Positions 1-64,000 of a DNA stretch of 64,000 bases are shown here, piece after piece. Position numbers and translations under genes: made by a program. Every line of letters starts with the position of its first letter. Positions within the stretch are counted from its first letter, which is position 1. The stretch spans positions 124,001 to 188,000 of the forward strand of contig NZ_JAJIRN010000002.1 of the NCBI RefSeq assembly GCF_025717515.1, in the 5' to 3' direction. Under the pieces are notes generated by a model. It was not told where the DNA came from and ran no database searches. It was given only the letters and a program-made list of their open reading frames with translations. The DNA comes from Roseateles oligotrophus. GTDB taxonomy: Bacteria > Pseudomonadota > Gammaproteobacteria > Burkholderiales > Burkholderiaceae_C.

Positions 1-1
1 C

Positions 2-1039
2 GCGGCCCCGTTCCTCGTTGCCGCAGGGGCCGGTGTGGCGATCGGCGTTGCCGCCGAACGAAGCTATGAATGGGCACGCGCCAAGAATCTGGGCGGCAGC
101 CAGTCGATGCGGGACTTGTTCAACCGCCTGCAGGCAGACACCCGCTACAGCCAGGAACCCGCGCCCGTGGCACCAAACCCCTTGTACCCACCCAGCGCTC
201 GGCCGAAACCGGCGTCGCGTGGCTTGCTCGACATGGCCGACAAGCTGGACCGCCTGGATCAGCAGGACATGTCTATCGCACTCGAGCGCGCCGACCAATG
301 CACGCGCAAGCGCGACTTTGATTGCAGCAATGCCCAGCTTGCCAAAGCGGCCAAGCTGGTCACCGGCAACGACGACAAACTGGCACTCGCAAGCTCGCAA
401 CAAAACATGGCGGACGAAAAGTCGCGCATGGCCGAAGAAGCGCGCCGCGCCGCTGCAGAGGCGCAAGCCCTGGCATTGGCCCGTGAGCAAGAACAAGCGC
501 GACTCGCCCAGGCCGAACAGCGACGCGAAGCCGAGGGCGGCTTTCAATGGGGCAAGGCGCTCGCCTTGGGCGGCGGCGCCCTGCTCGGTGGTGTGGGCAA
601 ACTGGGCGGCGAGATGCAAGCCAAGATCTTGACCGGCATCGTCAAGGACAGTCTTGAAGGCCAATCAGGTGTCTCCAATTTCCAGGCCAGCATCAACAGC
701 TCAAAGAACGCTGGTGCTGGTGCTGGTGCTGGTGCCGGTACAGGTACTGCGGGCAACGGGGGGAACGGAGGCATAGGCAATGCGGGGTCGGGCGCAGTCT
801 CCAAAGCAGCCTTTAACGCCGGAGAACTGGCTTGCCAGCAAGAAGCCGATCGCAACGGCCGGCCCTACCAAGAGTCCCAGCTCGACACTTTCTGTGTCCT
901 GGCCAGCAGCAATGCCTGTGTGAAGCGCAAATTCGGCTTCAACGGCTACGAGGCAGAGCGACTCGAATCCTGTGCGCGGATGAAGCAATCGGCGCGGGCC
1001 TTGAAGCTCAATCCCGAGCTCTGCAGCGCCTGCCAATAA
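2..1039 (+). CDS. Hypothetical Ala-rich protein (5' end outside window)
   Basis: I do not recognise this family. The frame is open from base 2, so the true start lies upstream of the window; a GTG at 35 is the first possible internal start. The visible 345 residues begin with a hydrophobic stretch (residues 1-19) that looks like a membrane or signal segment. An Ala/Glu/Gln-rich coiled-coil-like region follows (about 125-185), then a glycine-rich hydrophobic patch (about 190-210), then a Gly-Ala repeat linker coded by a GGTGCT-type microsatellite near 711-735. The C-terminal 80 residues contain six or so cysteines, suggesting disulphides outside the cytoplasm. It ends 119 bp before the convergent rhamnulokinase and shows no link to pectin genes, so it probably belongs to the neighbouring locus. 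Confidence 0.75.
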   Translation, partial: AAPFLVAAGAGVAIGVAAERSYEWARAKNLGGSQSMRDLFNRLQADTRYSQEPAPVAPNPLYPPSARPKPASRGLLDMADKLDRLDQQDMSIALERADQCTRKRDFDCSNAQLAKAAKLVTGNDDKLALASSQQNMADEKSRMAEEARRAAAEAQALALAREQEQARLAQAEQRREAEGGFQWGKALALGGGALLGGVGKLGGEMQAKILTGIVKDSLEGQSGVSNFQASINSSKNAGAGAGAGAGTGTAGNGGNGGIGNAGSGAVSKAAFNAGELACQQEADRNGRPYQESQLDTFCVLASSNACVKRKFGFNGYEAERLESCARMKQSARALKLNPELCSACQ

Positions 1040-1158
1040 GCTACTGGCCGTACTTGCCTTCCTTCAGCAGGCCTAAAAGTTGATGCAGACGGGGGCGGTG
1101 TGTGGCAATGTAGCCATTCAAGCCTAGCCCGGCCACGGTTCAAACTGGGCCGTGATCA

Positions 1159-2541
1159 TCAGCTTTGGCTCAGCAAGGCTTGCCATTGCCTGCGATAGCC
1201 CGGCCAATCAACCAAGTCCAGCGCCTGAGCGGCTGTCTCTGAAGGCACCGGGCTCTGGCCCCAGCGGGCCAGCATCCAGCCGCCGGCCGTCGTGCCGCTG
1301 CTGTCATCCGACACCGTCACCGGCTGGCCCGGCCGCAGCGCCGCCAGCAGCGAGCCGAAGAAGCGGTTGGCGGTGAAACTGCCTTCCACCACTACCGGGC
1401 TGTTGGCACCCAAGGCGCTGAGGCAATGATCGGTCATCAGCACCGCATAGAGCGTCGCCAGCGCAGCACGCTCGGCTGGATTGGCCGGAGCCGGACCAAC
1501 AATCCGCCCCTCTCGACCGGCGAACGGACCGCCGCTTTCGGCAAAACAAGGCAGGGCGAAGGTCTGCTGCGCGATCAAGCGAGCCAGATCGGCTTCGCTG
1601 CAGGCCGCCAACTCCGGCCCGGCCAGGCTGGCATATTCGCGCCCGCCCATGAAGCGCATGCATGGCACCGGCGCACCCAGCGCATTGGTATTGGTCAGCA
1701 TGTCCTGATGCTCGTCCAGGACTTCAGCCGATCCGCCAATAGCGGCGGCGATCAGCCAGGTGCCGGTGGACAAAACCGTCCGCGCTTGATCTTCCGGCTG
1801 GCCGACCAAATAGCGCAGCAACGATGCATTGCTGTCGTGGATGCCGCAGATCACTTGCGCATCAGCCGGCAGGCCGGTCGCGGCGACCAGCTCGGGCAGC
1901 AGCGGCCCCAGTCGGGCCCAGGCATCGCGCAGCGGTGGCAACTTGGCTGCCCAGCCCATGGTCTCGACCAGGCTCGAATAGTCACGCCGGCTCGGGTTCC
2001 AAAGGTCGGTGTGGCAGCCCAGCGAGGTCACTTCACCGGCCGCTACGCCGCTCAAGCGCCAGGCCCAGTACTGCGGGTACATCAGAATCTGGCTCGCGCG
2101 GCCAAACTCGGCCGGATAGCTCGCCTCAAGCCAGGCCAGCTGACGGCCCAGATTGAGGCCGGCCGGCAGCGCCGGTGAACAAGTCTCGGCAAACAGCGGG
2201 CGCTGCGCCCGGTAGCTGGCGTCAAAATCCGCCGGCAGCTTGAACTCATAGTCCAGCACCGGCAAGGCCAAGCCATCCGGCGCGTCCGCGCTGATCAGCG
2301 CGGCGGTCGCGCCATGCGTCACCGGCACGATGGCGCCGACCCGGGCCAGCCTGGAGAAGCGGCCCATCACGGCCAACATCCAGGCCCAGATGCGCGTCGT
2401 GTCGTGGTGAGGATAGAGGCCACCGTCGGCAATCGCATTCGGGCAGCGCTCATCGGCCAGCAACTGGCCCGCCGCGTCGAGCAAACTCAGCTTGCAGTTG
2501 CTCTTGCCGATGTCGAGAACAATCGTCGCCGTCTCAGTCAT
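1159..2541 (-). CDS. rhaB: FGGY-family carbohydrate kinase, probable L-rhamnulokinase
   Basis: Probable kinase for L-rhamnulose, making L-rhamnulose 1-phosphate in the cytoplasm; 460 residues, normal for FGGY kinases. The N-terminus carries the ATPase-fold phosphate motif (VLDIGKSNCK, residues 8-17), and the C-terminal half has the second-domain features VLSTGTW and VVVEGSF. The start ATG overlaps the stop of the upstream DeoR gene by an ATGA, so the two are translationally coupled. Rhamnose isomerase and aldolase lie just across the divergent promoter, which is the main reason for choosing rhamnulose over fuculose or xylulose. The family and kinase function are clear; the exact substrate is inferred from context. 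Confidence 0.85.
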   Translation of the reverse strand: MTETATIVLDIGKSNCKLSLLDAAGQLLADERCPNAIADGGLYPHHDTTRIWAWMLAVMGRFSRLARVGAIVPVTHGATAALISADAPDGLALPVLDYEFKLPADFDASYRAQRPLFAETCSPALPAGLNLGRQLAWLEASYPAEFGRASQILMYPQYWAWRLSGVAAGEVTSLGCHTDLWNPSRRDYSSLVETMGWAAKLPPLRDAWARLGPLLPELVAATGLPADAQVICGIHDSNASLLRYLVGQPEDQARTVLSTGTWLIAAAIGGSAEVLDEHQDMLTNTNALGAPVPCMRFMGGREYASLAGPELAACSEADLARLIAQQTFALPCFAESGGPFAGREGRIVGPAPANPAERAALATLYAVLMTDHCLSALGANSPVVVEGSFTANRFFGSLLAALRPGQPVTVSDDSSGTTAGGWMLARWGQSPVPSETAAQALDLVDWPGYRRQWQALLSQS

Positions 2542-3428
2542 GCGGCAAGCTTGAAATGCAAGCCGGTGTCCGCATGACCTTCTCGATCCTCTTCTTGATC
2601 CAGCAGATCACCGCGGCCCTCATCCACATCGAGCGAGTCCACGCTCAATGCCTCCGGCTCGACGGTGACGACCTTGACGCCGTACTGCTCCAGCAGTTGC
2701 ACCGCACTGTCCGAGGCGCCCGTGTCGGTGATCACGCAGGAGACCCGGTTCAGGCCGCACAAAATCAGGCCGGCCTTGTGCGCAAATTTGGAGCTGTCTA
2801 CCAGCACGATCAACTCCTCGGCCTGGCTGATCAGGCGTTTCTCGGCCTGTATCAACAAGGGGTCGGCCTCCATCAGGCCGAGGATGGACAGGCCGTAAAC
2901 GCCCATGAACATCTTGGCCGCGTAATGGTGCTGGGCAATATCGTTCTCGAACGGACTGAGTATCACGTTCTGCTCGCGGTAGACCTTGCCGCCGGGCAAG
3001 ATGATTTCATTGTCGCTGGTCGAGAGCAGGCGCTCGGCCATCAAAAATGAATTGGTCAGTATCTTCAGCTGTTTCTCGACCAGAAACTCCACCATCATAT
3101 AGGTGGTCGTACCACCATTGATGATGATAGTTTCACCGTCTTTGCAAAGGGTGCAGGCATAACGGGCAATCGCGCGTTTTTCAGCGGCACGGTTTTGAAT
3201 ATTGCTCTGGAATGTTTCGCTCGATAACGTGAATGAGCGCTTCTTCTGCTGCAGTTTCTGCGCACCGCCGCGGGTACGGGTCAATTGGTTTTTTGCAGCC
3301 AGCCAGCCAATATCTCGGCGCACCGTTGCCGCCGAAGCGGACAACCATTCCATCAATTGCTGCACCGTTGCGCTGTCATGCTCGGAGAGCAGTTTGAGCA
3401 TGCGCTTGTGCCGTTTGTGATTCACCAT
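2538..3428 (-). CDS. DeoR/GlpR-family transcriptional regulator of the rhamnose module
   Basis: A 296-residue DeoR-family regulator. An N-terminal winged helix-turn-helix (about residues 8-60, with the family-typical TVRRDIGWL) is followed by a sugar-phosphate isomerase-like effector domain (about 80-245) containing INGGTTTYMM and VDSSKF. Members usually repress until a phosphorylated sugar binds, here plausibly rhamnulose 1-phosphate. I chose the ATG at 3428; a GTG lies three codons upstream at 3437. It is coupled to the kinase and divergent from rhaD. The 485-bp region between carries two copies of a palindrome that recurs before two TonB receptors, so this protein is the best candidate for a locus-wide regulator. 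RhaR of rhizobia is a known DeoR-type rhamnose regulator. Confidence 0.9.
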   Translation of the reverse strand: MVNHKRHKRMLKLLSEHDSATVQQLMEWLSASAATVRRDIGWLAAKNQLTRTRGGAQKLQQKKRSFTLSSETFQSNIQNRAAEKRAIARYACTLCKDGETIIINGGTTTYMMVEFLVEKQLKILTNSFLMAERLLSTSDNEIILPGGKVYREQNVILSPFENDIAQHHYAAKMFMGVYGLSILGLMEADPLLIQAEKRLISQAEELIVLVDSSKFAHKAGLILCGLNRVSCVITDTGASDSAVQLLEQYGVKVVTVEPEALSVDSLDVDEGRGDLLDQEEDREGHADTGLHFKLAA

Positions 3429-3677
3429 GATTACCACCGGTTCAAACCATTCGCCCCCCGGGCCAATGATTTGTTGTCTCTGATCGTTTTTGAATTCCCA
3501 TCGCCGGTACGCACTTCAACGAGTACTTGGACTACCGCAATGCCGATCGCTGCCCCGACCCGCCGGCACCAACTTGGGGAACTCAGCGCATGAGCGCCAA
3601 TCAAGTTCAGTCACCGGCGCGCTCGAAGCGCGACCAGACGCGCACATTACGCCAACGAAGCACCAAGGTCAATCACC

Positions 3678-3701
3678 AAGCAATCAATTACATGATTGCT
3701 T
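3678..3701. promoter_or_regulatory. Palindromic operator candidate, site 1 (DeoR)
   Basis: A perfect 9-bp inverted repeat, AAGCAATCA / TGATTGCTT, separated by 6 bp. Its core is AATCA-N6-TGATT. It lies between the divergent DeoR and rhaD genes, where a DeoR-family repressor is expected to bind. The same core recurs at 3733, 29188 and 35885. Assignment to this DeoR protein is inference. Confidence 0.7.
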
Positions 3702-3732
3702 TCAGCTCAGCGGCATCCGCTGCCGCGCAATC

Positions 3733-3748
3733 AATCATCCTTTTGATT
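3733..3748. promoter_or_regulatory. Palindromic operator candidate, site 2 (DeoR)
   Basis: A second exact AATCA-N6-TGATT, 51 bp downstream of site 1 (core to core) and 165 bp before the rhaD start. Paired sites about five helical turns apart would suit cooperative binding or looping by a DeoR-type oligomer. Confidence 0.65.
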
Positions 3749-3913
3749 TAACGCATAGGGCCGAACCACGCCGGTGCATTTGGGCTGACACTCTCGTTCG
3801 GCAGCCCTGATAGCGGGCCTGCAGGCGGCCCAGCAAGGACTTTCTGACCCATTCCGGCCAATCCGAAATTGCAGCGATGGCCGCCGCTTCCAGAATTCAA
3901 CTTAGGTGAAACG

Positions 3914-6022
3914 ATGACTGCATTTGTTCAAGCCCAACCCGGGGAATCGATCAACTCTTTGTGGGACGATGCGCGGGCCGCGGCCATGAGTGAGCCGGAG
4001 CTGCTGCTGTATCGCTCGAATCTGCTCGGCTCCGATCTGCGCGTCACCAATTTCGGTGGTGGCAATACCTCGGCCAAGGTTCAGATGAATGATTATCTGA
4101 CAGGTGAAACCAGCGAAGTGCTGTGGGTCAAGGGTTCCGGCGGCGACCTCGGCAGCATCAAACTCGAAGGTTTCTCTACTCTTTATATGGACAAGCTGCG
4201 CGCATTGAAGGCACGGTATCGTGGCCTCGAATTCGAGGATGAAATGGTCGATTACTTGCCGCACTGCACCTTCAATCTGAATCCGCGCGCAGCCAGTATA
4301 GACACCCCGCTGCACGCCTATATCAACCGTGCCCATGTCGACCATATGCACCCGGACGCCATCATCGCGATTGCGGCCTGCGCCAATAGCAAGACACTGA
4401 CGCAAACCATCTTCGGCGGCAAGCTCGGCTGGCTGCCCTGGCAGCGGCCCGGCTACGACCTGGGCCTGAAGCTTGAAGCCTTGTCGTGCGACCAGCCCAA
4501 GCTGGACGGCATCATCCTCGAAGGCCATGGTCTGTTCACCTGGGGCGACACCGCCAAGTCCTGCTATGAAACCACCTTGGCCATGATTCGCCTGGCAGAA
4601 GAATGGCTGCATGAGAACAGCAAGCAGCCCGCCTTCGGCGGGCCTAAGTCCACCGTCTTGGCCGCGGATGTGCGCGCCGAACTGGCCGCCCGCCTGATGC
4701 CGGTGCTGCGCGGCAAGATCAGCCAAGATGAGATCAAGCTCGGCCATTTCGACGACAGCGCCGCCGTGCTGGAGTTTGTCTGCAGCCAAGACCTGACCGC
4801 TTTGGCCGCGCTGGGCACCTCCTGCCCCGACCATTTCCTGCGCACCAAGATCCGCCCGCTGGTGCTGGAGCTGGATCCGGCCGCGCCAGACTTTGATGCC
4901 TTGTTGGCAGGCCTGGACGCCCAGCTGACCGCCTACCGCGCCGACTACACTGCCTACTACGAGCGCTGCAAGCGCGCCAACAGCCCGGCTGTGCGCGACG
5001 CCAACCCCATCATCTATCTAATCCCCGGCATCGGCATGCTGTCATTTGCCAAAGACAAGGCCACCGCCCGCATCGCCGCCGAGTTCTACATCAACGCCAT
5101 CAATGTGATGCGCGGCGCCAATGGGGTCGACCAATATGTAGGCTTGGCCGAGCAGGAAGCCTTCAATATCGAATACTGGTTGCTTGAGGAAGCCAAGCTG
5201 CAGCGCATGCCCAAGCCCAAAAGCCTGGCCGGCCGCGTCGCCCTGGTGACCGGCGGCGCCGGCGGTATCGGCCAGGCCGTGGCCCGCCAATTGCTCAGCG
5301 AAGGCGCTTGCGTGATGTTGACCGACATCGACGCCGAGGCCCTGGCCGCCGCCGAAATGAACCTGCTCAAGGGTTCCAGCCGAGACAACGTCGCCAGCTG
5401 CCGCGCCGACATTACCACCGAGGCCGATATCGAAGCGATCGTGCACGCCACTTCGCTGCGTTTCGGCGGCCTTGACATCCTGGTTTCCAACGCCGGCATT
5501 GCTTCCGCCGCCAAGCTGGAAGACACCACGCTGGAGATCTGGCAGCGCAATCAGAACATCCTGGTGACTGGCTACTTCCTGGTCAGCCGGGCCGCCTTCC
5601 GCTTGATGAAGCTGCAAAAGACCGGCGGCAGCATGGTGTTCGTGGCGAGCAAGAACGGCCTGGTGGCCTCGGCCGGCGCGTCGGCCTACTGCACGGCCAA
5701 GGCAGCCGAGATCCATCTGGCCCGCTGCGTCGCATTGGAGGGCGCCGCCCATGGCATCCGCGTCAACGTCGTCAACCCCGACGCCGTGATCCGCGGCTCG
5801 CGCATCTGGGACGGCAAGTGGAAAGAAGAGCGCGCCGCGTCCAACAAAATTGGCTCCGATGACATCGAAGAGTTCTACCGCCAACGCAGCATGCTCAAGC
5901 TCAGCGTGCTGCCCGAGGACATCGCCGAGGCGGTCTACTTCCTGGCCAGCGACAAGGCGGGCAAGAGCACCGGCAACATCATCAACGTCGACGCCGGCAA
6001 CGCCGCGGCGTTCACACGTTAA
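3914..6022 (+). CDS. rhaD: Bifunctional rhamnulose-1-phosphate aldolase / short-chain dehydrogenase
   Basis: A 702-residue fusion. The N-terminal half is a class II aldolase that splits L-rhamnulose 1-phosphate into DHAP and L-lactaldehyde; its zinc-binding HVDHMH cluster is at residues 141-146 and a GGGNTS motif is near 48. The C-terminal part (from about 437) is a Rossmann short-chain dehydrogenase with TGGAGGIG near 444 and the catalytic YxxxK (YCTAK) near 591; it probably oxidises lactaldehyde to lactate. This fusion is known in non-enteric rhamnose operons. The ATG at 3914 is chosen because AGGTGA precedes it; an in-frame ATG at 3869 lacks such a site. First gene of the operon, 14 bp before rhaI. 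Confidence 0.95.
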   Translation: MTAFVQAQPGESINSLWDDARAAAMSEPELLLYRSNLLGSDLRVTNFGGGNTSAKVQMNDYLTGETSEVLWVKGSGGDLGSIKLEGFSTLYMDKLRALKARYRGLEFEDEMVDYLPHCTFNLNPRAASIDTPLHAYINRAHVDHMHPDAIIAIAACANSKTLTQTIFGGKLGWLPWQRPGYDLGLKLEALSCDQPKLDGIILEGHGLFTWGDTAKSCYETTLAMIRLAEEWLHENSKQPAFGGPKSTVLAADVRAELAARLMPVLRGKISQDEIKLGHFDDSAAVLEFVCSQDLTALAALGTSCPDHFLRTKIRPLVLELDPAAPDFDALLAGLDAQLTAYRADYTAYYERCKRANSPAVRDANPIIYLIPGIGMLSFAKDKATARIAAEFYINAINVMRGANGVDQYVGLAEQEAFNIEYWLLEEAKLQRMPKPKSLAGRVALVTGGAGGIGQAVARQLLSEGACVMLTDIDAEALAAAEMNLLKGSSRDNVASCRADITTEADIEAIVHATSLRFGGLDILVSNAGIASAAKLEDTTLEIWQRNQNILVTGYFLVSRAAFRLMKLQKTGGSMVFVASKNGLVASAGASAYCTAKAAEIHLARCVALEGAAHGIRVNVVNPDAVIRGSRIWDGKWKEERAASNKIGSDDIEEFYRQRSMLKLSVLPEDIAEAVYFLASDKAGKSTGNIINVDAGNAAAFTR

Positions 6023-6036
6023 GCAGGATACAAAAC

Positions 6037-7332
6037 ATGGACTACAAAATCGACACCGGCCTAGTGGCCGAACATAACGCCAAATTGCAGGGTGATCTGG
6101 ACGCTGACTATGCCGCCCTGGGCGGCATGCTGGCCCGCCGTGGCCAGGACATCGAGCAAATCACCACACTGGCCCAGACCTTCGCCGTGGCCCTGCCGAG
6201 CTGGGGCGTGGGCACCGGCGGCACCCGCTTTGCCCGCTTCCCCGGCCTTGGCGAGCCGCGCAATGTGCAAGAAAAGCTCGACGACTGCGCCGTCATCAAC
6301 CAGTTGACCCGAGCCACGCCGGCCGTGTCCCTGCATTTCCCCTGGGACAAGCCGAGCGACCCGTCCGCGCTGCGCGCGCAGGCCGCCGCCCTGGGCCTGC
6401 ACTTTGATCTGGTCAACTCCAACACTTTCCAGGATCAGGCCGGCCAAGCCCATACCTACAAGTTTGGCAGCCTGACCGCCAATGGCGCGGCCGCCCGCGA
6501 ACAGGCCGTTGCCCACAATATCGACTGCATCGAACTCGGCCGCGCACTGGGCTCCAAGGGCCTGACCGTGTGGGTCGGCGACGGCGCCAACTTCCCCGGC
6601 CAGAGCAATCTGCGCGGGGCGCTGGAGCGCTACCTGGACAGCATGAAGTCCATCTATAAGGCGCTGCCGGACGACTGGCAAGTCTTCATCGAGCACAAAT
6701 TGTTCGAGCCGGCCTTCTACGCCACAACCATCGCCGACTGGGGTACCAGTTTTGCCTGCGCGACCGAGCTGGGCCCCAAGGCCAAATGCCTGGTTGACCT
6801 GGGCCACCACGCGCCCAACACCAATATCGAAATGATCGTGGCGCGGTTGGCCCAATTCGGCAAGCTCGGAGGCTTCCACTTCAACGACAGCAAGTACGGC
6901 GACGACGATCTGGACTCGGGCTCGATCAACCCCTTCCAGCTCTTTCTGGTTTTCAACGAACTGGCCGATGCCGCGCAGCGCGAAGGTGCAGCCTTCAAGC
7001 CCTCTTACATGCTGGACCAGTCACACAACGTGACCGACCCGATTGAGAGCCTGATGAGCAGCGCCAGCGAGGTGCAACGCGCCTTCGTGCAGTCGGCCCT
7101 GGTCAACCGCCTGGAACTGGCTGCCCATCAGGAAAGCAATGATGTGTTGCCGGCCGCGCAGGCCCTCAAGCGCGCCTTCCGCACCGACGTCAGCGCCATC
7201 CTGGCGATGGCGCGCGCACGCTCGGGCGGCGCCATAGACCCAGTCGCCTGCTACCGCACCGCCGGCTACCGCGCCAAGGCAGCAGTCGCTCGCCCGGCCA
7301 AGGCAGGCGCCAGCGGCAGCGGCATCGTTTAA
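6037..7332 (+). CDS. rhaI: L-rhamnose isomerase, RhaI type
   Basis: Interconverts L-rhamnose and L-rhamnulose in the cytoplasm. The 431 residues form a xylose-isomerase-like TIM barrel. Metal-binding candidates are the Glu of IEHK (about 219), the Asp of VDLGHH (about 254), the His and Asp of FHFND (about 282-285), and the DDD run just after. The family GGTRF segment is near residue 60. This is the Pseudomonas stutzeri/rhizobial type, not the E. coli RhaA type. An AGGA precedes the ATG. It follows rhaD by 14 bp and precedes the GH28 gene by 24 bp in the same operon. Confidence 0.95.
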   Translation: MDYKIDTGLVAEHNAKLQGDLDADYAALGGMLARRGQDIEQITTLAQTFAVALPSWGVGTGGTRFARFPGLGEPRNVQEKLDDCAVINQLTRATPAVSLHFPWDKPSDPSALRAQAAALGLHFDLVNSNTFQDQAGQAHTYKFGSLTANGAAAREQAVAHNIDCIELGRALGSKGLTVWVGDGANFPGQSNLRGALERYLDSMKSIYKALPDDWQVFIEHKLFEPAFYATTIADWGTSFACATELGPKAKCLVDLGHHAPNTNIEMIVARLAQFGKLGGFHFNDSKYGDDDLDSGSINPFQLFLVFNELADAAQREGAAFKPSYMLDQSHNVTDPIESLMSSASEVQRAFVQSALVNRLELAAHQESNDVLPAAQALKRAFRTDVSAILAMARARSGGAIDPVACYRTAGYRAKAAVARPAKAGASGSGIV

Positions 7333-7356
7333 GAAGAAGATCGCGCCGCACCGGCA

Positions 7357-8733
7357 ATGATGAATCCTCAGTTCCGCGCCGAGGACTTCGGCGCTGTCGG
7401 TGACGGCCTGACGCTGAACACCGCCGCGATTCAACACGCCATCGACGCCGCCGCACTGGCCGGCGGCGTTCTGGCGTTCTCGCCCGGCGTCTATCTGACA
7501 GGCTCGCTCTTCCTCAAAAGCGGCATCACGCTGCAGCTGGACTTGGGCGTTACGCTGCGCGGCTCGCAAGACCTGACGGACTACCCGCTGCTGCCGACCC
7601 GGATCGCCGGCATCGAGATGGTCTGGCCGGCCGCGCTGCTCAATGTCTGCGAGCAGGCCGATGTGCGCATCCAGGGCGCAGGGCAGATTGACGGCGACGG
7701 CAAGATCTTCTGGGACAGCTACTGGACGCTGCGCCGCGCCTACGAGCCGCGCGGCCTGCGCTGGGCCTCCGATTACGACGCCCAGCGGCCGCGCCTGCTG
7801 CAAGTTTTCAAGTCGACCCGCGTGTCGATAGGCGACGGTTTGCTCCTGCGCCGCTCGGGCTTTTGGACCCTGCATATCTGCTATTCCAGCGAGGTGACAG
7901 TCAGCCGCATCACCATCCGCAACAACGAAGACGGGCGCGGCCCGTCGACCGATGGCATCGACATCGACTCAAGCAGCCGCGTGCTGATAGCGCATGCCGA
8001 CATCGCCGTCAACGACGACGCCATCTGCATCAAGGCCGGCCGCGACGCTGACGGCCTGCGCGTCGCTCGGCCCACCGAGGACGTGCTGATCCGCGACTGC
8101 ATCGTGCGCGCCGGCGCCGCCGGCCTGACCTTCGGCAGCGAGACCTCCGGAGGGTTTCGAAACATCGACGCCAGCCGCATCACGGTGCTCAGCGCAGTGC
8201 CGGTCGGCATCCTGTTCAAGTCGGCGCCGACGCGTGGCGGCTTCGGCCATGATCTGCGCCTACAGGACTTCAGGCTGGTCGATGTGGCGGTGGCGTTGCG
8301 TATCACGATGAATTGGAACCCGGCCTATAGCCTGGCCAGCCTACCCGCAGAGCTGGTTGACCTGCCACCGCATTGGCGTGTGCTGACAAGCAAGGTGCCG
8401 CCCGCGCAGGGTATGGCGCGGCTGCGCGACGTCCACATCAGCCGCCTGCAGGCCAGCGGCGTGCAGACCGCGTTCGAGGTCGACGCCTACCCCGACGCGC
8501 CGCTGCAGGGCTTTCGCTTCAGCGAGCTGGACATCAGCGCACAACAAGGCGGCCATATCCGCGACGCGCAGGACTGGAAGTTCGAGCATTGCCGGCTTGA
8601 CTTGGGAGAGCGCGTCAGCCTGGCCGCCGCCGACGAGGTGCAAGGCCTGCCCGAGGGCAGCTGGCAAGTCGTCAGCAGCCTGGCGGCCCGTGACGTATCG
8701 GCGCTGAGCTTTGAAGAACAAGACAAGCAGTGA
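7357..8733 (+). CDS. Glycoside hydrolase family 28 (exo-polygalacturonase-like), no signal peptide
   Basis: A 458-residue right-handed beta-helix of GH28, which hydrolyses alpha-linked galacturonic acid in pectin. The N-terminal FGAVGDG repeat is at about residue 10. The catalytic aspartates sit in STDGIDID (about 197-204) and NDDAICIKAG (about 220). The usual GHG site reads GSETSGG (about 260) and the RIK site is a KSAPTRGG, a pattern I associate with exo-acting bacterial members. There is no signal peptide: the protein starts directly in the catalytic fold. Together with its place between rhaI and rhaM, this suggests cytoplasmic hydrolysis of imported oligomers. Two adjacent ATGs (7357, 7360) are equally possible. 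Exact specificity (GalA or Rha-GalA) is unknown. Confidence 0.88.
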   Translation: MMNPQFRAEDFGAVGDGLTLNTAAIQHAIDAAALAGGVLAFSPGVYLTGSLFLKSGITLQLDLGVTLRGSQDLTDYPLLPTRIAGIEMVWPAALLNVCEQADVRIQGAGQIDGDGKIFWDSYWTLRRAYEPRGLRWASDYDAQRPRLLQVFKSTRVSIGDGLLLRRSGFWTLHICYSSEVTVSRITIRNNEDGRGPSTDGIDIDSSSRVLIAHADIAVNDDAICIKAGRDADGLRVARPTEDVLIRDCIVRAGAAGLTFGSETSGGFRNIDASRITVLSAVPVGILFKSAPTRGGFGHDLRLQDFRLVDVAVALRITMNWNPAYSLASLPAELVDLPPHWRVLTSKVPPAQGMARLRDVHISRLQASGVQTAFEVDAYPDAPLQGFRFSELDISAQQGGHIRDAQDWKFEHCRLDLGERVSLAAADEVQGLPEGSWQVVSSLAARDVSALSFEEQDKQ

Positions 8734-8750
8734 TGACGGAGACAAAACAA

Positions 8751-9089
8751 ATGACGAGTAGCAGCAGCACCCATGCTTTCAAGATGAAGCTCAAGCCCGG
8801 TCATGTGGCTGAGTACAAAAAGCGCCATGACGAGCTCTGGCCCGAGCTGGCCGAGGCGCTGCGCGGCGCCGGCATTCATGACTATTCGATCTTCCTGGAC
8901 GAAGAGACGCTGACGTTATTCGCCGTTCTGAAGCGCCGGTCGGGTGCGGAGTTCGCGGCCGCCTTCGACACGCTGGCCGAGCTGCCAGTGATGCGGCGCT
9001 GGTGGGACTTCATGGCGCCGCTGATGGAGGTTGAGCCCAACAACAAGCCGCTGCAACAGGCCTTGCCTTCGATGTTCCATTTCGAATGA
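8751..9089 (+). CDS. rhaM: L-rhamnose mutarotase
   Basis: Interconverts alpha- and beta-L-rhamnose, feeding the anomer used by rhamnose isomerase. It is 112 residues, the usual size for RhaM. Recognisable features are FKMKLKPGH at the start, the HDELWPEL helix, the IFLDEETLTLF strand, and the RRWWDFMAPLME segment carrying the family tryptophans. I start it at the ATG at 8751 because GGAG (8738-8741) is well spaced; an in-frame ATG at 8733 overlaps the GH28 stop and would add six residues. Its stop overlaps the next start by ATGA. Confidence 0.92.
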   Translation: MTSSSSTHAFKMKLKPGHVAEYKKRHDELWPELAEALRGAGIHDYSIFLDEETLTLFAVLKRRSGAEFAAAFDTLAELPVMRRWWDFMAPLMEVEPNNKPLQQALPSMFHFE

Positions 9090-10750
9090 TGGCCAGGCTC
9101 CTGCTGGCGCTGCTTTGGCTCCTGCTGTCACGGCCGGTAATTGCGCAAGACGCAATGCGCCCGGCCCTGCTGCTGACCGGCCGCACCGAGGCCCTGTACT
9201 TGTCCGGTCGCTGGACCTATTCCAAGGACCTCTATCGCACTGGCCTGAACGACATCAACGGCTGGTTCGCCAAGTCACGCATGCAACGCCATCGTGACAT
9301 CGATATTGCGACGCAAGAGGCCAAAGGCGGCACCGGCTTCTTCGAGTTCGACCTCGACCGCGGCCCGGCGGTGGAGATTCCGGGGGCCTGGAATACCGCC
9401 GCTCAGGAGTTGCGCTACTACGATGGCCTGATCTGGTTCCAGCGCAAGTTCGACGCCGCCCCCAAGCCCGGCCAACGCAGCTTTCTGCGCTTCGAGGCCG
9501 TCAACTACGGCGCCCATATCTATCTGAACGGCAAGGAGGTCGGCCGGCACGAGGGCGGCTTTACGCCTCTTGTACTGGAAGTAACGGGGCAGCTGCGCGC
9601 CAGCGACAACCGCCTGGTCGTCGGCGCCGACTCCAGGCTTGACGGTCAAACCATTCCCGGCGAGATCACCGACTGGGATCTGTACGGCGGCATCACGCGG
9701 CAGGTCAAGCTGATCCACACGCCGCCGACCTTCATCGACGACGCGACGTTGCGCCTGACCGAGGTCGGCCACCTGAGCGGCAGCCTGCAGCTGAATGCCC
9801 CGCAGGCTGCCAACCAGATGGCACGTATCCACATTGCCGGCCTGAGCCTGCAGGTCGATGCGCGCACCGACGCCCAAGGCGGGGCCCGCTTCGACCTCGC
9901 CGCACCGGCCGCGCTGCAGCGCTGGTCGCCGGAGACGCCGACGCCGTACAAGGTCGAGTTCTCGGCCTGCAGCGATCGCATCCAGGACCGCATCGGTTTG
10001 CGCACCAGGGCCATCAAAGGCAGCGAGATCCTGCTCAATGGCAATCCTATTTTCCTGCGCGGCGTCTCGCTGCACGAAGAAGAGCTGGGCGCCAACCCGG
10101 CGCGCCGCATCGACACGGCCGCCGCCCGCGCCCTGCTGACCGAAGTCAAGCAAAGTTTGAACGGCAATTACGTGCGGCTGGCCCATTACCCGCACAGCGA
10201 AACCATGCTGCGTCTGACCGACGAGTTGGGCCTCCTGGTCTGGAGCGAGTTCCCGGTCTACTGGACGGTCGATTGGGACAACCCAGCCGTGCTGCAGAAG
10301 GCGCGGACCATGCAGGCCGAGACGCTATACCGCAACCGCGCCGCCCTGGTGCTGTGGGGCATCGGCAACGAGACCCCGGTGGCCGAGAACCGCACGCGCT
10401 TTCACGCCGCACTGGCGGCCGACAAGCCGCTGATTGCCTCTGAGTTCGGCGCCGACGCGCTGGCCGGCCATCACGACAGCGGCAGCCCGCCGCGCAAATG
10501 GTCGGAGGAATTTCAGTCCCACTACTACCGCGCGACGCTGAGAACTCTGGCGACCAGCCCGAATCTGCGCGGTATGTCGCCCTGGGTGCTGAAGGACTTC
10601 CGTTCGCCGCGCCGCGAGCATCCGATTTTCCAGAACGGCTGGAACCGCAAGGGTCTGCTGTCTGAGACCGGGCAGCGCAAGCTGGCCTTCGAGGTACTCG
10701 CCAAACCCTTCGAGGTACTCGCCAAACATTACCGAGAAATTTCCCTATGA
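9086..10750 (+). CDS. Exported GH2 hydrolase of beta-glucuronidase type, internally shortened
   Basis: A 554-residue GH2 protein with a signal peptide (about residues 1-21). The order is jelly-roll sugar-binding domain, immunoglobulin-like domain, then TIM barrel. Acid/base Glu is in WGIGNE (429) and the nucleophile is in SEFGAD (453). The C-terminal NRK (520-522) matches the N-x-K motif that recognises the uronate carboxylate in beta-glucuronidases, so a uronide is the likely substrate. Oddities: the two glutamates are only 24 residues apart, against 91 in E. coli GusA (413 and 504), so a barrel segment seems missing; and a 21-bp tandem repeat near the 3' end duplicates FEVLAKP. Activity is uncertain. 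It overlaps both neighbours by ATGA. Confidence 0.85.
   Translation: MMARLLLALLWLLLSRPVIAQDAMRPALLLTGRTEALYLSGRWTYSKDLYRTGLNDINGWFAKSRMQRHRDIDIATQEAKGGTGFFEFDLDRGPAVEIPGAWNTAAQELRYYDGLIWFQRKFDAAPKPGQRSFLRFEAVNYGAHIYLNGKEVGRHEGGFTPLVLEVTGQLRASDNRLVVGADSRLDGQTIPGEITDWDLYGGITRQVKLIHTPPTFIDDATLRLTEVGHLSGSLQLNAPQAANQMARIHIAGLSLQVDARTDAQGGARFDLAAPAALQRWSPETPTPYKVEFSACSDRIQDRIGLRTRAIKGSEILLNGNPIFLRGVSLHEEELGANPARRIDTAAARALLTEVKQSLNGNYVRLAHYPHSETMLRLTDELGLLVWSEFPVYWTVDWDNPAVLQKARTMQAETLYRNRAALVLWGIGNETPVAENRTRFHAALAADKPLIASEFGADALAGHHDSGSPPRKWSEEFQSHYYRATLRTLATSPNLRGMSPWVLKDFRSPRREHPIFQNGWNRKGLLSETGQRKLAFEVLAKPFEVLAKHYREISL
10688..10729 (+). repeat. 21-bp tandem duplication in the GH2 3' end
   Basis: Nineteen bases beginning TTCGAGGTACTC at 10688-10706 recur at 10709-10727, a period of 21 bp. 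The frame is kept and the protein reads FEVLAKP-FEVLAKH. It looks like a recent slippage or duplication event. Confidence 0.9.
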
Positions 10751-13503
10751 CCCCCTCAGCTTTTTCTCGCCGCAGTTTTCTCCAGACCGGCGCCGCCGCC
10801 TCGCTAACGTCCATCGTCCCCGCCGCCAACGCGATCACCGCCAACCGTGGCACCGCGATCCCGCCGGTAACCGACACCACAATGCACTGGCTCGACGGCA
10901 AGGCGCCCCTGCGCTTCGAAGGTGCGACCTTCGGCGTGCCCTGGCCGCGCGGCCAGTTGCGGTCTACCGCCAAGGCGCTGGACTTCAAGCTGGCCAAGCA
11001 CCCGATTCAATCCTGGCCATTGGCCTTCTGGCCCGATGGTTCGCTGAAGTGGACGGCCCATGCGCTGGCCGGCGGGGTGCCGGCCGGTGAGCTGAAGCTG
11101 GAGCAAGGCAAGCCGGTAGCGGGCGGCTTGAGCGTCGAGCAATCAGCCACGCAAATCACCATCAGCGCCGATGACTTGGTCTGGACCGTGCCGACCAGCG
11201 GCGCCGCGCTGATCAAGGAGGCGACCCGCGCCGGCCGCGTCACGCTGAAGAACCTCAAGCTCATGGCGCTGCGCCAGGACGGCACCGAGCCCGAACTGGA
11301 CGGCAAGACCGCCCGCCAGTCCTTCACCAGCCGGGTCACTAGCGTCACTGTCGAGCAGCAAGGCCCTGTGCGCGCGGTGCTCAAGCTCGACGGTACGCAC
11401 AGTGCGAATGGTCAAGAGAAGGGCCACGACTGGCTGCCGTTCTCGGTGCGCCTGTACTTCTATGCCGGCGCGGAAAGCGTGCGCATCGTCCACAGCTTCG
11501 TCTGGGACGGTGACCCGGCCAAGGACTTCATCGCCGGCCTCGGTGTCACCGCGCAAGTGACTATGAGCAATGCCACGCACGACCGCCATGTGCGCTTCTC
11601 AGGCGAAGGCGTGGGCGTGTGGGGCGAGGCCGTGCGCCCCATCACCGGCCTGCGCCGCGACCCAGGCCAGGCTTATAAGGATGCGCAGGTCGCGGGCAAG
11701 GCCCTGCCCGCACTGAGCGGCATGGCCAAGACCGTGCAGGACGGCCTGAAGTGGATCCCCGAGTGGGGCGACTTTTCGCTCTCGCAGCTGAGCGCCGACG
11801 GCTTCACCATCGCCAAGCGCACCGCGCCCGGCCATGCCTGGATCGCCTCCAACGGCGGCAGCCGCGCCAAAGGGCTGGTATTTGCCGGCGGCGCCTCGGG
11901 CGGCGTGGCGCTGGGGCTGAAGGACTTCTGGCAGCGCGCCCCGGTGCGGCTGGACGTACGCGGCGCAGCGAATGATCTGGCCGAAGTGACCGCATGGCTT
12001 TACTCGCCCTCGGCCCCGGCGATGGACATGCGCTCCTACCGCTCGGCCGGCGAGATGGACACCTTCGCGGAGCAGATCGAAGGCCTCAACATCACCTACG
12101 AGGACTACGAGCCGGGCTGGGACAGCTCCGTCGGCGTGGCCCGCACGTCCGAGCTGCAGCTCTGGGTGTTGGCCGCCACACCGTCGCACCAGGTGTTCTC
12201 GGACATGGCCGAGCAGGTCGCCAACCCAGCGCGGCCGGTGGCGACGCCGCAGCGCCTGCACGCGGCGGGTGTGTTCGGCGACTGGGACCCCGCAGACACC
12301 AGTACGACCCGCACGCCGGCGCGCCAGCTGATCGAGGACCGCATGACGGTGCAGCTTGACCAGTACCTGAAGGAGGTCGAGCAGCACCGTTGGTACGGCT
12401 TCTGGAACTACGGCGACGTGATGCACGCCTACGACGCCGACCGCCATATGTGGCGCTACGACATCGGCGGCTACGCCTGGGACAACTCCGAGCTGTCCAC
12501 CGACCTGTGGCTCTGGTACAGCTATCTGCGCACCGGCCGGGCCGACATCTTCAAGCTGGCCGAGGCGATGACCCGCCACACCGGCGAGGTTGACGTCTAC
12601 CACGCAGGCCCCTTCAAGGGCTTCGGCACCCGCCACGGCCTGCAGCACTGGTCCGACTCCAGCAAGCAGCCGCGCGTCTCTAACGCCGCCTACCGACGCA
12701 TCTATTACTACCTGACCGCCGACGAGCGGGTCGGCGACCTGATGCGAGAGCTGCTGGACTCCGACGCCGATCTGCACAAGGTCGACATCTCACGCAAACT
12801 GACCCAAAAGCCCGGCGAAGAGGCGGTACCACCGCCGATGCCGGGCCTGGTTGGCGCCTCGTTTGGCACTACCTGGGGTTCCTGGGTCGCGGCCTGGCTG
12901 ACCGAGTGGGAGCGCACCGGCGACCTCAAGTGGCGCGACAAGATCGTCGCCGGCATGCAGAGCATCGGCGCGCTCAAGCACCGCTGGTTCGCCTCCGCCG
13001 CACCGTACGACCCCAAGACCGGCAAGTTCGCCGGCCCGGGCGACAAGCCCGCCATCTCGCACCTGAATGCCGTGTTCGGCGTCATCGAAATGAGTTCGGA
13101 ATTGCTCCCCCTGGTGGACGCGCCGGCCTACCGCCGCGCTTGGCTGGAGTATTGCCGCTACTACAACGCGCCCAGGCAGGAGCTGTTCGAGTTGCTTGGC
13201 AAAGACCTCGGCAAACCGAATCTCGCCGACACCGGCTCGCGCATGACGGCCTATGCCGCCTTCCACGAGCGCGACCGTGCGCTGGCCTTGCGGGCCTGGC
13301 GCGAGTTCTTCTCGTCAAGCGCGCTGAAAGGCGACGGCAAGACGCGGCACATCGGCGGCGTGGCTGTGATGCGGCCGCTGATCGAGCAGCCTGGCATCAG
13401 CACCAATGCCTCGGCGCAATGGGGGCTGGCGGCGATCCAGAACCTGGCCCTGGTGGGCGACTCGCTGGACGAGGCGGCCAAGGCAGCCGGGCTGGTCGAG
13501 TGA
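10747..13503 (+). CDS. PcRGLX/YetA-like protein, probable exo-rhamnogalacturonan lyase (PL26-like)
   Basis: A 918-residue exported protein with a twin-arginine type leader (SRRSFLQ, residues 6-12, hydrophobic stretch to about 29). The region after it (FGVPWPRG near 57-64, then WPLAFWPDGSLKW near 90-103) is what I recognise as the N-terminal RIFT-barrel of the PcRGLX/YetA family; a central beta-sandwich and a C-terminal alpha/alpha-toroid (from about 530, rich in Trp and Tyr) complete the usual three-part layout. Penicillium PcRGLX removes unsaturated Rha-GalA disaccharides from RG-I ends. A Tat leader suggests folding, perhaps with a metal, before export. Translationally coupled to the GH2 gene. 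Family fairly sure, reaction inferred. Confidence 0.8.
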   Translation: MTPSAFSRRSFLQTGAAASLTSIVPAANAITANRGTAIPPVTDTTMHWLDGKAPLRFEGATFGVPWPRGQLRSTAKALDFKLAKHPIQSWPLAFWPDGSLKWTAHALAGGVPAGELKLEQGKPVAGGLSVEQSATQITISADDLVWTVPTSGAALIKEATRAGRVTLKNLKLMALRQDGTEPELDGKTARQSFTSRVTSVTVEQQGPVRAVLKLDGTHSANGQEKGHDWLPFSVRLYFYAGAESVRIVHSFVWDGDPAKDFIAGLGVTAQVTMSNATHDRHVRFSGEGVGVWGEAVRPITGLRRDPGQAYKDAQVAGKALPALSGMAKTVQDGLKWIPEWGDFSLSQLSADGFTIAKRTAPGHAWIASNGGSRAKGLVFAGGASGGVALGLKDFWQRAPVRLDVRGAANDLAEVTAWLYSPSAPAMDMRSYRSAGEMDTFAEQIEGLNITYEDYEPGWDSSVGVARTSELQLWVLAATPSHQVFSDMAEQVANPARPVATPQRLHAAGVFGDWDPADTSTTRTPARQLIEDRMTVQLDQYLKEVEQHRWYGFWNYGDVMHAYDADRHMWRYDIGGYAWDNSELSTDLWLWYSYLRTGRADIFKLAEAMTRHTGEVDVYHAGPFKGFGTRHGLQHWSDSSKQPRVSNAAYRRIYYYLTADERVGDLMRELLDSDADLHKVDISRKLTQKPGEEAVPPPMPGLVGASFGTTWGSWVAAWLTEWERTGDLKWRDKIVAGMQSIGALKHRWFASAAPYDPKTGKFAGPGDKPAISHLNAVFGVIEMSSELLPLVDAPAYRRAWLEYCRYYNAPRQELFELLGKDLGKPNLADTGSRMTAYAAFHERDRALALRAWREFFSSSALKGDGKTRHIGGVAVMRPLIEQPGISTNASAQWGLAAIQNLALVGDSLDEAAKAAGLVE

Positions 13504-13526
13504 CTATCACGGCTGGCAGTAGACCT

Positions 13527-14351
13527 ATGACAAGTTCAACTATCCCGACCCCAAGCAGCTTGATCGCGCTCAGCGACGGCGTGCCCAACCAACTGATTGG
13601 CGCCTGGCCAGACCGCGTCTACCAGGCCGTACCCCGGGCCGAGCTTCATGGCTTCGGCGCCACGACCGCAGCGATGCCGCGCGGGCGCGTGTTGCTGTGC
13701 GTGGGCGGTGGCTATGTGGGCCTGGCCTATGACCGCGAGGGCGCCGAGGTCGCCGCCTGGCTGGCCGAGGCCGGCTTCGAGGTGCATGTGCTGGTGCACC
13801 GCCTGCCCGGCGCAGACGGCCACCCGGCCAACATCGCGCTGCGCGACGCCCAAGCGGCGCTGGCCCATATCGCCCATCTGCAAACGCTGGCGCCGCTGCC
13901 CCTGTTGCTGATGGGCCTGTCATCCGGCGGCCATCTGGCCGGCGTGATCGCCTGTCAGCCTGAGGCACGCCAAGCGCTGGGCCTGCTGATCGCCTATGCG
14001 CCACTGAACGCCAACCACCGCGATCACAAAGCGCCGGCCGGCAAGCCCGACTTCGCACCACCGGAAAAGCAGGCCTTCTACAACGAATGGGCCATCGGCA
14101 TCACAAGCCAGCCCCACGGCCTGCCGCCGCAGCCGATTTTCTTGGCCTATGCACTGCACGACAAGATCGTGCCGATAGAGCACGCGCTGAACCTGATCAA
14201 GTCGGCCCGCGACGCCGGCCTTGAGCTGGATGCCCATATCTTCAACGACGCACCGCATGGCTTTGCCCTGCGCGAGCTGGCCGGATCCCACAAGCATTGG
14301 CCCGCGTTGGCGCTGGACTGGATGACGCAGCGCTTGGCGAGGCCGGCATGA
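13527..14351 (+). CDS. Alpha/beta hydrolase, probable carbohydrate acetylesterase
   Basis: A 274-residue alpha/beta-hydrolase without a signal peptide. The oxyanion region reads GGGYVGLAYDREG (about 60), as in BD-FAE type sugar esterases. The nucleophile Ser is in GLSSGGH (about 131-137), the Asp in HDKIVP and the His in APHGFA near residue 240. RG-I galacturonate is often acetylated, so cytoplasmic deacetylation of imported oligomers is a reasonable guess; substrate unknown. The ATG at 13527 lies 23 bp after the PL26-like gene; the frame is open further upstream, but that would overlap the lyase gene. Its stop overlaps the GH43 start (ATGA). Confidence 0.8.
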   Translation: MTSSTIPTPSSLIALSDGVPNQLIGAWPDRVYQAVPRAELHGFGATTAAMPRGRVLLCVGGGYVGLAYDREGAEVAAWLAEAGFEVHVLVHRLPGADGHPANIALRDAQAALAHIAHLQTLAPLPLLLMGLSSGGHLAGVIACQPEARQALGLLIAYAPLNANHRDHKAPAGKPDFAPPEKQAFYNEWAIGITSQPHGLPPQPIFLAYALHDKIVPIEHALNLIKSARDAGLELDAHIFNDAPHGFALRELAGSHKHWPALALDWMTQRLARPA

Positions 14352-15367
14352 GACACCTCATATCGCTGTGGCTTGCCGCCCTGCTGGGCCTGCTCAACCT
14401 CGGCTGCACTGTGGCCACCCATGGTCCGACCTCGCAGTTCAACAACCCGCTGCTGCTGCAGCGCGCCGACCCGCAGGTATTTCTGCACAGTGACGGCTTT
14501 TACTACTTGGCCGCGACCGTGCCCGAGTACGACCGCATCGAGCTGCGCCGCGCCCGCTCCATCAACGGCCTGGCCACGGCCGAGCCCCGGGTGATTTGGC
14601 GCAAGCATGCCAATGGGCCTATGAGTTATCACATCTGGGCACCGGAGCTGCATTTCATCAACGGCAAGTGGTATGTCTACTTCACCGCCGGCCGCGCCAA
14701 GGCGATCTGGGACATCCGCCTCTATGTGCTGGAAGCATCCGACGCCAATCCACTTGATGCGAATTGGCAAGAACGCGGCCAGCTCAAGACCGGCTGGGAG
14801 TCGTTCTCGCTGGATGCCACCACCTTCGAGCACCGCGGGTCACGCTATCTGCTGTGGACGCAGACCGGCCCGAAACCCGGCGACAAGCCGACCCATATCT
14901 ATATCGCCAAGATGGACACGCCGCTGTCCATCAGCGGCACGCCGGTGCGGCTGTCTCAACCCGATTACGCCTGGGAGAAGGTCGGTCACCTCGTCAACGA
15001 GGCACCGGCCGTGCTGGTGCGGCGCGGCAAGGTGTTCGTCACCTATTCGGCCAGCGCTACCGACGCCAACTACTGCCTGGGCCTGCTCAGTGCGGCCGAG
15101 GACGCTGACCTGCTGGACCCAGCCAGCTGGCGTAAATCACCAGAACCGGTGTTCAAAAGCAGCGCAAGCCATAGCCAGTACGGCCCCGGCCACAACAGCT
15201 TCACCACCACGCCGGACGGCCGCCAGGATGTGCTGCTCTATCACGCGCGCAACTTCCGCGACATCAAGGGCGACCCATTGAAGGACCGCAACCGCCATAC
15301 ACGCGCCCAACTGCTGCGCTGGCATGCCGATGGCACACCGGACTTCGGCGAGCCTGTGGCAGATTGA
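14348..15367 (+). CDS. GH43 family lipoprotein (arabinan or galactan side chain)
   Basis: A 339-residue five-bladed propeller of GH43, commonly alpha-L-arabinofuranosidase, arabinanase or exo-beta-1,3-galactanase. Residues 1-20 are a lipoprotein leader ending in LLNLGC, so it should be membrane-anchored. The three catalytic acids fit the family: Asp in RADPQVF (about 42), Asp in SFSLDATTF (about 157), Glu in LVNEAPAVL (about 217). Its job is probably trimming RG-I side chains. Start is fixed by the ATGA overlap with the esterase. Confidence 0.85.
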   Translation: MRHLISLWLAALLGLLNLGCTVATHGPTSQFNNPLLLQRADPQVFLHSDGFYYLAATVPEYDRIELRRARSINGLATAEPRVIWRKHANGPMSYHIWAPELHFINGKWYVYFTAGRAKAIWDIRLYVLEASDANPLDANWQERGQLKTGWESFSLDATTFEHRGSRYLLWTQTGPKPGDKPTHIYIAKMDTPLSISGTPVRLSQPDYAWEKVGHLVNEAPAVLVRRGKVFVTYSASATDANYCLGLLSAAEDADLLDPASWRKSPEPVFKSSASHSQYGPGHNSFTTTPDGRQDVLLYHARNFRDIKGDPLKDRNRHTRAQLLRWHADGTPDFGEPVAD

Positions 15368-15436
15368 ATGCCGATGTGCATGCAACTGATGGCCGAGCAA
15401 TGATGCGACACCAGCGGCATTTCAAGCCCCATACCG

Positions 15437-16222
15437 ATGCTTGCGGCAAGAACTAGTCTGAGCGCGGCGCTGCTGCTGATCTGCTTGGCCGGTCAGCAGG
15501 CCCAGGCGCTGCACTGCGCCGAAGGCAGCAAGCCTCAGCCCATCGCCAGCGACGACTTCCGTCAAGGTCTGGCGCAATGGCGGGTCGAGCAGCAAGACCC
15601 GAGCGGCAGCGCCAGCGCAAGCGAAGGCGTGCTGGAGTTCCGCCAGCCGCTGGGCGCCACGCTATGGTGGCGCACGCCCCTGAGCGGCGACTACGAGATC
15701 CGTTTCAGCGCCACCGCCCTGCCGCTCGATGCCGGTGGCTTCAGCCAGCGCGTGTCGGATCTGAATATGTTCTGGAATGCGCTCGACGACGCGGTAGCAG
15801 ACGGCGACCCGAGCGCTCAAGGCCGCGACGCGTCGCTCGCGTCCTACAACCTGCTGCGGCTCTACTACGTCGGCTTCGGCGCCAACAGCAATACCAGCAC
15901 GCGCTTGCGCCGCTACGACGGCAGCGCCGCGCGCACCCAATTGAGCGGTTATGCGACGCCGGCCAGCGCCGTCGCCGAGGACCGCGCAGGCGGCTTGACG
16001 CCCGCCACCCAATTGCATGCCAAGCAGCCGGTGCAGGTTCGCATCGTGTCGCGCCGGGCGACGCCGGCCGACCCGCTCACGCTGCAATGGTGGGCCGACC
16101 AGCAGCTGGTGTTCGCCTACGCCGACCCGCAGCCCTATCTGCGCGGCTGGTTCGGGCTGCGCACGATGACGGGGCATTTTCAGATCCGCGACTTTGAGGT
16201 GCGGGCCTGCGCAGGCCGCTAA
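15437..16222 (+). CDS. Exported DUF6250-like lectin-fold protein
   Basis: A 261-residue secreted protein with a signal peptide (about residues 1-24). The body has the pattern of a concanavalin-like beta-sandwich: DDFRQGLAQWRVE near the N-terminus, then DYEIRFSATAL, a NMFWNALD segment and FGLRTMTGHFQIRDFEV at the end. I relate it to DUF6250, a domain found beside pectin enzymes; no catalytic activity is established to my knowledge. It may bind or cut RG-I. Last gene of the rhamnose operon, 69 bp after GH43, and convergent with PL11, the two stop codons being 9 bp apart. Confidence 0.65.
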   Translation: MLAARTSLSAALLLICLAGQQAQALHCAEGSKPQPIASDDFRQGLAQWRVEQQDPSGSASASEGVLEFRQPLGATLWWRTPLSGDYEIRFSATALPLDAGGFSQRVSDLNMFWNALDDAVADGDPSAQGRDASLASYNLLRLYYVGFGANSNTSTRLRRYDGSAARTQLSGYATPASAVAEDRAGGLTPATQLHAKQPVQVRIVSRRATPADPLTLQWWADQQLVFAYADPQPYLRGWFGLRTMTGHFQIRDFEVRACAGR

Positions 16223-16231
16223 ATTAACTAG

Positions 16232-18136
16232 TTATGGCGCGTACACCGGCACTTGTTGAGGCTGACTCATGCCGACGCCGAGGTGAAAGCTGGGGTGCGG
16301 GGGCTGGTTGTAGGCGGCGTTCTGAGACGCCACCTGGACGCGGTACTGCGGGTCATGCATCAGACTGCTCAAGCGGTGCGGCGTGGGCAGATTCGTGCTG
16401 AAGATCAGCAGCGCCGTATTGTCGGCATTGCGCCAGACCACCTCCTCGCGCCAGTCGCCAAACAGGTCCCCCGAGAGCACTGGGTTGGCCTTGGTCCCAT
16501 TGATAGACCCAGCGCCAAAGTCGGCGCCATTCAGCAGGCGCTCGAAAGCGAATTGGGCCGGATTCCATTTGTCGATGGACACGCCGTCCAGCGATTCGCG
16601 CAGCAGGTCACCGTCCCACCAAACTGCGAAGTTGAATCTTTTCGGATGTTGCTCGCTGATCAGCTTGCCCCCGGCGCTCATCAGGCCGCCGACCGAGCCC
16701 CAACATTCGGCGCCGGCGTGGGCCGGGTCAATGTCCATGCAGATGCCTCGGCCCACATCGGTGCCCTCGCCCGACATGCTCCAGAGTATCTTGCCGCTGG
16801 CGGCGTCATGCATCTCCAGGCCATGCTCGCCATAGCTGCGCGGTGATTCGTGCACCATGAAAATCTGCTGGCCGGGCCGCGCCGGGTCGAACTGGCTCAC
16901 ATGCAGCGCGTCGCCATGACCCAGGCCGGTGCTGTAGATCAGCTTGCCGTCGCTGCCAATGGTGGCGGCGCCAAAAACAATGTCGTCGCGGGTGTCGCCG
17001 TCCACATCGGCGACCGAGAACCAATGCGCGCCCTGGCCCTTGACTTCTTGACCCGCAATGTCGCTGTCAAAGGTCCAGCGGCGGCTCAGCTTTCCGTCGC
17101 GCCAGTCCCAGGCCACCAGCACCGCGCGGGTGTAATAGCCGCGCGAGAACACCGCACTGGGCCGCGCGCCATCCAGATAGGCGACGCCAGCCAGGAAGCG
17201 GTCGACCCGGTTGCCATACCCATCACCCCAGGCGGCGACATCGCCGCGTGCTGGCAGGTAGCCGGCGCTGGCCATAGCCGCGCCGGTCATGCCGTTGAAG
17301 ACGGTCAGGAACTCCGGCCCGGCCAGCACATAGCCGGCCGCGTTGCGGTGGTCGGCCTTGGCATCGCCTATCACCGCGCCCAGGCCGTCGACGCTGCCGT
17401 CGGCGGTTTTTAGCATCAACTCGGCGCGGCCGTCGCCGTCGAAGTCATAAGCCAGAAAGCTCGTGTAATGCGCCCCGGCGCGGATGTTCGGCCCCAGATC
17501 AATGCGCCAAAGCAGCGTGCCGTCCAGCCGGTAGGCATCGATCAAGGTCGCACCGGTATGGCCTTTTTGCGAGTTGTCCTTGGCATTGGAGGGCTGCCAT
17601 TTGATGATGAACTCATACACACCGTCACCGTCCAGATCCGCGACCGAGCCGTCATTGACCGCGTAGCTGAAGCGCTGCCCATCGGGCGTCACGCCGTCGG
17701 CCGGCTTCTTGAGCGGAATAGTCTTGAAGGGCTGGCTGCCACTACTAACCTCAAATTCAGACGGTTTTGGAGCTTGCTCAAGGCCACCGACTACGGCGCG
17801 TACCGAGTAGCGGCTGTCGGCCCTGCCTTGCGGGTCGACATAGTTGCTCAGCGTCAGCGGCTCGGCGTTGAGCAACTTGGCGCCGCGATAGAGATTGAAG
17901 GCAAGGTCAGCCGCGTCGGTCGCGAGCAGGCGCCAGCTGAGGAAGACGCCACCGGCCGCACCCGCCGCCGGCACAGCAATCAAGCCACGGTCGAGTCGCT
18001 CGACCTGCTTGCCACGCGCTGTGGCTACTGTTGCCGACTCGAGCGCGGTCGCCTGTGGCGCAGCGATGGCCAACCCATGGCCCAGCAAAGCCAAGCAGCC
18101 TGCAAACTGCAGCAGGCCTGTATTGAGTCGATTCAT
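16232..18136 (-). CDS. Rhamnogalacturonan lyase, PL11 (YesW/YesX type)
   Basis: Cleaves the Rha-alpha-1,4-GalA bond of the RG-I backbone by beta-elimination. The 634 residues start with a signal peptide (to about 26), then a small beta domain and an eight-bladed propeller with repeated calcium-binding segments such as DLDGDGVYEF, DFDGDGRAEL and DVDGDTRDDI. Length and motifs match B. subtilis YesW/YesX. An AGGA lies 12 bp before the ATG. It is divergent from the BNR/GH105/GH35 operon across 195 bp, suggesting co-regulation. Confidence 0.93.
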   Translation of the reverse strand: MNRLNTGLLQFAGCLALLGHGLAIAAPQATALESATVATARGKQVERLDRGLIAVPAAGAAGGVFLSWRLLATDAADLAFNLYRGAKLLNAEPLTLSNYVDPQGRADSRYSVRAVVGGLEQAPKPSEFEVSSGSQPFKTIPLKKPADGVTPDGQRFSYAVNDGSVADLDGDGVYEFIIKWQPSNAKDNSQKGHTGATLIDAYRLDGTLLWRIDLGPNIRAGAHYTSFLAYDFDGDGRAELMLKTADGSVDGLGAVIGDAKADHRNAAGYVLAGPEFLTVFNGMTGAAMASAGYLPARGDVAAWGDGYGNRVDRFLAGVAYLDGARPSAVFSRGYYTRAVLVAWDWRDGKLSRRWTFDSDIAGQEVKGQGAHWFSVADVDGDTRDDIVFGAATIGSDGKLIYSTGLGHGDALHVSQFDPARPGQQIFMVHESPRSYGEHGLEMHDAASGKILWSMSGEGTDVGRGICMDIDPAHAGAECWGSVGGLMSAGGKLISEQHPKRFNFAVWWDGDLLRESLDGVSIDKWNPAQFAFERLLNGADFGAGSINGTKANPVLSGDLFGDWREEVVWRNADNTALLIFSTNLPTPHRLSSLMHDPQYRVQVASQNAAYNQPPHPSFHLGVGMSQPQQVPVYAP

Positions 18137-18331
18137 CGCTTGAGTTTCCTGTTTGACCGCGTGGCCGCCACGGGTTCATCGGCGCAAGCCGCGCGGCTGA
18201 TTCTCACATCGCCACGATGCCAATACGAACTCGATACGAGCGACATCATGATTGTTTGCAAGCCCCTTTCAGCCCCGCTCACTCCTACACTCACGCAGCC
18301 CGAAAACCCCACCAAGTTGCCCGACCTCAGC

Positions 18332-19729
18332 ATGAGCATTCAGCGCTTCCAACGTCAGGCCTTGCGGATTTTTTTGAGTCTTCTTTGCAGCTTCACGCTT
18401 GGCACGCTGGCTGCCTGTGGAACCGCTTTGTCGCCGCCAGATTTAGCAGTTAGCAATGCCGCAGCCACTGACTCCATCAGCAGCGTCGACATCGCACCCG
18501 GCTGGGCCAGCAACTCGGTCAATGCGGTGGTGTTTCGCAAAAACTCGCTGGTCAGCCATGGCGACACGCAATTCATCGCCTTCTATGACCCGCAGCGCCG
18601 GGTGGTGCTGGGCAAGCGCCAACTCGGCAGCAGCGCCTGGCAATTGCAGGTCACGCCCTACAGCGGCAACGTCGACGACGCGCACAACAGCATCAGCATC
18701 ATGGTGGACGGCGCCGGCTTCCTGCACATGGCCTGGGACCACCACAACCATGTACTGCGCTACGCCCGCAGCCTCAGCCACGGCTCACTGGATCTGAGCG
18801 AAAAAATGCCCATGCTGGGCCGCGATGAAGCGGCCGTCAGCTACCCCGAGTTCTTCCGACTGCCCGGTGGCGACTTGCTGTTTTTCTATCGCAATGGCGG
18901 CTCGGGTCGCGGTGATCTGGTGCTGAATCGCTATGACGTCGGCAGCCAACAATGGCGCCGCCTGCACACCCGTTTGATTGACGGCGAGGGCCGGCGCAAC
19001 GCCTATTGGCAGGCCTTTGTGGACCACCTGGGCAGCGTGCATCTGTCCTGGGTCTGGCGCGACTCTCCCGATGTCGCCAGCAATCAGGATATGGCCTATG
19101 CGCGCTCACATGACGGCGGCCTGAGCTGGGAGACGAGCAGCGGCGCGCCCTATGCCTTGCCAATCAGCGCCCGCACGGCCGAAGTGGCCTGGCAGATCCC
19201 GCCGGGCAGCGAGCTGATCAACCAGACCTCGATGTCGGCTGACAGCGCCGGGCGGCCCTATATCGCCAGCTATTGGCGCGCGCCCGGCAGCGCTGTGCCG
19301 CAGTACCAGTTGCTTTATTTCACCGGCAAGGCCTGGGCGCGCCTGCCACTGGACTTCCGCCGCAGCGCGTTCAGCTTGAGCGGCCAGGGCACCAAGGCGA
19401 TCCCGATCTCGCGTCCCCAGCTGATGGTGGACTTGCACGCCGGGCCGGCCGACGCGCAAAAGGCGCTGCTGATTTTTCGGGATCAGGAGCGCGGCAGCAA
19501 GGTGTCGGCCGTGGTGATCACCGACGTGAAGCGCGGGCGATGGCATTTGCGCGATCTGAGCGAGCAATCGGTCGGCGCCTGGGAGCCCAGCTTTGACAGC
19601 GAGCTGTGGCGGCGCGCGAGCGTGCTGCATCTGTTCGTGCAAGACGTGCAGCAGCTCGACGGCGAGGGCCGGGGCGACGGGGCGCCCAGCATGGTGCAGG
19701 TGCTGCAGTGGCAGCCGCTTACGCAATGA
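18332..19729 (+). CDS. BNR-type beta-propeller lipoprotein (GH145/PL25/PL42-like fold)
   Basis: A 465-residue protein with a lipoprotein leader ending in LAAC (about residue 30). I start it at the ATG at 18332 because this places the leader correctly; the frame stays open far upstream without a leader. The mature part resembles the BNR_4 seven-bladed propeller family (FIAFYDPQRRVVLGKR, AHNSISIMVDGAGFLHMAWDHHNH, then SYPEFFRL). Relatives include GH145 alpha-rhamnosidases and PL25, PL27 and PL42 lyases acting on rhamnose-uronate linkages. No GH78 or GH106 rhamnosidase is present here, so it may cut terminal rhamnose. Function unproven. First gene of the second enzyme operon. Confidence 0.75.
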   Translation: MSIQRFQRQALRIFLSLLCSFTLGTLAACGTALSPPDLAVSNAAATDSISSVDIAPGWASNSVNAVVFRKNSLVSHGDTQFIAFYDPQRRVVLGKRQLGSSAWQLQVTPYSGNVDDAHNSISIMVDGAGFLHMAWDHHNHVLRYARSLSHGSLDLSEKMPMLGRDEAAVSYPEFFRLPGGDLLFFYRNGGSGRGDLVLNRYDVGSQQWRRLHTRLIDGEGRRNAYWQAFVDHLGSVHLSWVWRDSPDVASNQDMAYARSHDGGLSWETSSGAPYALPISARTAEVAWQIPPGSELINQTSMSADSAGRPYIASYWRAPGSAVPQYQLLYFTGKAWARLPLDFRRSAFSLSGQGTKAIPISRPQLMVDLHAGPADAQKALLIFRDQERGSKVSAVVITDVKRGRWHLRDLSEQSVGAWEPSFDSELWRRASVLHLFVQDVQQLDGEGRGDGAPSMVQVLQWQPLTQ

Positions 19730-19747
19730 CAATCAGGAAACTAGACG

Positions 19748-20902
19748 ATGTTGAGACGACAGTGTTTGCAGCTGGGTTTGGTCGGCATGGCCGGCGCCAC
19801 GACGGGCTGCCAAAGCCCGGCGACAAGGACAGGCCCGGCGGCGACCAGCCAAGCCCAGGTGCTGGCCGCGCTGCATTTAGCCAATCGCTATTGGCAGCGC
19901 AGCCAAGCGGCCGAGCAATGGGCTTTTTGGGATGTGGCGGCCTACCATAGCGGCAACATCGAGGCCTATCGCTTGACCGGCGACGAGGCCTACCGCAGCT
20001 ATTCCACCGCTTGGGCCGAACACAACCAATGGCGCGGCGCCGCCTCCAAGCACAAGCCCGACTGGAAGTACAGCTACGGCGAGACGGCGGACTATGTGTT
20101 GTTTGGCGACTGGCAGATTTGCTTTCAGACCTATCTGGACCTGCACCATCTCGACGGCGCCCGCGACCCACGCAAAATCGCCCGCACCCTGGAAGTCATG
20201 GACTATCAGATGTCCACCGCCAACGTTGATTATTGGTGGTGGGCCGACGGGCTTTTTATGGTCATGCCGGTGCTGACCAAGCTCTACAAGCTGACAGGCC
20301 AAGTGCGCTATCTGGACAAGCTGCAGGCCTACTTTGCCTTTGCCGACCAGCTGATGTTTGACGCCGAAGCCGGCCTTTACTACCGCGACGCCAAGTACGT
20401 CTACCCCCGCCACAAAAGCGCCCATGGCTTGAAAGATTTCTGGTCGCGCGGCAATGGCTGGGTGTTTGCCGGCCTGGCCAAGGTGCTGGCCGACCTTCCC
20501 GCCGACCATGCCAGCCGGCCCTTGTTTGTGCAGCGCTTCCAGACCATGGCGCGATCGCTGCGATCCGCCCAGCAGACTGAAGGTTATTGGACCCGAAGCC
20601 TGCTTGACCCCGCCCATGCGCCGGGGCGCGAAAGCAGCGGCACGGCCTTCTTCACTTATGGATTTTTGTGGGGCATCACCCACGGATATCTTGACCGCGC
20701 GACCTATGCGCCGGTGGCAACCCAGGGCTGGCGCTTCTTGAGCGAGATCGCGCTGCAGCCCAGCGGCCGGTTCGGCTATGTGCAGCCCATTGGTGAGAGG
20801 GCCATTGCGGGCCAAGTGGTTGGCCAGACCTCGACGGCGGGCTTCGGTGTCGGTGCTTTTTTGCTGGCGGCGGCCGAGATGCACCGCTTCCTGAAAGCTT
20901 GA
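19748..20902 (+). CDS. GH105 unsaturated rhamnogalacturonyl hydrolase, lipoprotein
   Basis: Removes the 4,5-unsaturated galacturonyl residue that RG lyases leave on oligomers, releasing rhamnose-ended products. It has 384 residues and an alpha6/alpha6 barrel. The catalytic Asp lies in WWWADGLFM (about 160-168), and SRGNGWVFAGLAKVL (about 235) is the other family signature. The N-terminus is a lipoprotein leader ending in TTGC (about residue 21), so this YteR-type enzyme would be periplasmic, whereas the Bacillus homologue is cytoplasmic. It sits 18 bp after the BNR gene and 10 bp before GH35. Confidence 0.92.
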   Translation: MLRRQCLQLGLVGMAGATTGCQSPATRTGPAATSQAQVLAALHLANRYWQRSQAAEQWAFWDVAAYHSGNIEAYRLTGDEAYRSYSTAWAEHNQWRGAASKHKPDWKYSYGETADYVLFGDWQICFQTYLDLHHLDGARDPRKIARTLEVMDYQMSTANVDYWWWADGLFMVMPVLTKLYKLTGQVRYLDKLQAYFAFADQLMFDAEAGLYYRDAKYVYPRHKSAHGLKDFWSRGNGWVFAGLAKVLADLPADHASRPLFVQRFQTMARSLRSAQQTEGYWTRSLLDPAHAPGRESSGTAFFTYGFLWGITHGYLDRATYAPVATQGWRFLSEIALQPSGRFGYVQPIGERAIAGQVVGQTSTAGFGVGAFLLAAAEMHRFLKA

Positions 20903-20912
20903 GTTCACACCC

Positions 20913-23297
20913 ATGACGCACCACTCCCCTCCCCGACGACACCTGCTGCAAGGCGCCCTGGCGGCGCTGGGTGGCGGTCTCTTTGTGCCGGCCACCGGGG
21001 CCCGGCCGCCGCCTGCTCGCTTCGTCATTGGTGGCGAGGACTTTTTGCTCGACGGTCGGCCGCTGCAGATCCGCTGCGGCGAAATTCATTTCGCCCGTGT
21101 GCCGCGCGCCTACTGGTTGCACCGCCTGCAACTGATCAAGGCGATGGGCCTCAACACGGTCTGCGCCTATTTATTCTGGAATTACCACGAGTGGCGCGAA
21201 GGTCAGTTCGATTGGAGCGGCCAGCGTGATGCCGCTGAGTTTTGCCGTTTGGCCCGGTCGCTGGGCTTGTGGGTGATCTTGCGGCCCGGCCCCTACGCCT
21301 GCGCCGAATGGGAGATGGGCGGCCTGCCCTGGTGGCTGCTGAAACACGAGGGCGACAGCTATCTGCGCACCCGCGATCCAGCCTTCATGATGCCGGCGCG
21401 GCGCTGGCTGCAGGAGGTCGGGCGCGAACTTGGCGACCTGCAGATCACGCAGGGCGGCCCCATCCTGATGGTGCAGGTGGAGAACGAATACGGCTTCTTT
21501 GGCCAGGATCTGGACTATCTGCGCTTGTTGCGCCTGATCCTGCTGGAGGCCAAATTCGACGTACCGCTGTTTCAGTGCAACCCGACCCATGCGGTCGTCA
21601 AATCACATGTGCCGGAGCTGTTTCAGGTGGCCAACTTCGGCAGCGACCCGGTGGCCGGCTTCAAGGCGCTGGCTTCGGTGCAGAGTGGGCCACTGATGTG
21701 CGGCGAGTACTACTCGGGTTGGTTTGACACCTGGGGCACGCCGCACCGGCGGGGCTCGGCTGACAAGGCCGTCGCCGATATTCAAACCATGCTCAAGGCC
21801 AATGCTTCGTTCAGCCTTTACATGGCGCATGGCGGCACCAGCTTTGGCCTGTGGGGCGGCTGTGACCGGCCGTTTCGGCCCGACACCAGCAGCTACGACT
21901 ACGACGCCCCGATCAGCGAGGCCGGCTGGATCGGCGAGAAATTCGAGGCCTACCGCGCCGCCATCCGGCCGTTCTTGGCATTAGGCGAGGTGCTGCCGCA
22001 GCCACCGGCGCCCAAACCCGTCATCGCCATCGCGCCCTTCACCCTGAATGAAGTGGCCGGCTTGTTTGACAACCTGCCAGCGCGCATCATCAAGACCGAG
22101 TCGCCTCGGCCGCTGGAGCATGAGGACATCAGCCGAGGCCTGGTGGTCTACCGCCTGAATTTGCCGGCAGGGCCGGCCGGCATGCTGGAGGCGGCCAAAG
22201 TGCGCGACCTCGCCTGGGTGACTTTGGATGGGCAAATGGTCGGCACCATGGATACGCGCTCGCGCCAATTCAAGGTGGCGCTGCCGGCACGCAGCCAAGC
22301 CGTCAGCTTGGAAATATTGCTCTACACGATTGCGCGGGTGAACTTTGGCATTGAGGTGCATGACCGCAAGGGCCTGCACGGCCCCGTCACTTTCAAAGCG
22401 CCGGGGCAGGCTCCTCTAGCGCTGGAAAATTGGGAGATCCAGGCGCTTGATTTTGACGCCGACGCCACGCTGCCGCCGTTGAATTGGCAGCCGCAAAGCA
22501 AGGGCCGGGCGCAGAGCCCGGCCTTCTGGCGCGGTCATTTCAAGGTCGAGCGCAGTGGCGACAGCTTTCTGGACCTTTCGAACTGGGGCCAAGGCCTGGT
22601 CTGGGTGAATGGCCACTGCCTGGGCCGCTTCTGGAGCATAGGGCCGACCCAGACCATGTACTTGCCGGGGCCTTGGATGCGCACGGGCCGCAACGAGGTG
22701 GTGGTGCTGGACCTCACTGGGCCTGACGTTCCGCAGCTGGCGGGCCTGAGCACCCCCATCCTGGACCGGCTGCGGCCCGAGCGCGACCTGCCGCGCCCCG
22801 CTCGCACCGGCCGCGCGCAACTCGACGGCGTGCGGCCGCTGCATCAAGGCGAGTTCGCAGCCGGCGCAGGCCGCCAGGACATCGTCTTTGCCCGCCCGGT
22901 CAGCGGGCGGCAATTTTGCCTGGAAGCGCTGAGCGCCTTCGACGGCAAGCCATTTGCGGCGGTTGGGGAGCTCGCCTTGTTGGACTCGCAAGGACGGGTG
23001 CTGAACCAGTCGAATTGGACGATTGCCTTCGTCAGCAGTGAAGAGCTGGAAAAGGAAGATGGCTCGGTGCTGAACGCGATCAATGGGCAGGCCAGCGACC
23101 ATTGGCACAGCGCTTATGGCGGCAACGGTGATGAGGCGGCAGCGGCTGCCTACCCACACCGTCTGATCATTGATTTAGGCCGCGACGAATTGGTGGCCGG
23201 CCTGCGCTACACGCCACGCCAAGGCGCCGACGGCGTGACCGGCCGCATTCAGCGATACCGCCTCTACTGCGGCCAAGCCTTGGCCAGCAGTGACTGA
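20913..23297 (+). CDS. GH35 beta-galactosidase, exported
   Basis: Removes beta-linked galactose, here probably from RG-I galactan side chains. The 794 residues start with an Arg-Arg leader (PRRHLLQG, hydrophobic to about 30). The TIM barrel begins at about 34; acid/base Glu is in VQVENEYG (about 191) and the nucleophile in CGEYYSGW (about 265). The beta-sandwich domains that follow are typical, with a galactose-binding-like module near 520-590. The last 150 residues (F5/8-type pattern: HWHSAYGGNGDEA, then LRYTPRQ) look like an extra discoidin/CBM32-type domain. Confidence 0.93.
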   Translation: MTHHSPPRRHLLQGALAALGGGLFVPATGARPPPARFVIGGEDFLLDGRPLQIRCGEIHFARVPRAYWLHRLQLIKAMGLNTVCAYLFWNYHEWREGQFDWSGQRDAAEFCRLARSLGLWVILRPGPYACAEWEMGGLPWWLLKHEGDSYLRTRDPAFMMPARRWLQEVGRELGDLQITQGGPILMVQVENEYGFFGQDLDYLRLLRLILLEAKFDVPLFQCNPTHAVVKSHVPELFQVANFGSDPVAGFKALASVQSGPLMCGEYYSGWFDTWGTPHRRGSADKAVADIQTMLKANASFSLYMAHGGTSFGLWGGCDRPFRPDTSSYDYDAPISEAGWIGEKFEAYRAAIRPFLALGEVLPQPPAPKPVIAIAPFTLNEVAGLFDNLPARIIKTESPRPLEHEDISRGLVVYRLNLPAGPAGMLEAAKVRDLAWVTLDGQMVGTMDTRSRQFKVALPARSQAVSLEILLYTIARVNFGIEVHDRKGLHGPVTFKAPGQAPLALENWEIQALDFDADATLPPLNWQPQSKGRAQSPAFWRGHFKVERSGDSFLDLSNWGQGLVWVNGHCLGRFWSIGPTQTMYLPGPWMRTGRNEVVVLDLTGPDVPQLAGLSTPILDRLRPERDLPRPARTGRAQLDGVRPLHQGEFAAGAGRQDIVFARPVSGRQFCLEALSAFDGKPFAAVGELALLDSQGRVLNQSNWTIAFVSSEELEKEDGSVLNAINGQASDHWHSAYGGNGDEAAAAAYPHRLIIDLGRDELVAGLRYTPRQGADGVTGRIQRYRLYCGQALASSD

Positions 23298-23322
23298 ACA
23301 GTCGAACAATCAAGGTGACGAT

Positions 23323-24564
23323 ATGCACAGACGGAACTTTCTAGGCACGCTGGCAGCCAGCTCAGCGGCGGTCGGGTTGCCCGCCCGGAGCGCGGCTGAG
23401 CCCAACAGCGACCGGGCCTTCATGGCCGGTTTGCTGCAAAAGATGGCCGAGCCGGTGTTGAGCCTGATGGCCAGGGGTGAGCTGCAAAAGCAGTTCGCGC
23501 TCGAACTCAGCCCCACCTGGCGTGACCGCGGAGGCCGGGTGGCCTATATGGAATGCTTCGCACGCTTGATGGCCGGCGCAGCGCCTTGGCTGGGCCTGCC
23601 CGATAGCGACAGCGCCGAAGGCCTGGTGCGCCGGCGCCTGCAGCAAATGGCGCTGCAAAGCTTTGTTCACTCGGTCGACCCGCAAAGCCCCGACTACCTG
23701 CAGTGGCGCGGCAAGGGTCAGGCCTTGGTTGATTCGGCCTATTTCACCAGCGCCCTGATGCGCGCACCTAAAGCGTTATGGGAACCGCTGGAAGCCACCA
23801 CAAAACAGCGCATCGTTCACGAGATCAAGGGCCTGCGGCGGGTCGACCCGCCCTACACCAACTGGCTCTTGTTTGCCGCCATCAACGAAGCTTGGCTGCT
23901 GTCGGTGGGCGAAGAGAGTGACCCCTTGCGCATGAATGTGGCGATCCGCAAGATCAACGAATGGTATGTGGGCGACGGTTGGATCAAAGACGGCGAGAGC
24001 TTTCATTTCGACTACTACGGCGCCTTCGTCATGCATCCGATGTTGTTTGAGGTGCTGGAGGTGTTGGTCAAGTTCAAAGGGCCGTTCTGGAACGCCAAGA
24101 CCGCCGATCTGCTGGCGCAGTCACTCAAGCGCATGCAGCGCTATGCCGAGCACCTGGAGCGCTTCATCTCGCCGCAGGGCAGCTTCCCGCCGATAGGCCG
24201 CTCGCTCACCTACCGCACCGCCGCCTTCCAGCCCCTGGCGCTGCTGGCCTGGCGCAAGCAACTGCCGGCCAGCCTGCCCGAGGGCCAAGTGCGCGCCGCT
24301 ATGCACGCCGTGCACCAGGCGATCTGGAGCGCGCCCGGCAATTTCGGCCCCGAGGGCTTCTTGACGATTGGCTTTGTCGGCCATCAGCCCAGCCTGGGTG
24401 ATTGGTACTCCAACAACGGCAGCATGTATATCGCTGCAGCCAGCATGCTGAGCCTGGGCCTGCCCGAGAACGACAGCTACTGGACCAGCCCGGCGCTGGA
24501 CTGGACGCAAAAGAAAGCGTTCTCCGGCGCCCCTTTCCCTAAAGACTATCCGGTCACTTATTGA
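23323..24564 (+). CDS. DUF2264 protein, exported
   Basis: A 413-residue protein with a leader of Tat-like form (RRNFLG near residue 3, hydrophobic to about 25). The body matches DUF2264: YMECFARLMAGAAPWL, then NWLLFAAINEAWLL and DGESFHFDYYGAFVMHP, the pattern of an alpha/alpha-barrel with acidic active-site residues. I recall DUF2264 members being classed as GH154 beta-glucuronidases, but I cannot verify this here. Start at the ATG at 23323 is backed by AAGGTG (23312-23317). It follows GH35 by 25 bp and overlaps the DUF4861 gene by one base. Confidence 0.8.
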   Translation: MHRRNFLGTLAASSAAVGLPARSAAEPNSDRAFMAGLLQKMAEPVLSLMARGELQKQFALELSPTWRDRGGRVAYMECFARLMAGAAPWLGLPDSDSAEGLVRRRLQQMALQSFVHSVDPQSPDYLQWRGKGQALVDSAYFTSALMRAPKALWEPLEATTKQRIVHEIKGLRRVDPPYTNWLLFAAINEAWLLSVGEESDPLRMNVAIRKINEWYVGDGWIKDGESFHFDYYGAFVMHPMLFEVLEVLVKFKGPFWNAKTADLLAQSLKRMQRYAEHLERFISPQGSFPPIGRSLTYRTAAFQPLALLAWRKQLPASLPEGQVRAAMHAVHQAIWSAPGNFGPEGFLTIGFVGHQPSLGDWYSNNGSMYIAAASMLSLGLPENDSYWTSPALDWTQKKAFSGAPFPKDYPVTY

Positions 24565-25793
24565 TGGCACCCGGACTGAACCGCCGCAGCTTGCTGGTCG
24601 CCGCGCTGGCGGCGGTCACCTGCAGTCAAGCCCACGCCAGCGAGCGCTTGGTGCTGAGCGCCCAGCATCCACTGGACATCGCCCGCCCGGCCGAGACTTT
24701 GGCCATTGCCTGGAGCGAGGTCGCTCGGGCGCTGCCGGGCGCCCTGCTGCAGCAGCTGATCGTGCGCAATGCGGCCGGCCAATCGCTGCCCTACCAGGTC
24801 ACCAATCTCGACCCGCTGGCACGCGATCCGCAGGGCCTGGGCCTAGCCTATGGCGAGCTGCTGTTCCAGCATGACTTTGCCGCCGGCGAACAATCGGCCC
24901 GCTTCACGGTCGAGAAATCGGCCTCGGTCAGCCCGCCCTTCGAGACCAAAGTCTTCGCCCGTTTTGTACCCGAGCGCCTGGATGACTTCGCCTGGGAGAA
25001 CGACAAGATCGCCCACCGCACCTACGGTGCCGCATTGGCAGCGCCAGCGCCGCCCGGCAGCGGCAAGGAGGTGCTGGTCACCAGCGGCATTGATGTCTGG
25101 TTCAAGCGCGTCGCTTACCCCATCATCGACCGCTGGTACAACAAGGGCCACGAGCATTACCACCACGATGAAGGCGAGGGCCTGGACATGTACAGCGTCG
25201 GCCGCAGCTGCGGCGCCGGCGGCACCGGCATCTGGGACGGCAGCAGCCTGCACAGCAGCCGCAACTACACGCGTTGGCGGGTGATCGCCAACGGCCCGAT
25301 CCGTGCCGTTTTCGAACTCGGCTATGAGGCCTGGGACGGCGCTAGCACGCCGGTCAGCGAGACCAAGCGCTTCACCATCGATGCTGGGCGCTATTTTCAT
25401 CAGATCGACAGCACCTTGACTTTCACTGGCGGCCAGCGCCTGAGGTTGGCCGTGGGGCTGAACAAATCCCCCGCCTACAAGGAGCGCAGCCCCAGGATTG
25501 CCACTCAGCAGCTGCCGGCGCAGGGTGGCCTGACGCAGTGGGTCAGCCAGAGCGGCGGTGATTTCGGCACTGCGCTGCTGCTGCCCCTGGCCGATGAAGT
25601 TAGCTATGCGGTAGACGGCGCCAACAGCCTGATCACCACGCCGCTGGTCTCCGGCCAGGTACTGCGTTACTACGTGGGCGCGATCTGGAGCCGCGCCGCA
25701 GAGGTCAAGACCGAAGCCGCCTGGCGCGAGTTTGTGGCCGCCGAAGCGCTGCGCCGACGGGTGCCGGTGCTGGTGACAGTTGTACGTGACTGA
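24564..25793 (+). CDS. DUF4861 protein, exported
   Basis: A 409-residue secreted protein (leader about 1-26, LNRRSLLVAAL). I recognise it as DUF4861, common in pectin and alginate gene clusters but without a defined reaction that I know of. Visible features: an HEHYHHDEGEGLDMY histidine/acid cluster (about 197-211), GRSCGAGGTGIWDG, and YTRWRVIANGPIRAVFEL (about 235). The His/Asp/Glu cluster suggests a metal or catalytic site. The start ATG overlaps the DUF2264 stop (TGATG), so the two are made together. Last gene of this operon. Confidence 0.78.
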   Translation: MAPGLNRRSLLVAALAAVTCSQAHASERLVLSAQHPLDIARPAETLAIAWSEVARALPGALLQQLIVRNAAGQSLPYQVTNLDPLARDPQGLGLAYGELLFQHDFAAGEQSARFTVEKSASVSPPFETKVFARFVPERLDDFAWENDKIAHRTYGAALAAPAPPGSGKEVLVTSGIDVWFKRVAYPIIDRWYNKGHEHYHHDEGEGLDMYSVGRSCGAGGTGIWDGSSLHSSRNYTRWRVIANGPIRAVFELGYEAWDGASTPVSETKRFTIDAGRYFHQIDSTLTFTGGQRLRLAVGLNKSPAYKERSPRIATQQLPAQGGLTQWVSQSGGDFGTALLLPLADEVSYAVDGANSLITTPLVSGQVLRYYVGAIWSRAAEVKTEAAWREFVAAEALRRRVPVLVTVVRD

Positions 25794-25830
25794 CTAAAAA
25801 AAACACCGGCCCCGTTGCCAGGGCCGGTGA
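25794..25830 (-). terminator. Intrinsic terminator of TonB receptor 1
   Basis: A perfect 9-bp stem CACCGGCCC (25804-25812) / GGGCCGGTG (25821-25829) with an 8-base loop. On the minus strand it is followed by eight or more T (the A run at 25796-25803), so it terminates the receptor transcript. There is no T run on the plus side, though the stem may also slow DUF4861 transcripts. Confidence 0.9.
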
Positions 25831-25885
25831 TCAAAAGCTAGGCGATCCCCCAACGGGATCACCCGGACAGACACTCGTCAATCAA

Positions 25886-28800
25886 TCAATATTTGTAGGA
25901 GACGCTGGCAAAGTAGCGCCGACCCGAGAACGCCAGCTCGTTGACGCGGTACAGATCACCGGAGTAGGTGGTCTGCGCTTGGTCGGTGAGGTTCTTGCCT
26001 TCCAGCGAGAAGGTGAAGTTCTTGCTCATCCGGTACTGGATCTTGGCATCCAGATAGCCGGTCTTGTCGGTGAAGTTCGGGTTGCCGCTGACGTCATTGC
26101 CGCCGGTGTAATAGGCATCCCGGTAGTTGTAAGCGATGCGGCCGTTGAACTGGCCTTCGTCATACCAGAGCGCTAGGTTGTAGCTGTTCTTGGACATGCC
26201 TGGATAGGGCAGCACGGTGCCGTCAAGGATGTTGAGCAGCTCGTTGCCGGCCGAATACTCATAGTCCATGCGGGTGTAGTTGACGTCGCCGCCAAAACCG
26301 CCCAGCCAGCCCGGCAAGAAGGTGAAGGCGGTGCGCGCCGTCAGCTCCAGGCCGCGTGTGGTGGCGCCACGGCCGTTGACGGGCTGGGTGACGTCAAACA
26401 GCTTGCCGTTGCCGAACAGATCAACATTCTCACGCTTCACATTGTTGCGAACATAGGTGTCGATGTCGTTCTGGAACAGCGCCAGGCTCAGCTGGCTATC
26501 GCGGCCTGGATAGTATTCAAGGCTGAAGTCGGTCTTGGTGGCGCGGTAGGGTTCCAGATCGGGATTGCCGGCCGTGCAGTCATCGGCCGAGCCATCGCCG
26601 TTGAACTGCGGCGAGTTGCTGCCCTCGGTGCAAGTGGCGTTCGGTGCCAATAGATTGATCGCCGGGCGCGCCATCACCTTGGCCAGACCGACCCGGGCCA
26701 CCAGCTTGTTGGGCATCAACCAAGTGGCGGCATTGAAGCTGGGCAGGAAGTCCGAGTATTTGTTGTCGACGCTGACGATGCTGTTGCTGACCACAAAGTC
26801 GGAATAGCCCGCCGCATTGCTCGCGGCGCGGCGCACGCGGTAGCTGTAAGAGCCGGTCGAGGTGTCGTGCGTCTCGGTGTAGCGGCCACCGAAGTTGCCT
26901 GAGATTTCGCTGCCGAACAGCTCGGCGTCAAAGTCCATGCGCAAATACGCGGACTTGATCTTTTCTTCGACCTTGAAGGCCGGCAGCTGCGGGTACAGCA
27001 GGCCGTCGCTGCCCTTGGCCTCGCGCACATTGCCATGGTTGAAGTTGGAGGTGTCAAAAAACACCTTGGCATCTTTGTAGCTCGGCGCCATCCAGCTGGA
27101 CGGCAGACCGCTGACGCCGCTGTAGCCGTCGAAAAATTTGCCCGGCGAGCGTTCGCGCACCGTTTGCACCAACGCCGCCATGCCAGCGGCGTCGATATAG
27201 CGGGTCGAGAAATTGGAGTTGATGAAACCCTGCGCATCGGGCGCGCGCTGCGCGGTGCCGGTGAAGAAGGGGTCGTACACCAGGGTCTGGTTGATATTGG
27301 CGCCCAGCACCGCTACGTCATCGGCGGACGAGCCCAGATTGGCACCATTGCTGGCCAAATAGCCGCCGCCGTTGTACTGCTCGGACGAAGCGTCACGGGC
27401 TTGCACGCCGACCCAGAGCTTGCTGAAGATGCCCTTGTCCAGGTCGTATTTCAGATCCAGTTTGGCCTGCTTTTCCTTGTTGTCGGTCTCGGACGGCCGG
27501 TACTGCAGCTGCGCCTGCACATAAGAGCTGGCGCTCTCGGGGTCGGAGCCGGCAGGGAAAGTGAAGCTCGGCAGGCGCTGTGAGTCCAGCGAAACCTTCA
27601 GGCCCGGCGCATTCTGCGTCAGGATCACCGAATTGCTTTCGCTGGAATACTTGGAGCTGGAGTCGACCAACATGCCGTCGATGCTCAGGCCCTGGCCTTT
27701 GTAGTTGAAGCCAGCCGTCGCGTACTTGGACTTGATGTCAAGCTCGAAGTCGCGCGCAGCGGTGCTGAAGGCGCCCTGGCCGCCAGCGCCGGCCACAAAG
27801 TTGCAGCCGCCGACCACATATTCGTCCACATGGTGCTTGTTGACCACCATGCCGGCCGGCGTGGTGTTGGCGCCGATGGCGGTACAAGTCCCGGCCCTGC
27901 TGGGCACGCCGGTCGCCATGTTGTAGACCGGCGCCGTACCGGGGGTCGACAAACGGGTGGTGGCAATCAGGTCGGTGCCGTAGTTGCGGTCATTCAGCCG
28001 CTGCGCCTGGGTGTTGGCCTGGTAGCTGGAGTAGACATTCAAGGCGTCGTTGATCTTGAACTGGGCCGTCAGCTCGGCCGAGCTGCGCTTATGGTCGCGC
28101 GTCCAGATGCCGTAGCGGGAGATGCGCGGCGCGTAGTCAAACCACTGGCGGTTGCAATCGGTAATCTGGTTGGCGCTCAGGCCAGCCGCCGCCGTGCAGC
28201 CCGTCCTCGCATTCACCGCGGCCACTGCGGGGTCCATGCTGGTGAGGGTCTTGTCGGCCGCGAAATCCCAGTCGCGCAGCAGATTCCAGGAGGTGTTGCG
28301 GGCGTAATCGTTGCGGGTCAGCACATTGTCATAAACAAAGTTGCCCATCAGGCCGAGGCGGCCGTCGAAGAACTTGTCGGCCAGAAGCAGGCTGGCGCGT
28401 GGCTGCACACCGCCACGGCTGGACGCCGATTCACCGGAGATGGTGGTGGCGATGGTGCGTTCTTTGAAGTCAAAAGGCTTGCGGGTGGTGATCTGAACCG
28501 TGCCGCCAATGCCGCCTTCGGTCAGGTCGGCGGTCGAGCCCTTGACCACGTCGATAGACGCGATCAGCTCGGACGCCAGCTCACGCAGCTCGGCGCCACG
28601 GCCGCCACCGCCGCCGGTGCCCAGCACCGAAGCGCCGTTGATTTCGATTCGGTTCAGGTCGGGCTCAACGCCGCGGATCGAGACCTGACTGCCTTCGCCA
28701 AACTCCCGCGACAACTGCACGCCGGTGATGCGCGACAGCGCCTCGCCGACATTCTTGTCGGGGAACTGACCAATGTCCTCGGCCACGATGGAGTCGGTGA

Positions 28801-29077
28801 CGGTGCCGGCCTCGCGCTTGCGGCCAATCGCCGAGGCGATCGACTTGCGGGTGCCGACGATGCGGATCGTCTCCAGCGTCGTGTCAGCCTCCTTGGTCTT
28901 GGCGTTGGCCTTGAGATCGGCGGCGGTTGTCAGGTCGGCGGCCTCCTTTTCGGTCGGCGCGGTCTCCGGCGCTGCCTGCGCCATCAGGGCGCCGTTGGCA
29001 AACAAGGCGGCAATCGCCACCGCCGTACCGCGCCGCAGGCGCATAGCCGGCGTGCTGCGGCCAGTATTTTTTTTCAT
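25886..29077 (-). CDS. TonB-dependent receptor 1 (Caulobacter/Xanthomonas type)
   Basis: Outer-membrane active transporter, 1063 residues. A signal peptide (about 1-36) is followed by a linker, then a plug domain (about 94-205; SIVAEDIGQFPDKNVGEAL and a Gly-rich loop near 150-160), then a 22-stranded barrel ending in Tyr-Lys-Tyr, which suits outer-membrane insertion. There is no SusD partner, as is normal in Proteobacteria. Context says it imports RG-I oligomers. GGAG lies 9 bp before the ATG. About 110 bp upstream is a copy of the AATCA-N6-TGAT palindrome shared with receptor 2 and the rhamnose promoter. Confidence 0.95.
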   Translation of the reverse strand: MKKNTGRSTPAMRLRRGTAVAIAALFANGALMAQAAPETAPTEKEAADLTTAADLKANAKTKEADTTLETIRIVGTRKSIASAIGRKREAGTVTDSIVAEDIGQFPDKNVGEALSRITGVQLSREFGEGSQVSIRGVEPDLNRIEINGASVLGTGGGGGRGAELRELASELIASIDVVKGSTADLTEGGIGGTVQITTRKPFDFKERTIATTISGESASSRGGVQPRASLLLADKFFDGRLGLMGNFVYDNVLTRNDYARNTSWNLLRDWDFAADKTLTSMDPAVAAVNARTGCTAAAGLSANQITDCNRQWFDYAPRISRYGIWTRDHKRSSAELTAQFKINDALNVYSSYQANTQAQRLNDRNYGTDLIATTRLSTPGTAPVYNMATGVPSRAGTCTAIGANTTPAGMVVNKHHVDEYVVGGCNFVAGAGGQGAFSTAARDFELDIKSKYATAGFNYKGQGLSIDGMLVDSSSKYSSESNSVILTQNAPGLKVSLDSQRLPSFTFPAGSDPESASSYVQAQLQYRPSETDNKEKQAKLDLKYDLDKGIFSKLWVGVQARDASSEQYNGGGYLASNGANLGSSADDVAVLGANINQTLVYDPFFTGTAQRAPDAQGFINSNFSTRYIDAAGMAALVQTVRERSPGKFFDGYSGVSGLPSSWMAPSYKDAKVFFDTSNFNHGNVREAKGSDGLLYPQLPAFKVEEKIKSAYLRMDFDAELFGSEISGNFGGRYTETHDTSTGSYSYRVRRAASNAAGYSDFVVSNSIVSVDNKYSDFLPSFNAATWLMPNKLVARVGLAKVMARPAINLLAPNATCTEGSNSPQFNGDGSADDCTAGNPDLEPYRATKTDFSLEYYPGRDSQLSLALFQNDIDTYVRNNVKRENVDLFGNGKLFDVTQPVNGRGATTRGLELTARTAFTFLPGWLGGFGGDVNYTRMDYEYSAGNELLNILDGTVLPYPGMSKNSYNLALWYDEGQFNGRIAYNYRDAYYTGGNDVSGNPNFTDKTGYLDAKIQYRMSKNFTFSLEGKNLTDQAQTTYSGDLYRVNELAFSGRRYFASVSYKY

Positions 29078-29326
29078 CTTTCATGTCTCCAAGATTTTGT
29101 CCAACGCAGGGGCTCAATATGTCTTCGACGGCCCGCTTGAACAAAGTCTAGGTGCACTTCTCCGGCCAAAACTGGCCGCCACGAAAGAATCAAATCGGTG
29201 ATCAATCCAAGCCAGCGTAAACCCTGACAAGACAGCAAAATCCAAGGGAAAATACTGATAAAGCAGTCATGTCTGATTCAAATATCAACTGTTGACAGGG
29301 CTTTCGCTCAATTTTTTGAGCGAGTA
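29078..29326 (-). promoter_or_regulatory. Promoter region of TonB receptor 1
   Basis: Holds AGTCTAG at 29145-29151 (TAGACT on the coding strand, a -10 candidate) and an AATCA-N6-TGATC palindrome at 29188-29203, exactly 36 bp apart. The same two elements with the same spacing precede receptor 2. A perfect 8-bp hairpin, TCGCTCAA / TTGAGCGA (29304-29323), lies just after the stop of the upstream GH43-like gene and may end its transcript although no clear T run follows. Confidence 0.65.
29188..29203. promoter_or_regulatory. Palindromic operator candidate before TonB receptor 1
   Basis: AATCA-N6-TGATC, one base off the perfect palindrome, inside a longer block GAAAGAATCAAAT that is identical before receptor 2. 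Probable DeoR target by similarity to the rhamnose promoter sites. Confidence 0.65.
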
Positions 29327-30352
29327 TCAATCGTGCCGCGCAAGCTCGGGCGGAAGCAATTCGATATAGCTGGGCGCATCACGATCGGCCCGCAGCCAGC
29401 CATCCCGCAGCATCAATTCCACCACTTGGATGCTGCTGCGCTTGCTATCGGCCTGGTCCGAATCGGCGGCGACGCCGGGGTGGACAAAGTAGTACAAATA
29501 GGCCCGGTCGCCGCTGACGATGACCGCAGGGTGGTGGCCGCCATTTTGGTCGTCAAGCCCTCGACCGGCCTGGCTCAACAAATCATGGGGCTGGCGCAGC
29601 CAGTTTGACGCATCGCTTGATTTATAAACTCCCAGTCCCCGATTTCCCAGCAAATCATTGATCAGCCAGTAATGGCCCCTCCATTTGAATACCAGCGGCG
29701 CCTCGCCACGGTCCTGCGGTAGTTTGGCCGAACCTTTGTCAACCCAGTGATACAAATCCTGGCTGTCGGCATAAAAAGTCGTTTTGGCGGCCGCTTCATT
29801 GTTGTACCAGAGGCGCCAGCTGCCATTGGGCAGCTGCATCACAGCCGCATCAATCACCTTGTCGCTGGCCAGTTTCAAACTGCTTTGATACTGCCACTGC
29901 TTCAAGTCGGCGCTGGTTAAATGCACGATGCGGCGCGGATGATTCCAGTCATTGAATATCCCAGGCACCATGGTGAGATACATATGGTAAGTATCGCCGT
30001 GGCGCAGCAGGGCAGGCGCCCAATAAGTCGCGGGCGAGTCTTTGCCTTGAATATCTGGCGGCATATTTTCAGGAAAGTCGATTTGGCCGCGATAGGCCCA
30101 ATGGGCACCATCGGTCGACTCCGCCACCCCGATCGGCGTGCCGTGCACCCAGCTGACCGCCGTCAGGCCCGCCACATTGGCGCGCCGCATGGTGTGAAAC
30201 ATCAGCCATTTGCCCTCGGCCTGGCTGTAGATGATGGCGGGGTCAGCGGCGCCGTCGAAGATCGGATCGCGATACAGCGGCTTGGGCGCCAGGGTACCGG
30301 TACCGGTACAGCCGACCACAGCCATGAGCAGCAAAACAAGCAAAGCTCGCAT
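29327..30352 (-). CDS. GH43-like lipoprotein
   Basis: A 341-residue five-bladed-propeller hydrolase with a lipoprotein leader ending in VVGC (about residue 15). Three acids fit the GH43 triad by position: Asp in GAADPAI (about 38), Asp in VIDAAVMQL (about 168), Glu in RGEAPLVFKW (about 216). It differs a lot from the other GH43 in the window, so it may serve another side-chain bond, or be a GH43-related family such as GH117. Start ATG at 30352 overlaps the stop of the Sel1 gene by one base (a GTG lies one codon upstream), so both are one operon. Confidence 0.7.
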   Translation of the reverse strand: MRALLVLLLMAVVGCTGTGTLAPKPLYRDPIFDGAADPAIIYSQAEGKWLMFHTMRRANVAGLTAVSWVHGTPIGVAESTDGAHWAYRGQIDFPENMPPDIQGKDSPATYWAPALLRHGDTYHMYLTMVPGIFNDWNHPRRIVHLTSADLKQWQYQSSLKLASDKVIDAAVMQLPNGSWRLWYNNEAAAKTTFYADSQDLYHWVDKGSAKLPQDRGEAPLVFKWRGHYWLINDLLGNRGLGVYKSSDASNWLRQPHDLLSQAGRGLDDQNGGHHPAVIVSGDRAYLYYFVHPGVAADSDQADSKRSSIQVVELMLRDGWLRADRDAPSYIELLPPELARHD

Positions 30353-31866
30353 CACAGCTTCTTTGCTGGCGGCTTCAGCACCGCGTCCGCGCGGGCCTGA
30401 TCCTGCGGCGTCAGCAGCGGCGCCACGGCTTTGAGCGCCGCGTCGGTCGCGTCATGGCCGGCGGCCTTGGCCAGATTGAGCCAAACATAGCCCATCGCCA
30501 GATCCTTGGGGCCACCCTCGCCGCGCACCGACATCACCGCCAAGTTGAACATCGCGTCCACCTGGCCCCGCTGCGCGGCCGCTTCGAACAGCTTGCGGGC
30601 GGTAGCCAGGTCCTGCGGCACGACCTGACCTTCATAGAAGAAGGTCGCCAAGGCGCTCTGCGCATCGGCATTGCCTTTCACCGCCGCATCCTTGTAATAA
30701 CTGATGGCCTTGGCGGCATCGGCCGGCATGCCCAGCCCCTCGTCATAGCTGCGCCCGACCGCCAGCATCGCCTCGACATGGCCGGCCTGTGCCGCCTGGG
30801 CAAACAAGCGATTGGCCAAGGCTGGGTTACGGGCGACGCCGTCGGCGCCGCTGGCATAGAGCTCGGCCAGATTGAATTGCGCGGGCACATAGCCGGCCTC
30901 GGCCGCGTCCTTCAAATAGTCAAGCGCACGGCCGACGTCTTTTTTACCGCCATAGCCGTTCAGCGCGGCCAGGCCCAGGGTGTTGCCGGCCGGCACCCAG
31001 CCAAAGTCCAGCGCCTTGGCGTACCACTGCCGGGCCTGCTCGGGGCTCTTGGGGGCGCCCATGCCGACCAGATGGATCTTGGCCAGCAGCACGGCCGCCT
31101 CGACCCGCGGATTCATCGCCTCCGGCGCCTTGGGATTGAACTTGAGCCGGTCCACCACCGGGTCATAGCGCGCATCGATGATCTTCTCCAGCCAGGCAAC
31201 AGCCGCCGGCGTGCTCTTGGCCGTGCCCAGGCCGTAGAGATGGATCTTGCCCAGCATCAGCGCCGCTTCTTCGTAGCCGATCTTGTCGTAGGCGGCCTCG
31301 AACAGGCTGCGCGCCTGAGCGTAGTCATCCTTGTCGACGGCAGCGAAGGCCTGGTCCAGCGTCTTGTCTTTGCGGGCGATGAAATTGCGGCCGGCCGCCA
31401 GATTGCGGTCACCGGGGCCGCAGCCGGCCGCCGCCGCATTGGGATCGGTCAGCGCCGGCGCCAGGCCCTCGATGGCCGACCCCACCGCGTCGCTGCGGGC
31501 GTTGCCATTCGGGCTGATGTCGCTGAAGCGCTCGGCCTCGTTGGAGATGCTGTCGCCCAGCCCGAAGGAGTTCATATAGGCCAGCGTCACCGCGTCTTCA
31601 TTGGCGTTATAGCTGCTCATGAAGGCGCAGGACGAGGCGTAGTTGCGGTTCAGTATCTTGGTCTTGGCGTTGGTGACGATGTCGGCATCGACCGGCTGGG
31701 CGCGCCGGCCGCTGACCGCCACCGGCGCCAGCGCGGCCGTCGTCGGTGTCGCTGGCGCGGCTGCGGCGGCCGCCTCAGCAGGCTTGGCCTGCGGCGTTTG
31801 CGCGCTCACCGGACCCGCCAACAAGGCGATGGCCATCAGGGCGTGGAATGGGTTCTTCTGTGTCAT
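30352..31866 (-). CDS. Sel1-like/TPR repeat exported protein
   Basis: A 504-residue protein with a signal peptide (about 1-23) and an Ala-rich linker. From about residue 185 it consists of Sel1-like repeats of roughly 36 residues (for example AVLLAKIHLVGMGAPKS, FNLAELYASGADGVARN, LAVGRSYDEGLGMPAD), a scaffold for protein binding, probably periplasmic. GGAGATAGCG precedes the ATG at 31866. It lies between receptor 2 and the GH43-like lipoprotein, so it may organise enzymes or the receptor. No catalytic motif is visible. Confidence 0.8.
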   Translation of the reverse strand: MTQKNPFHALMAIALLAGPVSAQTPQAKPAEAAAAAAPATPTTAALAPVAVSGRRAQPVDADIVTNAKTKILNRNYASSCAFMSSYNANEDAVTLAYMNSFGLGDSISNEAERFSDISPNGNARSDAVGSAIEGLAPALTDPNAAAAGCGPGDRNLAAGRNFIARKDKTLDQAFAAVDKDDYAQARSLFEAAYDKIGYEEAALMLGKIHLYGLGTAKSTPAAVAWLEKIIDARYDPVVDRLKFNPKAPEAMNPRVEAAVLLAKIHLVGMGAPKSPEQARQWYAKALDFGWVPAGNTLGLAALNGYGGKKDVGRALDYLKDAAEAGYVPAQFNLAELYASGADGVARNPALANRLFAQAAQAGHVEAMLAVGRSYDEGLGMPADAAKAISYYKDAAVKGNADAQSALATFFYEGQVVPQDLATARKLFEAAAQRGQVDAMFNLAVMSVRGEGGPKDLAMGYVWLNLAKAAGHDATDAALKAVAPLLTPQDQARADAVLKPPAKKL

Positions 31867-31905
31867 CGCTATCTCCTGCACTGCATCGCCAGGACTTACG
31901 CAAAA

Positions 31906-31937
31906 CGCCCCCAAGCAGCTGGCACTGCTTGGGGGCG
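31906..31937 (-). terminator. Hairpin after TonB receptor 2
   Basis: A perfect 13-bp stem, CGCCCCCAAGCAG (31906-31918) pairing with 31925-31937 around a 6-base loop. On the minus strand it is followed by GTTTTG. It lies 25 bp after the receptor stop and 40 bp before the Sel1 start, so it should lower or end read-through into the Sel1 operon. Confidence 0.8.
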
Positions 31938-31961
31938 GCTCCGGCGCACTAGAGCCGAAAC

Positions 31962-34900
31962 TTACTGCGGCGTGCGAATATTGAAGCCGACCATATAGCG
32001 GCGGCCGCTGTAGCCGTCGCTGTAGACGCTCGGAATGCCGTCGGCATAGTCCTGGTAGCCACCGGTCGTGGTTTGGGTGCGTTCGCCGGTCAGGTTGCGC
32101 ACATCGGCAAACAGCTCCAGGCCGTTCTTGAAGCGGTAGGCGAGCTTGGCGTCAATGAACGAGGTGCCCTTGCCGAAGATAGGTGCGCCCGGGTTGTAGG
32201 GCAGACGCCAGCTGGACGTGCCGACCGACGGGTAGTTGTTGACGCCGACACTGTTGCCGGTGTTGGGCGAGAAGGTTTGATAGCGCGGGGCCACCACTTG
32301 CAAAGCCACGCGTGCCGAGAAGCCGCCGTCGTCGTACCACAGCGAGGCGTTGTACGAGTACTTGGGCTCATTGACGATGGGCAAGATGTCACCACTGATC
32401 AAGTCCAGCCTTGGCTCACCCTGGGTGGACCGGACGCGGCTGTAGTTGGCATCCAGGCCGGTATAGCGCAGGATGGACGGCAAAAAGTTGAAGGCGGTCT
32501 TCATGCCGAACTCAAGCCCGCGGCGGGTCGACGGGTCCTGATTGCCCCATTGGTTGAACGAAAACTCGAGGTCGGACAGGGGCTGGCCGGTGACCGGGTC
32601 TAACGCATTGCTGCCCTGGAACACCTTGACGTCTTGGCGCGCAATGCCCAGCGTCGGGGCGCCGATGATGCCTTTTTGGCGGAAGCCGGCGACGGTGAAC
32701 ATGGTGTCGCGGGTGGCAAACCATTCCAGCGACAGATTTTGGTTGACGTTGGTCTGCGGCTTCAACCCCGGGTTGCCCATGGTGCCGGAGCAGCCCTGGT
32801 CGGTCAGCGTGCCGTCGCCCTCCCCGGCACCTTCAAAAATGACCTGGCTGTTGGTGCAGATGACGGTGGTGCCGCCCGAGGGCAGCAGCTTGGAGATCGG
32901 TGGCCGGGCGATGGTGCGGCCCAGGCTGTAGCGCAGGGCCAGCTTGTCGGCGATGGGCCACAGCGCCAAGTTCAGCGAGGGCAGCACATCGGTGCTCTTG
33001 TCCTTGAGCGAGGTGTTGGTGCTGACCATCGTGGTGGTGGTGCCGCCCACTGCAGTCGGGTTGAGCGGGTCGAAAGTCGCGGTCTTGCGGACCGAGCGGA
33101 AGGACAAGTAGCCTGTGCCTTCGACCTCGGTGCGCACCACGCGCGCACCGAAGTTGCCGGTCAGCTCCAGGCCAAAAGGCAGGTTGTCAATCTCGAAGTC
33201 CGTCATCAGATAGGCGGCGGAGGTCTTCTCCTTGAAGGTGGAAACCGGCTGGGCATAGACCTTGCCGTCACTGGCCTTGCATTCGCGCATGCAGTCCAGG
33301 CGGACCGGGATGCCGGCAGTCTGGAACAGCTTGTCGACGTCAAGCTGATTCCACCCGTTGGTCAGCGTCGACGGACGATCCTTGGAGCCGGCGTAGAACT
33401 GGCCGGCTGGCGTCTGCGTCATGGTCTGGCGTACCAGGTCCTCATACTGCGCCTGGGTCAGCGTGTTGGTGCCGGCCACGACCCCAGGCGTGCCGGCGTT
33501 GAGCTGATTGCTGGGTACATAGCCGTAGGCGCAGGGCTGGCCCGGCGCCGCGCCACCCACGACCTTGGAGCCCGGGGTGTTCTCGCAGCCGATCACATTC
33601 CAGCGCCCGTTGACCGAGGGCAGATAGACACCGGGGACGAAGCCCGCTTGACCAAAAGTGCCGACCGGATCCTTGACAGCGCCGCCGCCGCCCCACCAGG
33701 TCGAGCCGCCGGTGTCGCGCAGATTCAGGCCACCCTTCAGCGACGTGAAGAAGGGCAGTTTGTTGCGCAGGTCGTAGTCGATATCCAGCTTGCCGGTCTT
33801 CTCGCTGCTTTCGCTGTCAAAGGACCGGATGACCTGCAGCAGGCTATTGTTGGTGTACTGTGCCCGCTGCGCCGCCGTGAAGGCCGGCACGGTGGTCGGA
33901 TTGGTGGCGCTGGCCGCGAAGATTGATGTGGCGACGGCCGGATTCAGCTGCGCATATTTGGCGAAGTTCAGCTGGTCATTGCTGCTGCCGTCGGGCAAGG
34001 TGAAGGCCCAAAGGCCGTTCGGCTGCAGCGCAAAGTTGCCGACTCCGTAGTTGTAACCAAAGGCCGCGCGGCGGTCATAGCGCTGCGCGGTCGACTCGGT
34101 ACTGCCGCCCAAGAACTGCGCACGCAGGCGACCGTTGCGATATTCGCCGCCCATCACCATGGTCTTCGAGTCGGTGTCTATGGTGCTGAAGATGGTGTCG
34201 GTGTTGTAGCTGCCGTTGGCCGTCGAGTAACTCGTCACGTGGTGAGACGAGTCAACCGTGTAGCCGGGCAAAATATTGGTCGTTGCCCCCTGGATCAAAG
34301 GCTGGTTATTGGCGCGCCAGGAGTAGGTATTCGGCAGCAGCAGGGTTGGAAAAGGGCTGGTGGGCGAGACCGTGCGGACATTGCTGCTTGCGTTGTCGAC
34401 AAAGGTGCCGGCGCCGTTGAAGCTCGTGTTACTGCCCACACCCAGAAAACCGACGACGTCTTCGACCGTCCGGGTGGCTGCGCTGTATTTGCCGTACACC
34501 GTCAGGTCATCGCTGACCTTGAAGTCCAGGCGGATGTCGCCGCCATTGCGCTTGTCGTCCTGACTCTTGAAGTTATAGCGAAAACCGGCGGTATTCGAGG
34601 GCGTGTAATCGTTCCATTGATTCAAACAAGTCGACTGCTCGTTCTGGCGCTGCGTGTACGCCGCCGTGCGGCCGGCAGCGGCCATCGATGCGGTTTGAGC
34701 AGCGCTCAGATTAGGGAAGGCGGCGAAGCAGGCCGCCTTGCTTTGCGCGGCAGCCGATTTGGTCAGCAGCTCCGTGATTGAAGAAGAGTTGAAATTGCCG
34801 CCGCCCGTCAACGGCGTGGCCACCATCGGGTTGTTGATGGTGTCGCCGGCGGCGGTAGCCGGGTTGAAGGTAAAGGTCTTCTCGGGCGAGTTGTCAAAGT

Positions 34901-35780
34901 CGGCCAGCCGCACCAGGCCCTGCTGATTGTTGCTGCCGCCCTGCGAGATGCCATGTTGCTCGCTGCTGTAGTGGGACTTGTTCAGATTGACGATCACGCC
35001 CAGGCGGCTGTCCAGGAACTTGTCGGCCAGCACCAAGTTGAAATTGGGCGTGGTCTTTTTGTTCAGATCGCTTTGCGTGGCGGCCACGCGCAGCGAGTAA
35101 TAGGGTTTCTTGAAGTCCAGGCCGGTGCGGGTCGTGATGATGACGCCACCACCCAGCGAGCCCTCGGTCATCGCGGCGGTGGAGCCCTTGACGATGTCCA
35201 CACTCTTGATCAGATCGGAGGACAGCTCACGGTACTCGGTGCCGCGACCGTCACCTCCGCCCAGCAAGTCGGTGCCGGCGCCGGAGCGCACGCCCATGCC
35301 GTCAAGCTCGACGCGGGTCAGCTCCGGCCCGTTGCCACGGATGGAAACACTGGTGCCCTCGCCGAAATCACCCCGGTCCAGCGCCACGCCAGCGATGCGC
35401 GAGATCGCCTCGCCGATATTGCGATCGGGAAAGGCCCCGACGTCTTCGGCCACGATGGAGTCAACCGCCGTGGCGGCGGTGCGCTTGCGCTCGATGCTGG
35501 AGCGCTGCGAGGCGCGTGCGCCTATCACCAACACAGCGTCCAGCTCGGCCGTGATCGCCGGCGCGGCAGCATCGCCCTTCTTGGCGGCAGCGCTTGCGGC
35601 ATCCTTTTTGAGCGCAGCATCCTCGTCCTTGGCCGGCGCGCTCGCGGGCTTAGGCGTCTCAGCTGTTGCTGCGGCTGTTTGCGACCAGGCGGGGCTGCCA
35701 GCGAACAAACACGCAATCGCCAACGCAATACCGCTTTGCTGGCGCAGGGCCAGCTCAAGGCGATTTGTTTTCTTATCCAT
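31962..35780 (-). CDS. TonB-dependent receptor 2, large
   Basis: Outer-membrane receptor of 1272 residues, longer than the roughly 1000 usual for this type. A signal peptide (about 1-33) is followed by an Ala/Lys/Asp-rich linker (about 35-75), a plug domain (SIVAEDVGAFPDRNIGEAI near 107; Gly-rich loop near 160-170), then a barrel with long extracellular loops that account for the extra length. I start it at the ATG at 35780, five codons after another ATG, because GGAG sits 9 bp before it. Likely RG-I oligomer import. Its promoter matches that of receptor 1. Confidence 0.95.
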   Translation of the reverse strand: MDKKTNRLELALRQQSGIALAIACLFAGSPAWSQTAAATAETPKPASAPAKDEDAALKKDAASAAAKKGDAAAPAITAELDAVLVIGARASQRSSIERKRTAATAVDSIVAEDVGAFPDRNIGEAISRIAGVALDRGDFGEGTSVSIRGNGPELTRVELDGMGVRSGAGTDLLGGGDGRGTEYRELSSDLIKSVDIVKGSTAAMTEGSLGGGVIITTRTGLDFKKPYYSLRVAATQSDLNKKTTPNFNLVLADKFLDSRLGVIVNLNKSHYSSEQHGISQGGSNNQQGLVRLADFDNSPEKTFTFNPATAAGDTINNPMVATPLTGGGNFNSSSITELLTKSAAAQSKAACFAAFPNLSAAQTASMAAAGRTAAYTQRQNEQSTCLNQWNDYTPSNTAGFRYNFKSQDDKRNGGDIRLDFKVSDDLTVYGKYSAATRTVEDVVGFLGVGSNTSFNGAGTFVDNASSNVRTVSPTSPFPTLLLPNTYSWRANNQPLIQGATTNILPGYTVDSSHHVTSYSTANGSYNTDTIFSTIDTDSKTMVMGGEYRNGRLRAQFLGGSTESTAQRYDRRAAFGYNYGVGNFALQPNGLWAFTLPDGSSNDQLNFAKYAQLNPAVATSIFAASATNPTTVPAFTAAQRAQYTNNSLLQVIRSFDSESSEKTGKLDIDYDLRNKLPFFTSLKGGLNLRDTGGSTWWGGGGAVKDPVGTFGQAGFVPGVYLPSVNGRWNVIGCENTPGSKVVGGAAPGQPCAYGYVPSNQLNAGTPGVVAGTNTLTQAQYEDLVRQTMTQTPAGQFYAGSKDRPSTLTNGWNQLDVDKLFQTAGIPVRLDCMRECKASDGKVYAQPVSTFKEKTSAAYLMTDFEIDNLPFGLELTGNFGARVVRTEVEGTGYLSFRSVRKTATFDPLNPTAVGGTTTTMVSTNTSLKDKSTDVLPSLNLALWPIADKLALRYSLGRTIARPPISKLLPSGGTTVICTNSQVIFEGAGEGDGTLTDQGCSGTMGNPGLKPQTNVNQNLSLEWFATRDTMFTVAGFRQKGIIGAPTLGIARQDVKVFQGSNALDPVTGQPLSDLEFSFNQWGNQDPSTRRGLEFGMKTAFNFLPSILRYTGLDANYSRVRSTQGEPRLDLISGDILPIVNEPKYSYNASLWYDDGGFSARVALQVVAPRYQTFSPNTGNSVGVNNYPSVGTSSWRLPYNPGAPIFGKGTSFIDAKLAYRFKNGLELFADVRNLTGERTQTTTGGYQDYADGIPSVYSDGYSGRRYMVGFNIRTPQ

Positions 35781-36074
35781 TATTGGTATCTCCATATTTT
35801 GATGAACGAAGTCCGCATGCTTGGTTGGGCTCGTTCGGCGCAGTCTAGAGGCGCCTCCTTGATTGCAAATAATTGCAAAGAAAGAATCAAATATATGATT
35901 GCCACCCATCAGCAAAAACCCTTTATCCGCCCCTCAGGCCGGAGGTTTTGTCAGTATTAATACCAGGACTGCATTCCAGTTTAGATATAGCTCGAACTAT
36001 TATTGATATAGCTCGCAGGCAGGCGCCAAAAATGCTGCGTCGCAATATTTCGCAGCAATATGGGCATGGCTGTC
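35781..36074 (-). promoter_or_regulatory. Promoter region of TonB receptor 2
   Basis: AGTCTAG at 35842-35848 and the palindrome at 35885-35900 are 36 bp apart, as before receptor 1. Between them is an AT-rich stretch with TTTGCA on the coding strand 16 bp before TAGACT, a possible -35 box. The distal half (about 35940-36060) is AT-rich, has a repeated GATATAGCTCG near 35983 and 36004, and separates this promoter from the end of the upstream PL22-like gene. Confidence 0.65.
35885..35900. promoter_or_regulatory. Palindromic operator candidate before TonB receptor 2
   Basis: Exact AATCA-N6-TGATT within GAAAGAATCAAAT, the same block seen before receptor 1. It lies 105 bp upstream of the start codon. 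Confidence 0.7.
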
Positions 36075-37469
36075 TTACTGCGCTTGGCCCTGCAGCCAAG
36101 ACTCGGGTACCGGCACGATGCAGATGTTCATGGACTTGCCGTCTTCGGCCAGCATGGCGGACTGGATCTGGATCTTCTTGCCATCGGGGCTGAAGGTCGG
36201 GTGCGGATGGTCGCGAGCGGTGGTCTTGTGGCCGGTGCTCAACAACATCATTTCGCGGCTCTTGCGGTCGATCAGATAGATGCTACGGCTGAAGTCATCG
36301 CCGACCGCCCAGCGCCCGTCGGACGAGCCATGCACATGCCAGAGGCCACTGCCGGACGGCGTCTGGCCGGCGATGGTCATTTCGCGTGTGCGCAGATTGA
36401 CGATGGCCAGGCCGGTCGGTTTCTCGCGCGTGCCGGCGTTGCCCCAAGCCGCCTCTTGGCCCGGGTTGGCGCCGCCGACCTCGGTGTCGGCCGGTCCTGC
36501 CACCTGCACGCCTGGAATGGGGCGGTGGCCCATGATGGCCAGCGCCACCTCATCTTTGGAGATCACCGCCTCATGCGTGACCCATTCATGGCTGGACTCG
36601 GGGTACAGCGGGCGCAGGCCACTGCCGTCGGACTGTACGGTCCAGGTGCGCTGAGGTGACTTGCCGCCGGTCTCCCAACTGAAGATCAGCTCGCCCGGCT
36701 TCCAGGTATTGGTCTGGATATGACCGACCTGGAAGGGCACCGACACCACATGCTTGAACTCGCCGGTCTTGACGCTGATCTTGCCAATGCCGGTGGGGCC
36801 AGCGCCCATGCCGCGCGGGCCAAAGGCCGCCTCGATCTTGCTGCCGGGCGGCAGATGCGGAGCCGACTGTTTGGCGCCGACGCGAAAATACAGCCACTGC
36901 TCGTCGGCGTCCAGCGCCGAGTCGCCGCCGGCCTCAAGCTCGGCCGGCAACTCGCCGATCACGCGCTGGTAATGGGCGGCGGGCTGCAATTTGCCGGCCG
37001 CGCTGTCGGCGAACAAGGTGGCCAGATCGACCACCACCGCCTGCATCGCACGCGGGCTCGGCTTGCCATCGGCTGGTTTTTCCCCGGGCACAGGGCGCAA
37101 AAAGTACAGGGTTTGGCTGCTCTGCCCGAGGTTCAACATGCCGGCATAGCCGCCTTCGGTCACCTGAACCAGCACGCCCGTGGCCTCGTGCACCGCCATC
37201 GCCTCACCGGCGACCCGGTTCGAGCGGAACACCAGCCACTGGCCATCGGCCGTCCATTGCGGATGGGTCTGGTAAATCTTGGAGTCGCCCTTGGCCTGGC
37301 TGGTCAGAAAGGTCAGCGGCGTGCCGGTCACCGGATCGATGACGACCTTGCGCTCGGACGGGAAGCGGCTGCCGATCTGCGCGGCGGCGTCTTGGCTGGG
37401 CCACAGCAAGGCGCAAGAGATTGAGGCGTACAAGAGCGCGCCGGCGATCACGGTGTTTTTTTGTTGCAT
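36075..37469 (-). CDS. Exported PL22-like beta-propeller (oligogalacturonate lyase homologue)
   Basis: A 464-residue protein with a signal peptide (about 1-31), then TolB/WD40-like repeats (HPQWTADGQWLVFRSNR, HVHGSSDGRWAVGDD, HPHPTFSPDGKK). The overall pattern resembles Ogl, the cytoplasmic oligogalacturonate lyase also in this window. Ogl binds Mn through His, Gln and two His in a Q-x-x-H-x-H segment. Here the HEAV and HPHP histidines are kept, but the Gln position is Ala (ARDHPH). So it is a periplasmic relative with a changed metal site: a lyase of altered substrate or a binding protein. It is divergent from the double CE12 gene. Confidence 0.75.
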   Translation of the reverse strand: MQQKNTVIAGALLYASISCALLWPSQDAAAQIGSRFPSERKVVIDPVTGTPLTFLTSQAKGDSKIYQTHPQWTADGQWLVFRSNRVAGEAMAVHEATGVLVQVTEGGYAGMLNLGQSSQTLYFLRPVPGEKPADGKPSPRAMQAVVVDLATLFADSAAGKLQPAAHYQRVIGELPAELEAGGDSALDADEQWLYFRVGAKQSAPHLPPGSKIEAAFGPRGMGAGPTGIGKISVKTGEFKHVVSVPFQVGHIQTNTWKPGELIFSWETGGKSPQRTWTVQSDGSGLRPLYPESSHEWVTHEAVISKDEVALAIMGHRPIPGVQVAGPADTEVGGANPGQEAAWGNAGTREKPTGLAIVNLRTREMTIAGQTPSGSGLWHVHGSSDGRWAVGDDFSRSIYLIDRKSREMMLLSTGHKTTARDHPHPTFSPDGKKIQIQSAMLAEDGKSMNICIVPVPESWLQGQAQ

Positions 37470-37648
37470 AGGAATTTCTGCTGGGTGTGGAATTGAAGCC
37501 GGCCGACTCTAGCCCTCAAAGCAAGGGCATGACGGGGCGCGCCAGCCACCGCCCCGAATCGATCACGATCTTGCGTCTTTGCCAGCTTGGCGCCGCAGCG
37601 CCGGTGAATGCGCCTAGCATCGCGCACCGCCCCGCCTACCTCCTGACG

Positions 37649-39307
37649 ATGAACTCAAAGTCTGCAACATCCATATTCGGCTGGCTCTGCAGCCTCTTGG
37701 TCGCGGCCAGCGCACAGGCCCAGGCGCCCTTGCCAGCCGCCATCAACACCGACCCGATCAAGACCTCCGAGCTGCTGCTGCCCCTGCCCGCCAATCCCAA
37801 GCTGCCGACCCTGCTGCTGATCGGCGACTCGACCGTGCGCAACGGCCGCGACGACGGCCAGGGCAAAGGCGCCGAAGGCCAGTGGGGCTGGGGGACACCT
37901 ATTGCCGCCGCTTTCGATCCGGCGCGAGTCAACCTGGTCAACCGCGCCATCGGCGGCTTGAGCAGCCGCACCTATCTGAGCGGCGGCCATTGGCAGCGCA
38001 GCGCCGCCCTCATCAAGCCCGGCGACACCGTGCTGATCCAGTTCGGCCACAACGACGCCAGCGCCATCAACGACAGCAGCCGCGCGCGCGGCACGCTCAG
38101 AGGCGTAGGCCCCGAGAGTCAGGAAATCGACAACCTGCTGACCCTGCAGAAAGAAACCGTCTACAGCTACGGCGCCTATCTGCGCCGCTACATCGCCGAG
38201 ATCCGCGCGCTCGGCGCCACGCCGGTGATCTTGTCGCCGGTGCCGCGCAAGCGCTGGGATGAGCAAGGAAAAATCACCCGCTCGACCGACAAGGGTTACG
38301 CCGGCTGGGCCGCCGAAGTGGCGCGCCAGGAGCAGGTCGGCTTTATTGACCTCAATGCCTTGGCCGCGCAACGCTACGACGAGCTGGGCCGCGAGGCGGT
38401 GATGCAGCTCTTCCCCCAGGTCACGCCGGACGAATCCACCCACACCAACTGGGCCGGCGCCGCGCTCAACGCGCAGCTGGTAGTGGCCGGCTTGCAGCGG
38501 CTCAAAGCGCTGCCGCCGACCTTTTACGCGGCAAAAGCTGATGAACGTCCGGTCGTCGACGCCGCCAAGGTGGCCAAGCAAAGCGCCCGCGATCCAAGCC
38601 TGCCGACGCTGCACATCGTCGGCGACTCGACCGTGCGCAGCGCCGGCCAGAATGGCGCCTATGGCTGGGGCGAGCGGCTGGACCCCTTCTTCGACACCCG
38701 GCGCATCAATCTCGTCAACCACGCCATCGGCGGGCGCAGCAGCCGCACCTTTTTCACCGAGGGCCGCTGGGAGTCGGTCGTGGCCCAGTTGAAGGCGGGT
38801 GACTTTGTGCTGATCCAGTTCGGCCACAACGACGGCGGGCGCATCGGCGACCCCGCCATGAAGGGCCGCGCCTCCGCGCCCGGCGTCGGCCCGGAAACCG
38901 TTACCGATACCAAGCCCGATGGCAGCCAGGAGCAAGTGCACAGCTTCGGCTGGTACCTGGCTCGCTACATCGCCGACGCCCGCGCCAAGGGAGCGGCGGT
39001 CGTCATCCTTTCGCCGATTCCGCACAAGGATCGCTGGGCCGACGGCCGCGATTTCGAGCAATTCGCCGCCTGGGGCGAGCAAGTGGCCAAGCAAGGCGGC
39101 GCCCAGTTCATCGATCTGACGCTCTTGATCAGCGACGCCTACAAAGCCGTCGGCGTGGCAAAAGTGCAGGAGTTCTTCTCCGACGCCCGCACCCATACCA
39201 ATGAGTTGGGCGCCAGCTTCAACGCCGCCCGCCTTGCCGATGGTTTGGGAAAACTCCCCGGCAGCCCGTTCGAGCCCTATTTTTCAAAACCCTCCACAGG
39301 GCTCTGA
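37649..39307 (+). CDS. Double-domain CE12-like rhamnogalacturonan acetylesterase
   Basis: An exported 552-residue protein (signal peptide about 1-25) made of two SGNH esterase domains in tandem. Domain 1: GDST near 58-61, FGHND near 132, DESTH near 260. Domain 2: GDST near 325, FGHND near 391, DARTH near 512. Such enzymes take O-acetyl groups off RG-I galacturonate. In both copies the catalytic Asp is four residues before His, whereas the separate CE12 at 58034 has the canonical D-x-T-H. Start at 37649 is chosen because the signal peptide follows at once; the frame is open further upstream. A hairpin follows. Confidence 0.88.
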   Translation: MNSKSATSIFGWLCSLLVAASAQAQAPLPAAINTDPIKTSELLLPLPANPKLPTLLLIGDSTVRNGRDDGQGKGAEGQWGWGTPIAAAFDPARVNLVNRAIGGLSSRTYLSGGHWQRSAALIKPGDTVLIQFGHNDASAINDSSRARGTLRGVGPESQEIDNLLTLQKETVYSYGAYLRRYIAEIRALGATPVILSPVPRKRWDEQGKITRSTDKGYAGWAAEVARQEQVGFIDLNALAAQRYDELGREAVMQLFPQVTPDESTHTNWAGAALNAQLVVAGLQRLKALPPTFYAAKADERPVVDAAKVAKQSARDPSLPTLHIVGDSTVRSAGQNGAYGWGERLDPFFDTRRINLVNHAIGGRSSRTFFTEGRWESVVAQLKAGDFVLIQFGHNDGGRIGDPAMKGRASAPGVGPETVTDTKPDGSQEQVHSFGWYLARYIADARAKGAAVVILSPIPHKDRWADGRDFEQFAAWGEQVAKQGGAQFIDLTLLISDAYKAVGVAKVQEFFSDARTHTNELGASFNAARLADGLGKLPGSPFEPYFSKPSTGL

Positions 39308-39308
39308 A

Positions 39309-39341
39309 CCGCCCCTTCAAACAAGGGGTGAGGCGGGTTTT
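39309..39341 (+). terminator. Probable terminator after the double CE12 gene
   Basis: Stem CCCCTT (39312-39317) / AAGGGG (39323-39328) with a 5-base loop. Outer pairing of CCG/CGG extends it, followed by TTTT at 39338-39341. It lies directly after the CE12 stop. Confidence 0.6.
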
Positions 39342-39511
39342 CCCGGCTTGCCGCGCCCCTAAGCTGGCATTATTCAAAACCAATTTCTAGGATATTAGAG
39401 CGCCAAACAATCAAAGTATTGAGCGCCCGAAAATCGTCTCCAGATGTAAATTGTTTTGCGCTGAATTCGCCAACGAGCGAAGCGCGAAATACATAAATTT
39501 CGGAGACAAAA
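39342..39511 (+). promoter_or_regulatory. Leader of the PL4 gene cluster
   Basis: AT-richer than its surroundings. It contains a degenerate copy of the operator core, AATCA-N6-TGAGC (39409-39424), and ends with CGGAGACAAAA before the TTG start of the first PL4 gene. I could not place a promoter with confidence. Confidence 0.45.
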
Positions 39512-41329
39512 TTGCATCAACAAAAAATTCTGACATACCTGTCGGGCCTGAGCCTCATGGCCGCGTCTATGGGTATGTCAGGCGCCGCCCATGCAGCGCT
39601 CAGTATCACCACCAACCACGACGGTGGCGACCCCGCCAAGCCGATGTACACCGTCGACACCAATGCGGGCCTGGTGTTCAAAGTGCGCGGCTATGACAAT
39701 AAAGTCAGCACACAGTCGGCTGGCGATATTTCCAGCCTTATTTACAACGGTATTCAATATACCGATCAGACCCGCGGCACCCAGCTCAATAGCGGCGCCG
39801 ATTTTCTGTACAAGGGTATCTCGGCAGTGGGCGTAAAAGCCGAGCTGGTCGATGCAGCCGGCAACGCAACACCGGCCAGCAATGCAAATGGCGGCGTGGT
39901 CAGCGGCAATGACTATGTCAAAATCACCCTGACCAGTGACAATCTGGCCGGCGGTGTGTTGACTCATTACTATATGGTCAAGCAGGGCGAGCCCAATATC
40001 TATATGGGCACGTATTTCACTGCCGAGCCCGATACGCTCAATTTGGTTCGCTATATCGTGCGGGTGCCGATCGGCGTCTTGCCAAATGGCACGGCGGCCG
40101 GCACGCCCGGAGGCCTGAGTCCCGATGGCTATTGGCCCGATGATTTGCGCGGCACCAGCGGCGCGATCGAGGCCAGCGATGTCTTCGGTTTCGCCAGCAC
40201 CGACGCCCGTTATGGCCAGTCGCGCTCCAAACATTACTCGAATATGCGGCTGAAGGATTGGTCCTATATCGGCGGGACCGGCAATAACGTCGGCCTCTGG
40301 ATCATGCGCGATAACAACGAGGGCAATTCCGGCGGGCCTTTTTATCGCAGCCTGCTGAATCAAATCACCGCCACCACCAATGAGCTGACCTATATCGTCA
40401 ACTACGGCGAAGCACAGACCGAAGCCTACAGATTCAATCTGCTGAACAGCTACACCTTGATGTTCACCAACGGCCAGACGCCCAGCGCGCCCGACACCAG
40501 TTGGTTCAGCAAGCTCAATCTGCTCGGCTACGCCGGCCCGCTGCAACGTGGCGCGGTGGCTGTGGCCGGCTTGAGCGGCCGCTCGTCCAGTGCAAGCTAC
40601 ACCGCCGGCTTCGCCAATGCCCAGGCGCAATACTGGGCCGACGCCGACCCCGTCGACGGGAGTTTCAGCAGCGAGGGAATGCGGCCAGGCGACTATCTGA
40701 TGACGATCTACAAGAACGAGATCGCCGTCGACCAGCGCAATATCAGCGTGACGGCCGAGCAGGTCACCGCTTTGCCCGCCATCGCCATCACCGGCGACCC
40801 CGACTCGGCGCTCGCACTGTGGCGCATCGGCAGCTGGGACGGCACGCCGCACGAGTTCATCAATGGTGACAAGCTGACCACCATGCACCCGTCCGATGTG
40901 CGCCTGAGCCCCTGGATAGTTCCGGACTATGTGGTGGGCAAATCCAGCCCCGCGACCGGATTTGCTGCCTACCAGTGGAAGGACTACAACGGTATCGTCA
41001 AGATCAAGTTCACGCTGCGCCGTGGCCAGACCCTGCCTTACACGGTGCGCGTGGGCACCACCGCCGAAATGGGTGGCGCCCGGCCTCAGATCAAGGTCAA
41101 TGGCTGGAGCTCGGCGATCCCGCCCGCCACGCCGAAAGTTTCACGCAATCTGACGGTCGGCACCTACCGGGGCGTCAACCGGATGTATCAATTCAATATC
41201 CCCGCCAGCGAGTTGGTGGTGGGCGAGAACGTCATCAGCATTTCTCCGGTCAGCGGCACCAGCGGCAGCAAATTCCTCAGCCCAGGGATTGCTTATGACG
41301 CGGTCGACCTGATCAGAACCCCGCAGTGA
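39512..41329 (+). CDS. Rhamnogalacturonan lyase, PL4 (first copy)
   Basis: Endo-type RG-I lyase acting outside the cytoplasm. It has 605 residues: signal peptide (about 1-29), N-terminal beta-sandwich catalytic domain (about 30-345), a short fibronectin-III-like domain (about 347-425; VAVAGLSGRSSS, TAGFANAQAQYW) and a C-terminal jelly-roll CBM-like domain (about 430-605; LWRIGSWDGTPHEFINGDK). This is the standard PL4 layout. The start is TTG at 39512, supported by GGAG (39502-39505) 6 bp before it and by the signal peptide. It is closely similar to the second PL4 gene over the last 250 residues. Confidence 0.93.
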   Translation: MHQQKILTYLSGLSLMAASMGMSGAAHAALSITTNHDGGDPAKPMYTVDTNAGLVFKVRGYDNKVSTQSAGDISSLIYNGIQYTDQTRGTQLNSGADFLYKGISAVGVKAELVDAAGNATPASNANGGVVSGNDYVKITLTSDNLAGGVLTHYYMVKQGEPNIYMGTYFTAEPDTLNLVRYIVRVPIGVLPNGTAAGTPGGLSPDGYWPDDLRGTSGAIEASDVFGFASTDARYGQSRSKHYSNMRLKDWSYIGGTGNNVGLWIMRDNNEGNSGGPFYRSLLNQITATTNELTYIVNYGEAQTEAYRFNLLNSYTLMFTNGQTPSAPDTSWFSKLNLLGYAGPLQRGAVAVAGLSGRSSSASYTAGFANAQAQYWADADPVDGSFSSEGMRPGDYLMTIYKNEIAVDQRNISVTAEQVTALPAIAITGDPDSALALWRIGSWDGTPHEFINGDKLTTMHPSDVRLSPWIVPDYVVGKSSPATGFAAYQWKDYNGIVKIKFTLRRGQTLPYTVRVGTTAEMGGARPQIKVNGWSSAIPPATPKVSRNLTVGTYRGVNRMYQFNIPASELVVGENVISISPVSGTSGSKFLSPGIAYDAVDLIRTPQ

Positions 41330-41370
41330 CCCCACCTCTCCTATTTGCAATTTGCACTCACAAGACCATC

Positions 41371-42051
41371 ATGAAAAAAACTACTGTTTCCGCCTTGCTC
41401 ACCCTGGCCTTGTCGGCCGCCAGCTTGTCGGCCGCGGCCGGCGTCGTTCAAACGTTCGGGGCCGGCTCGGCTCTCAACTATCCGGCGCAATATGCGGCGA
41501 ATTTTGACGGCAACACCCTGCTGGCCAATCAATACAGTGAGGGTGGTCTCTTGTTCGGCTTTGTCGGCTCGGAAGACAACGGCGGCTGCGGTTTCGCCGG
41601 TGTCAATTGCGAAGCCAATCCGGGCGATAACTTCAGCGCCGCCTTCAGCGGCAACTACATGGGCACCGACGGCCTCGGCGCCTACATCAGCATCAAGTCC
41701 ACACTGCGTGATCTGACGGCGATCGAGTTTGCGGTCGATTCCGGATACCTGGATATTTTTGGTTTCTGGCAGACCTTCAATGATTCGGTCAAGACCGGCT
41801 CGGGCAATTTCAATCTGGGCCCGGCCGGCGTCGGCGGCGTGATTGGTCTGAGCGACGCGGCCGGTTTCGACGAAGTGCGCTACTACGCCTTCTCGAGCGA
41901 CAACAACACGAACATCACCAGGTTCAGCGCGCCGGCGCTGGATTCCGTGCGGGCCTTCTCGGTGCCGGAGCCAAGCTCTGCGGTTTTGGCTGCGCTGGCC
42001 GGCCTGGGCTGCTTGGCAACAAGGCGTCAATCAGCCAAATCGGCGAAATAA
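41371..42051 (+). CDS. PEP-CTERM sorted exported protein
   Basis: A 226-residue protein with a signal peptide (about 1-24, starting MKKTTVSALL) and a C-terminal PEP-CTERM tag: VPEPSSA (about 198), a hydrophobic segment, then an Arg-rich tail. Such proteins are cut and sorted by exosortase, often to the surface or matrix. The middle region (residues 25-197) is Gly/Asn/Asp-rich and has no motif I know. It lies 41 bp after PL4 copy 1 and 26 bp before PL4 copy 2, so it should be co-transcribed with two RG lyases. I start it at the ATG at 41371; no strong Shine-Dalgarno precedes it. Confidence 0.85.
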   Translation: MKKTTVSALLTLALSAASLSAAAGVVQTFGAGSALNYPAQYAANFDGNTLLANQYSEGGLLFGFVGSEDNGGCGFAGVNCEANPGDNFSAAFSGNYMGTDGLGAYISIKSTLRDLTAIEFAVDSGYLDIFGFWQTFNDSVKTGSGNFNLGPAGVGGVIGLSDAAGFDEVRYYAFSSDNNTNITRFSAPALDSVRAFSVPEPSSAVLAALAGLGCLATRRQSAKSAK

Positions 42052-42077
42052 ACCAAATCAGCTGAACGGAGATTCAA

Positions 42078-43766
42078 ATGACAAACACCAAATTTCGCCT
42101 GGCAAGCCTGCTGCTGCTCGCCTTGCTGAACGCCGGCAACAGCTATGCGGCCTTCGGCCTCAGTTCCGACGCGTCGTTTCACACCATCGACACCGGCGCC
42201 GGCACCGTCTTCAAGATTCGCCGCATCGACAGCGGCTCCACCACCTCGCCCGGCGATATTGCCAGCCTCAAGTTCAATGGCATTGAAATCCAAGACCCGT
42301 CGCGCGGCTCGCAAATTGCCAGCGGCTTTGATTGGATCTACCAAAAACCCGGTACCGGGACCACGGCCGTCGCGATTGACGCCGCCGTCGTCAATAGCAA
42401 TTTCATCAAAGTCACCGTCAGCGTCGTCAGCGCCGATGGCAATTTGACCCATTACTACATGGTCAAAAATGGCGACCCAAATATCTATATGGCGACCCAC
42501 ATCACGGCCGAACCCACGGTGGGTGAATTCCGCTGGATTTCACGTCTGAATGCCAGCGTCTTGACCGGCGTGCCGATCGAATCGAGTTTGATCGGCACCA
42601 CCGGCGCGATCGAAAGCTCGGATATCTTCGGCTTCAATAGCGGAGCCAATCAGGGGCAAACGCGATCCAAGTATTTTGGCAATCAGCGCGCCATCGATTA
42701 CTCGGTGCGCGGCGTGACCGGCGCGGGCGTCGGCATCTTCATGCTTTACGACAAGCGCGAGCGTGCCTCCGGCGGCCCCTTCTTCCGCGACATCCAGAAC
42801 CAGAGCGGCGGCAATACCGAGCTCTACAACTATATGAACTCGGGGCATAACCAGACCGAGGCGTTTCGCATGGGTCTGAGCGGCCCCTACGCCTTGCTTC
42901 TCACCAATGGCAGCGCACCGTCGCTGCCCGATATGAGCTGGGTCGCCGATATGGGGTTGATCGGCTATGTGGCGCCGATAGACCGGGGCGCCGTGACGGT
43001 CGCTGGCCTGAGCGGGCGCGACAGCAACTACAACTACACCGTCGGTTTTGCCAATGCCGCAGCCCAATACTGGACGAAGGCCGATGCGGTGGACGGACAT
43101 TTCAGCAAATCGGACATGCTGCCCGGCGTCTACACCATGACGGTGTACAAAAACGAGCTGGCGGTTGACACGCGCAGCGTCACCGTGACCGCCAACACCA
43201 GTTACGCGCTCAACCCACTGGTCATCACGGCCGACCCGAGCAGCAGCGCGGCGCTCTGGCGCATCGGCAACTGGGACGGCACGCCGCTGGAGTTCGTCAA
43301 CGGCGACAAACTCAGCACCATGCATCCGTCGGACGTCCGCATGAGCAACTGGGTCGTGCCCGACTACATCATCGGCAGCTCGCAAGCCGGCAGCGGCTTC
43401 CCCGCCTACCAGTGGAAAGATATCAACGGCAATATCAACATCAAGTTCAATCTGCGGCGCGGCCAGGCCTTGCCCTACCGCTTGCGCGTGGGCATCACCG
43501 CAGCCTACAACGGCGCTCGCCCCCGGGTGCAGGTCAATGGGTGGGCCTCTGGCAGCCCCGCCTCCTCCACTCAACCCAAAAGCCGCAGCCTGACGATTGG
43601 GACCTATCGCGGCAATAACGCGATGTATACCTTTGACATTCCGGCCTCGGAACTGGTGGTGGGTCAAAACACCGTCACCCTCTTCCCCATCAGCGGCACG
43701 GCAGGCACAAAATTCCTGAGCCCCGGTTATGCCATTGATGCAGTGGACTTGATCAGAACACCTTGA
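42078..43766 (+). CDS. Rhamnogalacturonan lyase, PL4 (second copy)
   Basis: A second PL4 of 562 residues with the same layout: signal peptide (about 1-24), catalytic beta-sandwich (about 25-305), fibronectin-like linker domain (about 308-385) and CBM-like domain (about 390-562; LWRIGNWDGTPLEFVNGDK). The C-terminal two domains match copy 1 almost segment for segment, while the catalytic domain is shorter and more divergent, suggesting an old duplication with a change in chain-length or ester preference. GGAG lies 6 bp before the ATG. Confidence 0.93.
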   Translation: MTNTKFRLASLLLLALLNAGNSYAAFGLSSDASFHTIDTGAGTVFKIRRIDSGSTTSPGDIASLKFNGIEIQDPSRGSQIASGFDWIYQKPGTGTTAVAIDAAVVNSNFIKVTVSVVSADGNLTHYYMVKNGDPNIYMATHITAEPTVGEFRWISRLNASVLTGVPIESSLIGTTGAIESSDIFGFNSGANQGQTRSKYFGNQRAIDYSVRGVTGAGVGIFMLYDKRERASGGPFFRDIQNQSGGNTELYNYMNSGHNQTEAFRMGLSGPYALLLTNGSAPSLPDMSWVADMGLIGYVAPIDRGAVTVAGLSGRDSNYNYTVGFANAAAQYWTKADAVDGHFSKSDMLPGVYTMTVYKNELAVDTRSVTVTANTSYALNPLVITADPSSSAALWRIGNWDGTPLEFVNGDKLSTMHPSDVRMSNWVVPDYIIGSSQAGSGFPAYQWKDINGNINIKFNLRRGQALPYRLRVGITAAYNGARPRVQVNGWASGSPASSTQPKSRSLTIGTYRGNNAMYTFDIPASELVVGQNTVTLFPISGTAGTKFLSPGYAIDAVDLIRTP

Positions 43767-43888
43767 ACGAAAAGCCTCAGCTGCCCGCCTCAATCTGAGC
43801 GGGCCAGTCGCTTGGGGCGGCACGCAAACCGGCCGGCGCGCGAAAAGACGGTGCTCACAAACTCAAAGGCTCTGAGGGCTCCGCATAG

Positions 43889-43948
43889 GTCAAGTACTAC
43901 AACGAGCAATATCTGCCCGAGTGGCACAAGGCCGGATTGCCGGAATGA
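43889..43948 (+). pseudogene. Possible C-terminal remnant of a lost gene
   Basis: Reads VKYYNEQYLPEWHKAGLPE then TGA, a protein-like composition, but is preceded in frame by TAG at 43886. I do not recognise the family. Confidence 0.3.
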
Positions 43949-44303
43949 GCAAAGTTCTCATAGTATTGAAATTTTTTGAGCGCCCAAAGGGGGACTGATC
44001 CCTTCAAATTCCACAGTCTTACCTTTCGGGAAACCAGTCACACGCACTAATCGGCTATCGCGGCAGTGCCAACTTCCAGTTGGCCATGTCGACCGTCACA
44101 TGTTGGCACCGAGTTGCCGCGCAGTCAGTGCCCTCGAAATGTCCCGGCCTGCTACAGGCCGACAGTTCGAACAGGCGCCGCAAAGCTGACCTTCGGTTCG
44201 CCGACCGTTTTGGTCAACGTCGGCTTACGGGCGGTGATGCGGCCTCAAGGTCCCGGCCAGTTTGCACCAGCCAGCTGCCCTGAATAAGCTAAATCACGGC
44301 CGC

Positions 44304-44425
44304 CTACGGCACCGGCAGCCGCAGCGATTGGGTGAAGCGGTCGCCCGTGACCGGCTGGTAGGTCACCGTCGGCGTGTTCGACCAACTGCCCTCGCCGCCC
44401 AGCCGCAGCAGACTGGTACCGGGGC
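44304..44425 (-). pseudogene. Possible C-terminal remnant of a secreted enzyme
   Basis: The minus frame ends with a segment containing LRLGGEGSW and TYQPVTGDRFTQSL before TAG, which looks like the tail of a beta-rich secreted protein. Upstream the frame loses protein-like composition and there is no start with a binding site, so this is probably a truncated relic. Family not recognised. Confidence 0.3.
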
Positions 44426-44533
44426 TGTCAGTCGACCGCGCGCAAGAGCGCCGAGCAGAGCTATTCGGGTGAAAGACCATGGCCCGCAGGCGTGGACTCC
44501 GGCAATGACAGCATCCCAGGCAATCGAGCGACC

Positions 44534-45334
44534 TTACCGGTCCAGCGGGAACTTGGTGCAACCCAATTTGCTGGAGATATCGCGACTGGCCGCAGTCAGC
44601 ATCGCAATGATTTCCGGCGCCTTTTCCTCGTCATAGCGAAAGGTCGGAAACGAAACGCTCATGCCGGCAATCGGCTGGCTCAGTCGGTCAAAAATCGGGA
44701 TACCCAGGCAGCGGATGTGCTCATCGAATTCTTCCCGGTCTTCGCCAAACCCTTGTGCCTTGACGCGCTCCAACTCGACCAAAAACGCCTGCCGGTCAAC
44801 AATCGTTTTGTCGCGAAAGCGTTTGAACTCTGCGCCGTCGAGGATGCGGTCACGCCGCTCCGGATGCTCCCAGGCCATCAGCACTTTGCCGATGGCGGTG
44901 TTGTGCAGAGGCGCGCGGCGCCCGACCTTGGAGTACATGCCCAGGGTGTGGCGCGAATCGATCTTGTGCACATAGATGATCTCGCTGTCGATCAAGGTGC
45001 CCAGGTGGACCGTTTCCCCGGTCTTATCGGCCAGCATTTGCATGTGGTGTTTGGCCAAGTCGACCAAGTCCGGGTACTGCAAGGCCTTGGCGCCCAATTC
45101 GAACATGCGCATGGTCAAGCCATAGCGCTCGCTGTCGGCTTGCTGTTGAACATAACCCAGCGTCAACATGGTCTGCAAGAAACGATAGACGGTCGCCTTG
45201 GGCATGGCCAAACGGACCGACAGATCAGAAATGCCGGTCTCGCTGCGTTCCGACAAGGCCTGCAGGATCGCAAAAACCTTCAGTACTGCGGCAACCGACT
45301 CCGGCTGCTTGGCATCATTTGAGTCATCATCCAT
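44534..45334 (-). CDS. kdgR: IclR-family regulator KdgR
   Basis: A 266-residue IclR-type regulator: winged helix-turn-helix (about 15-75; ISDLSVRLAMPKATVYRFLQ) followed by the effector-binding domain (about 85-255; LIDSEIIYVHKIDS, GRRAPLHNTAIGKVLMA, IAGMSVSFPTFR). It resembles enterobacterial KdgR, which represses pectin genes until 2-keto-3-deoxygluconate binds. The ATG at 45334 has GGAA close upstream; a TTG three codons earlier is possible. It is the last gene of the minus-strand oligogalacturonate arm. The likely target is the box at 54276-54294 between kduI and kdgF; a weak half-site (GTTTCA near 45359) precedes kdgR itself. Confidence 0.9.
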   Translation of the reverse strand: MDDDSNDAKQPESVAAVLKVFAILQALSERSETGISDLSVRLAMPKATVYRFLQTMLTLGYVQQQADSERYGLTMRMFELGAKALQYPDLVDLAKHHMQMLADKTGETVHLGTLIDSEIIYVHKIDSRHTLGMYSKVGRRAPLHNTAIGKVLMAWEHPERRDRILDGAEFKRFRDKTIVDRQAFLVELERVKAQGFGEDREEFDEHIRCLGIPIFDRLSQPIAGMSVSFPTFRYDEEKAPEIIAMLTAASRDISSKLGCTKFPLDR

Positions 45335-45442
45335 TTGTTCCAAATGCCTTGGTAAAGCGTTTCACTTGAATTGAATTATCCCCGACTTGGTCAAGAAGCC
45401 CATGCTGGCTTGCCCCAATCGAAGGCCGTGACGGGAGGAGAC

Positions 45443-46585
45443 CTAGGGCAAAGTTTGGTTGCGGTATTCGAACAGGCGATTGGCTTGATCACCGCTGGCC
45501 GAAAAGGGGCGCCGCGATGTTGAAGCCGTCCAGGGGCCGATATGCGTACCCATTTGGCTCTCGCGCACCAGCGCCTGCCCGTTCGGCGAGACTCCCGCCG
45601 TCCAAGCCCCTTTGGGCACCGATTGATCCCAAGCGCGCCCAATCGCCACCGAGCCAGCCTGCAGGCCCGGTTCGGCCATAAAGCGACTGCGCAACACCAA
45701 AAAACCATGTGACCGAGCCGCCGATGTGCTGGGCGCCAACACGATGCCGCCCTTGCCAATTTCATCGGGGCTGCGCCGCCCAGAGCGGCTGAGAATTTCG
45801 GATTCCTCGATCACCAATTGGGCATCGCCGAACACAAAGTCCACGTCACCGGCAATCAAACTCCGATAGACCCAGACCCGGCTGACCGGCGCGCTGCCTT
45901 TGGCTGCGGCGTAGAAGGTGTCTTGATGGCCGAGTAAGCGTACGCTCTGCAATTGCAGCCGGTCGCCACGGGTCATCAACGCAACCGCTTGCGCGCCGCC
46001 AGTTTCGCCGACTTGGGCCGGGTAGCCCGCACCGGCACGCACGCCGTCCATCGCATCGTTGGCAATGCTTAGGTGTGCCAGCTGCACATCGTCGCTGAAC
46101 AAGGCCAGCGTGGCGCTGCCCGAGGTGCCATAGGTGGCGGCCGCCAAATTGGGCTGGCAGCGATTGGCCGCGTCAAAACCGGCGCGCTTGGGCTCTGCGC
46201 TGTAATGCCCGGCGACCAGGGTCACCGCCGCAGCATCGGACGGGTCGCCATACAAGGTCAGCGGCGCTTTGTCTTGAATGCAGACGGCCTCGCGGTAGAC
46301 GCCGGCTCGCAGGCGAATGAAATGCCGGGCTTGGTTGTCTTGTTTGGACGGCAAGGCATCGATCGCCGCTTGAAGCGTGCGGTGGGTGCCACTGCCGTCG
46401 GCAGCCACCACCAGGTCGGCCGGCCATTGCGCCGGGTCCGTCAAGGATTGCGGCCGCCAGTCACCCAAGTAGTCAGTGACTTGATACGCGCGCGCCTGGG
46501 CCTCGCTCAGCTGCGGCCTGGGCTGCGCCAGCAAAGGGCTGGCAGCCAATATCAGCAGCAATGACAACGGCAGCCAAGCAAGCAT
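45443..46585 (-). CDS. Pectin methylesterase, CE8, exported
   Basis: Removes methyl esters from homogalacturonan, giving pectate and methanol. It has 380 residues, with a signal peptide (about 1-20) and a right-handed beta-helix. Catalytic aspartates lie in GHQDTFY and GDVDFVFG, and the active-site Arg in IGRAWDQ, all in the expected order. Cysteine pairs (CIQD, CQPN) are present. Its start lies only 3 bp after the ogl stop, so it is co-translated with a cytoplasmic enzyme although it acts in the periplasm. It is 108 bp upstream of kdgR on the same strand. Confidence 0.93.
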   Translation of the reverse strand: MLAWLPLSLLLILAASPLLAQPRPQLSEAQARAYQVTDYLGDWRPQSLTDPAQWPADLVVAADGSGTHRTLQAAIDALPSKQDNQARHFIRLRAGVYREAVCIQDKAPLTLYGDPSDAAAVTLVAGHYSAEPKRAGFDAANRCQPNLAAATYGTSGSATLALFSDDVQLAHLSIANDAMDGVRAGAGYPAQVGETGGAQAVALMTRGDRLQLQSVRLLGHQDTFYAAAKGSAPVSRVWVYRSLIAGDVDFVFGDAQLVIEESEILSRSGRRSPDEIGKGGIVLAPSTSAARSHGFLVLRSRFMAEPGLQAGSVAIGRAWDQSVPKGAWTAGVSPNGQALVRESQMGTHIGPWTASTSRRPFSASGDQANRLFEYRNQTLP

Positions 46586-46588
46586 GGT

Positions 46589-47752
46589 TCAGCCCAAGTC
46601 GGCCAAATACAGCGCCGGCTCACCCTCGGCGTCGGAGCTGAACAAGACCTGTTTTTGATCCGGCGTGAAGCTGGGGTGCGGATGGGTCACCTGACGATTG
46701 CCCTTGTAGACGCGCCAGCTGCTGTCATGCCTTGCGATGGTGCGGCGCGTACCGGTCTTCAAATCGAACAGGTGCAGATAGGGGTCGTTCTTGATCTCGT
46801 GGCCGCTGGCATTGGCCACGTCGACCGGCGAGCCACTGCCGTCACCAACCAGCAGCGTGCCGTCGAAGTTACTCATTAAATGCGAGCAAGGCGGCATGGC
46901 CGTGATGCGCCGCGAGACAAGCGTGACCGGGTCCAGCGTGCAGATCCAGCGATCGGTCTGGCCTTCAAGATAAGACACAAAAATCATCTGCGAGCCGTCC
47001 GGCACCCAGAACTCATGGGTGATGCTCTCACCCTTTTCATGCGTCTTGCCGCAGCGCATATGGCTGCCGTCCTCATTGATGAACCACATGCGCGCGTCGA
47101 TCAAGTCATGCGGCCCTTCATGGCAATAGGCGACCGTGTTGTCGTCAAACGGGCGGTACTGCGGATGGCCGAGCCAGCCGTCTTTTTCCAGAATCACCTC
47201 GCGCGCGCCGGTCGCCAGGTCGATGCGGATCAGCCGGCAGCGCGGCTTTTTGTGGAACATCTCGTGGAACTTCTGCCAGTCACTTAACGGGAACCAGTCA
47301 TCGGCATGGATCTCAATGCCGACCATCTGGGTGCAACTGCTATTCGATACCCAAGTGCCATAGCCGACCCAGCCGGCGGGCACGGTGTAGGCGATGTCTT
47401 CGCTCAGATCGCTCAGATGCAGGCGGATCAGTTGCCGCTCGGCGCGCACAAAGTACAGATATTTGTCGTCCGGGCTCAGGAAACCGCCGAAGGTGTTTTC
47501 ACCTGCCTGGTCGGTCAACTGAGTCGCGACCTGCGTCTGCAGATCGAGCAGGTGGTAGTTCCAGTTGGGGCTGGGCAAGGGGCCGAACTCCGCGCCAAAG
47601 ATAAGCTTGCTGCCGTCATTGGTAAAGCATTTTTGGTAGAAATAATTGCGATGGCAGGTCACGTCCAAGGGCGTCAACCGGGTCACTTTGGCACCGGTGT
47701 CGGGGTCCTGGCGGGAGACGAATTGCATTTGTCGCTGCGTTGATTTGCTCAT
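46589..47752 (-). CDS. ogl: Oligogalacturonate lyase (PL22)
   Basis: Cytoplasmic lyase that splits digalacturonate and its unsaturated form into monomers. It has 387 residues and no signal peptide: a seven-bladed propeller with the family-specific VTCHRNYFYQKCFTNDGSK (about 27-45). Metal ligands match known Ogl: His in THEFW (about 250) and QVTHPHPSF (about 358-366; Gln plus two His). I start at the ATG at 47752, ten codons after the earliest ATG, because AGAAGAG precedes it. A terminator-like hairpin separates it from the ABC transporter genes, so it may have its own promoter. Confidence 0.96.
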   Translation of the reverse strand: MSKSTQRQMQFVSRQDPDTGAKVTRLTPLDVTCHRNYFYQKCFTNDGSKLIFGAEFGPLPSPNWNYHLLDLQTQVATQLTDQAGENTFGGFLSPDDKYLYFVRAERQLIRLHLSDLSEDIAYTVPAGWVGYGTWVSNSSCTQMVGIEIHADDWFPLSDWQKFHEMFHKKPRCRLIRIDLATGAREVILEKDGWLGHPQYRPFDDNTVAYCHEGPHDLIDARMWFINEDGSHMRCGKTHEKGESITHEFWVPDGSQMIFVSYLEGQTDRWICTLDPVTLVSRRITAMPPCSHLMSNFDGTLLVGDGSGSPVDVANASGHEIKNDPYLHLFDLKTGTRRTIARHDSSWRVYKGNRQVTHPHPSFTPDQKQVLFSSDAEGEPALYLADLG

Positions 47753-47797
47753 GGTGATTGCTCTTCTTTGCCTGCTCGGCACATCGGGTAATTCAAG

Positions 47798-47833
47798 AAA
47801 AATGGGCCACCCTCAGCGGCAGGCTGAGGATGG
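47798..47833 (-). terminator. Terminator between the Tog importer genes and ogl
   Basis: Stem CCTCAGC (47811-47817) / GCTGAGG (47823-47829) with a 5-base loop, extended by CCA/TGG. On the minus strand CCCATTTTT follows. It lies 88 bp after the binding-protein stop and 46 bp before ogl, and would limit read-through. Confidence 0.65.
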
Positions 47834-47921
47834 AGACCATAGACGGTTGGGGCTGATTGCCCGCCGTTCAGTTCCTTCTCCGGCTCTTCGGCCCTCTCTC
47901 GTATTTCTTCCTTGCCTGCAA

Positions 47922-49241
47922 CTACTTGATACGCTTAAGTAAGGCATTACCTTCTTCGACCAGGCGTTTTGCAGCTTCTGCGTCCGTGGTCTTGCCATAA
48001 GCGACTGTCTCGAACACTTCGCGCATGAACTTTTGCATGCGAGCATGCTCGAACAGCGGCGCCGGCAGCTCGATTCGGCCGGCAAGCTTTTGCGCCTTGA
48101 TCTGCGCATCGGCCTGCAACTCCAGCGCGGGCAGCGCCTTCTCGCGCTGCAGCAAGTCAAACTGCCGCTGCGCGCCGGGCACACCACGGGTCTTGCCGAG
48201 AATCAACGCAGCCTCGGGGTCGGTCAGCATGAAGTTGACAAAGCGGGCCGCCAATTCCGGTTGTTTGCTATTGCGCCCGACCGCGAACATCAAAGAGGGT
48301 CGGCCAAACATGCCGCTGTTGGCGGCACCGGGCAGCGTCGGAAACTCGCCCAAAGCCAATTTCTGCTGACTGTCCAGCGTGCTGGCGCGCAAGGAGATCG
48401 CACTGTCCCAGGTGTAGTTGCCGGCCCAGTTGCCGACCACCCAATCCTGCTGCTGTTCGGTGGCCTTCTCGGCGCCGCCCAGGCTGGCGCGCAGCGGCAG
48501 CGGTGTGGCTGTGTGACCATCCACCAGGCGCTTATAGGTCTGCACCCATTCCAGCGCCGCCGCCGGGCTCATGGCCACGCGCGGCTGCTTGGGGTCGAGA
48601 TAAGCCATGCCATGCTTTTGATGCACATAGGCCTGCGACAGCAAAATCATGTCGTACAGCTCGCCGTCCAAAGGATAGGCATTGGGCCCGAGCTTTTGCT
48701 TGAATACCGCACCGGCGGCAAACAACTCGTCCCAGGTCTTGGGCAGGGGCAAGCCAGCGCGATCGAACGCCGCCTGATTCCATAAGAACACTCTGGCGCT
48801 ATAGCCCACCGGCAGCGCATTGAGCTTGCCCGCCACGATGCCCATGCTCAGGTCTTGAGGTGTGAACTGATCCAGCGCCAAGACATGTTTGTATTGATTC
48901 AGATCGGTAAAGCCTGTGCCGCGCTTGGAGAACATGGCCATCCAGGCCCAGTTGATCTGCATCACGTCGGGCTCGGACCCGCCGGCGATCTGGGTCGTCA
49001 AACGTTCCAGATAACCGTTAAAGCCCATGTATTCGGCCTTGATCTTGAGGCCGGGGTTCTGGCGCTCAAAGGCGGCAATAGCTTTGAGCGTGGCCTGATG
49101 GCGCGCTCCACCGCCCCACCAGGCGAATCGCAAAACGGTGGGCTTGGCAGTATCGGCGGCATTTGCCGGGGCGTTGGCCAAAGCTACCAAACTGGCGGCG
49201 GCCAGCGCGAACAGCGAACGGCGTCGTTCAAATAGACTCAT
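47922..49241 (-). CDS. togB: ABC transporter sugar-binding protein (TogB-like)
   Basis: Periplasmic binding protein of 439 residues with a signal peptide (about 1-28). Family-1 solute-binding fold: LRFAWWGGGARHQATLKAI near the N-terminus, GSEPDVMQINWAWM (about 88), then LPVGYSARVFLWNQAAF (about 148). It resembles TogB of the Erwinia oligogalacturonide importer and lies in the same gene order as the tog operon: two permeases, ATPase, binding protein. It captures oligogalacturonides from pectate breakdown; the substrate is inferred from this context. Confidence 0.88.
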   Translation of the reverse strand: MSLFERRRSLFALAAASLVALANAPANAADTAKPTVLRFAWWGGGARHQATLKAIAAFERQNPGLKIKAEYMGFNGYLERLTTQIAGGSEPDVMQINWAWMAMFSKRGTGFTDLNQYKHVLALDQFTPQDLSMGIVAGKLNALPVGYSARVFLWNQAAFDRAGLPLPKTWDELFAAGAVFKQKLGPNAYPLDGELYDMILLSQAYVHQKHGMAYLDPKQPRVAMSPAAALEWVQTYKRLVDGHTATPLPLRASLGGAEKATEQQQDWVVGNWAGNYTWDSAISLRASTLDSQQKLALGEFPTLPGAANSGMFGRPSLMFAVGRNSKQPELAARFVNFMLTDPEAALILGKTRGVPGAQRQFDLLQREKALPALELQADAQIKAQKLAGRIELPAPLFEHARMQKFMREVFETVAYGKTTDAEAAKRLVEEGNALLKRIK

Positions 49242-49249
49242 ATCAACCT

Positions 49250-50386
49250 TCAGAGCAGCAGATTGGCGCCGCTGCCGTCTTCAGCGCCATCAAACAAATG
49301 GCTGCACCCGAGTTGCAGATGAAATGTATGGGCCACGCCGCGCGTCTTGCCGGCCAAGCTGCCGAGTTGGTCGGCCGGCACGCGGGCCGTCATGGGTACG
49401 TTGCCAATGTCGAAATGAACAAACACCTCGCTGCCCATGTGCTCGGAGAAACGCAGAGTCCCCGGCACCGAGAAGCTGTCCCCCTGCGGGCGCGCCTCGG
49501 CCGAGATATGTTCGGGCCGCAGGCCGAACTTGATAGCGCCGGTGCGCAGGCGCATGCGCTGCGCTTTCACCTCGGGCAAAGGCAAGACTTGACCCCCAAG
49601 CAACACCGCCAGCTCATTACCTTGCGCTTGCAGCGTCGCGGGATGGATATTCATTTCCGGCGAACCGATGAAGCTGGCCACAAAGGCATTCGCCGGCCGG
49701 TCGTACAGCGCGGTCGGGGTGTCGACCTGCTGGATCACGCCGTCCTTGAGCACGCAGATGCGCTCACCCATCGTCATCGCCTCGACCTGGTCATGGGTGA
49801 CATAGACGACGGTGGCGGGCTGGCCCGATTCGCGCAGCGTGCGGTGCAGCTCGGTCAGTCGCACCCGCATCGAGGCACGCAGCTTGGCATCCAGATTCGA
49901 CAGCGGCTCATCGAACAAAAACACCTCGGGCTTCTTGACGATGGCGCGACCCACCGCGACGCGCTGCGCCTGCCCGCCCGACAACTGCTTGGGGTAGCGG
50001 TCCAGCAGATGCTCCATTTCCAGCAACTGGGCCGCATGGCGTACGCGCCGGTCGACCTCGTCCTTTTTGGCGCCGCCGAGCTTCAAACCAAAGGCCAGGT
50101 TGTCGTAGACCTTCATATGCGGGTAGAGCGCATAGTTCTGAAACACCATCGCGATGCCGCGCGCCTTGGGCGCCAGGGTATTGACCAGCTTACCGCCGAT
50201 ATGCAACTCACCGCCGGTGATGGTCTCTAGGCCGGCAATCATGCGCAAGAGCGTGGACTTGGCGCAGCCCGAGGGGCCGACAAAGACCATGAACTCGCCG
50301 TCGCGGACTTCCAGGTCGACCCCATGCACGGCCTTGAAGCCATTCGGGTAGACCTTCTCGATTTTCTTCAGGCTTAACTGCGCCAT
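49250..50386 (-). CDS. togA: ABC transporter ATPase, MalK/UgpC type (TogA-like)
   Basis: A 378-residue ATPase that drives import by the two membrane proteins next to it. Walker A is GPSGCAKS (about 37-44; Ala replaces the usual Gly), signature LSGGQ near 134, Walker B VFLFDEPLSNLD near 155, switch His in VYVTHDQ near 191. The last 130 residues are an OB-fold (MalK-type) regulatory domain with GLRPEHI near 290. Eight bp before the binding-protein gene and 14 bp after the permease. Confidence 0.92.
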   Translation of the reverse strand: MAQLSLKKIEKVYPNGFKAVHGVDLEVRDGEFMVFVGPSGCAKSTLLRMIAGLETITGGELHIGGKLVNTLAPKARGIAMVFQNYALYPHMKVYDNLAFGLKLGGAKKDEVDRRVRHAAQLLEMEHLLDRYPKQLSGGQAQRVAVGRAIVKKPEVFLFDEPLSNLDAKLRASMRVRLTELHRTLRESGQPATVVYVTHDQVEAMTMGERICVLKDGVIQQVDTPTALYDRPANAFVASFIGSPEMNIHPATLQAQGNELAVLLGGQVLPLPEVKAQRMRLRTGAIKFGLRPEHISAEARPQGDSFSVPGTLRFSEHMGSEVFVHFDIGNVPMTARVPADQLGSLAGKTRGVAHTFHLQLGCSHLFDGAEDGSGANLLL

Positions 50387-50400
50387 GTTTTTGTCTCTCT

Positions 50401-51273
50401 TTAGCCTTTGATGCCGCTGCTGGCGGAACCTTCAATGAAATGGCGCTGGGCGGCGAAGAACACCGCGACCGATGGGATCAGCGCGACTACCGAGATCGCG
50501 ATCACACTGGCCCACTCGACCTCCTCGGTGGCGCCTATGCTCATCTTCAGGGCCAGGGAGACAGGGTATTTCTCCACCGTCGCCAAATAGATCAGCGGGC
50601 CCATGAAGTCGTTCATGGTCCAGATGAACTGAAACACGATGACCGAAATGATGGCCGGCTTGAGCATCGGGACGATGATGTACCAGAGCAGCTGCAGCGC
50701 GTTGCAGCCATCGATCTGCGCCGCTTCTTCCATATCGCGCGGGATGCCGCGCAGAAACTGCACCAGCATGAAGACAAAGAAGGTATCGGTGGCAAATGCC
50801 GAGGGCAAGATCAGGGGCAGGTAGCTGTCTAACCAGCCAAACTCGCGGAACATCAGGTATTGCGGCAGGCGCAAGACTATCAGCGGCAACATCATTGTGC
50901 CGACCATGATGCTGAACAAAAACTTCTTGCCCCAGAACTCGAAGCGTGCAAAGGCATAGGCCACCAGCACGCAGGAGATCACCGTCACGATGATGCGCGG
51001 AATGACGATCAGAAAGCTGTTCAGGAAATAGGTCGCGAAGGTGTACTCGGTGCTGGTTTTCCAGCCCTTGGCATAAGCGCCGAAATCAAAACGGCTGGGC
51101 CAAAAGCCGACCTCGCTATAGATCTCGACATTGTTCTTGAACGAAGCACCGATCAGCCACGCCAGTGGGTACAACATCACCAACGCCACCGTGAACAAGG
51201 CCATATAGCGCAGCCATTGCCGGCCCTGGTCGCGGCCCAAGGTCAAGGCATCGGAACTCGCGGCGCCGCTCAT
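50401..51273 (-). CDS. togN: ABC sugar permease (TogN/MalG-like)
   Basis: An integral inner-membrane protein of 290 residues with six predicted hydrophobic segments. The EAA loop that docks the ATPase is visible as EEAAQIDGCNALQLLWYIIVPMLKP (quoted in part: EEAAQIDGCN, about 188). It pairs with the permease just upstream; the start overlaps that gene's stop by ATGA. Confidence 0.92.
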   Translation of the reverse strand: MSGAASSDALTLGRDQGRQWLRYMALFTVALVMLYPLAWLIGASFKNNVEIYSEVGFWPSRFDFGAYAKGWKTSTEYTFATYFLNSFLIVIPRIIVTVISCVLVAYAFARFEFWGKKFLFSIMVGTMMLPLIVLRLPQYLMFREFGWLDSYLPLILPSAFATDTFFVFMLVQFLRGIPRDMEEAAQIDGCNALQLLWYIIVPMLKPAIISVIVFQFIWTMNDFMGPLIYLATVEKYPVSLALKMSIGATEEVEWASVIAISVVALIPSVAVFFAAQRHFIEGSASSGIKG

Positions 51274-52157
51274 TTGGAACTCTCCTTCTCGCCCGCATAG
51301 AAGACCCAGTATTTGGAGCTCCAGAACGAAATCGCGCTCAAACCACCGACCAGGGCGAACAAGACCCAGGACAGCGCCGCGCCATAGCCGAGATTGAAGT
51401 AGCGAAAGCTCTGGTCATAGATGTACAGCGCCAACACATAAGTGGAATGAAGTGGCCCGCCCTCGGTGATGGCGTAAGGGCCATTGAACTCCTGGAAGGC
51501 CTGCACCATCTGCATGATCATGTTGAAAAAGATAACGGGCGTGATCAAGGGCACGGTGATGCGGAAGAACTGCTGGCGCTTGCTGGCGCCGTCGATCTCG
51601 GCCGCCTCGTAAAGCGACACCGAAACGTTTTGCAGCGCGGCCAAAAAGATCACCATGGCCGAGCCGAACTGCCAGGTGAACAGCAGCACGATGGTCCAGA
51701 GCGAATAGTGCTCGTCGGCCAACCAGGCGATAGGCTCCAGGCCGAGCTTGATCATCATGAGATTGACGAGGCCCTGCTTGGCGAAGATAAAGCGCCACAG
51801 CACGGCGGTAGCGATCGAGCCGCCGAGTATGGACGGCAGGTAAAAAGCGGCGCGGAAGAAATTGATGCCGCGCAGCTTGTAATTCAGCACATGGGCGATG
51901 AAGAGCGCGAAGCCAACGCGCAGCGGCACGGCCAAGACGGCGAACAGCAGCGTGACGCCCAGCGATTTTCGAAACAGCGGGTCAGCCGTGGCGATCTCGC
52001 GGTAGTTGTCGAGGCCGACGAACACGGGCGGGTCCATCAGGTCGTATTGCGTGAAGCCGAGCGCGAAGCTCATCACGAAGGGGAACAGCTTGAAGCCCAG
52101 CACACCCAACACAAAGGGCAGCACGAACAGAAAGCCTAGTTTTTTGTTTTCATACAT
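51270..52157 (-). CDS. togM: ABC sugar permease (TogM/MalF-like)
   Basis: An inner-membrane permease of 295 residues with six hydrophobic segments and an EAA loop (YEAAEIDGASKRQQF, about 190). I start it at the ATG at 52157 (MYENKKLGF), 37 codons after the first ATG in the frame, because GGAG is 8 bp before it and the extra N-terminus would be polar and lie in the hairpin-rich leader. First gene of the importer set, separated from kduD by 215 bp of hairpins. Confidence 0.92.
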   Translation of the reverse strand: MYENKKLGFLFVLPFVLGVLGFKLFPFVMSFALGFTQYDLMDPPVFVGLDNYREIATADPLFRKSLGVTLLFAVLAVPLRVGFALFIAHVLNYKLRGINFFRAAFYLPSILGGSIATAVLWRFIFAKQGLVNLMMIKLGLEPIAWLADEHYSLWTIVLLFTWQFGSAMVIFLAALQNVSVSLYEAAEIDGASKRQQFFRITVPLITPVIFFNMIMQMVQAFQEFNGPYAITEGGPLHSTYVLALYIYDQSFRYFNLGYGAALSWVLFALVGGLSAISFWSSKYWVFYAGEKESSK

Positions 52158-52372
52158 ACACCGAGTCTCCGTCGGTATTTTCTGGAGACCCCGCTGCGCA
52201 GCAGCAGGGTTCGACCCCTCAAGCAGAGCCCGAGGAACCGGCTTCGCCGGGCCTCTGAGTTCCGCCAAGGCCAGAGGCCTTGGCCCTCGCCAGGCTCAAA
52301 CAGTCCACAGGACTGTTTGTGTCCGGGCTCGGCCCCCTTGAGGGGGTGGCGCGCAGCGCCTACGGGGGTGGG
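52158..52372. repeat. Hairpin cluster between kduD and togM
   Basis: Three strong palindromes lie side by side: CCAAGGCC/GGCCTTGG (52265-52283), AAACAGTCC/GGACTGTTT (52298-52318) and CCCCCT/AGGGGG (52333-52346), each with a 2-3 base loop. None has a T run. On the minus-strand message they lie between kduD and togM and could act as mRNA stabilisers, transcript ends or a dispersed repeat. Confidence 0.7.
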
Positions 52373-53134
52373 CTATCTCGCCAGCCACCCGCCGTCCACG
52401 GCGACCGTGTAGCCATTGACATAGTCGGACGCCTTGGACGACAGGAACACCACCGGGCCGGCCAAGTCTTCCGGCGAACCCCAACGGCCGGCCGGTATGC
52501 GCTCAAGGATAGAGGCACTGCGGCCCTCGTCCGCGCGCAGCGCCGCGGTATTGTTGGTCGCCATATAGCCCGGCGCGATGCCGTTCACATTGATGCCATG
52601 CGAGGCCCATTCATTGGCCATAGCGCGGGTAATACCCATCACGGCGCTCTTGGAGGCCGTGTAAGACGGCACCCGCACGCCGCCTTGATAAGACAGCATC
52701 GAGGCCACATTGATGATCTTGCCGCCATTGCCCTGCGCGATGAATTGCTTGGCCGCAGCCTGCGAGAAGAAGAACACCGTCTTCAGGTTCAGGTCGATGA
52801 CATCGTCCCAATCCTTTTCGCTGAATTTGATCGCGTCTTCGCGGCGGATGATGCCGGCGTTATTGACCAGAATGTCGATCTTGCCGGTCAAGGTCAACGC
52901 CTCTTTGATCAACCCGTCGATGCAACTGATGTCGGACAGATTGGCGCGCAAGTCCAGAAACCGCCGGCCGGTGGCCTCGACCTGCTGGCGTGTCTCGGTC
53001 GGCTCGGTGACATTGATGCCGACCACGTCGGCGCCGGCCTGCGCCAAGGCCAGGGCCATGCCCTGCCCCAAGCCGGTATTGCAGCCGGTGACGATGGCGA
53101 CCTGACCGTTGAGTTGGAAGTTTTCGAGAATCAT
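52373..53134 (-). CDS. kduD: 2-dehydro-3-deoxy-D-gluconate 5-dehydrogenase
   Basis: Short-chain dehydrogenase of 253 residues that reduces 2,5-diketo-3-deoxygluconate to 2-keto-3-deoxygluconate with NAD(P)H. The Rossmann motif TGCNTGLG (about 16-23), NNAG (about 90), Ser in VASML (about 143) and YTASK (about 156) are all present. KduD is the step after KduI, whose gene is immediately upstream. Confidence 0.95.
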   Translation of the reverse strand: MILENFQLNGQVAIVTGCNTGLGQGMALALAQAGADVVGINVTEPTETRQQVEATGRRFLDLRANLSDISCIDGLIKEALTLTGKIDILVNNAGIIRREDAIKFSEKDWDDVIDLNLKTVFFFSQAAAKQFIAQGNGGKIINVASMLSYQGGVRVPSYTASKSAVMGITRAMANEWASHGINVNGIAPGYMATNNTAALRADEGRSASILERIPAGRWGSPEDLAGPVVFLSSKASDYVNGYTVAVDGGWLAR

Positions 53135-53312
53135 GATGGTTTGCTTTCGGTGTTCTTATTCAAAGCTCCAAAAGGGTGCGAGCTTTTGTAGCGAGCGGTC
53201 GTCAGGCTAGGCGGGCGAAGCACAGGAACCGGAACGTACGTCCTGTACGTGAGGATTCCGAGCATTCGTCCAACGACGCCTGGCGGCCGCGCAGTAAAAA
53301 GATCGCGGCCTT
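53135..53312. repeat. Intergenic repeat-like element between kduI and kduD
   Basis: Contains an imperfect inverted repeat centred on ACGTAC-GTCCT-GTACGT (about 53234-53252) within a longer GGAAC/GGATTCC pairing. It resembles dispersed elements I have seen in Burkholderiales intergenic regions. It has no start signals or protein-like frame. Confidence 0.45.
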
Positions 53313-54149
53313 TCAACGCAAAGCGGTCATGGGCACATGATCCATGTCCTTGAAGACCTGGTTCTCGCCCACCATGCCCCAGATAAAGGTGTAGGCCTGG
53401 GTGCCCACGCCGGAGTGGATGGACCAGCTCGGGCTGATCACCGCCTGCTCATTGCGCACCACCAGATGGCGGGTCTGCGTCGGCTCGCCCATCATGTGGA
53501 AGACGGCGGCGTTCTCGTTCATATCGAAATAGAAATACACCTCCATGCGGCGGTCATGCTGGTGGCAAGGCATGGTGTTCCACAAGCTGCCCGGCTCCAA
53601 CTGCGTCATGCCCATCAGCAATTGGCAGGTCGGCAGCACATCGGGCACCAGGAATTTGTAGATGGTGCGGCGGTTGCTGGTCTCGGGCGCGCCCAAGGTT
53701 TCTGGCGAAGCCTCGGCCAAAGTGACCTTGCGGTGTGGGTAAGCGGTATGCGCCGGTGCGCAGTTGAAGTAGAGCTTGGCCGGCGCGGCCGCGTCGACGC
53801 TCTCGAAAGCCAAGACCTTGGCGCCTTGACCTACATAAAGCGCTTCGCGCGCACCGACCTCGAAGACCTGCTCATCCACGGTGACGCGCGCCGCTCCGCC
53901 GATATTGATCAGCCCCAGTTCGCGGCGCTGCAGGAAAAAGTCAGTCCCTGTGTACTTGCCCAACTCGGCAGCGAAAGTCACCGGCTTGCTGACCGGCATG
54001 ATGCCGCCAACGATGATGCGGTCGATCTGGCTATAGGTCAGCGTGGCCTCATCGGCCTTGAACATATCCTCCACCAGAAAATGGCGGCGCAAGCCTTCGG
54101 TATCGAGGCTGCGGGCATGTTCGCTGTGAACGGGTTGACGGACTTGCAT
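53313..54149 (-). CDS. kduI: 5-dehydro-4-deoxy-D-glucuronate isomerase
   Basis: Converts 5-keto-4-deoxyuronate (from unsaturated galacturonate) to 2,5-diketo-3-deoxygluconate. It has 278 residues, a bicupin. Zinc ligands are expected in [16 protein letters not shown] (about 195-210: His, His, Glu) and SIHSGVGT (about 245). AAGGA lies 7 bp before the ATG. It begins the minus-strand set kduI-kduD-togMNAB and faces kdgF across a KdgR-type box. Confidence 0.96.
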
Positions 54150-54177
54150 GGTGTATTCCTTCTGCTCGGCTGGGTTC

Positions 54178-54202
54178 TAAAGCGCCCTGAATTGGCGCTT
54201 TA
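54178..54202. promoter_or_regulatory. Perfect 9-bp inverted repeat in the kduI leader
   Basis: TAAAGCGCC (54178-54186) / GGCGCTTTA (54194-54202) with a 7-base gap, 28 bp before the kduI ATG. It may be an operator or an RNA hairpin in the kduI leader. It differs from the KdgR box. Confidence 0.55.
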
Positions 54203-54275
54203 ACTTGTGATTTTGGTCTTGCTGGGTGCAAGCGTAACTCATGTTAGTGCTTTCCCGGAATAATGGTTTCTATTT

Positions 54276-54294
54276 AGTGAACCAGTGTTTCATT
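54276..54294. promoter_or_regulatory. KdgR-type box between kduI and kdgF
   Basis: AGTGAACCAGTGTTTCATT matches the enterobacterial KdgR consensus AATGAAACANTGTTTCATT at 16 of 18 defined positions. A TATAGT (54310-54315) 16-17 bp downstream could be the kdgF -10 box, so the site would cover the -35 region, as expected for a repressor. Confidence 0.75.
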
Positions 54295-54403
54295 TTTTTC
54301 CACAAGCGGTATAGTAAACCCAATCGCAGCCTCAAGTCCTGCCAAATTGGCAACAAAAGGCAGTGGACAAGACAAACGCAATGACCGCAGGAGCCCCGAA
54401 CCG

Positions 54404-54736
54404 ATGAACGCCTACTTTGACAATGCCGCCACGCCCTGGACCGAGTTGGGCGACGGCATACGCCGCAAGATCGTCGGCCACACGCCCGAGTTGATGTCGG
54501 TGCTGGTGCAGTTTGATCTGGGCGCCGTCGGCACCGTGCATGCGCATGACGAACATGACCAAATTGCCTTTGTGATCAGCGGCGAGTTTGAGGCCGAGGT
54601 CGGCGGGGTCAAAAAAATCTTGCGAGTCGGCGACGCCTTCATCGCCCCGCGATTGACAACTCACGGCGTGGTCGCGCTTGCCGCCAACAGCACCCTCTTG
54701 GATCAGTTTTCTCCCCGCCGCGAGGATTACCTCTAA
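54404..54736 (+). CDS. kdgF: Cupin KdgF, unsaturated-uronate linearising enzyme
   Basis: A 110-residue single cupin that speeds conversion of 4,5-unsaturated galacturonate to the open-chain 5-keto-4-deoxyuronate used by KduI. The size and sequence match KdgF: VHAHDEHDQIAFVISGEFE (about 44-62; metal His residues and Gln), VGDAFIAP, then THGVVAL and the PRREDYL tail. I start at the ATG at 54404, where the homology begins, although the AGGAG is 11 bp away. It is divergent from kduI. Confidence 0.9.
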   Translation: MNAYFDNAATPWTELGDGIRRKIVGHTPELMSVLVQFDLGAVGTVHAHDEHDQIAFVISGEFEAEVGGVKKILRVGDAFIAPRLTTHGVVALAANSTLLDQFSPRREDYL

Positions 54737-54924
54737 GCAGCCTCCCCCGGTCCGGCGCACTGCAGTGCTGAGGCCGAATGAAGTATTCACAGCGCCCTGC
54801 GCGCGCTGCCTCGCTCCGTACCACCGGTCTACAAGCGTGCAAAGACACGTCAAAACGGGCACCCCAGCTTTGTGCGCCGCCTCTGCCTGCGGCGCACTCT
54901 TTGAACAACAGCAGGAGACAAACC
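54737..54924. other. Leader of TonB receptor 3
   Basis: No clear promoter or palindrome; neither the AATCA-N6-TGATT nor the KdgR box occurs here. It ends in GCAGGAGACAAACC before the receptor ATG. Receptor 3 may therefore be transcribed with kdgF from the KdgR-controlled promoter. Confidence 0.45.
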
Positions 54925-57915
54925 ATGCAAGCTCAGCTCGACAAAAACGTTAGCAAGCACCGCAACAAATTCCGTCCCAATGCCCTCGTCATGTCGGTCA
55001 TTTCGATGGCGGTTTTGAGCGCGATCGGCAGCGCTCAAGCGCAAGAAGCGCCCAAGCCAGCGCCCGCCGCCGAGGCCAGAAAGCCCGAATCGCTTGACAC
55101 CATCTCGGTGACCGGCTTTCGCGCCTCCTTGGAGACGGCCTTGCGCGCCAAGCGCGACGAAAACAGCATCGTTGACGTCATCAAGGCCGAGGACATGGGC
55201 AAGTTCCCAGACACCAATTTGGCCGAGTCGCTGCAACGCGTTCCCGGCGTGGTGATCGACCGTGACGCCGGTGAAGGCCGCTCCATCACCGTACGCGGTT
55301 TGGGGCAAGACTTCACCCGCGTGCGCATCAATGGCATCGAGGCGCTGGCCACCACCGGCGGCACCGACAGCTCGGGCGGCGCCAACCGTTCACGCGGCTT
55401 TGACTTCAACGTCTTTGCGGCCGACCTGTTCAGTTCGCTGACCGTACGCAAGAGCAGCTCCGCCGATATCGACGAAGGATCGCTGGGCGCCACGGTTGAC
55501 CTGCAAACGACCCGCCCCCTGGACCTCAAAGCAGGTTTCACCGGTGCCATGTCGATCAAGGGCATGTACAACGACCTGTCCGGCAAAACCACGCCCAAGG
55601 CCTCCTTCCTGCTGTCGAACACCTTCGCCGACAAGAAAATTGGTGTTCTGTTCTCGGGCGCTTATTCCAAACGCGAGGTCTTGGAAGAAGGCTTCAGCAC
55701 CGTGCGCTGGGACAACGGCATCTCCTCAGGCGGCTGGTGCCCGCCGCAAGGCGCAACCCTCGCCGCTGGCACCACGCTGCCTACGGGCTCTACCGCGACG
55801 ACCTGCGGCCCGGCCGCCAACGGTGTGCCTCGGCTGGCCAATACCCCCGCCAACCAAGCCGCCTACCAGGAGGCCAGCAAAGCCGAGAACTTCCACCCCC
55901 GCCTGCCGCGCTATGGCCGTCTGACCCACGACCAAGAACGCCTGGGCCTGACCGGCTCCTTCCAGATCAAGCCGGCCGAAGGCACTTTGGTCACCGTCGA
56001 CATGCTCTACTCCAAGCTCGACGCAACCCGCAAGGAAGACTTCCTCGAAGCAATCTCCTTCAGCCGCTCCTTGTCGCAGGGCGGTAAGCCTCAGACCAGC
56101 GTGCTGGCGACCGAATATGCACCCAACGGCGCCCTGCTCTACGGCAAGTACAACGGCGTCGATATCCGCTCGGAGTCGCGTTTCGATCAGCTGTCCACCA
56201 CCTTCACCCAGCCCACTTTGACGCTGGAGCAGGACCTGACCGATACCTTGAAGCTCAACGCCAAGTTCGGCCGTGCCACCTCCAAGTTCAGGAACCCGAT
56301 CCAGACCACCACCACCTTGGATGCCGCCAATGTGCAGGGTTATGAGATGGACTTCCGCAATAGCGACCGCCTGCCCGTCCTGAACTACGGCTCGCTCAAC
56401 CCGTCCGATCCGAATGGGGCCTTGAAGGTCATCGGTGTGCCGGTCGGCTCGGCCAGCATCAGCAACTTCACCCCCAGCGAAGTGCGTATCCGCCCGAACG
56501 GCACCACCAATACCAATGACCTGGCGCATTTGGATCTGGCCTGGGAGCTCAATGACAAGCTGACGCTGAAAGTCGGCGGCGACTACAAGAAGTTCAAGTT
56601 CGAGACCTATGAGGCACGCCGCACGGTCGAAACCATGAACACGCCGCCTGCCTCCGTGCCGCTAGGCAATCTGGTCACCAGCTTGAGCGGTTTCGGCAAA
56701 GGCCAAAACCTGCCCGCCGGCACCGTCACCAGCTGGGTGCTGCCCGACCTGAACGCCATCAGCAGCGCCTACGATATCTATTGCAACTGCCTGAAAACCG
56801 GCGCGGCCGGCGGCCCCGGTGACTACACGCTGACATCCATCACCAACAGCAACGCGCGCGGCAACAACCGCACGGTGACCGAAACCGACAGCGGTGGCTT
56901 CGCAATGGCGGACTTCACCACCGATCTTGGCGGCATCCCGCTGCGCGGCAACGTCGGCGTGCGCTATGTGAAGACCAAGATGAACGCGGATGGCTATCTG
57001 GCCACGGCCGGTGGCACCGCGGTCACCGCAGAAAACAGCTATGACGACTGGCTGCCCGCGATGAACGTGGCCGCCAACCTGAGCAAGAACTTGATCCTGC
57101 GCGGCGCCGTCGCCAAGGTCATGTCCAGGCCTCAGTTGGCCAACCTGAGCCCGGGCGGCACACTCAGCACCACCGGCACCTTGAGCTATACCGGCGGCAA
57201 CCCGCTGCTCAAGCCCTTCCGCGCCGACACCTTCGACACCAGCCTCGAGTGGTACCACGAGAAGAACGCCTTCGTCGGCCTGGGTCTGTTCCAGAAGAAC
57301 ATCAAGACCTATATCCAGACCGTCAAGACCAATGTGCCGTACAACCAGACCGGCTTGCCGATGTCTTTGTTGCCGGCGGGCATGACAGGCGAGGAAGTCT
57401 TCGCGGTCTCAGCACCTATCAACACCAACGGCGGCAAGCTCAGCGGCTTCGAGCTCAATATCCAGCAGCCCTTCAGCTTCCTGCCCGGCTTCGGCAAGAA
57501 CTTTGGCGCGCTGTTCAACTACACCTATGTGAAGTCGCAGATCGAGTACGTCGTCTCCCCCACCAGCACGGCCACGATCACCGACGATCTGATCAACTTG
57601 TCGCCGCGCAGCTACAACGCCACGCTGTATTACGACGACGGCACCTTCAGTGCACGGGTGTCGGGCTCGGCGCGTGAGGCCTATCTGACCCGCGTGCCAG
57701 GGCAGAACAACAACGATGTCGAAGGCAAGAACAAGACCTTCAACGTTGATGCGTCGATCTCCTACAAGGTCAATGACAAGCTTGATATCACCCTGGAAGG
57801 CGTCAACCTGACCAACCAGCCCAATGATCAATACATCAGCAGCCAGCGCGACAGCGTGGTGGTCAATAACGTGACCGGGCGTGAGTACCTGATCGGCTTT
57901 CGCTACAAGTTCTAA
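54925..57915 (+). CDS. TonB-dependent receptor 3
   Basis: Outer-membrane receptor of 996 residues with a signal peptide (about 1-37). Its plug (about 56-165) reads SIVDVIKAEDMGKFPDTNLAESL, then ITVRGLGQDFTRVRING, followed by a barrel ending in FRYKF. It belongs to the same broad Caulobacter/Xanthomonas type as receptors 1 and 2 but differs from them. Its position after kdgF and apparent sharing of the KdgR-controlled promoter suggest oligogalacturonide import, feeding the Tog importer. GGAG is 8 bp before the ATG. Confidence 0.95.
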   Translation: MQAQLDKNVSKHRNKFRPNALVMSVISMAVLSAIGSAQAQEAPKPAPAAEARKPESLDTISVTGFRASLETALRAKRDENSIVDVIKAEDMGKFPDTNLAESLQRVPGVVIDRDAGEGRSITVRGLGQDFTRVRINGIEALATTGGTDSSGGANRSRGFDFNVFAADLFSSLTVRKSSSADIDEGSLGATVDLQTTRPLDLKAGFTGAMSIKGMYNDLSGKTTPKASFLLSNTFADKKIGVLFSGAYSKREVLEEGFSTVRWDNGISSGGWCPPQGATLAAGTTLPTGSTATTCGPAANGVPRLANTPANQAAYQEASKAENFHPRLPRYGRLTHDQERLGLTGSFQIKPAEGTLVTVDMLYSKLDATRKEDFLEAISFSRSLSQGGKPQTSVLATEYAPNGALLYGKYNGVDIRSESRFDQLSTTFTQPTLTLEQDLTDTLKLNAKFGRATSKFRNPIQTTTTLDAANVQGYEMDFRNSDRLPVLNYGSLNPSDPNGALKVIGVPVGSASISNFTPSEVRIRPNGTTNTNDLAHLDLAWELNDKLTLKVGGDYKKFKFETYEARRTVETMNTPPASVPLGNLVTSLSGFGKGQNLPAGTVTSWVLPDLNAISSAYDIYCNCLKTGAAGGPGDYTLTSITNSNARGNNRTVTETDSGGFAMADFTTDLGGIPLRGNVGVRYVKTKMNADGYLATAGGTAVTAENSYDDWLPAMNVAANLSKNLILRGAVAKVMSRPQLANLSPGGTLSTTGTLSYTGGNPLLKPFRADTFDTSLEWYHEKNAFVGLGLFQKNIKTYIQTVKTNVPYNQTGLPMSLLPAGMTGEEVFAVSAPINTNGGKLSGFELNIQQPFSFLPGFGKNFGALFNYTYVKSQIEYVVSPTSTATITDDLINLSPRSYNATLYYDDGTFSARVSGSAREAYLTRVPGQNNNDVEGKNKTFNVDASISYKVNDKLDITLEGVNLTNQPNDQYISSQRDSVVVNNVTGREYLIGFRYKF

Positions 57916-57946
57916 GCGTCGAGTCGCTTAGCGCAGCAAAGCCAAA

Positions 57947-57983
57947 AGGGGTGCGAGTGCAAGCTTGGCACCCTTTTTTTTTT
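57947..57983 (+). terminator. Intrinsic terminator after TonB receptor 3
   Basis: GGGTGC (57949-57954) pairs with GCACCC (57968-57973), extended by an AAAA/TTTT pairing with one bulged G, and followed by ten T (57974-57983). Strong rho-independent terminator. Confidence 0.9.
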
Positions 57984-58033
57984 GCCGCCTGCGGGCCCTG
58001 AAGAGAGGCCTCGGCAGACGCTTTGGAGATCCC

Positions 58034-58903
58034 ATGTCGAACGATTTGTCCGCAGACCTGGCCAAGTCCAGCGAGCGGCGCGCGATATTGCAGCAATGTT
58101 GCGCGCTGGCTTTGGCGGTCGGTGCTTGCGCCTGCCCGCCCGCTTGGGCTGCAGCCGATTTACCCCTCGTCAACCCGCCATCGCCACCACCCGCTCCGCC
58201 GCCGCTGGCCACCGTCCACCCTGCCCTGCATCTGGCCGGCGACTCCACCATGGCGGACAAGCCGCTGGCGCCACCTAACCCCGAACGCGGCTGGGGCCAA
58301 ATGTTTCGCGAGCGGGTCAAAGAGCCGGCTCGCATCGTCAACCACGCGGTCAATGGCCGCAGCAGCAAGAACTTTCAGGACGAAGGCCGCTGGGCTCATC
58401 TGCTGGGGCAACTGCAGCCGGGTGACTTTGTGCTGATCCAGTTCGGTCACAACGACGCAAAAATAGAGGACCCGGCACGCTACGCCGCCGCGCACGGCGC
58501 CTACCGCGACAACCTGCGGCTGTTCGTGCGCGATGTGCGTGCACGCGGCGCCACGCCCTTGCTGGCGACCTCCTTGATGCGGCGCGAGTTTGACGCCGCC
58601 GGCCGTTTGAAAGACACGCATGCCGACTACCCGGTCGTGATGCGGGAAGTCGCCGCTGAATTGGAGGTGCCCTTGCTGGACTTGCACCGTGCCAGCGCGG
58701 TACTGCTGAACGCGCTCGGCCCGGCTCAATCCGAACCCCTGTTTCTCTGGGCCAAGCCCGGTGAGTTTGAACGTTACCCGGCGGGCAAGCAAGACAACAC
58801 CCATTTCAGCGAAGCCGGTGCACGCGCCATGGCCGGCCTGGCCGAACAAACGCTGCGGCTGCAACACCATCCGCTCTGCACCTGGTTGAAAGCCGCTGTC
58901 TGA
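58034..58903 (+). CDS. Rhamnogalacturonan acetylesterase, CE12
   Basis: An exported SGNH esterase of 289 residues that deacetylates RG-I. The signal peptide (to about 43) is followed by a Pro-rich linker (about 48-62). Blocks: GDST (about 72-75), [10 protein letters not shown] (about 102), FGHND (about 137), and canonical D-x-T-H (DNTH, about 257-260). GGAG precedes the ATG at 58034. Single-domain, in contrast to the double gene at 37649. Confidence 0.9.
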
Positions 58904-58955
58904 GGTCTACAGCCTTGCCCTCCCACCAACACCATCAACGACGAGATCAGCCCGC

Positions 58956-61028
58956 ATGAAATCCCACCAGCTTTTCGCCAGGGCGCTGGCTTTGGGCGCA
59001 CTCATGCTCCTGAGCAGCAGCACTGCATTTGCACAAGCAGAGGACAGCGAGCCTACCGAGCAGTCGACCGTGCAGGCCTCGCAGCCAAGCAGCAGCCCGA
59101 GCGCAAAGAAGCTGCCGGCCCAGACCATAGAAGATTTCGCGCGCGCACCCTTGCTGCAGCATGTGCAGCTATCTCCCGATGGCAAACAAATTGCCGCCGT
59201 CCTCAACCAAGGCAAGCTCAGTGTGCTCGTGACCCGCCCTGTCAAGGGCGGCACCTTCAAGCAACTGATGGCCAGCGACAATCTGGAGTACCAGTTCAAC
59301 TGGCTGCGCTGGGTCAACGCCGATCGTTTGGTGGTCAGCTTGCGCTACCCCAGCACGCGCCAAGTGAGCTGGTTCAGCAGCGCCGACAGCATGGAATCGC
59401 GTCTCTTGGCGGTCAACGCCGATGGCTCTCGCCTGATCAATCTCAGCCGAATGCGGGGCCAAGAAGACATCGCTCAAGCGCTCGACCAAGCGGTGGTGAT
59501 TGACTGGTTGGCCGACGATGGCCATCACATCCTGATGAGCCAGCCGAACGCCAAATTCAGCGGCGCGCCCGCCGTCTTCAAAGTCAATGTCGACACCGGC
59601 GCGCGGCAATTGCTGCGCGATTCCATGAACGACATCCTCACCTGGGTCACCGATGCTCAACATCGTGTGCGGGTCGGCGTCAGTTTCACCGAGGGCAGAC
59701 AATCGCTTTGGGTGAGCGACCCCGAAGGCAAGACGTGGCGGCTGGCTCGAAGCTTCGGCTTGCTGGATTCGGCGCGCATCACACCCTTGGGCTTCGGCCT
59801 TGATCCGCAGACGCTCTATGTCATTGCCATGCATGAAGGCTTCCAAGCCATCCACACCATGGATCTGAGCGATCCGGCATTGCCGCTGAGTTTGAAGTTC
59901 CAGCAAAAAGCCAGCAGAGACTTGGACGGCCACCTGCTGTATTCCAGCAAGACCGGTGAGGCGGTGGGCTTCGTCTCCAACGGCCAGAATGCTGGCGCCT
60001 ACTTTTGGAGCGAGGACCACAAAGCCTTGGTGGACCGCATAGACAAAGCCTTGCCCAAACGCGCCAATCGCATCGTGCAATTGGTGGACCAAGATGATGT
60101 CTACCTGCTGCGCTCTTTCGGCAACGGCAAGCCCGGTGAATACATGGTCGGTCAGCGCAGCAAGGGCGCATTGGCGGTGCTGGCCGAGCTCAACGCGCAG
60201 CTCGACCCAGAACATCTGGCCTTGAAGCGCAGCATCCGCTTCAAGGCCCGCGACGGCCTGCCTTTGCAGGCCTACTTGAGCCTGCCGCGCGGCGTGCCGA
60301 GCAAGGGGCTGCCGCTGGTGGTGTTGCCGCATGGCGGCCCGCAAGCATCGACCGGCAGCGAGTTCGAAACCTGGCCCGCCTTTCTGGCGGAGCGGGGATA
60401 CGCGGTCTTGCAGGTCAATTTCCGCGGCTCCACCGGCTTTGGTCAGGCCTTTATGGAGGCTGGCCTCAAGCGCTGGGGCCTGGAGATGCAAGATGACCTC
60501 AGCGACGGCGTTGCGGAACTGGTCAAACGCGGTACGGTCGATCCGCAACGCGTGGCGATTGTCGGCGCCAGCTATGGCGGCTATGCCGCCTTGATGGGGG
60601 TGGTCAAAGCCCCGCAGCAATACCGCGGCGCCTTCGCTTTTGCGCCACTCACCGATCTGGTCGAGTACGCGCGCGAGATCGCGAACAACCGTGTGTGGAT
60701 CAGCACCCATGCGCTTGAGCGGCAGATCGGCAGCCTGGCCTCCGACCGGGCTCGCCTTGAAGCCACTTCACCAAGGCTGCAAGCGGCCAAGATCGAAGTC
60801 CCGGTGGTGCTGGTGCACGGCACGCTGGACCGCCAAACCCCTTACGAGCACAGCGTCTGGATGGCCGACGCACTCAAGGCCGCCGGCAAAGACTATCGCT
60901 TCATCAGCCAAGACCGCGGCGACCATCAACTGAGCCACCAGCCCTACCATCTGCAACTGCTGCAAGAGCTGGATGCTTTCTTGCTGAAGGTCTTGGGCCC
61001 CGGGGCGATGCCGCAGGCCAAACCATAG
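58956..61028 (+). CDS. Exported S9-family (prolyl-oligopeptidase-like) peptidase
   Basis: A 690-residue serine hydrolase: signal peptide (about 1-26), a low-complexity Ser/Gln linker, an N-terminal propeller (about 55-410), then an alpha/beta-hydrolase domain (about 420-685). The catalytic Ser is in GASYGGY (residue 539), the Asp in GTLDRQTP and the His in RGDHQLSH near residue 653. Such enzymes are dipeptidyl or acylaminoacyl peptidases. No direct pectin role is visible; it may mark the edge of the locus or help with cell-wall protein. Confidence 0.88.
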   Translation: MKSHQLFARALALGALMLLSSSTAFAQAEDSEPTEQSTVQASQPSSSPSAKKLPAQTIEDFARAPLLQHVQLSPDGKQIAAVLNQGKLSVLVTRPVKGGTFKQLMASDNLEYQFNWLRWVNADRLVVSLRYPSTRQVSWFSSADSMESRLLAVNADGSRLINLSRMRGQEDIAQALDQAVVIDWLADDGHHILMSQPNAKFSGAPAVFKVNVDTGARQLLRDSMNDILTWVTDAQHRVRVGVSFTEGRQSLWVSDPEGKTWRLARSFGLLDSARITPLGFGLDPQTLYVIAMHEGFQAIHTMDLSDPALPLSLKFQQKASRDLDGHLLYSSKTGEAVGFVSNGQNAGAYFWSEDHKALVDRIDKALPKRANRIVQLVDQDDVYLLRSFGNGKPGEYMVGQRSKGALAVLAELNAQLDPEHLALKRSIRFKARDGLPLQAYLSLPRGVPSKGLPLVVLPHGGPQASTGSEFETWPAFLAERGYAVLQVNFRGSTGFGQAFMEAGLKRWGLEMQDDLSDGVAELVKRGTVDPQRVAIVGASYGGYAALMGVVKAPQQYRGAFAFAPLTDLVEYAREIANNRVWISTHALERQIGSLASDRARLEATSPRLQAAKIEVPVVLVHGTLDRQTPYEHSVWMADALKAAGKDYRFISQDRGDHQLSHQPYHLQLLQELDAFLLKVLGPGAMPQAKP

Positions 61029-61060
61029 ATTCAGGCTGCCAAAGAAAGCTCGGGGCGGCC

Positions 61061-62320
61061 CTAGTCGTTCTTGAGAGGTGTGAACGTGCTCGCCCCGCAG
61101 GCTTGCTGCGGGGCCTGCTCCAGGCGTCTGAATTGCCCATCCAGCCAATCAAAAGCGGCTTGCTGCTGCGGTGCCGTGAATTCGTGTCCGCCGGGCCAAA
61201 CGCAAGTCTGCAACTGCTCGACGGCACCATAGGCCGACCAGACCTGCGCCATCTTGGCGAACGCTTGGCTCACCGAAGCGAGCGGAAACAAGGCATCCTG
61301 TGCCCCCGCATACAACAGCATGGGCTTGGGCGCCGCCAAGGCGGCCACATCGGGGTAGTCCAGGTAACGCGCCAAATAGGGGTGCAGCATGGCGAAGCTG
61401 GACTGACCCTTGAGCTGGTTATTGCCCGGCACCATCAAGCCTTGCAGACCAGCCATCCAGTTGACGGCAATGCTGGCCGTCACCGCGTCGGACAAGGCTG
61501 CCACCTGCCAAGCCCGCTGCGCGCCCATCGAAAAACCAAGCGCCGCAATATGGCGAGCGTCAACCTCGGGCATCTCTGCCAGAAACTTCGCCGCCCGTAT
61601 ATCTTCGGTCGCGATCAACGCGGCCCAGGAGCTGCCCAGATTGAACAGATTGGCCGCCAGCGCTTGTTGCGAATCACGCTCAAAGCCCGCGCCAGAGCGG
61701 TCACTCCAACCCAGCGCATCGACTGCCAAGACCACATAGCCCCGCTTGGCCAATTCGTCGCCGGGGTAGCGGCCAGAAAAGTAACGGCCAGCCCATGCGG
61801 CAGCCGCGCGTTCACGGGCCTCGTCGCCCCAAGGCTGGATCAGTTTTTCTTTGCCGATATCAAAACGCGCGCCGTGGTCATGCAAGGCCAAGACGGCCGG
61901 AAACGGCCCCTTGCCTTTTGGCAGCAGCAACAAGGCCGCGACACGGCTATCTGCGCTGACGTTGAACTCCAGCTTGCGGGCAACATAGCTGCCGCGGTCC
62001 TGCTCTTCAATCACGTGGGCCGAGAACGGGGTCAGGTCTTGCCCTGGCAACAACATCAATTCACGCGCCTTGCGCAAGCCCGCCTGGGTCCAGGCCTGGG
62101 GCTTCGCGTGATGCTCTTTCGTCCAGCCCAGACTGAAATCCAGTCTGTCGCGCAGCTGTTGGTGGAAAACCGGCAACTGGCTTTCAGGGGCGAGCAATCC
62201 AGGGTTCTGAAAATTGGCCTGGGCCAGGCCGCTTTGAAGCAGGGCTAACGAGGGCAAGGCCAGGGCCGCTGATCGCCAAAGACGCAAGATCTGACCCTTC
62301 CCTGCGTTAAAACTACACAT
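61061..62320 (-). CDS. Exported alpha/beta hydrolase (dienelactone-hydrolase/acetyl-esterase-like)
   Basis: A 419-residue protein with a signal peptide (hydrophobic about 15-34). The alpha/beta fold has an oxyanion-side [13 protein letters not shown] (about 148), nucleophile Ser in GFSMGAQ (about 261-267), Asp in GAQDALFP (about 340) and His in WPGGHEFT (about 380). It resembles the Abhydrolase_7/acetyl-xylan-esterase group. A role in removing esters from plant cell wall is plausible but unproven. It is convergent with the S9 peptidase. The start ATG has no strong ribosome site. Confidence 0.78.
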
Positions 62321-62493
62321 GCTTGGCCGCCCTCATGTTTCCACCCAAATTTGCCTTCTCCATCAAGCCTGTCTGGCGCTATGCTGGCGCGAGCATACCG
62401 TGGGCTCGTCCGGTAAGAAGAACCGTGGCAAGAGCGGATTGTTCGAACACAAAAAAATGCGTCATCACGGCGCTGATGAGAACGGAGACTGAC

Positions 62494-64000
62494 ATGGGAT
62501 CTGGCAGCAATATCAAAATCGGTACCCGCTTAGGTTTGGCGTTTAGCGCGGTGCTGTTGATCACGGCTTTGATTGCGGGCATTGGCGTCTGGCGACTCGG
62601 CACACTCAAGGCCGCAGCCCATGACTTGGCCACCACCGAGATGGACCGCAGCACCTTGGCCGCGCGCTGGTCGGCCAATATCAACTTGAACTGGGTGCGC
62701 ACCTCGGCCGCCTTGTTTGCCAGCGACGCCGCTTATGTCAAGGCCTTGCAAGCCGACATGGAAACCACCTCCAAGCTGATAGGCGAGACTCAAAAGCAGT
62801 TGGAGCCCTTGATTACCGACGCCAAGGGCAAAGACTTGCTGGCCGAAATCAGCAAGGCGCGCGAGGTGTACCGCGGGCCACGCAGCGAATTGATGAAAAA
62901 GAAACTGGCGGGTGAAGATGTGGCCGAAACGGTCAAGTCAACTTTGCAACCCTTGGCGACTACCTATTTGGCCGCACTCGACAAGCTCGATCAGCATATG
63001 GATCAGATGCTGAGCAAGAGCCAGGCCGAAACCAATGCCGTCGCGCAGGCCGGCCAATGGATCTTGGGTCTGGGTGCAGTTTTGTCCTTGGGCCTGGGTC
63101 TACTGTTTGCCCTTTTTTCAACAAGATCGATCACGCGCCCGATCAGCCAAGCGGTATCTTCGGCTCAAGCGATCAGCGACGGCGACCTGTCCGTCAGCAT
63201 TGCCGCGCAGGGCAGTGACGAGTCCGCGCAGATGCTGCAAGCGCTGCTGGCCATGCGAGATAAATTGGCCCATATCGTCGGCGAGGTCAGGGAAAACGCC
63301 GAAGGCGTCTCCACCGCCAGCGCCGAGATTGCGCAGGGCAATCATGATTTGAGTGCGCGCACCGAGATGCAGGCCAGCGCCATCCAGCAGACGGCGGCGT
63401 CGATGGAAGAGTTGAGCGCCACCGTCAAGCAAAACGCCGAGAACGCGCGCCAAGCCAACCAGATGGCGGCAACGGCGTCCAGCGTAGCCATCAAGGCCGG
63501 CGATGTGGTGAACGAAGTGGTCGAGACGATGAAGGGCATCAACGACAGCTCCAAGCGCATCGCCGACATCATCAGCGTGATCGACGGCATCGCCTTCCAG
63601 ACCAATATCCTGGCGCTCAATGCCGCCGTCGAGGCGGCGCGGGCCGGCGAGCAAGGGCGCGGCTTTGCGGTGGTGGCGTCCGAGGTGCGCAGCCTGGCGG
63701 GGCGTTCGGCCGAGGCCGCCAAGGAGATCAAGTCCTTGATCAGCACCAGCGTCGAGCGGGTCGAGCTGGGCAGCAGCTTGGTCGACCGGGCAGGTGTGAC
63801 GATGACCGAGGTGGTGGCCTCGATCCAAAAAGTTACCCACATCATGGGCGAGATCAGCGCCGCCAGCAGCGAGCAAAGCTCGGGCGTCGCGCAGATCGGC
63901 GGTGCGGTACAACAAATGGATCAAGTGACCCAACAGAACTCCGCCTTGGTCGAAGAGATGGCCGCAGCGGCTAGCAGCTTGCGCACCCAAGCTCGAGCCT
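62494..64000 (+). CDS. Methyl-accepting chemotaxis protein (3' end outside window)
   Basis: Open to the window edge, 502 residues visible. TM1 is about 13-34, then a four-helix periplasmic ligand domain (about 35-185; [20 protein letters not shown]), TM2 about 188-208, HAMP about 210-262, then the signalling coiled coil with its hairpin tip near 364-400 ([20 protein letters not shown]). Probable methylation-site Gln/Glu pairs ([10 protein letters not shown], about 308) are visible. GGAGACTGAC precedes the ATG. It senses an unknown small molecule; its place beside the pectin locus hints at sugar acids but is not evidence. Divergent from the esterase. Confidence 0.95.

Follow-up and report, generated by a model that had tools for sequence, protein, structure and literature searches.

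A degenerate inverted repeat, CRMTCA-N6-TGAKYG, found in a 64-kb window of the Roseateles oligotrophus genome (the window being the whole stretch of 64,000 nucleotides that was analysed) is very probably the site of a rhamnose-sensing DeoR-type regulator, and this putative site is conserved in dozens of related bacteria. It is likely that the repeat serves as the operator of a DeoR-type RhaR, which would repress the promoters of rhamnose catabolism, of TonB-dependent receptors (TBDT) and of polysaccharide lyase (PL4) genes until L-rhamnulose or its phosphate arrives. The features on which this proposal rests are collected in Table 1.

Table 1. Sites, predicted promoter elements and genes of the putative regulon, in window coordinates
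Feature	Position	Strand	Remarks
FGGY-family sugar kinase	1159..2541	-	overlaps deoR end by 4 bases; Pfam FGGY_C_2 8.2e-62
DeoR-family regulator, proposed RhaR	2538..3437	-	Pfam DeoRC 5.4e-39, HTH_DeoR 1.4e-14
-10-like TAATGT, predicted deoR promoter	3644..3649	-	17-bp spacer
-35-like TTGACC, predicted deoR promoter	3667..3672	-	overlaps extra half-site TGATTG, 11 bp from site I
Operator site I (putative)	3679..3700		AGCAATCA-attaca-TGATTGCT; 24.6 bits, matrix from other genomes
Operator site II (putative)	3730..3751		ATCAATCA-tccttt-TGATTTAA; 26.0 bits; 51 bp from site I
-10-like GACACT, predicted rhaD promoter	3787..3792	+	38 nt after site II; weak assignment
rhaD, bifunctional rhamnulose-1-phosphate aldolase/dehydrogenase	3914..6022	+	NCBIfam NF006189, TIGR02632 above cut-off
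rhaI, GH28-like, rhaM, GH2, PcRGLX-like, hydrolase, GH43, DUF6250	6037..16222	+	downstream of rhaD
TBDT2, TonB-dependent receptor	25886..29077	-	Pfam Plug
-10-like TAGACT of TBDT2	29145..29150	-	34 nt after 22-mer
Operator before TBDT2 (putative)	29185..29206		18.6 bits; centre about -57 if TAGACT is the -10
Weak match	29303..29324		TTCGCTCA-attttt-TGAGCGAG; 14.4 bits; between GH43 gene and TBDT2
TBDT1, TonB-dependent receptor	31962..35781	-	Pfam Plug and barrel
-10-like TAGACT of TBDT1	35842..35847	-	34 nt after 22-mer
Operator before TBDT1 (putative)	35882..35903		16.5 bits
Operator before PL4a (putative)	39406..39427		AACAATCA-aagtat-TGAGCGCC; 20.6 bits; centre about -42 if TAAATT is the -10
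-10-like TAAATT of PL4a	39447..39452	+	19 nt after 22-mer
PL4a (rhamnogalacturonan lyase family), PEP-CTERM-motif protein, PL4b	39512..43766	+	Pfam RhgB_N, fn3_3, CBM-like

A DeoR regulator had been placed beside the first two copies of the palindrome in the first-pass annotation, and the protein does carry both the HTH_DeoR and the DeoRC domain, with its start likely to be the ATG at 3428. The best-scoring NCBIfam DeoR model for it is UlaR (NF010034), although at 192.6 bits this falls below the curated cut-off of 244 and the protein is not considered a UlaR equivalog, and of the two matches from a search of PDB sequences, both weak, one is the DeoR sensor-domain entry 7l6l (E 0.0004) and the other an unrelated chain. 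By context the adjacent FGGY-family kinase is a probable rhamnulokinase; the NCBIfam kinase models all score it below cut-off. The genes that follow rhaD are on its strand, overlapping or separated by short gaps, and would be co-transcribed with it. Farther along the window there are PL11, GH88-type and GH35 genes, the receptor genes TBDT2 and TBDT1, a GDSL-lipase-family gene and the two PL4 genes, the PEP-CTERM motif of the protein between PL4a and PL4b being just below the Pfam cut-off. These gene families match a rhamnogalacturonan I (RG-I) locus, and RG-I is the presumed substrate.

The palindrome was originally described as AATCA-N6-TGATT, with exact copies at 3682-3697, 3733-3748 and 35885-35900 and a one-mismatch variant at 29188-29203. 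All of these were recovered (the last by a pattern search allowing one mismatch), there is no fourth exact copy in the window, and two further one-mismatch matches (34607-34622 and 62559-62574) are coding by codon score. The four described sites are non-coding by the same score, as had been claimed, and so is the copy before the PL4 genes; the claimed rarity is borne out by 100 dinucleotide shuffles that gave a mean of 0.02 exact matches per window and a maximum of 1. Across the genome (5.76 Mb) there are 11 exact places, three of them in the window, and none for a reversed control pattern. Six of the eight places outside the window (L001-L004, L009 and L010) are inside open reading frames (ORFs) of at least 150 aa and were taken as coding, the codon score covering three of these six, including L002 (the same place as L135) and L003 (the same as L143). 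A seventh, L008, lies inside a 98-aa ORF that is coding by codon score, and the sole overlap of the eighth, L011, is with a 345-aa ORF that is not among the ORFs scored as coding.

The element is better described as inverted half-sites CRMTCA and TGAKYG around a constant spacer of six bases. A half-site matrix (consensus CRMTCA, 6-base spacer) was built from 67 sites in the 600 bp upstream of deoR at 52 other loci only, with the window and every receptor or PL4 promoter kept out of the training, and matches were accepted from 14 bits. Applied to the window it gives seven matches, starting at 3679, 3730, 29185, 29303, 35882, 39406 and 62556, among them the two rha sites, the two receptor sites and the PL4 site; 62556 is coding and 29303 doubtful, either an operator or a terminator hairpin. 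Twenty first-order Markov sequences gave a mean of 0.4 matches per window, and 200 column-permuted matrices a mean of 0.43 and a maximum of 3, with none of the 200 reaching seven. Other spacer lengths between 0 and 12 give 0-2 matches in the window, and over 0.99 Mb, with the 700 bp before deoR left out, a spacer of six gives 36 matches against 2-11 for spacers of 3-5 and 7-9. What stands of the original motif is the inverted repeat with its 6-base spacer; AATCA as a fixed half-site is rejected because the same places in relatives, where CAATCA, CGCTCA, CGATCA and CACTCA are exchanged at a constant spacer of six, carry CGCTCA, CGATCA or CACTCA. The copy at 39409-39424, correctly placed before the PL4 genes and described as weak, is weak only by the strict pattern, since on the minus strand it reads CGCTCA-ATACTT-TGATT (G000:C12:163409-163425), which is an exact match to the degenerate one. 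At many loci site I is accompanied by a further half-site at a distance of 11 bp (CAATCA-N5-CRMTCA), which coincides with the -35 of deoR; the dominant element is the inverted repeat.

Orthologs of deoR were found in 13 of 399 family genomes at E 1e-50, the genome of the window counted. At E 1e-60 deoR is absent from all 17 other genomes of the genus that were searched, which points to a cassette of patchy distribution. A scan of named genomes added 52 deoR loci, with deoR 53-93% identical, mostly from Roseateles, Pelomonas and Paucibacter and from the Duganella, Massilia and Pseudoduganella group; six of the genomes are shared with the family set (G221=L061, G151=L064, G195=L067, G402=L068, G343=L073 and G070=L103). 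At all 52 named loci and in nine of the 13 family genomes rhaD is divergent from deoR and less than 1 kb away, and in the other four family genomes deoR is beside GH28-like and rhaM genes. Sites of at least 14 bits are present in 50 of the 52 deoR-rhaD regions (two in 40, three in 10), a figure that is partly circular because most of those loci trained the matrix, and the two regions lacking them are alphaproteobacterial by title, with deoR 53-55% identical.

In 39 of the 50 loci the distance between sites I and II is exactly 51 bp, and in much of the Duganella/Massilia group a third or weaker site lies another 27 bp on. Toward deoR, 49 of 50 loci have a TTGAC at 17.5 bp from the site I centre, and in 46 of those 49 a TANNNT comes 17 bp later. 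Toward rhaD, 35 of 50 loci have a TTGAC whose distance to the last scored site is 17.5, 44.5 or 45.5 bp, the distance of 44.5 bp being 17.5 plus 27, which is the position of the weaker third site; it is missing at those distances in the remaining 15, nearly all of the Roseateles group, for which xACACT is a weak assignment as the -10 of rhaD.

The same site recurs before the lyase and receptor genes. With duplicates removed, a site precedes PL4a in 12 of the 15 genomes for which the start of the gene and the DNA before it are available; in L074 the corresponding position scores 12.2 bits, below the 14-bit threshold, and G234 and G307 have no site before PL4a. In 13 of the 15 PL4a promoters listed (that of the window included, three genomes being listed twice) a TANNNT is found 19 nt after the 22-mer, and the remaining two listings are a single genome counted twice, where the position is taken by an imperfect second copy. 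Within the window the PL4 site outscores both receptor sites, and PL4a would be a full member of the regulon. Orthologs of TBDT2 have a site of at least 14 bits in eight of 12 genomes (G000, G221, G402, G195, G070, G151, G343 and G245) and none in G334, G426, G234 and G307, the receptor of G307 being only 39% identical; TAGACT stands 34-35 nt after the 22-mer in all eight site-bearing promoters, in G402 behind a second, proximal copy. For TBDT1, translation from the ATG at 35781, and not from the upstream TTG at 35915, puts the operator outside the gene. Its orthologs were found in five of 13 genomes (E 1e-100), all five with a site of at least 14.5 bits within 420 bp, and TAGACT is missing at the 34-nt distance in the four promoters other than that of the window. 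Relative to deoR, TBDT1 is on a separate contig in G070, G402 and G151 and about 750 kb away in G195. An extra receptor gene of G245 (L165, Plug domain) also carries the site. Conservation in relatives, a check that the first-pass annotation had proposed, was found at the deoR-rhaD, TBDT2, TBDT1 and PL4a promoters alike, and the same putative site is kept before orthologous targets in several genera, as in a regulon.

Over 63 regions (1.53 Mb, six genomes being present twice) the matrix gave 181 matches, 17 coding and 164 non-coding. The non-coding matches comprise 127 in rha/deoR regions, 16 before PL4a, 10 before TonB receptors (TBDT1, the doubtful 29303, a distant receptor of G151 and G151 recounted as L064 are among these), two before GDSL/PD40 genes and nine others, of which one precedes a sodium:solute symporter gene (L078) and eight nothing recognised. 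A scan of whole genomes and relatives, also suggested at the outset, was run with CRMTCA-N6-TGATT on eight deoR-bearing genomes and found 81 distinct places, which by labels entered by hand are 24 regulon promoters (one tentative), 13 other non-coding places and 44 coding ones, with none for the reversed control pattern. There was no convincing target at L121, L124, L153, L163, L167, L169, L172, L179, L181 and L182, and L170 is a repeat of L169. The non-coding places L183 and L184 are at contig ends and were classed by codon score alone. A generic element of TonB receptors is rejected, because the pattern occupies only 5 to 22 distinct places in each of the eight genomes, against 22 to 55 receptor-like candidates per genome in a loose first search.

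It does appear that the sites follow deoR. The rhaD gene is present in 32 of the 399 family genomes at E 1e-150, and in a comparison covering 30 of these 32 loci the rhaD promoter has sites in all nine genomes with an adjacent deoR (best site 19.5-26.0 bits). It has none in the four genomes whose deoR is at another place in the cluster, and none in the 17 that lack deoR at E 1e-50, where the best score is 5.7 bits. The training set of the matrix includes six of the nine, with G000, G245 and G425 outside it, and the contrast is confounded with ancestry because eight of the nine share a rhaD at least 84% identical to that of the window. The exception to this shared ancestry is G425, with deoR 49% and rhaD 65% identical and one site of 20.7 bits, outside the training set. 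All 11 family genomes with TBDT2 (E 1e-200, 399 searched) fall within the 13 with deoR, as linkage would also predict. The coupling is not universal, as the sister clade of G334, G426, G234 and G307, with deoR 68-69% identical, has no site at rhaD or TBDT2. The original reading of one regulator joining rhamnose catabolism to RG-I uptake is thus supported at the level of sequence and extended to RG-I cleavage, but not as a universal arrangement, given these four genomes.

In the proposed mechanism RhaR would sit in the divergent region that separates the deoR-kinase genes from the rhaD operon, where the window has two sites and relatives have two or three, and would also occupy the sites upstream of the PL4 lyase genes and of both TonB-receptor genes. 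There it would hold the promoters down until L-rhamnulose or its phosphate, made from incoming rhamnose, frees them, and release would lead to a joint rise of catabolism, outer-membrane uptake and cleavage of the RG-I backbone. In place of the rhamnulose 1-phosphate named in the first-pass annotation, L-rhamnulose itself may be the inducer, as measured for the DeoR-type RhaR of Chloroflexus, which is reported to be a repressor that L-rhamnulose releases, according to the available text of PMC3870299.

Repression is favoured over activation because the divergent promoters look strong on their own and because the DeoR-type RhaR proteins of Rhizobium and Chloroflexus are described as negative regulators (PMC3870299, available text). 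The layout of the rha/deoR region suits a repressor; those of PL4a (about -42) and TBDT2 (about -57) would suit an activator too. The DeoR family does include an activator, FucR of E. coli, and it is possible, if less than probable, that the same regulator activates from the same sites, be it everywhere or at the receptors and PL4a whilst repressing rha/deoR. The sites are indeed upstream of the core promoter at constant distances (deoR in 49/50, PL4a in 13/15, TBDT2 in 8/8) and PL4a and TBDT2 have no -35 that is evident by eye, but the promoters of deoR, and of rhaD in the Duganella/Massilia group, would need no activation because their -35/-10 pairs are near consensus, and a half-site overlaps the -35 of deoR. 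A strictly dual DeoR, a repressor at rha/deoR and an activator at the receptor and PL4 promoters, seems unlikely. Its appeal is that a half-site covers the -35 at rha/deoR and that the site at the receptors and PL4 replaces a missing -35 or sits just above it, and that in part of the lineage each of the two divergent promoters has its -35 hexamer 17.5 bp from an operator centre; if true, one sugar signal would open catabolism through release of the protein, and outer-membrane uptake through its contact with RNA polymerase.

Whether the palindrome is read by this DeoR protein at all must also be considered. Operators of other regulator families often have the shape of a 16-bp inverted repeat, and an unlinked regulator of LacI, TetR or AraC type could read it, deoR being a mere neighbour and target. 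The DeoR-type RhaR motifs described in the available text of PMC3870299 are direct repeats, which would fit such a regulator, but sites at the rhaD promoter track linkage to deoR (9/9 against 0/17, the loci studied at length being deoR-anchored) and G425 retains a site with its divergent deoR, so that this explanation is rather improbable. Chance or base composition, in the form of AT-rich palindromes in intergenic DNA, could appeal to the exact copies in coding sequence elsewhere in the genome, yet is scarcely credible beside the shuffle expectation, the empty reversed control in eight genomes and the excess at a spacer of six, and it is contradicted by the conserved sites across the deoR-rhaD, PL4a, TBDT2 and TBDT1 promoters. 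A DeoR-type RhaR acting as a repressor remains the preferred reading.

The regulons described in the available text of PMC3870299 are from Chloroflexales, Enterobacteriales, Actinomycetales, Rhizobiales, Bacillales, Bacteroidales, Lactobacillales and Thermotogales, and its DeoR-type RhaR motifs are imperfect direct repeats with a period of 10-11 bp. The RhaR of Chloroflexus and Roseiflexus is alike in being of the DeoR family, encoded with rhamnose genes, with a site before its own gene and an operator of repeated hexamers; however, the operator tested there is a tandem repeat of four TCGAAA, whereas that of the window is inverted, and it is described over rha operons, whereas here receptors and lyases carry the site as well (PMC3870299). 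Rhizobium leguminosarum likewise has a DeoR-type RhaR over divergent rha operons with rhaDI, an alternative kinase and a mutarotase, but its rhamnogalacturonide genes are placed under a separate LacI-family RhiR (PMC3870299). One regulator does serve both monosaccharide and oligosaccharide genes in Erwinia chrysanthemi (RhaS, with rhiTN) and in the Thermotogales (a DeoR-family RhaR), RhaS differing in being an AraC-type activator; no outer-membrane receptor is named for either regulon, and the word TonB does not occur, in the available text of that paper (PMC3870299). In Bacteroides thetaiotaomicron TonB-type receptors do lie in rhamnogalacturonan loci under dedicated control, but rhamnose is the concern of a single operon with an AraC-type RhaR and the rhamnogalacturonan loci of separate HTCS systems, as described in the available text of PMC3878776. 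No such regulon in Burkholderiales was found among the titles and abstract openings of the literature searched, subscription papers and RegPrecise lying outside that scope. What is proposed here would thus be a new regulon with a new form of operator, within a known kind of system.

For Roseateles, Pelomonas, Paucibacter, Duganella and Massilia relatives the analysis provides a putative operator and a target list for the use of rhamnogalacturonan, and sites at unlinked receptor genes are of use in predicting function, since any receptor that carries one, such as the extra receptor of G245, can be proposed for this polymer. It would also be a case outside the Bacteroidetes in which outer-membrane receptors for a polymer appear to be keyed to a cytoplasmic sugar intermediate by means of a monosaccharide regulator.

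Ahead of the TonB-dependent receptor gene TBDT2, the window carries an inverted repeat that may be either a second operator of the proposed DeoR-family regulator RhaR or a terminator. Elsewhere in the window, the long ORFs of PL11 and BNR_4 overlap, and the true start of BNR_4 is probably further downstream than the ORF start.

Coordinates and loci of the features discussed
Feature	Genome	Position or locus	Remark
Inverted repeat CGCTCA-ATTTTT-TGAGCG	window	29303-29324	between GH43 gene and TBDT2
PL11 ORF	window	16232-18136	opposite strand to BNR_4; overlap ~670 bp
BNR_4 ORF	window	17468-19729
rhaD	G010	L211	same genus as window
rhaD	G117	L209	same genus as G221
Sister-clade rhaD	G426	L196
Sister-clade rhaD	G307	L198
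Sister-clade rhaD	G234	L200
Sister-clade rhaD	G334	L214
Extra site, Duganella group (n=6)		L083	4326
		L090	4366
		L095	4342
		L096	4353
		L106	4385
		L108	4362

Exact matches to AATCA-N6-TGATT also fall inside long ORFs, at L001, L002 and L003 on contig C1 of the window's genome and at L009 on C23; the sequence around the first three is alike, these ORFs apparently forming a repeated gene family. In the four Duganella-group loci inspected of the six with an extra site (L083, L095, L096, L108), the site is followed by TTGACA and then a -10-like hexamer, in a place where convergent ORFs have their 3' ends, with the promoter-like elements oriented antisense to an ORF (in L083 a 3-keto-disaccharide hydrolase), perhaps marking an unannotated RNA.

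The sister clade has rhaD, the rhamnulose-1-phosphate aldolase/dehydrogenase gene, and TBDT2 in divergent arrangement, and a different AT-rich palindrome, by eye of GATAAGC...GCTTATC type, lies in their common region, which suggests that another regulator couples the two genes there. G010 and G117 each carry a rhaD of only ~66% identity; deoR was not found there in a search at E 1e-50, nor the proposed RhaR site at rhaD. Within genera there seem to be two rhamnose cassettes that take each other's place.
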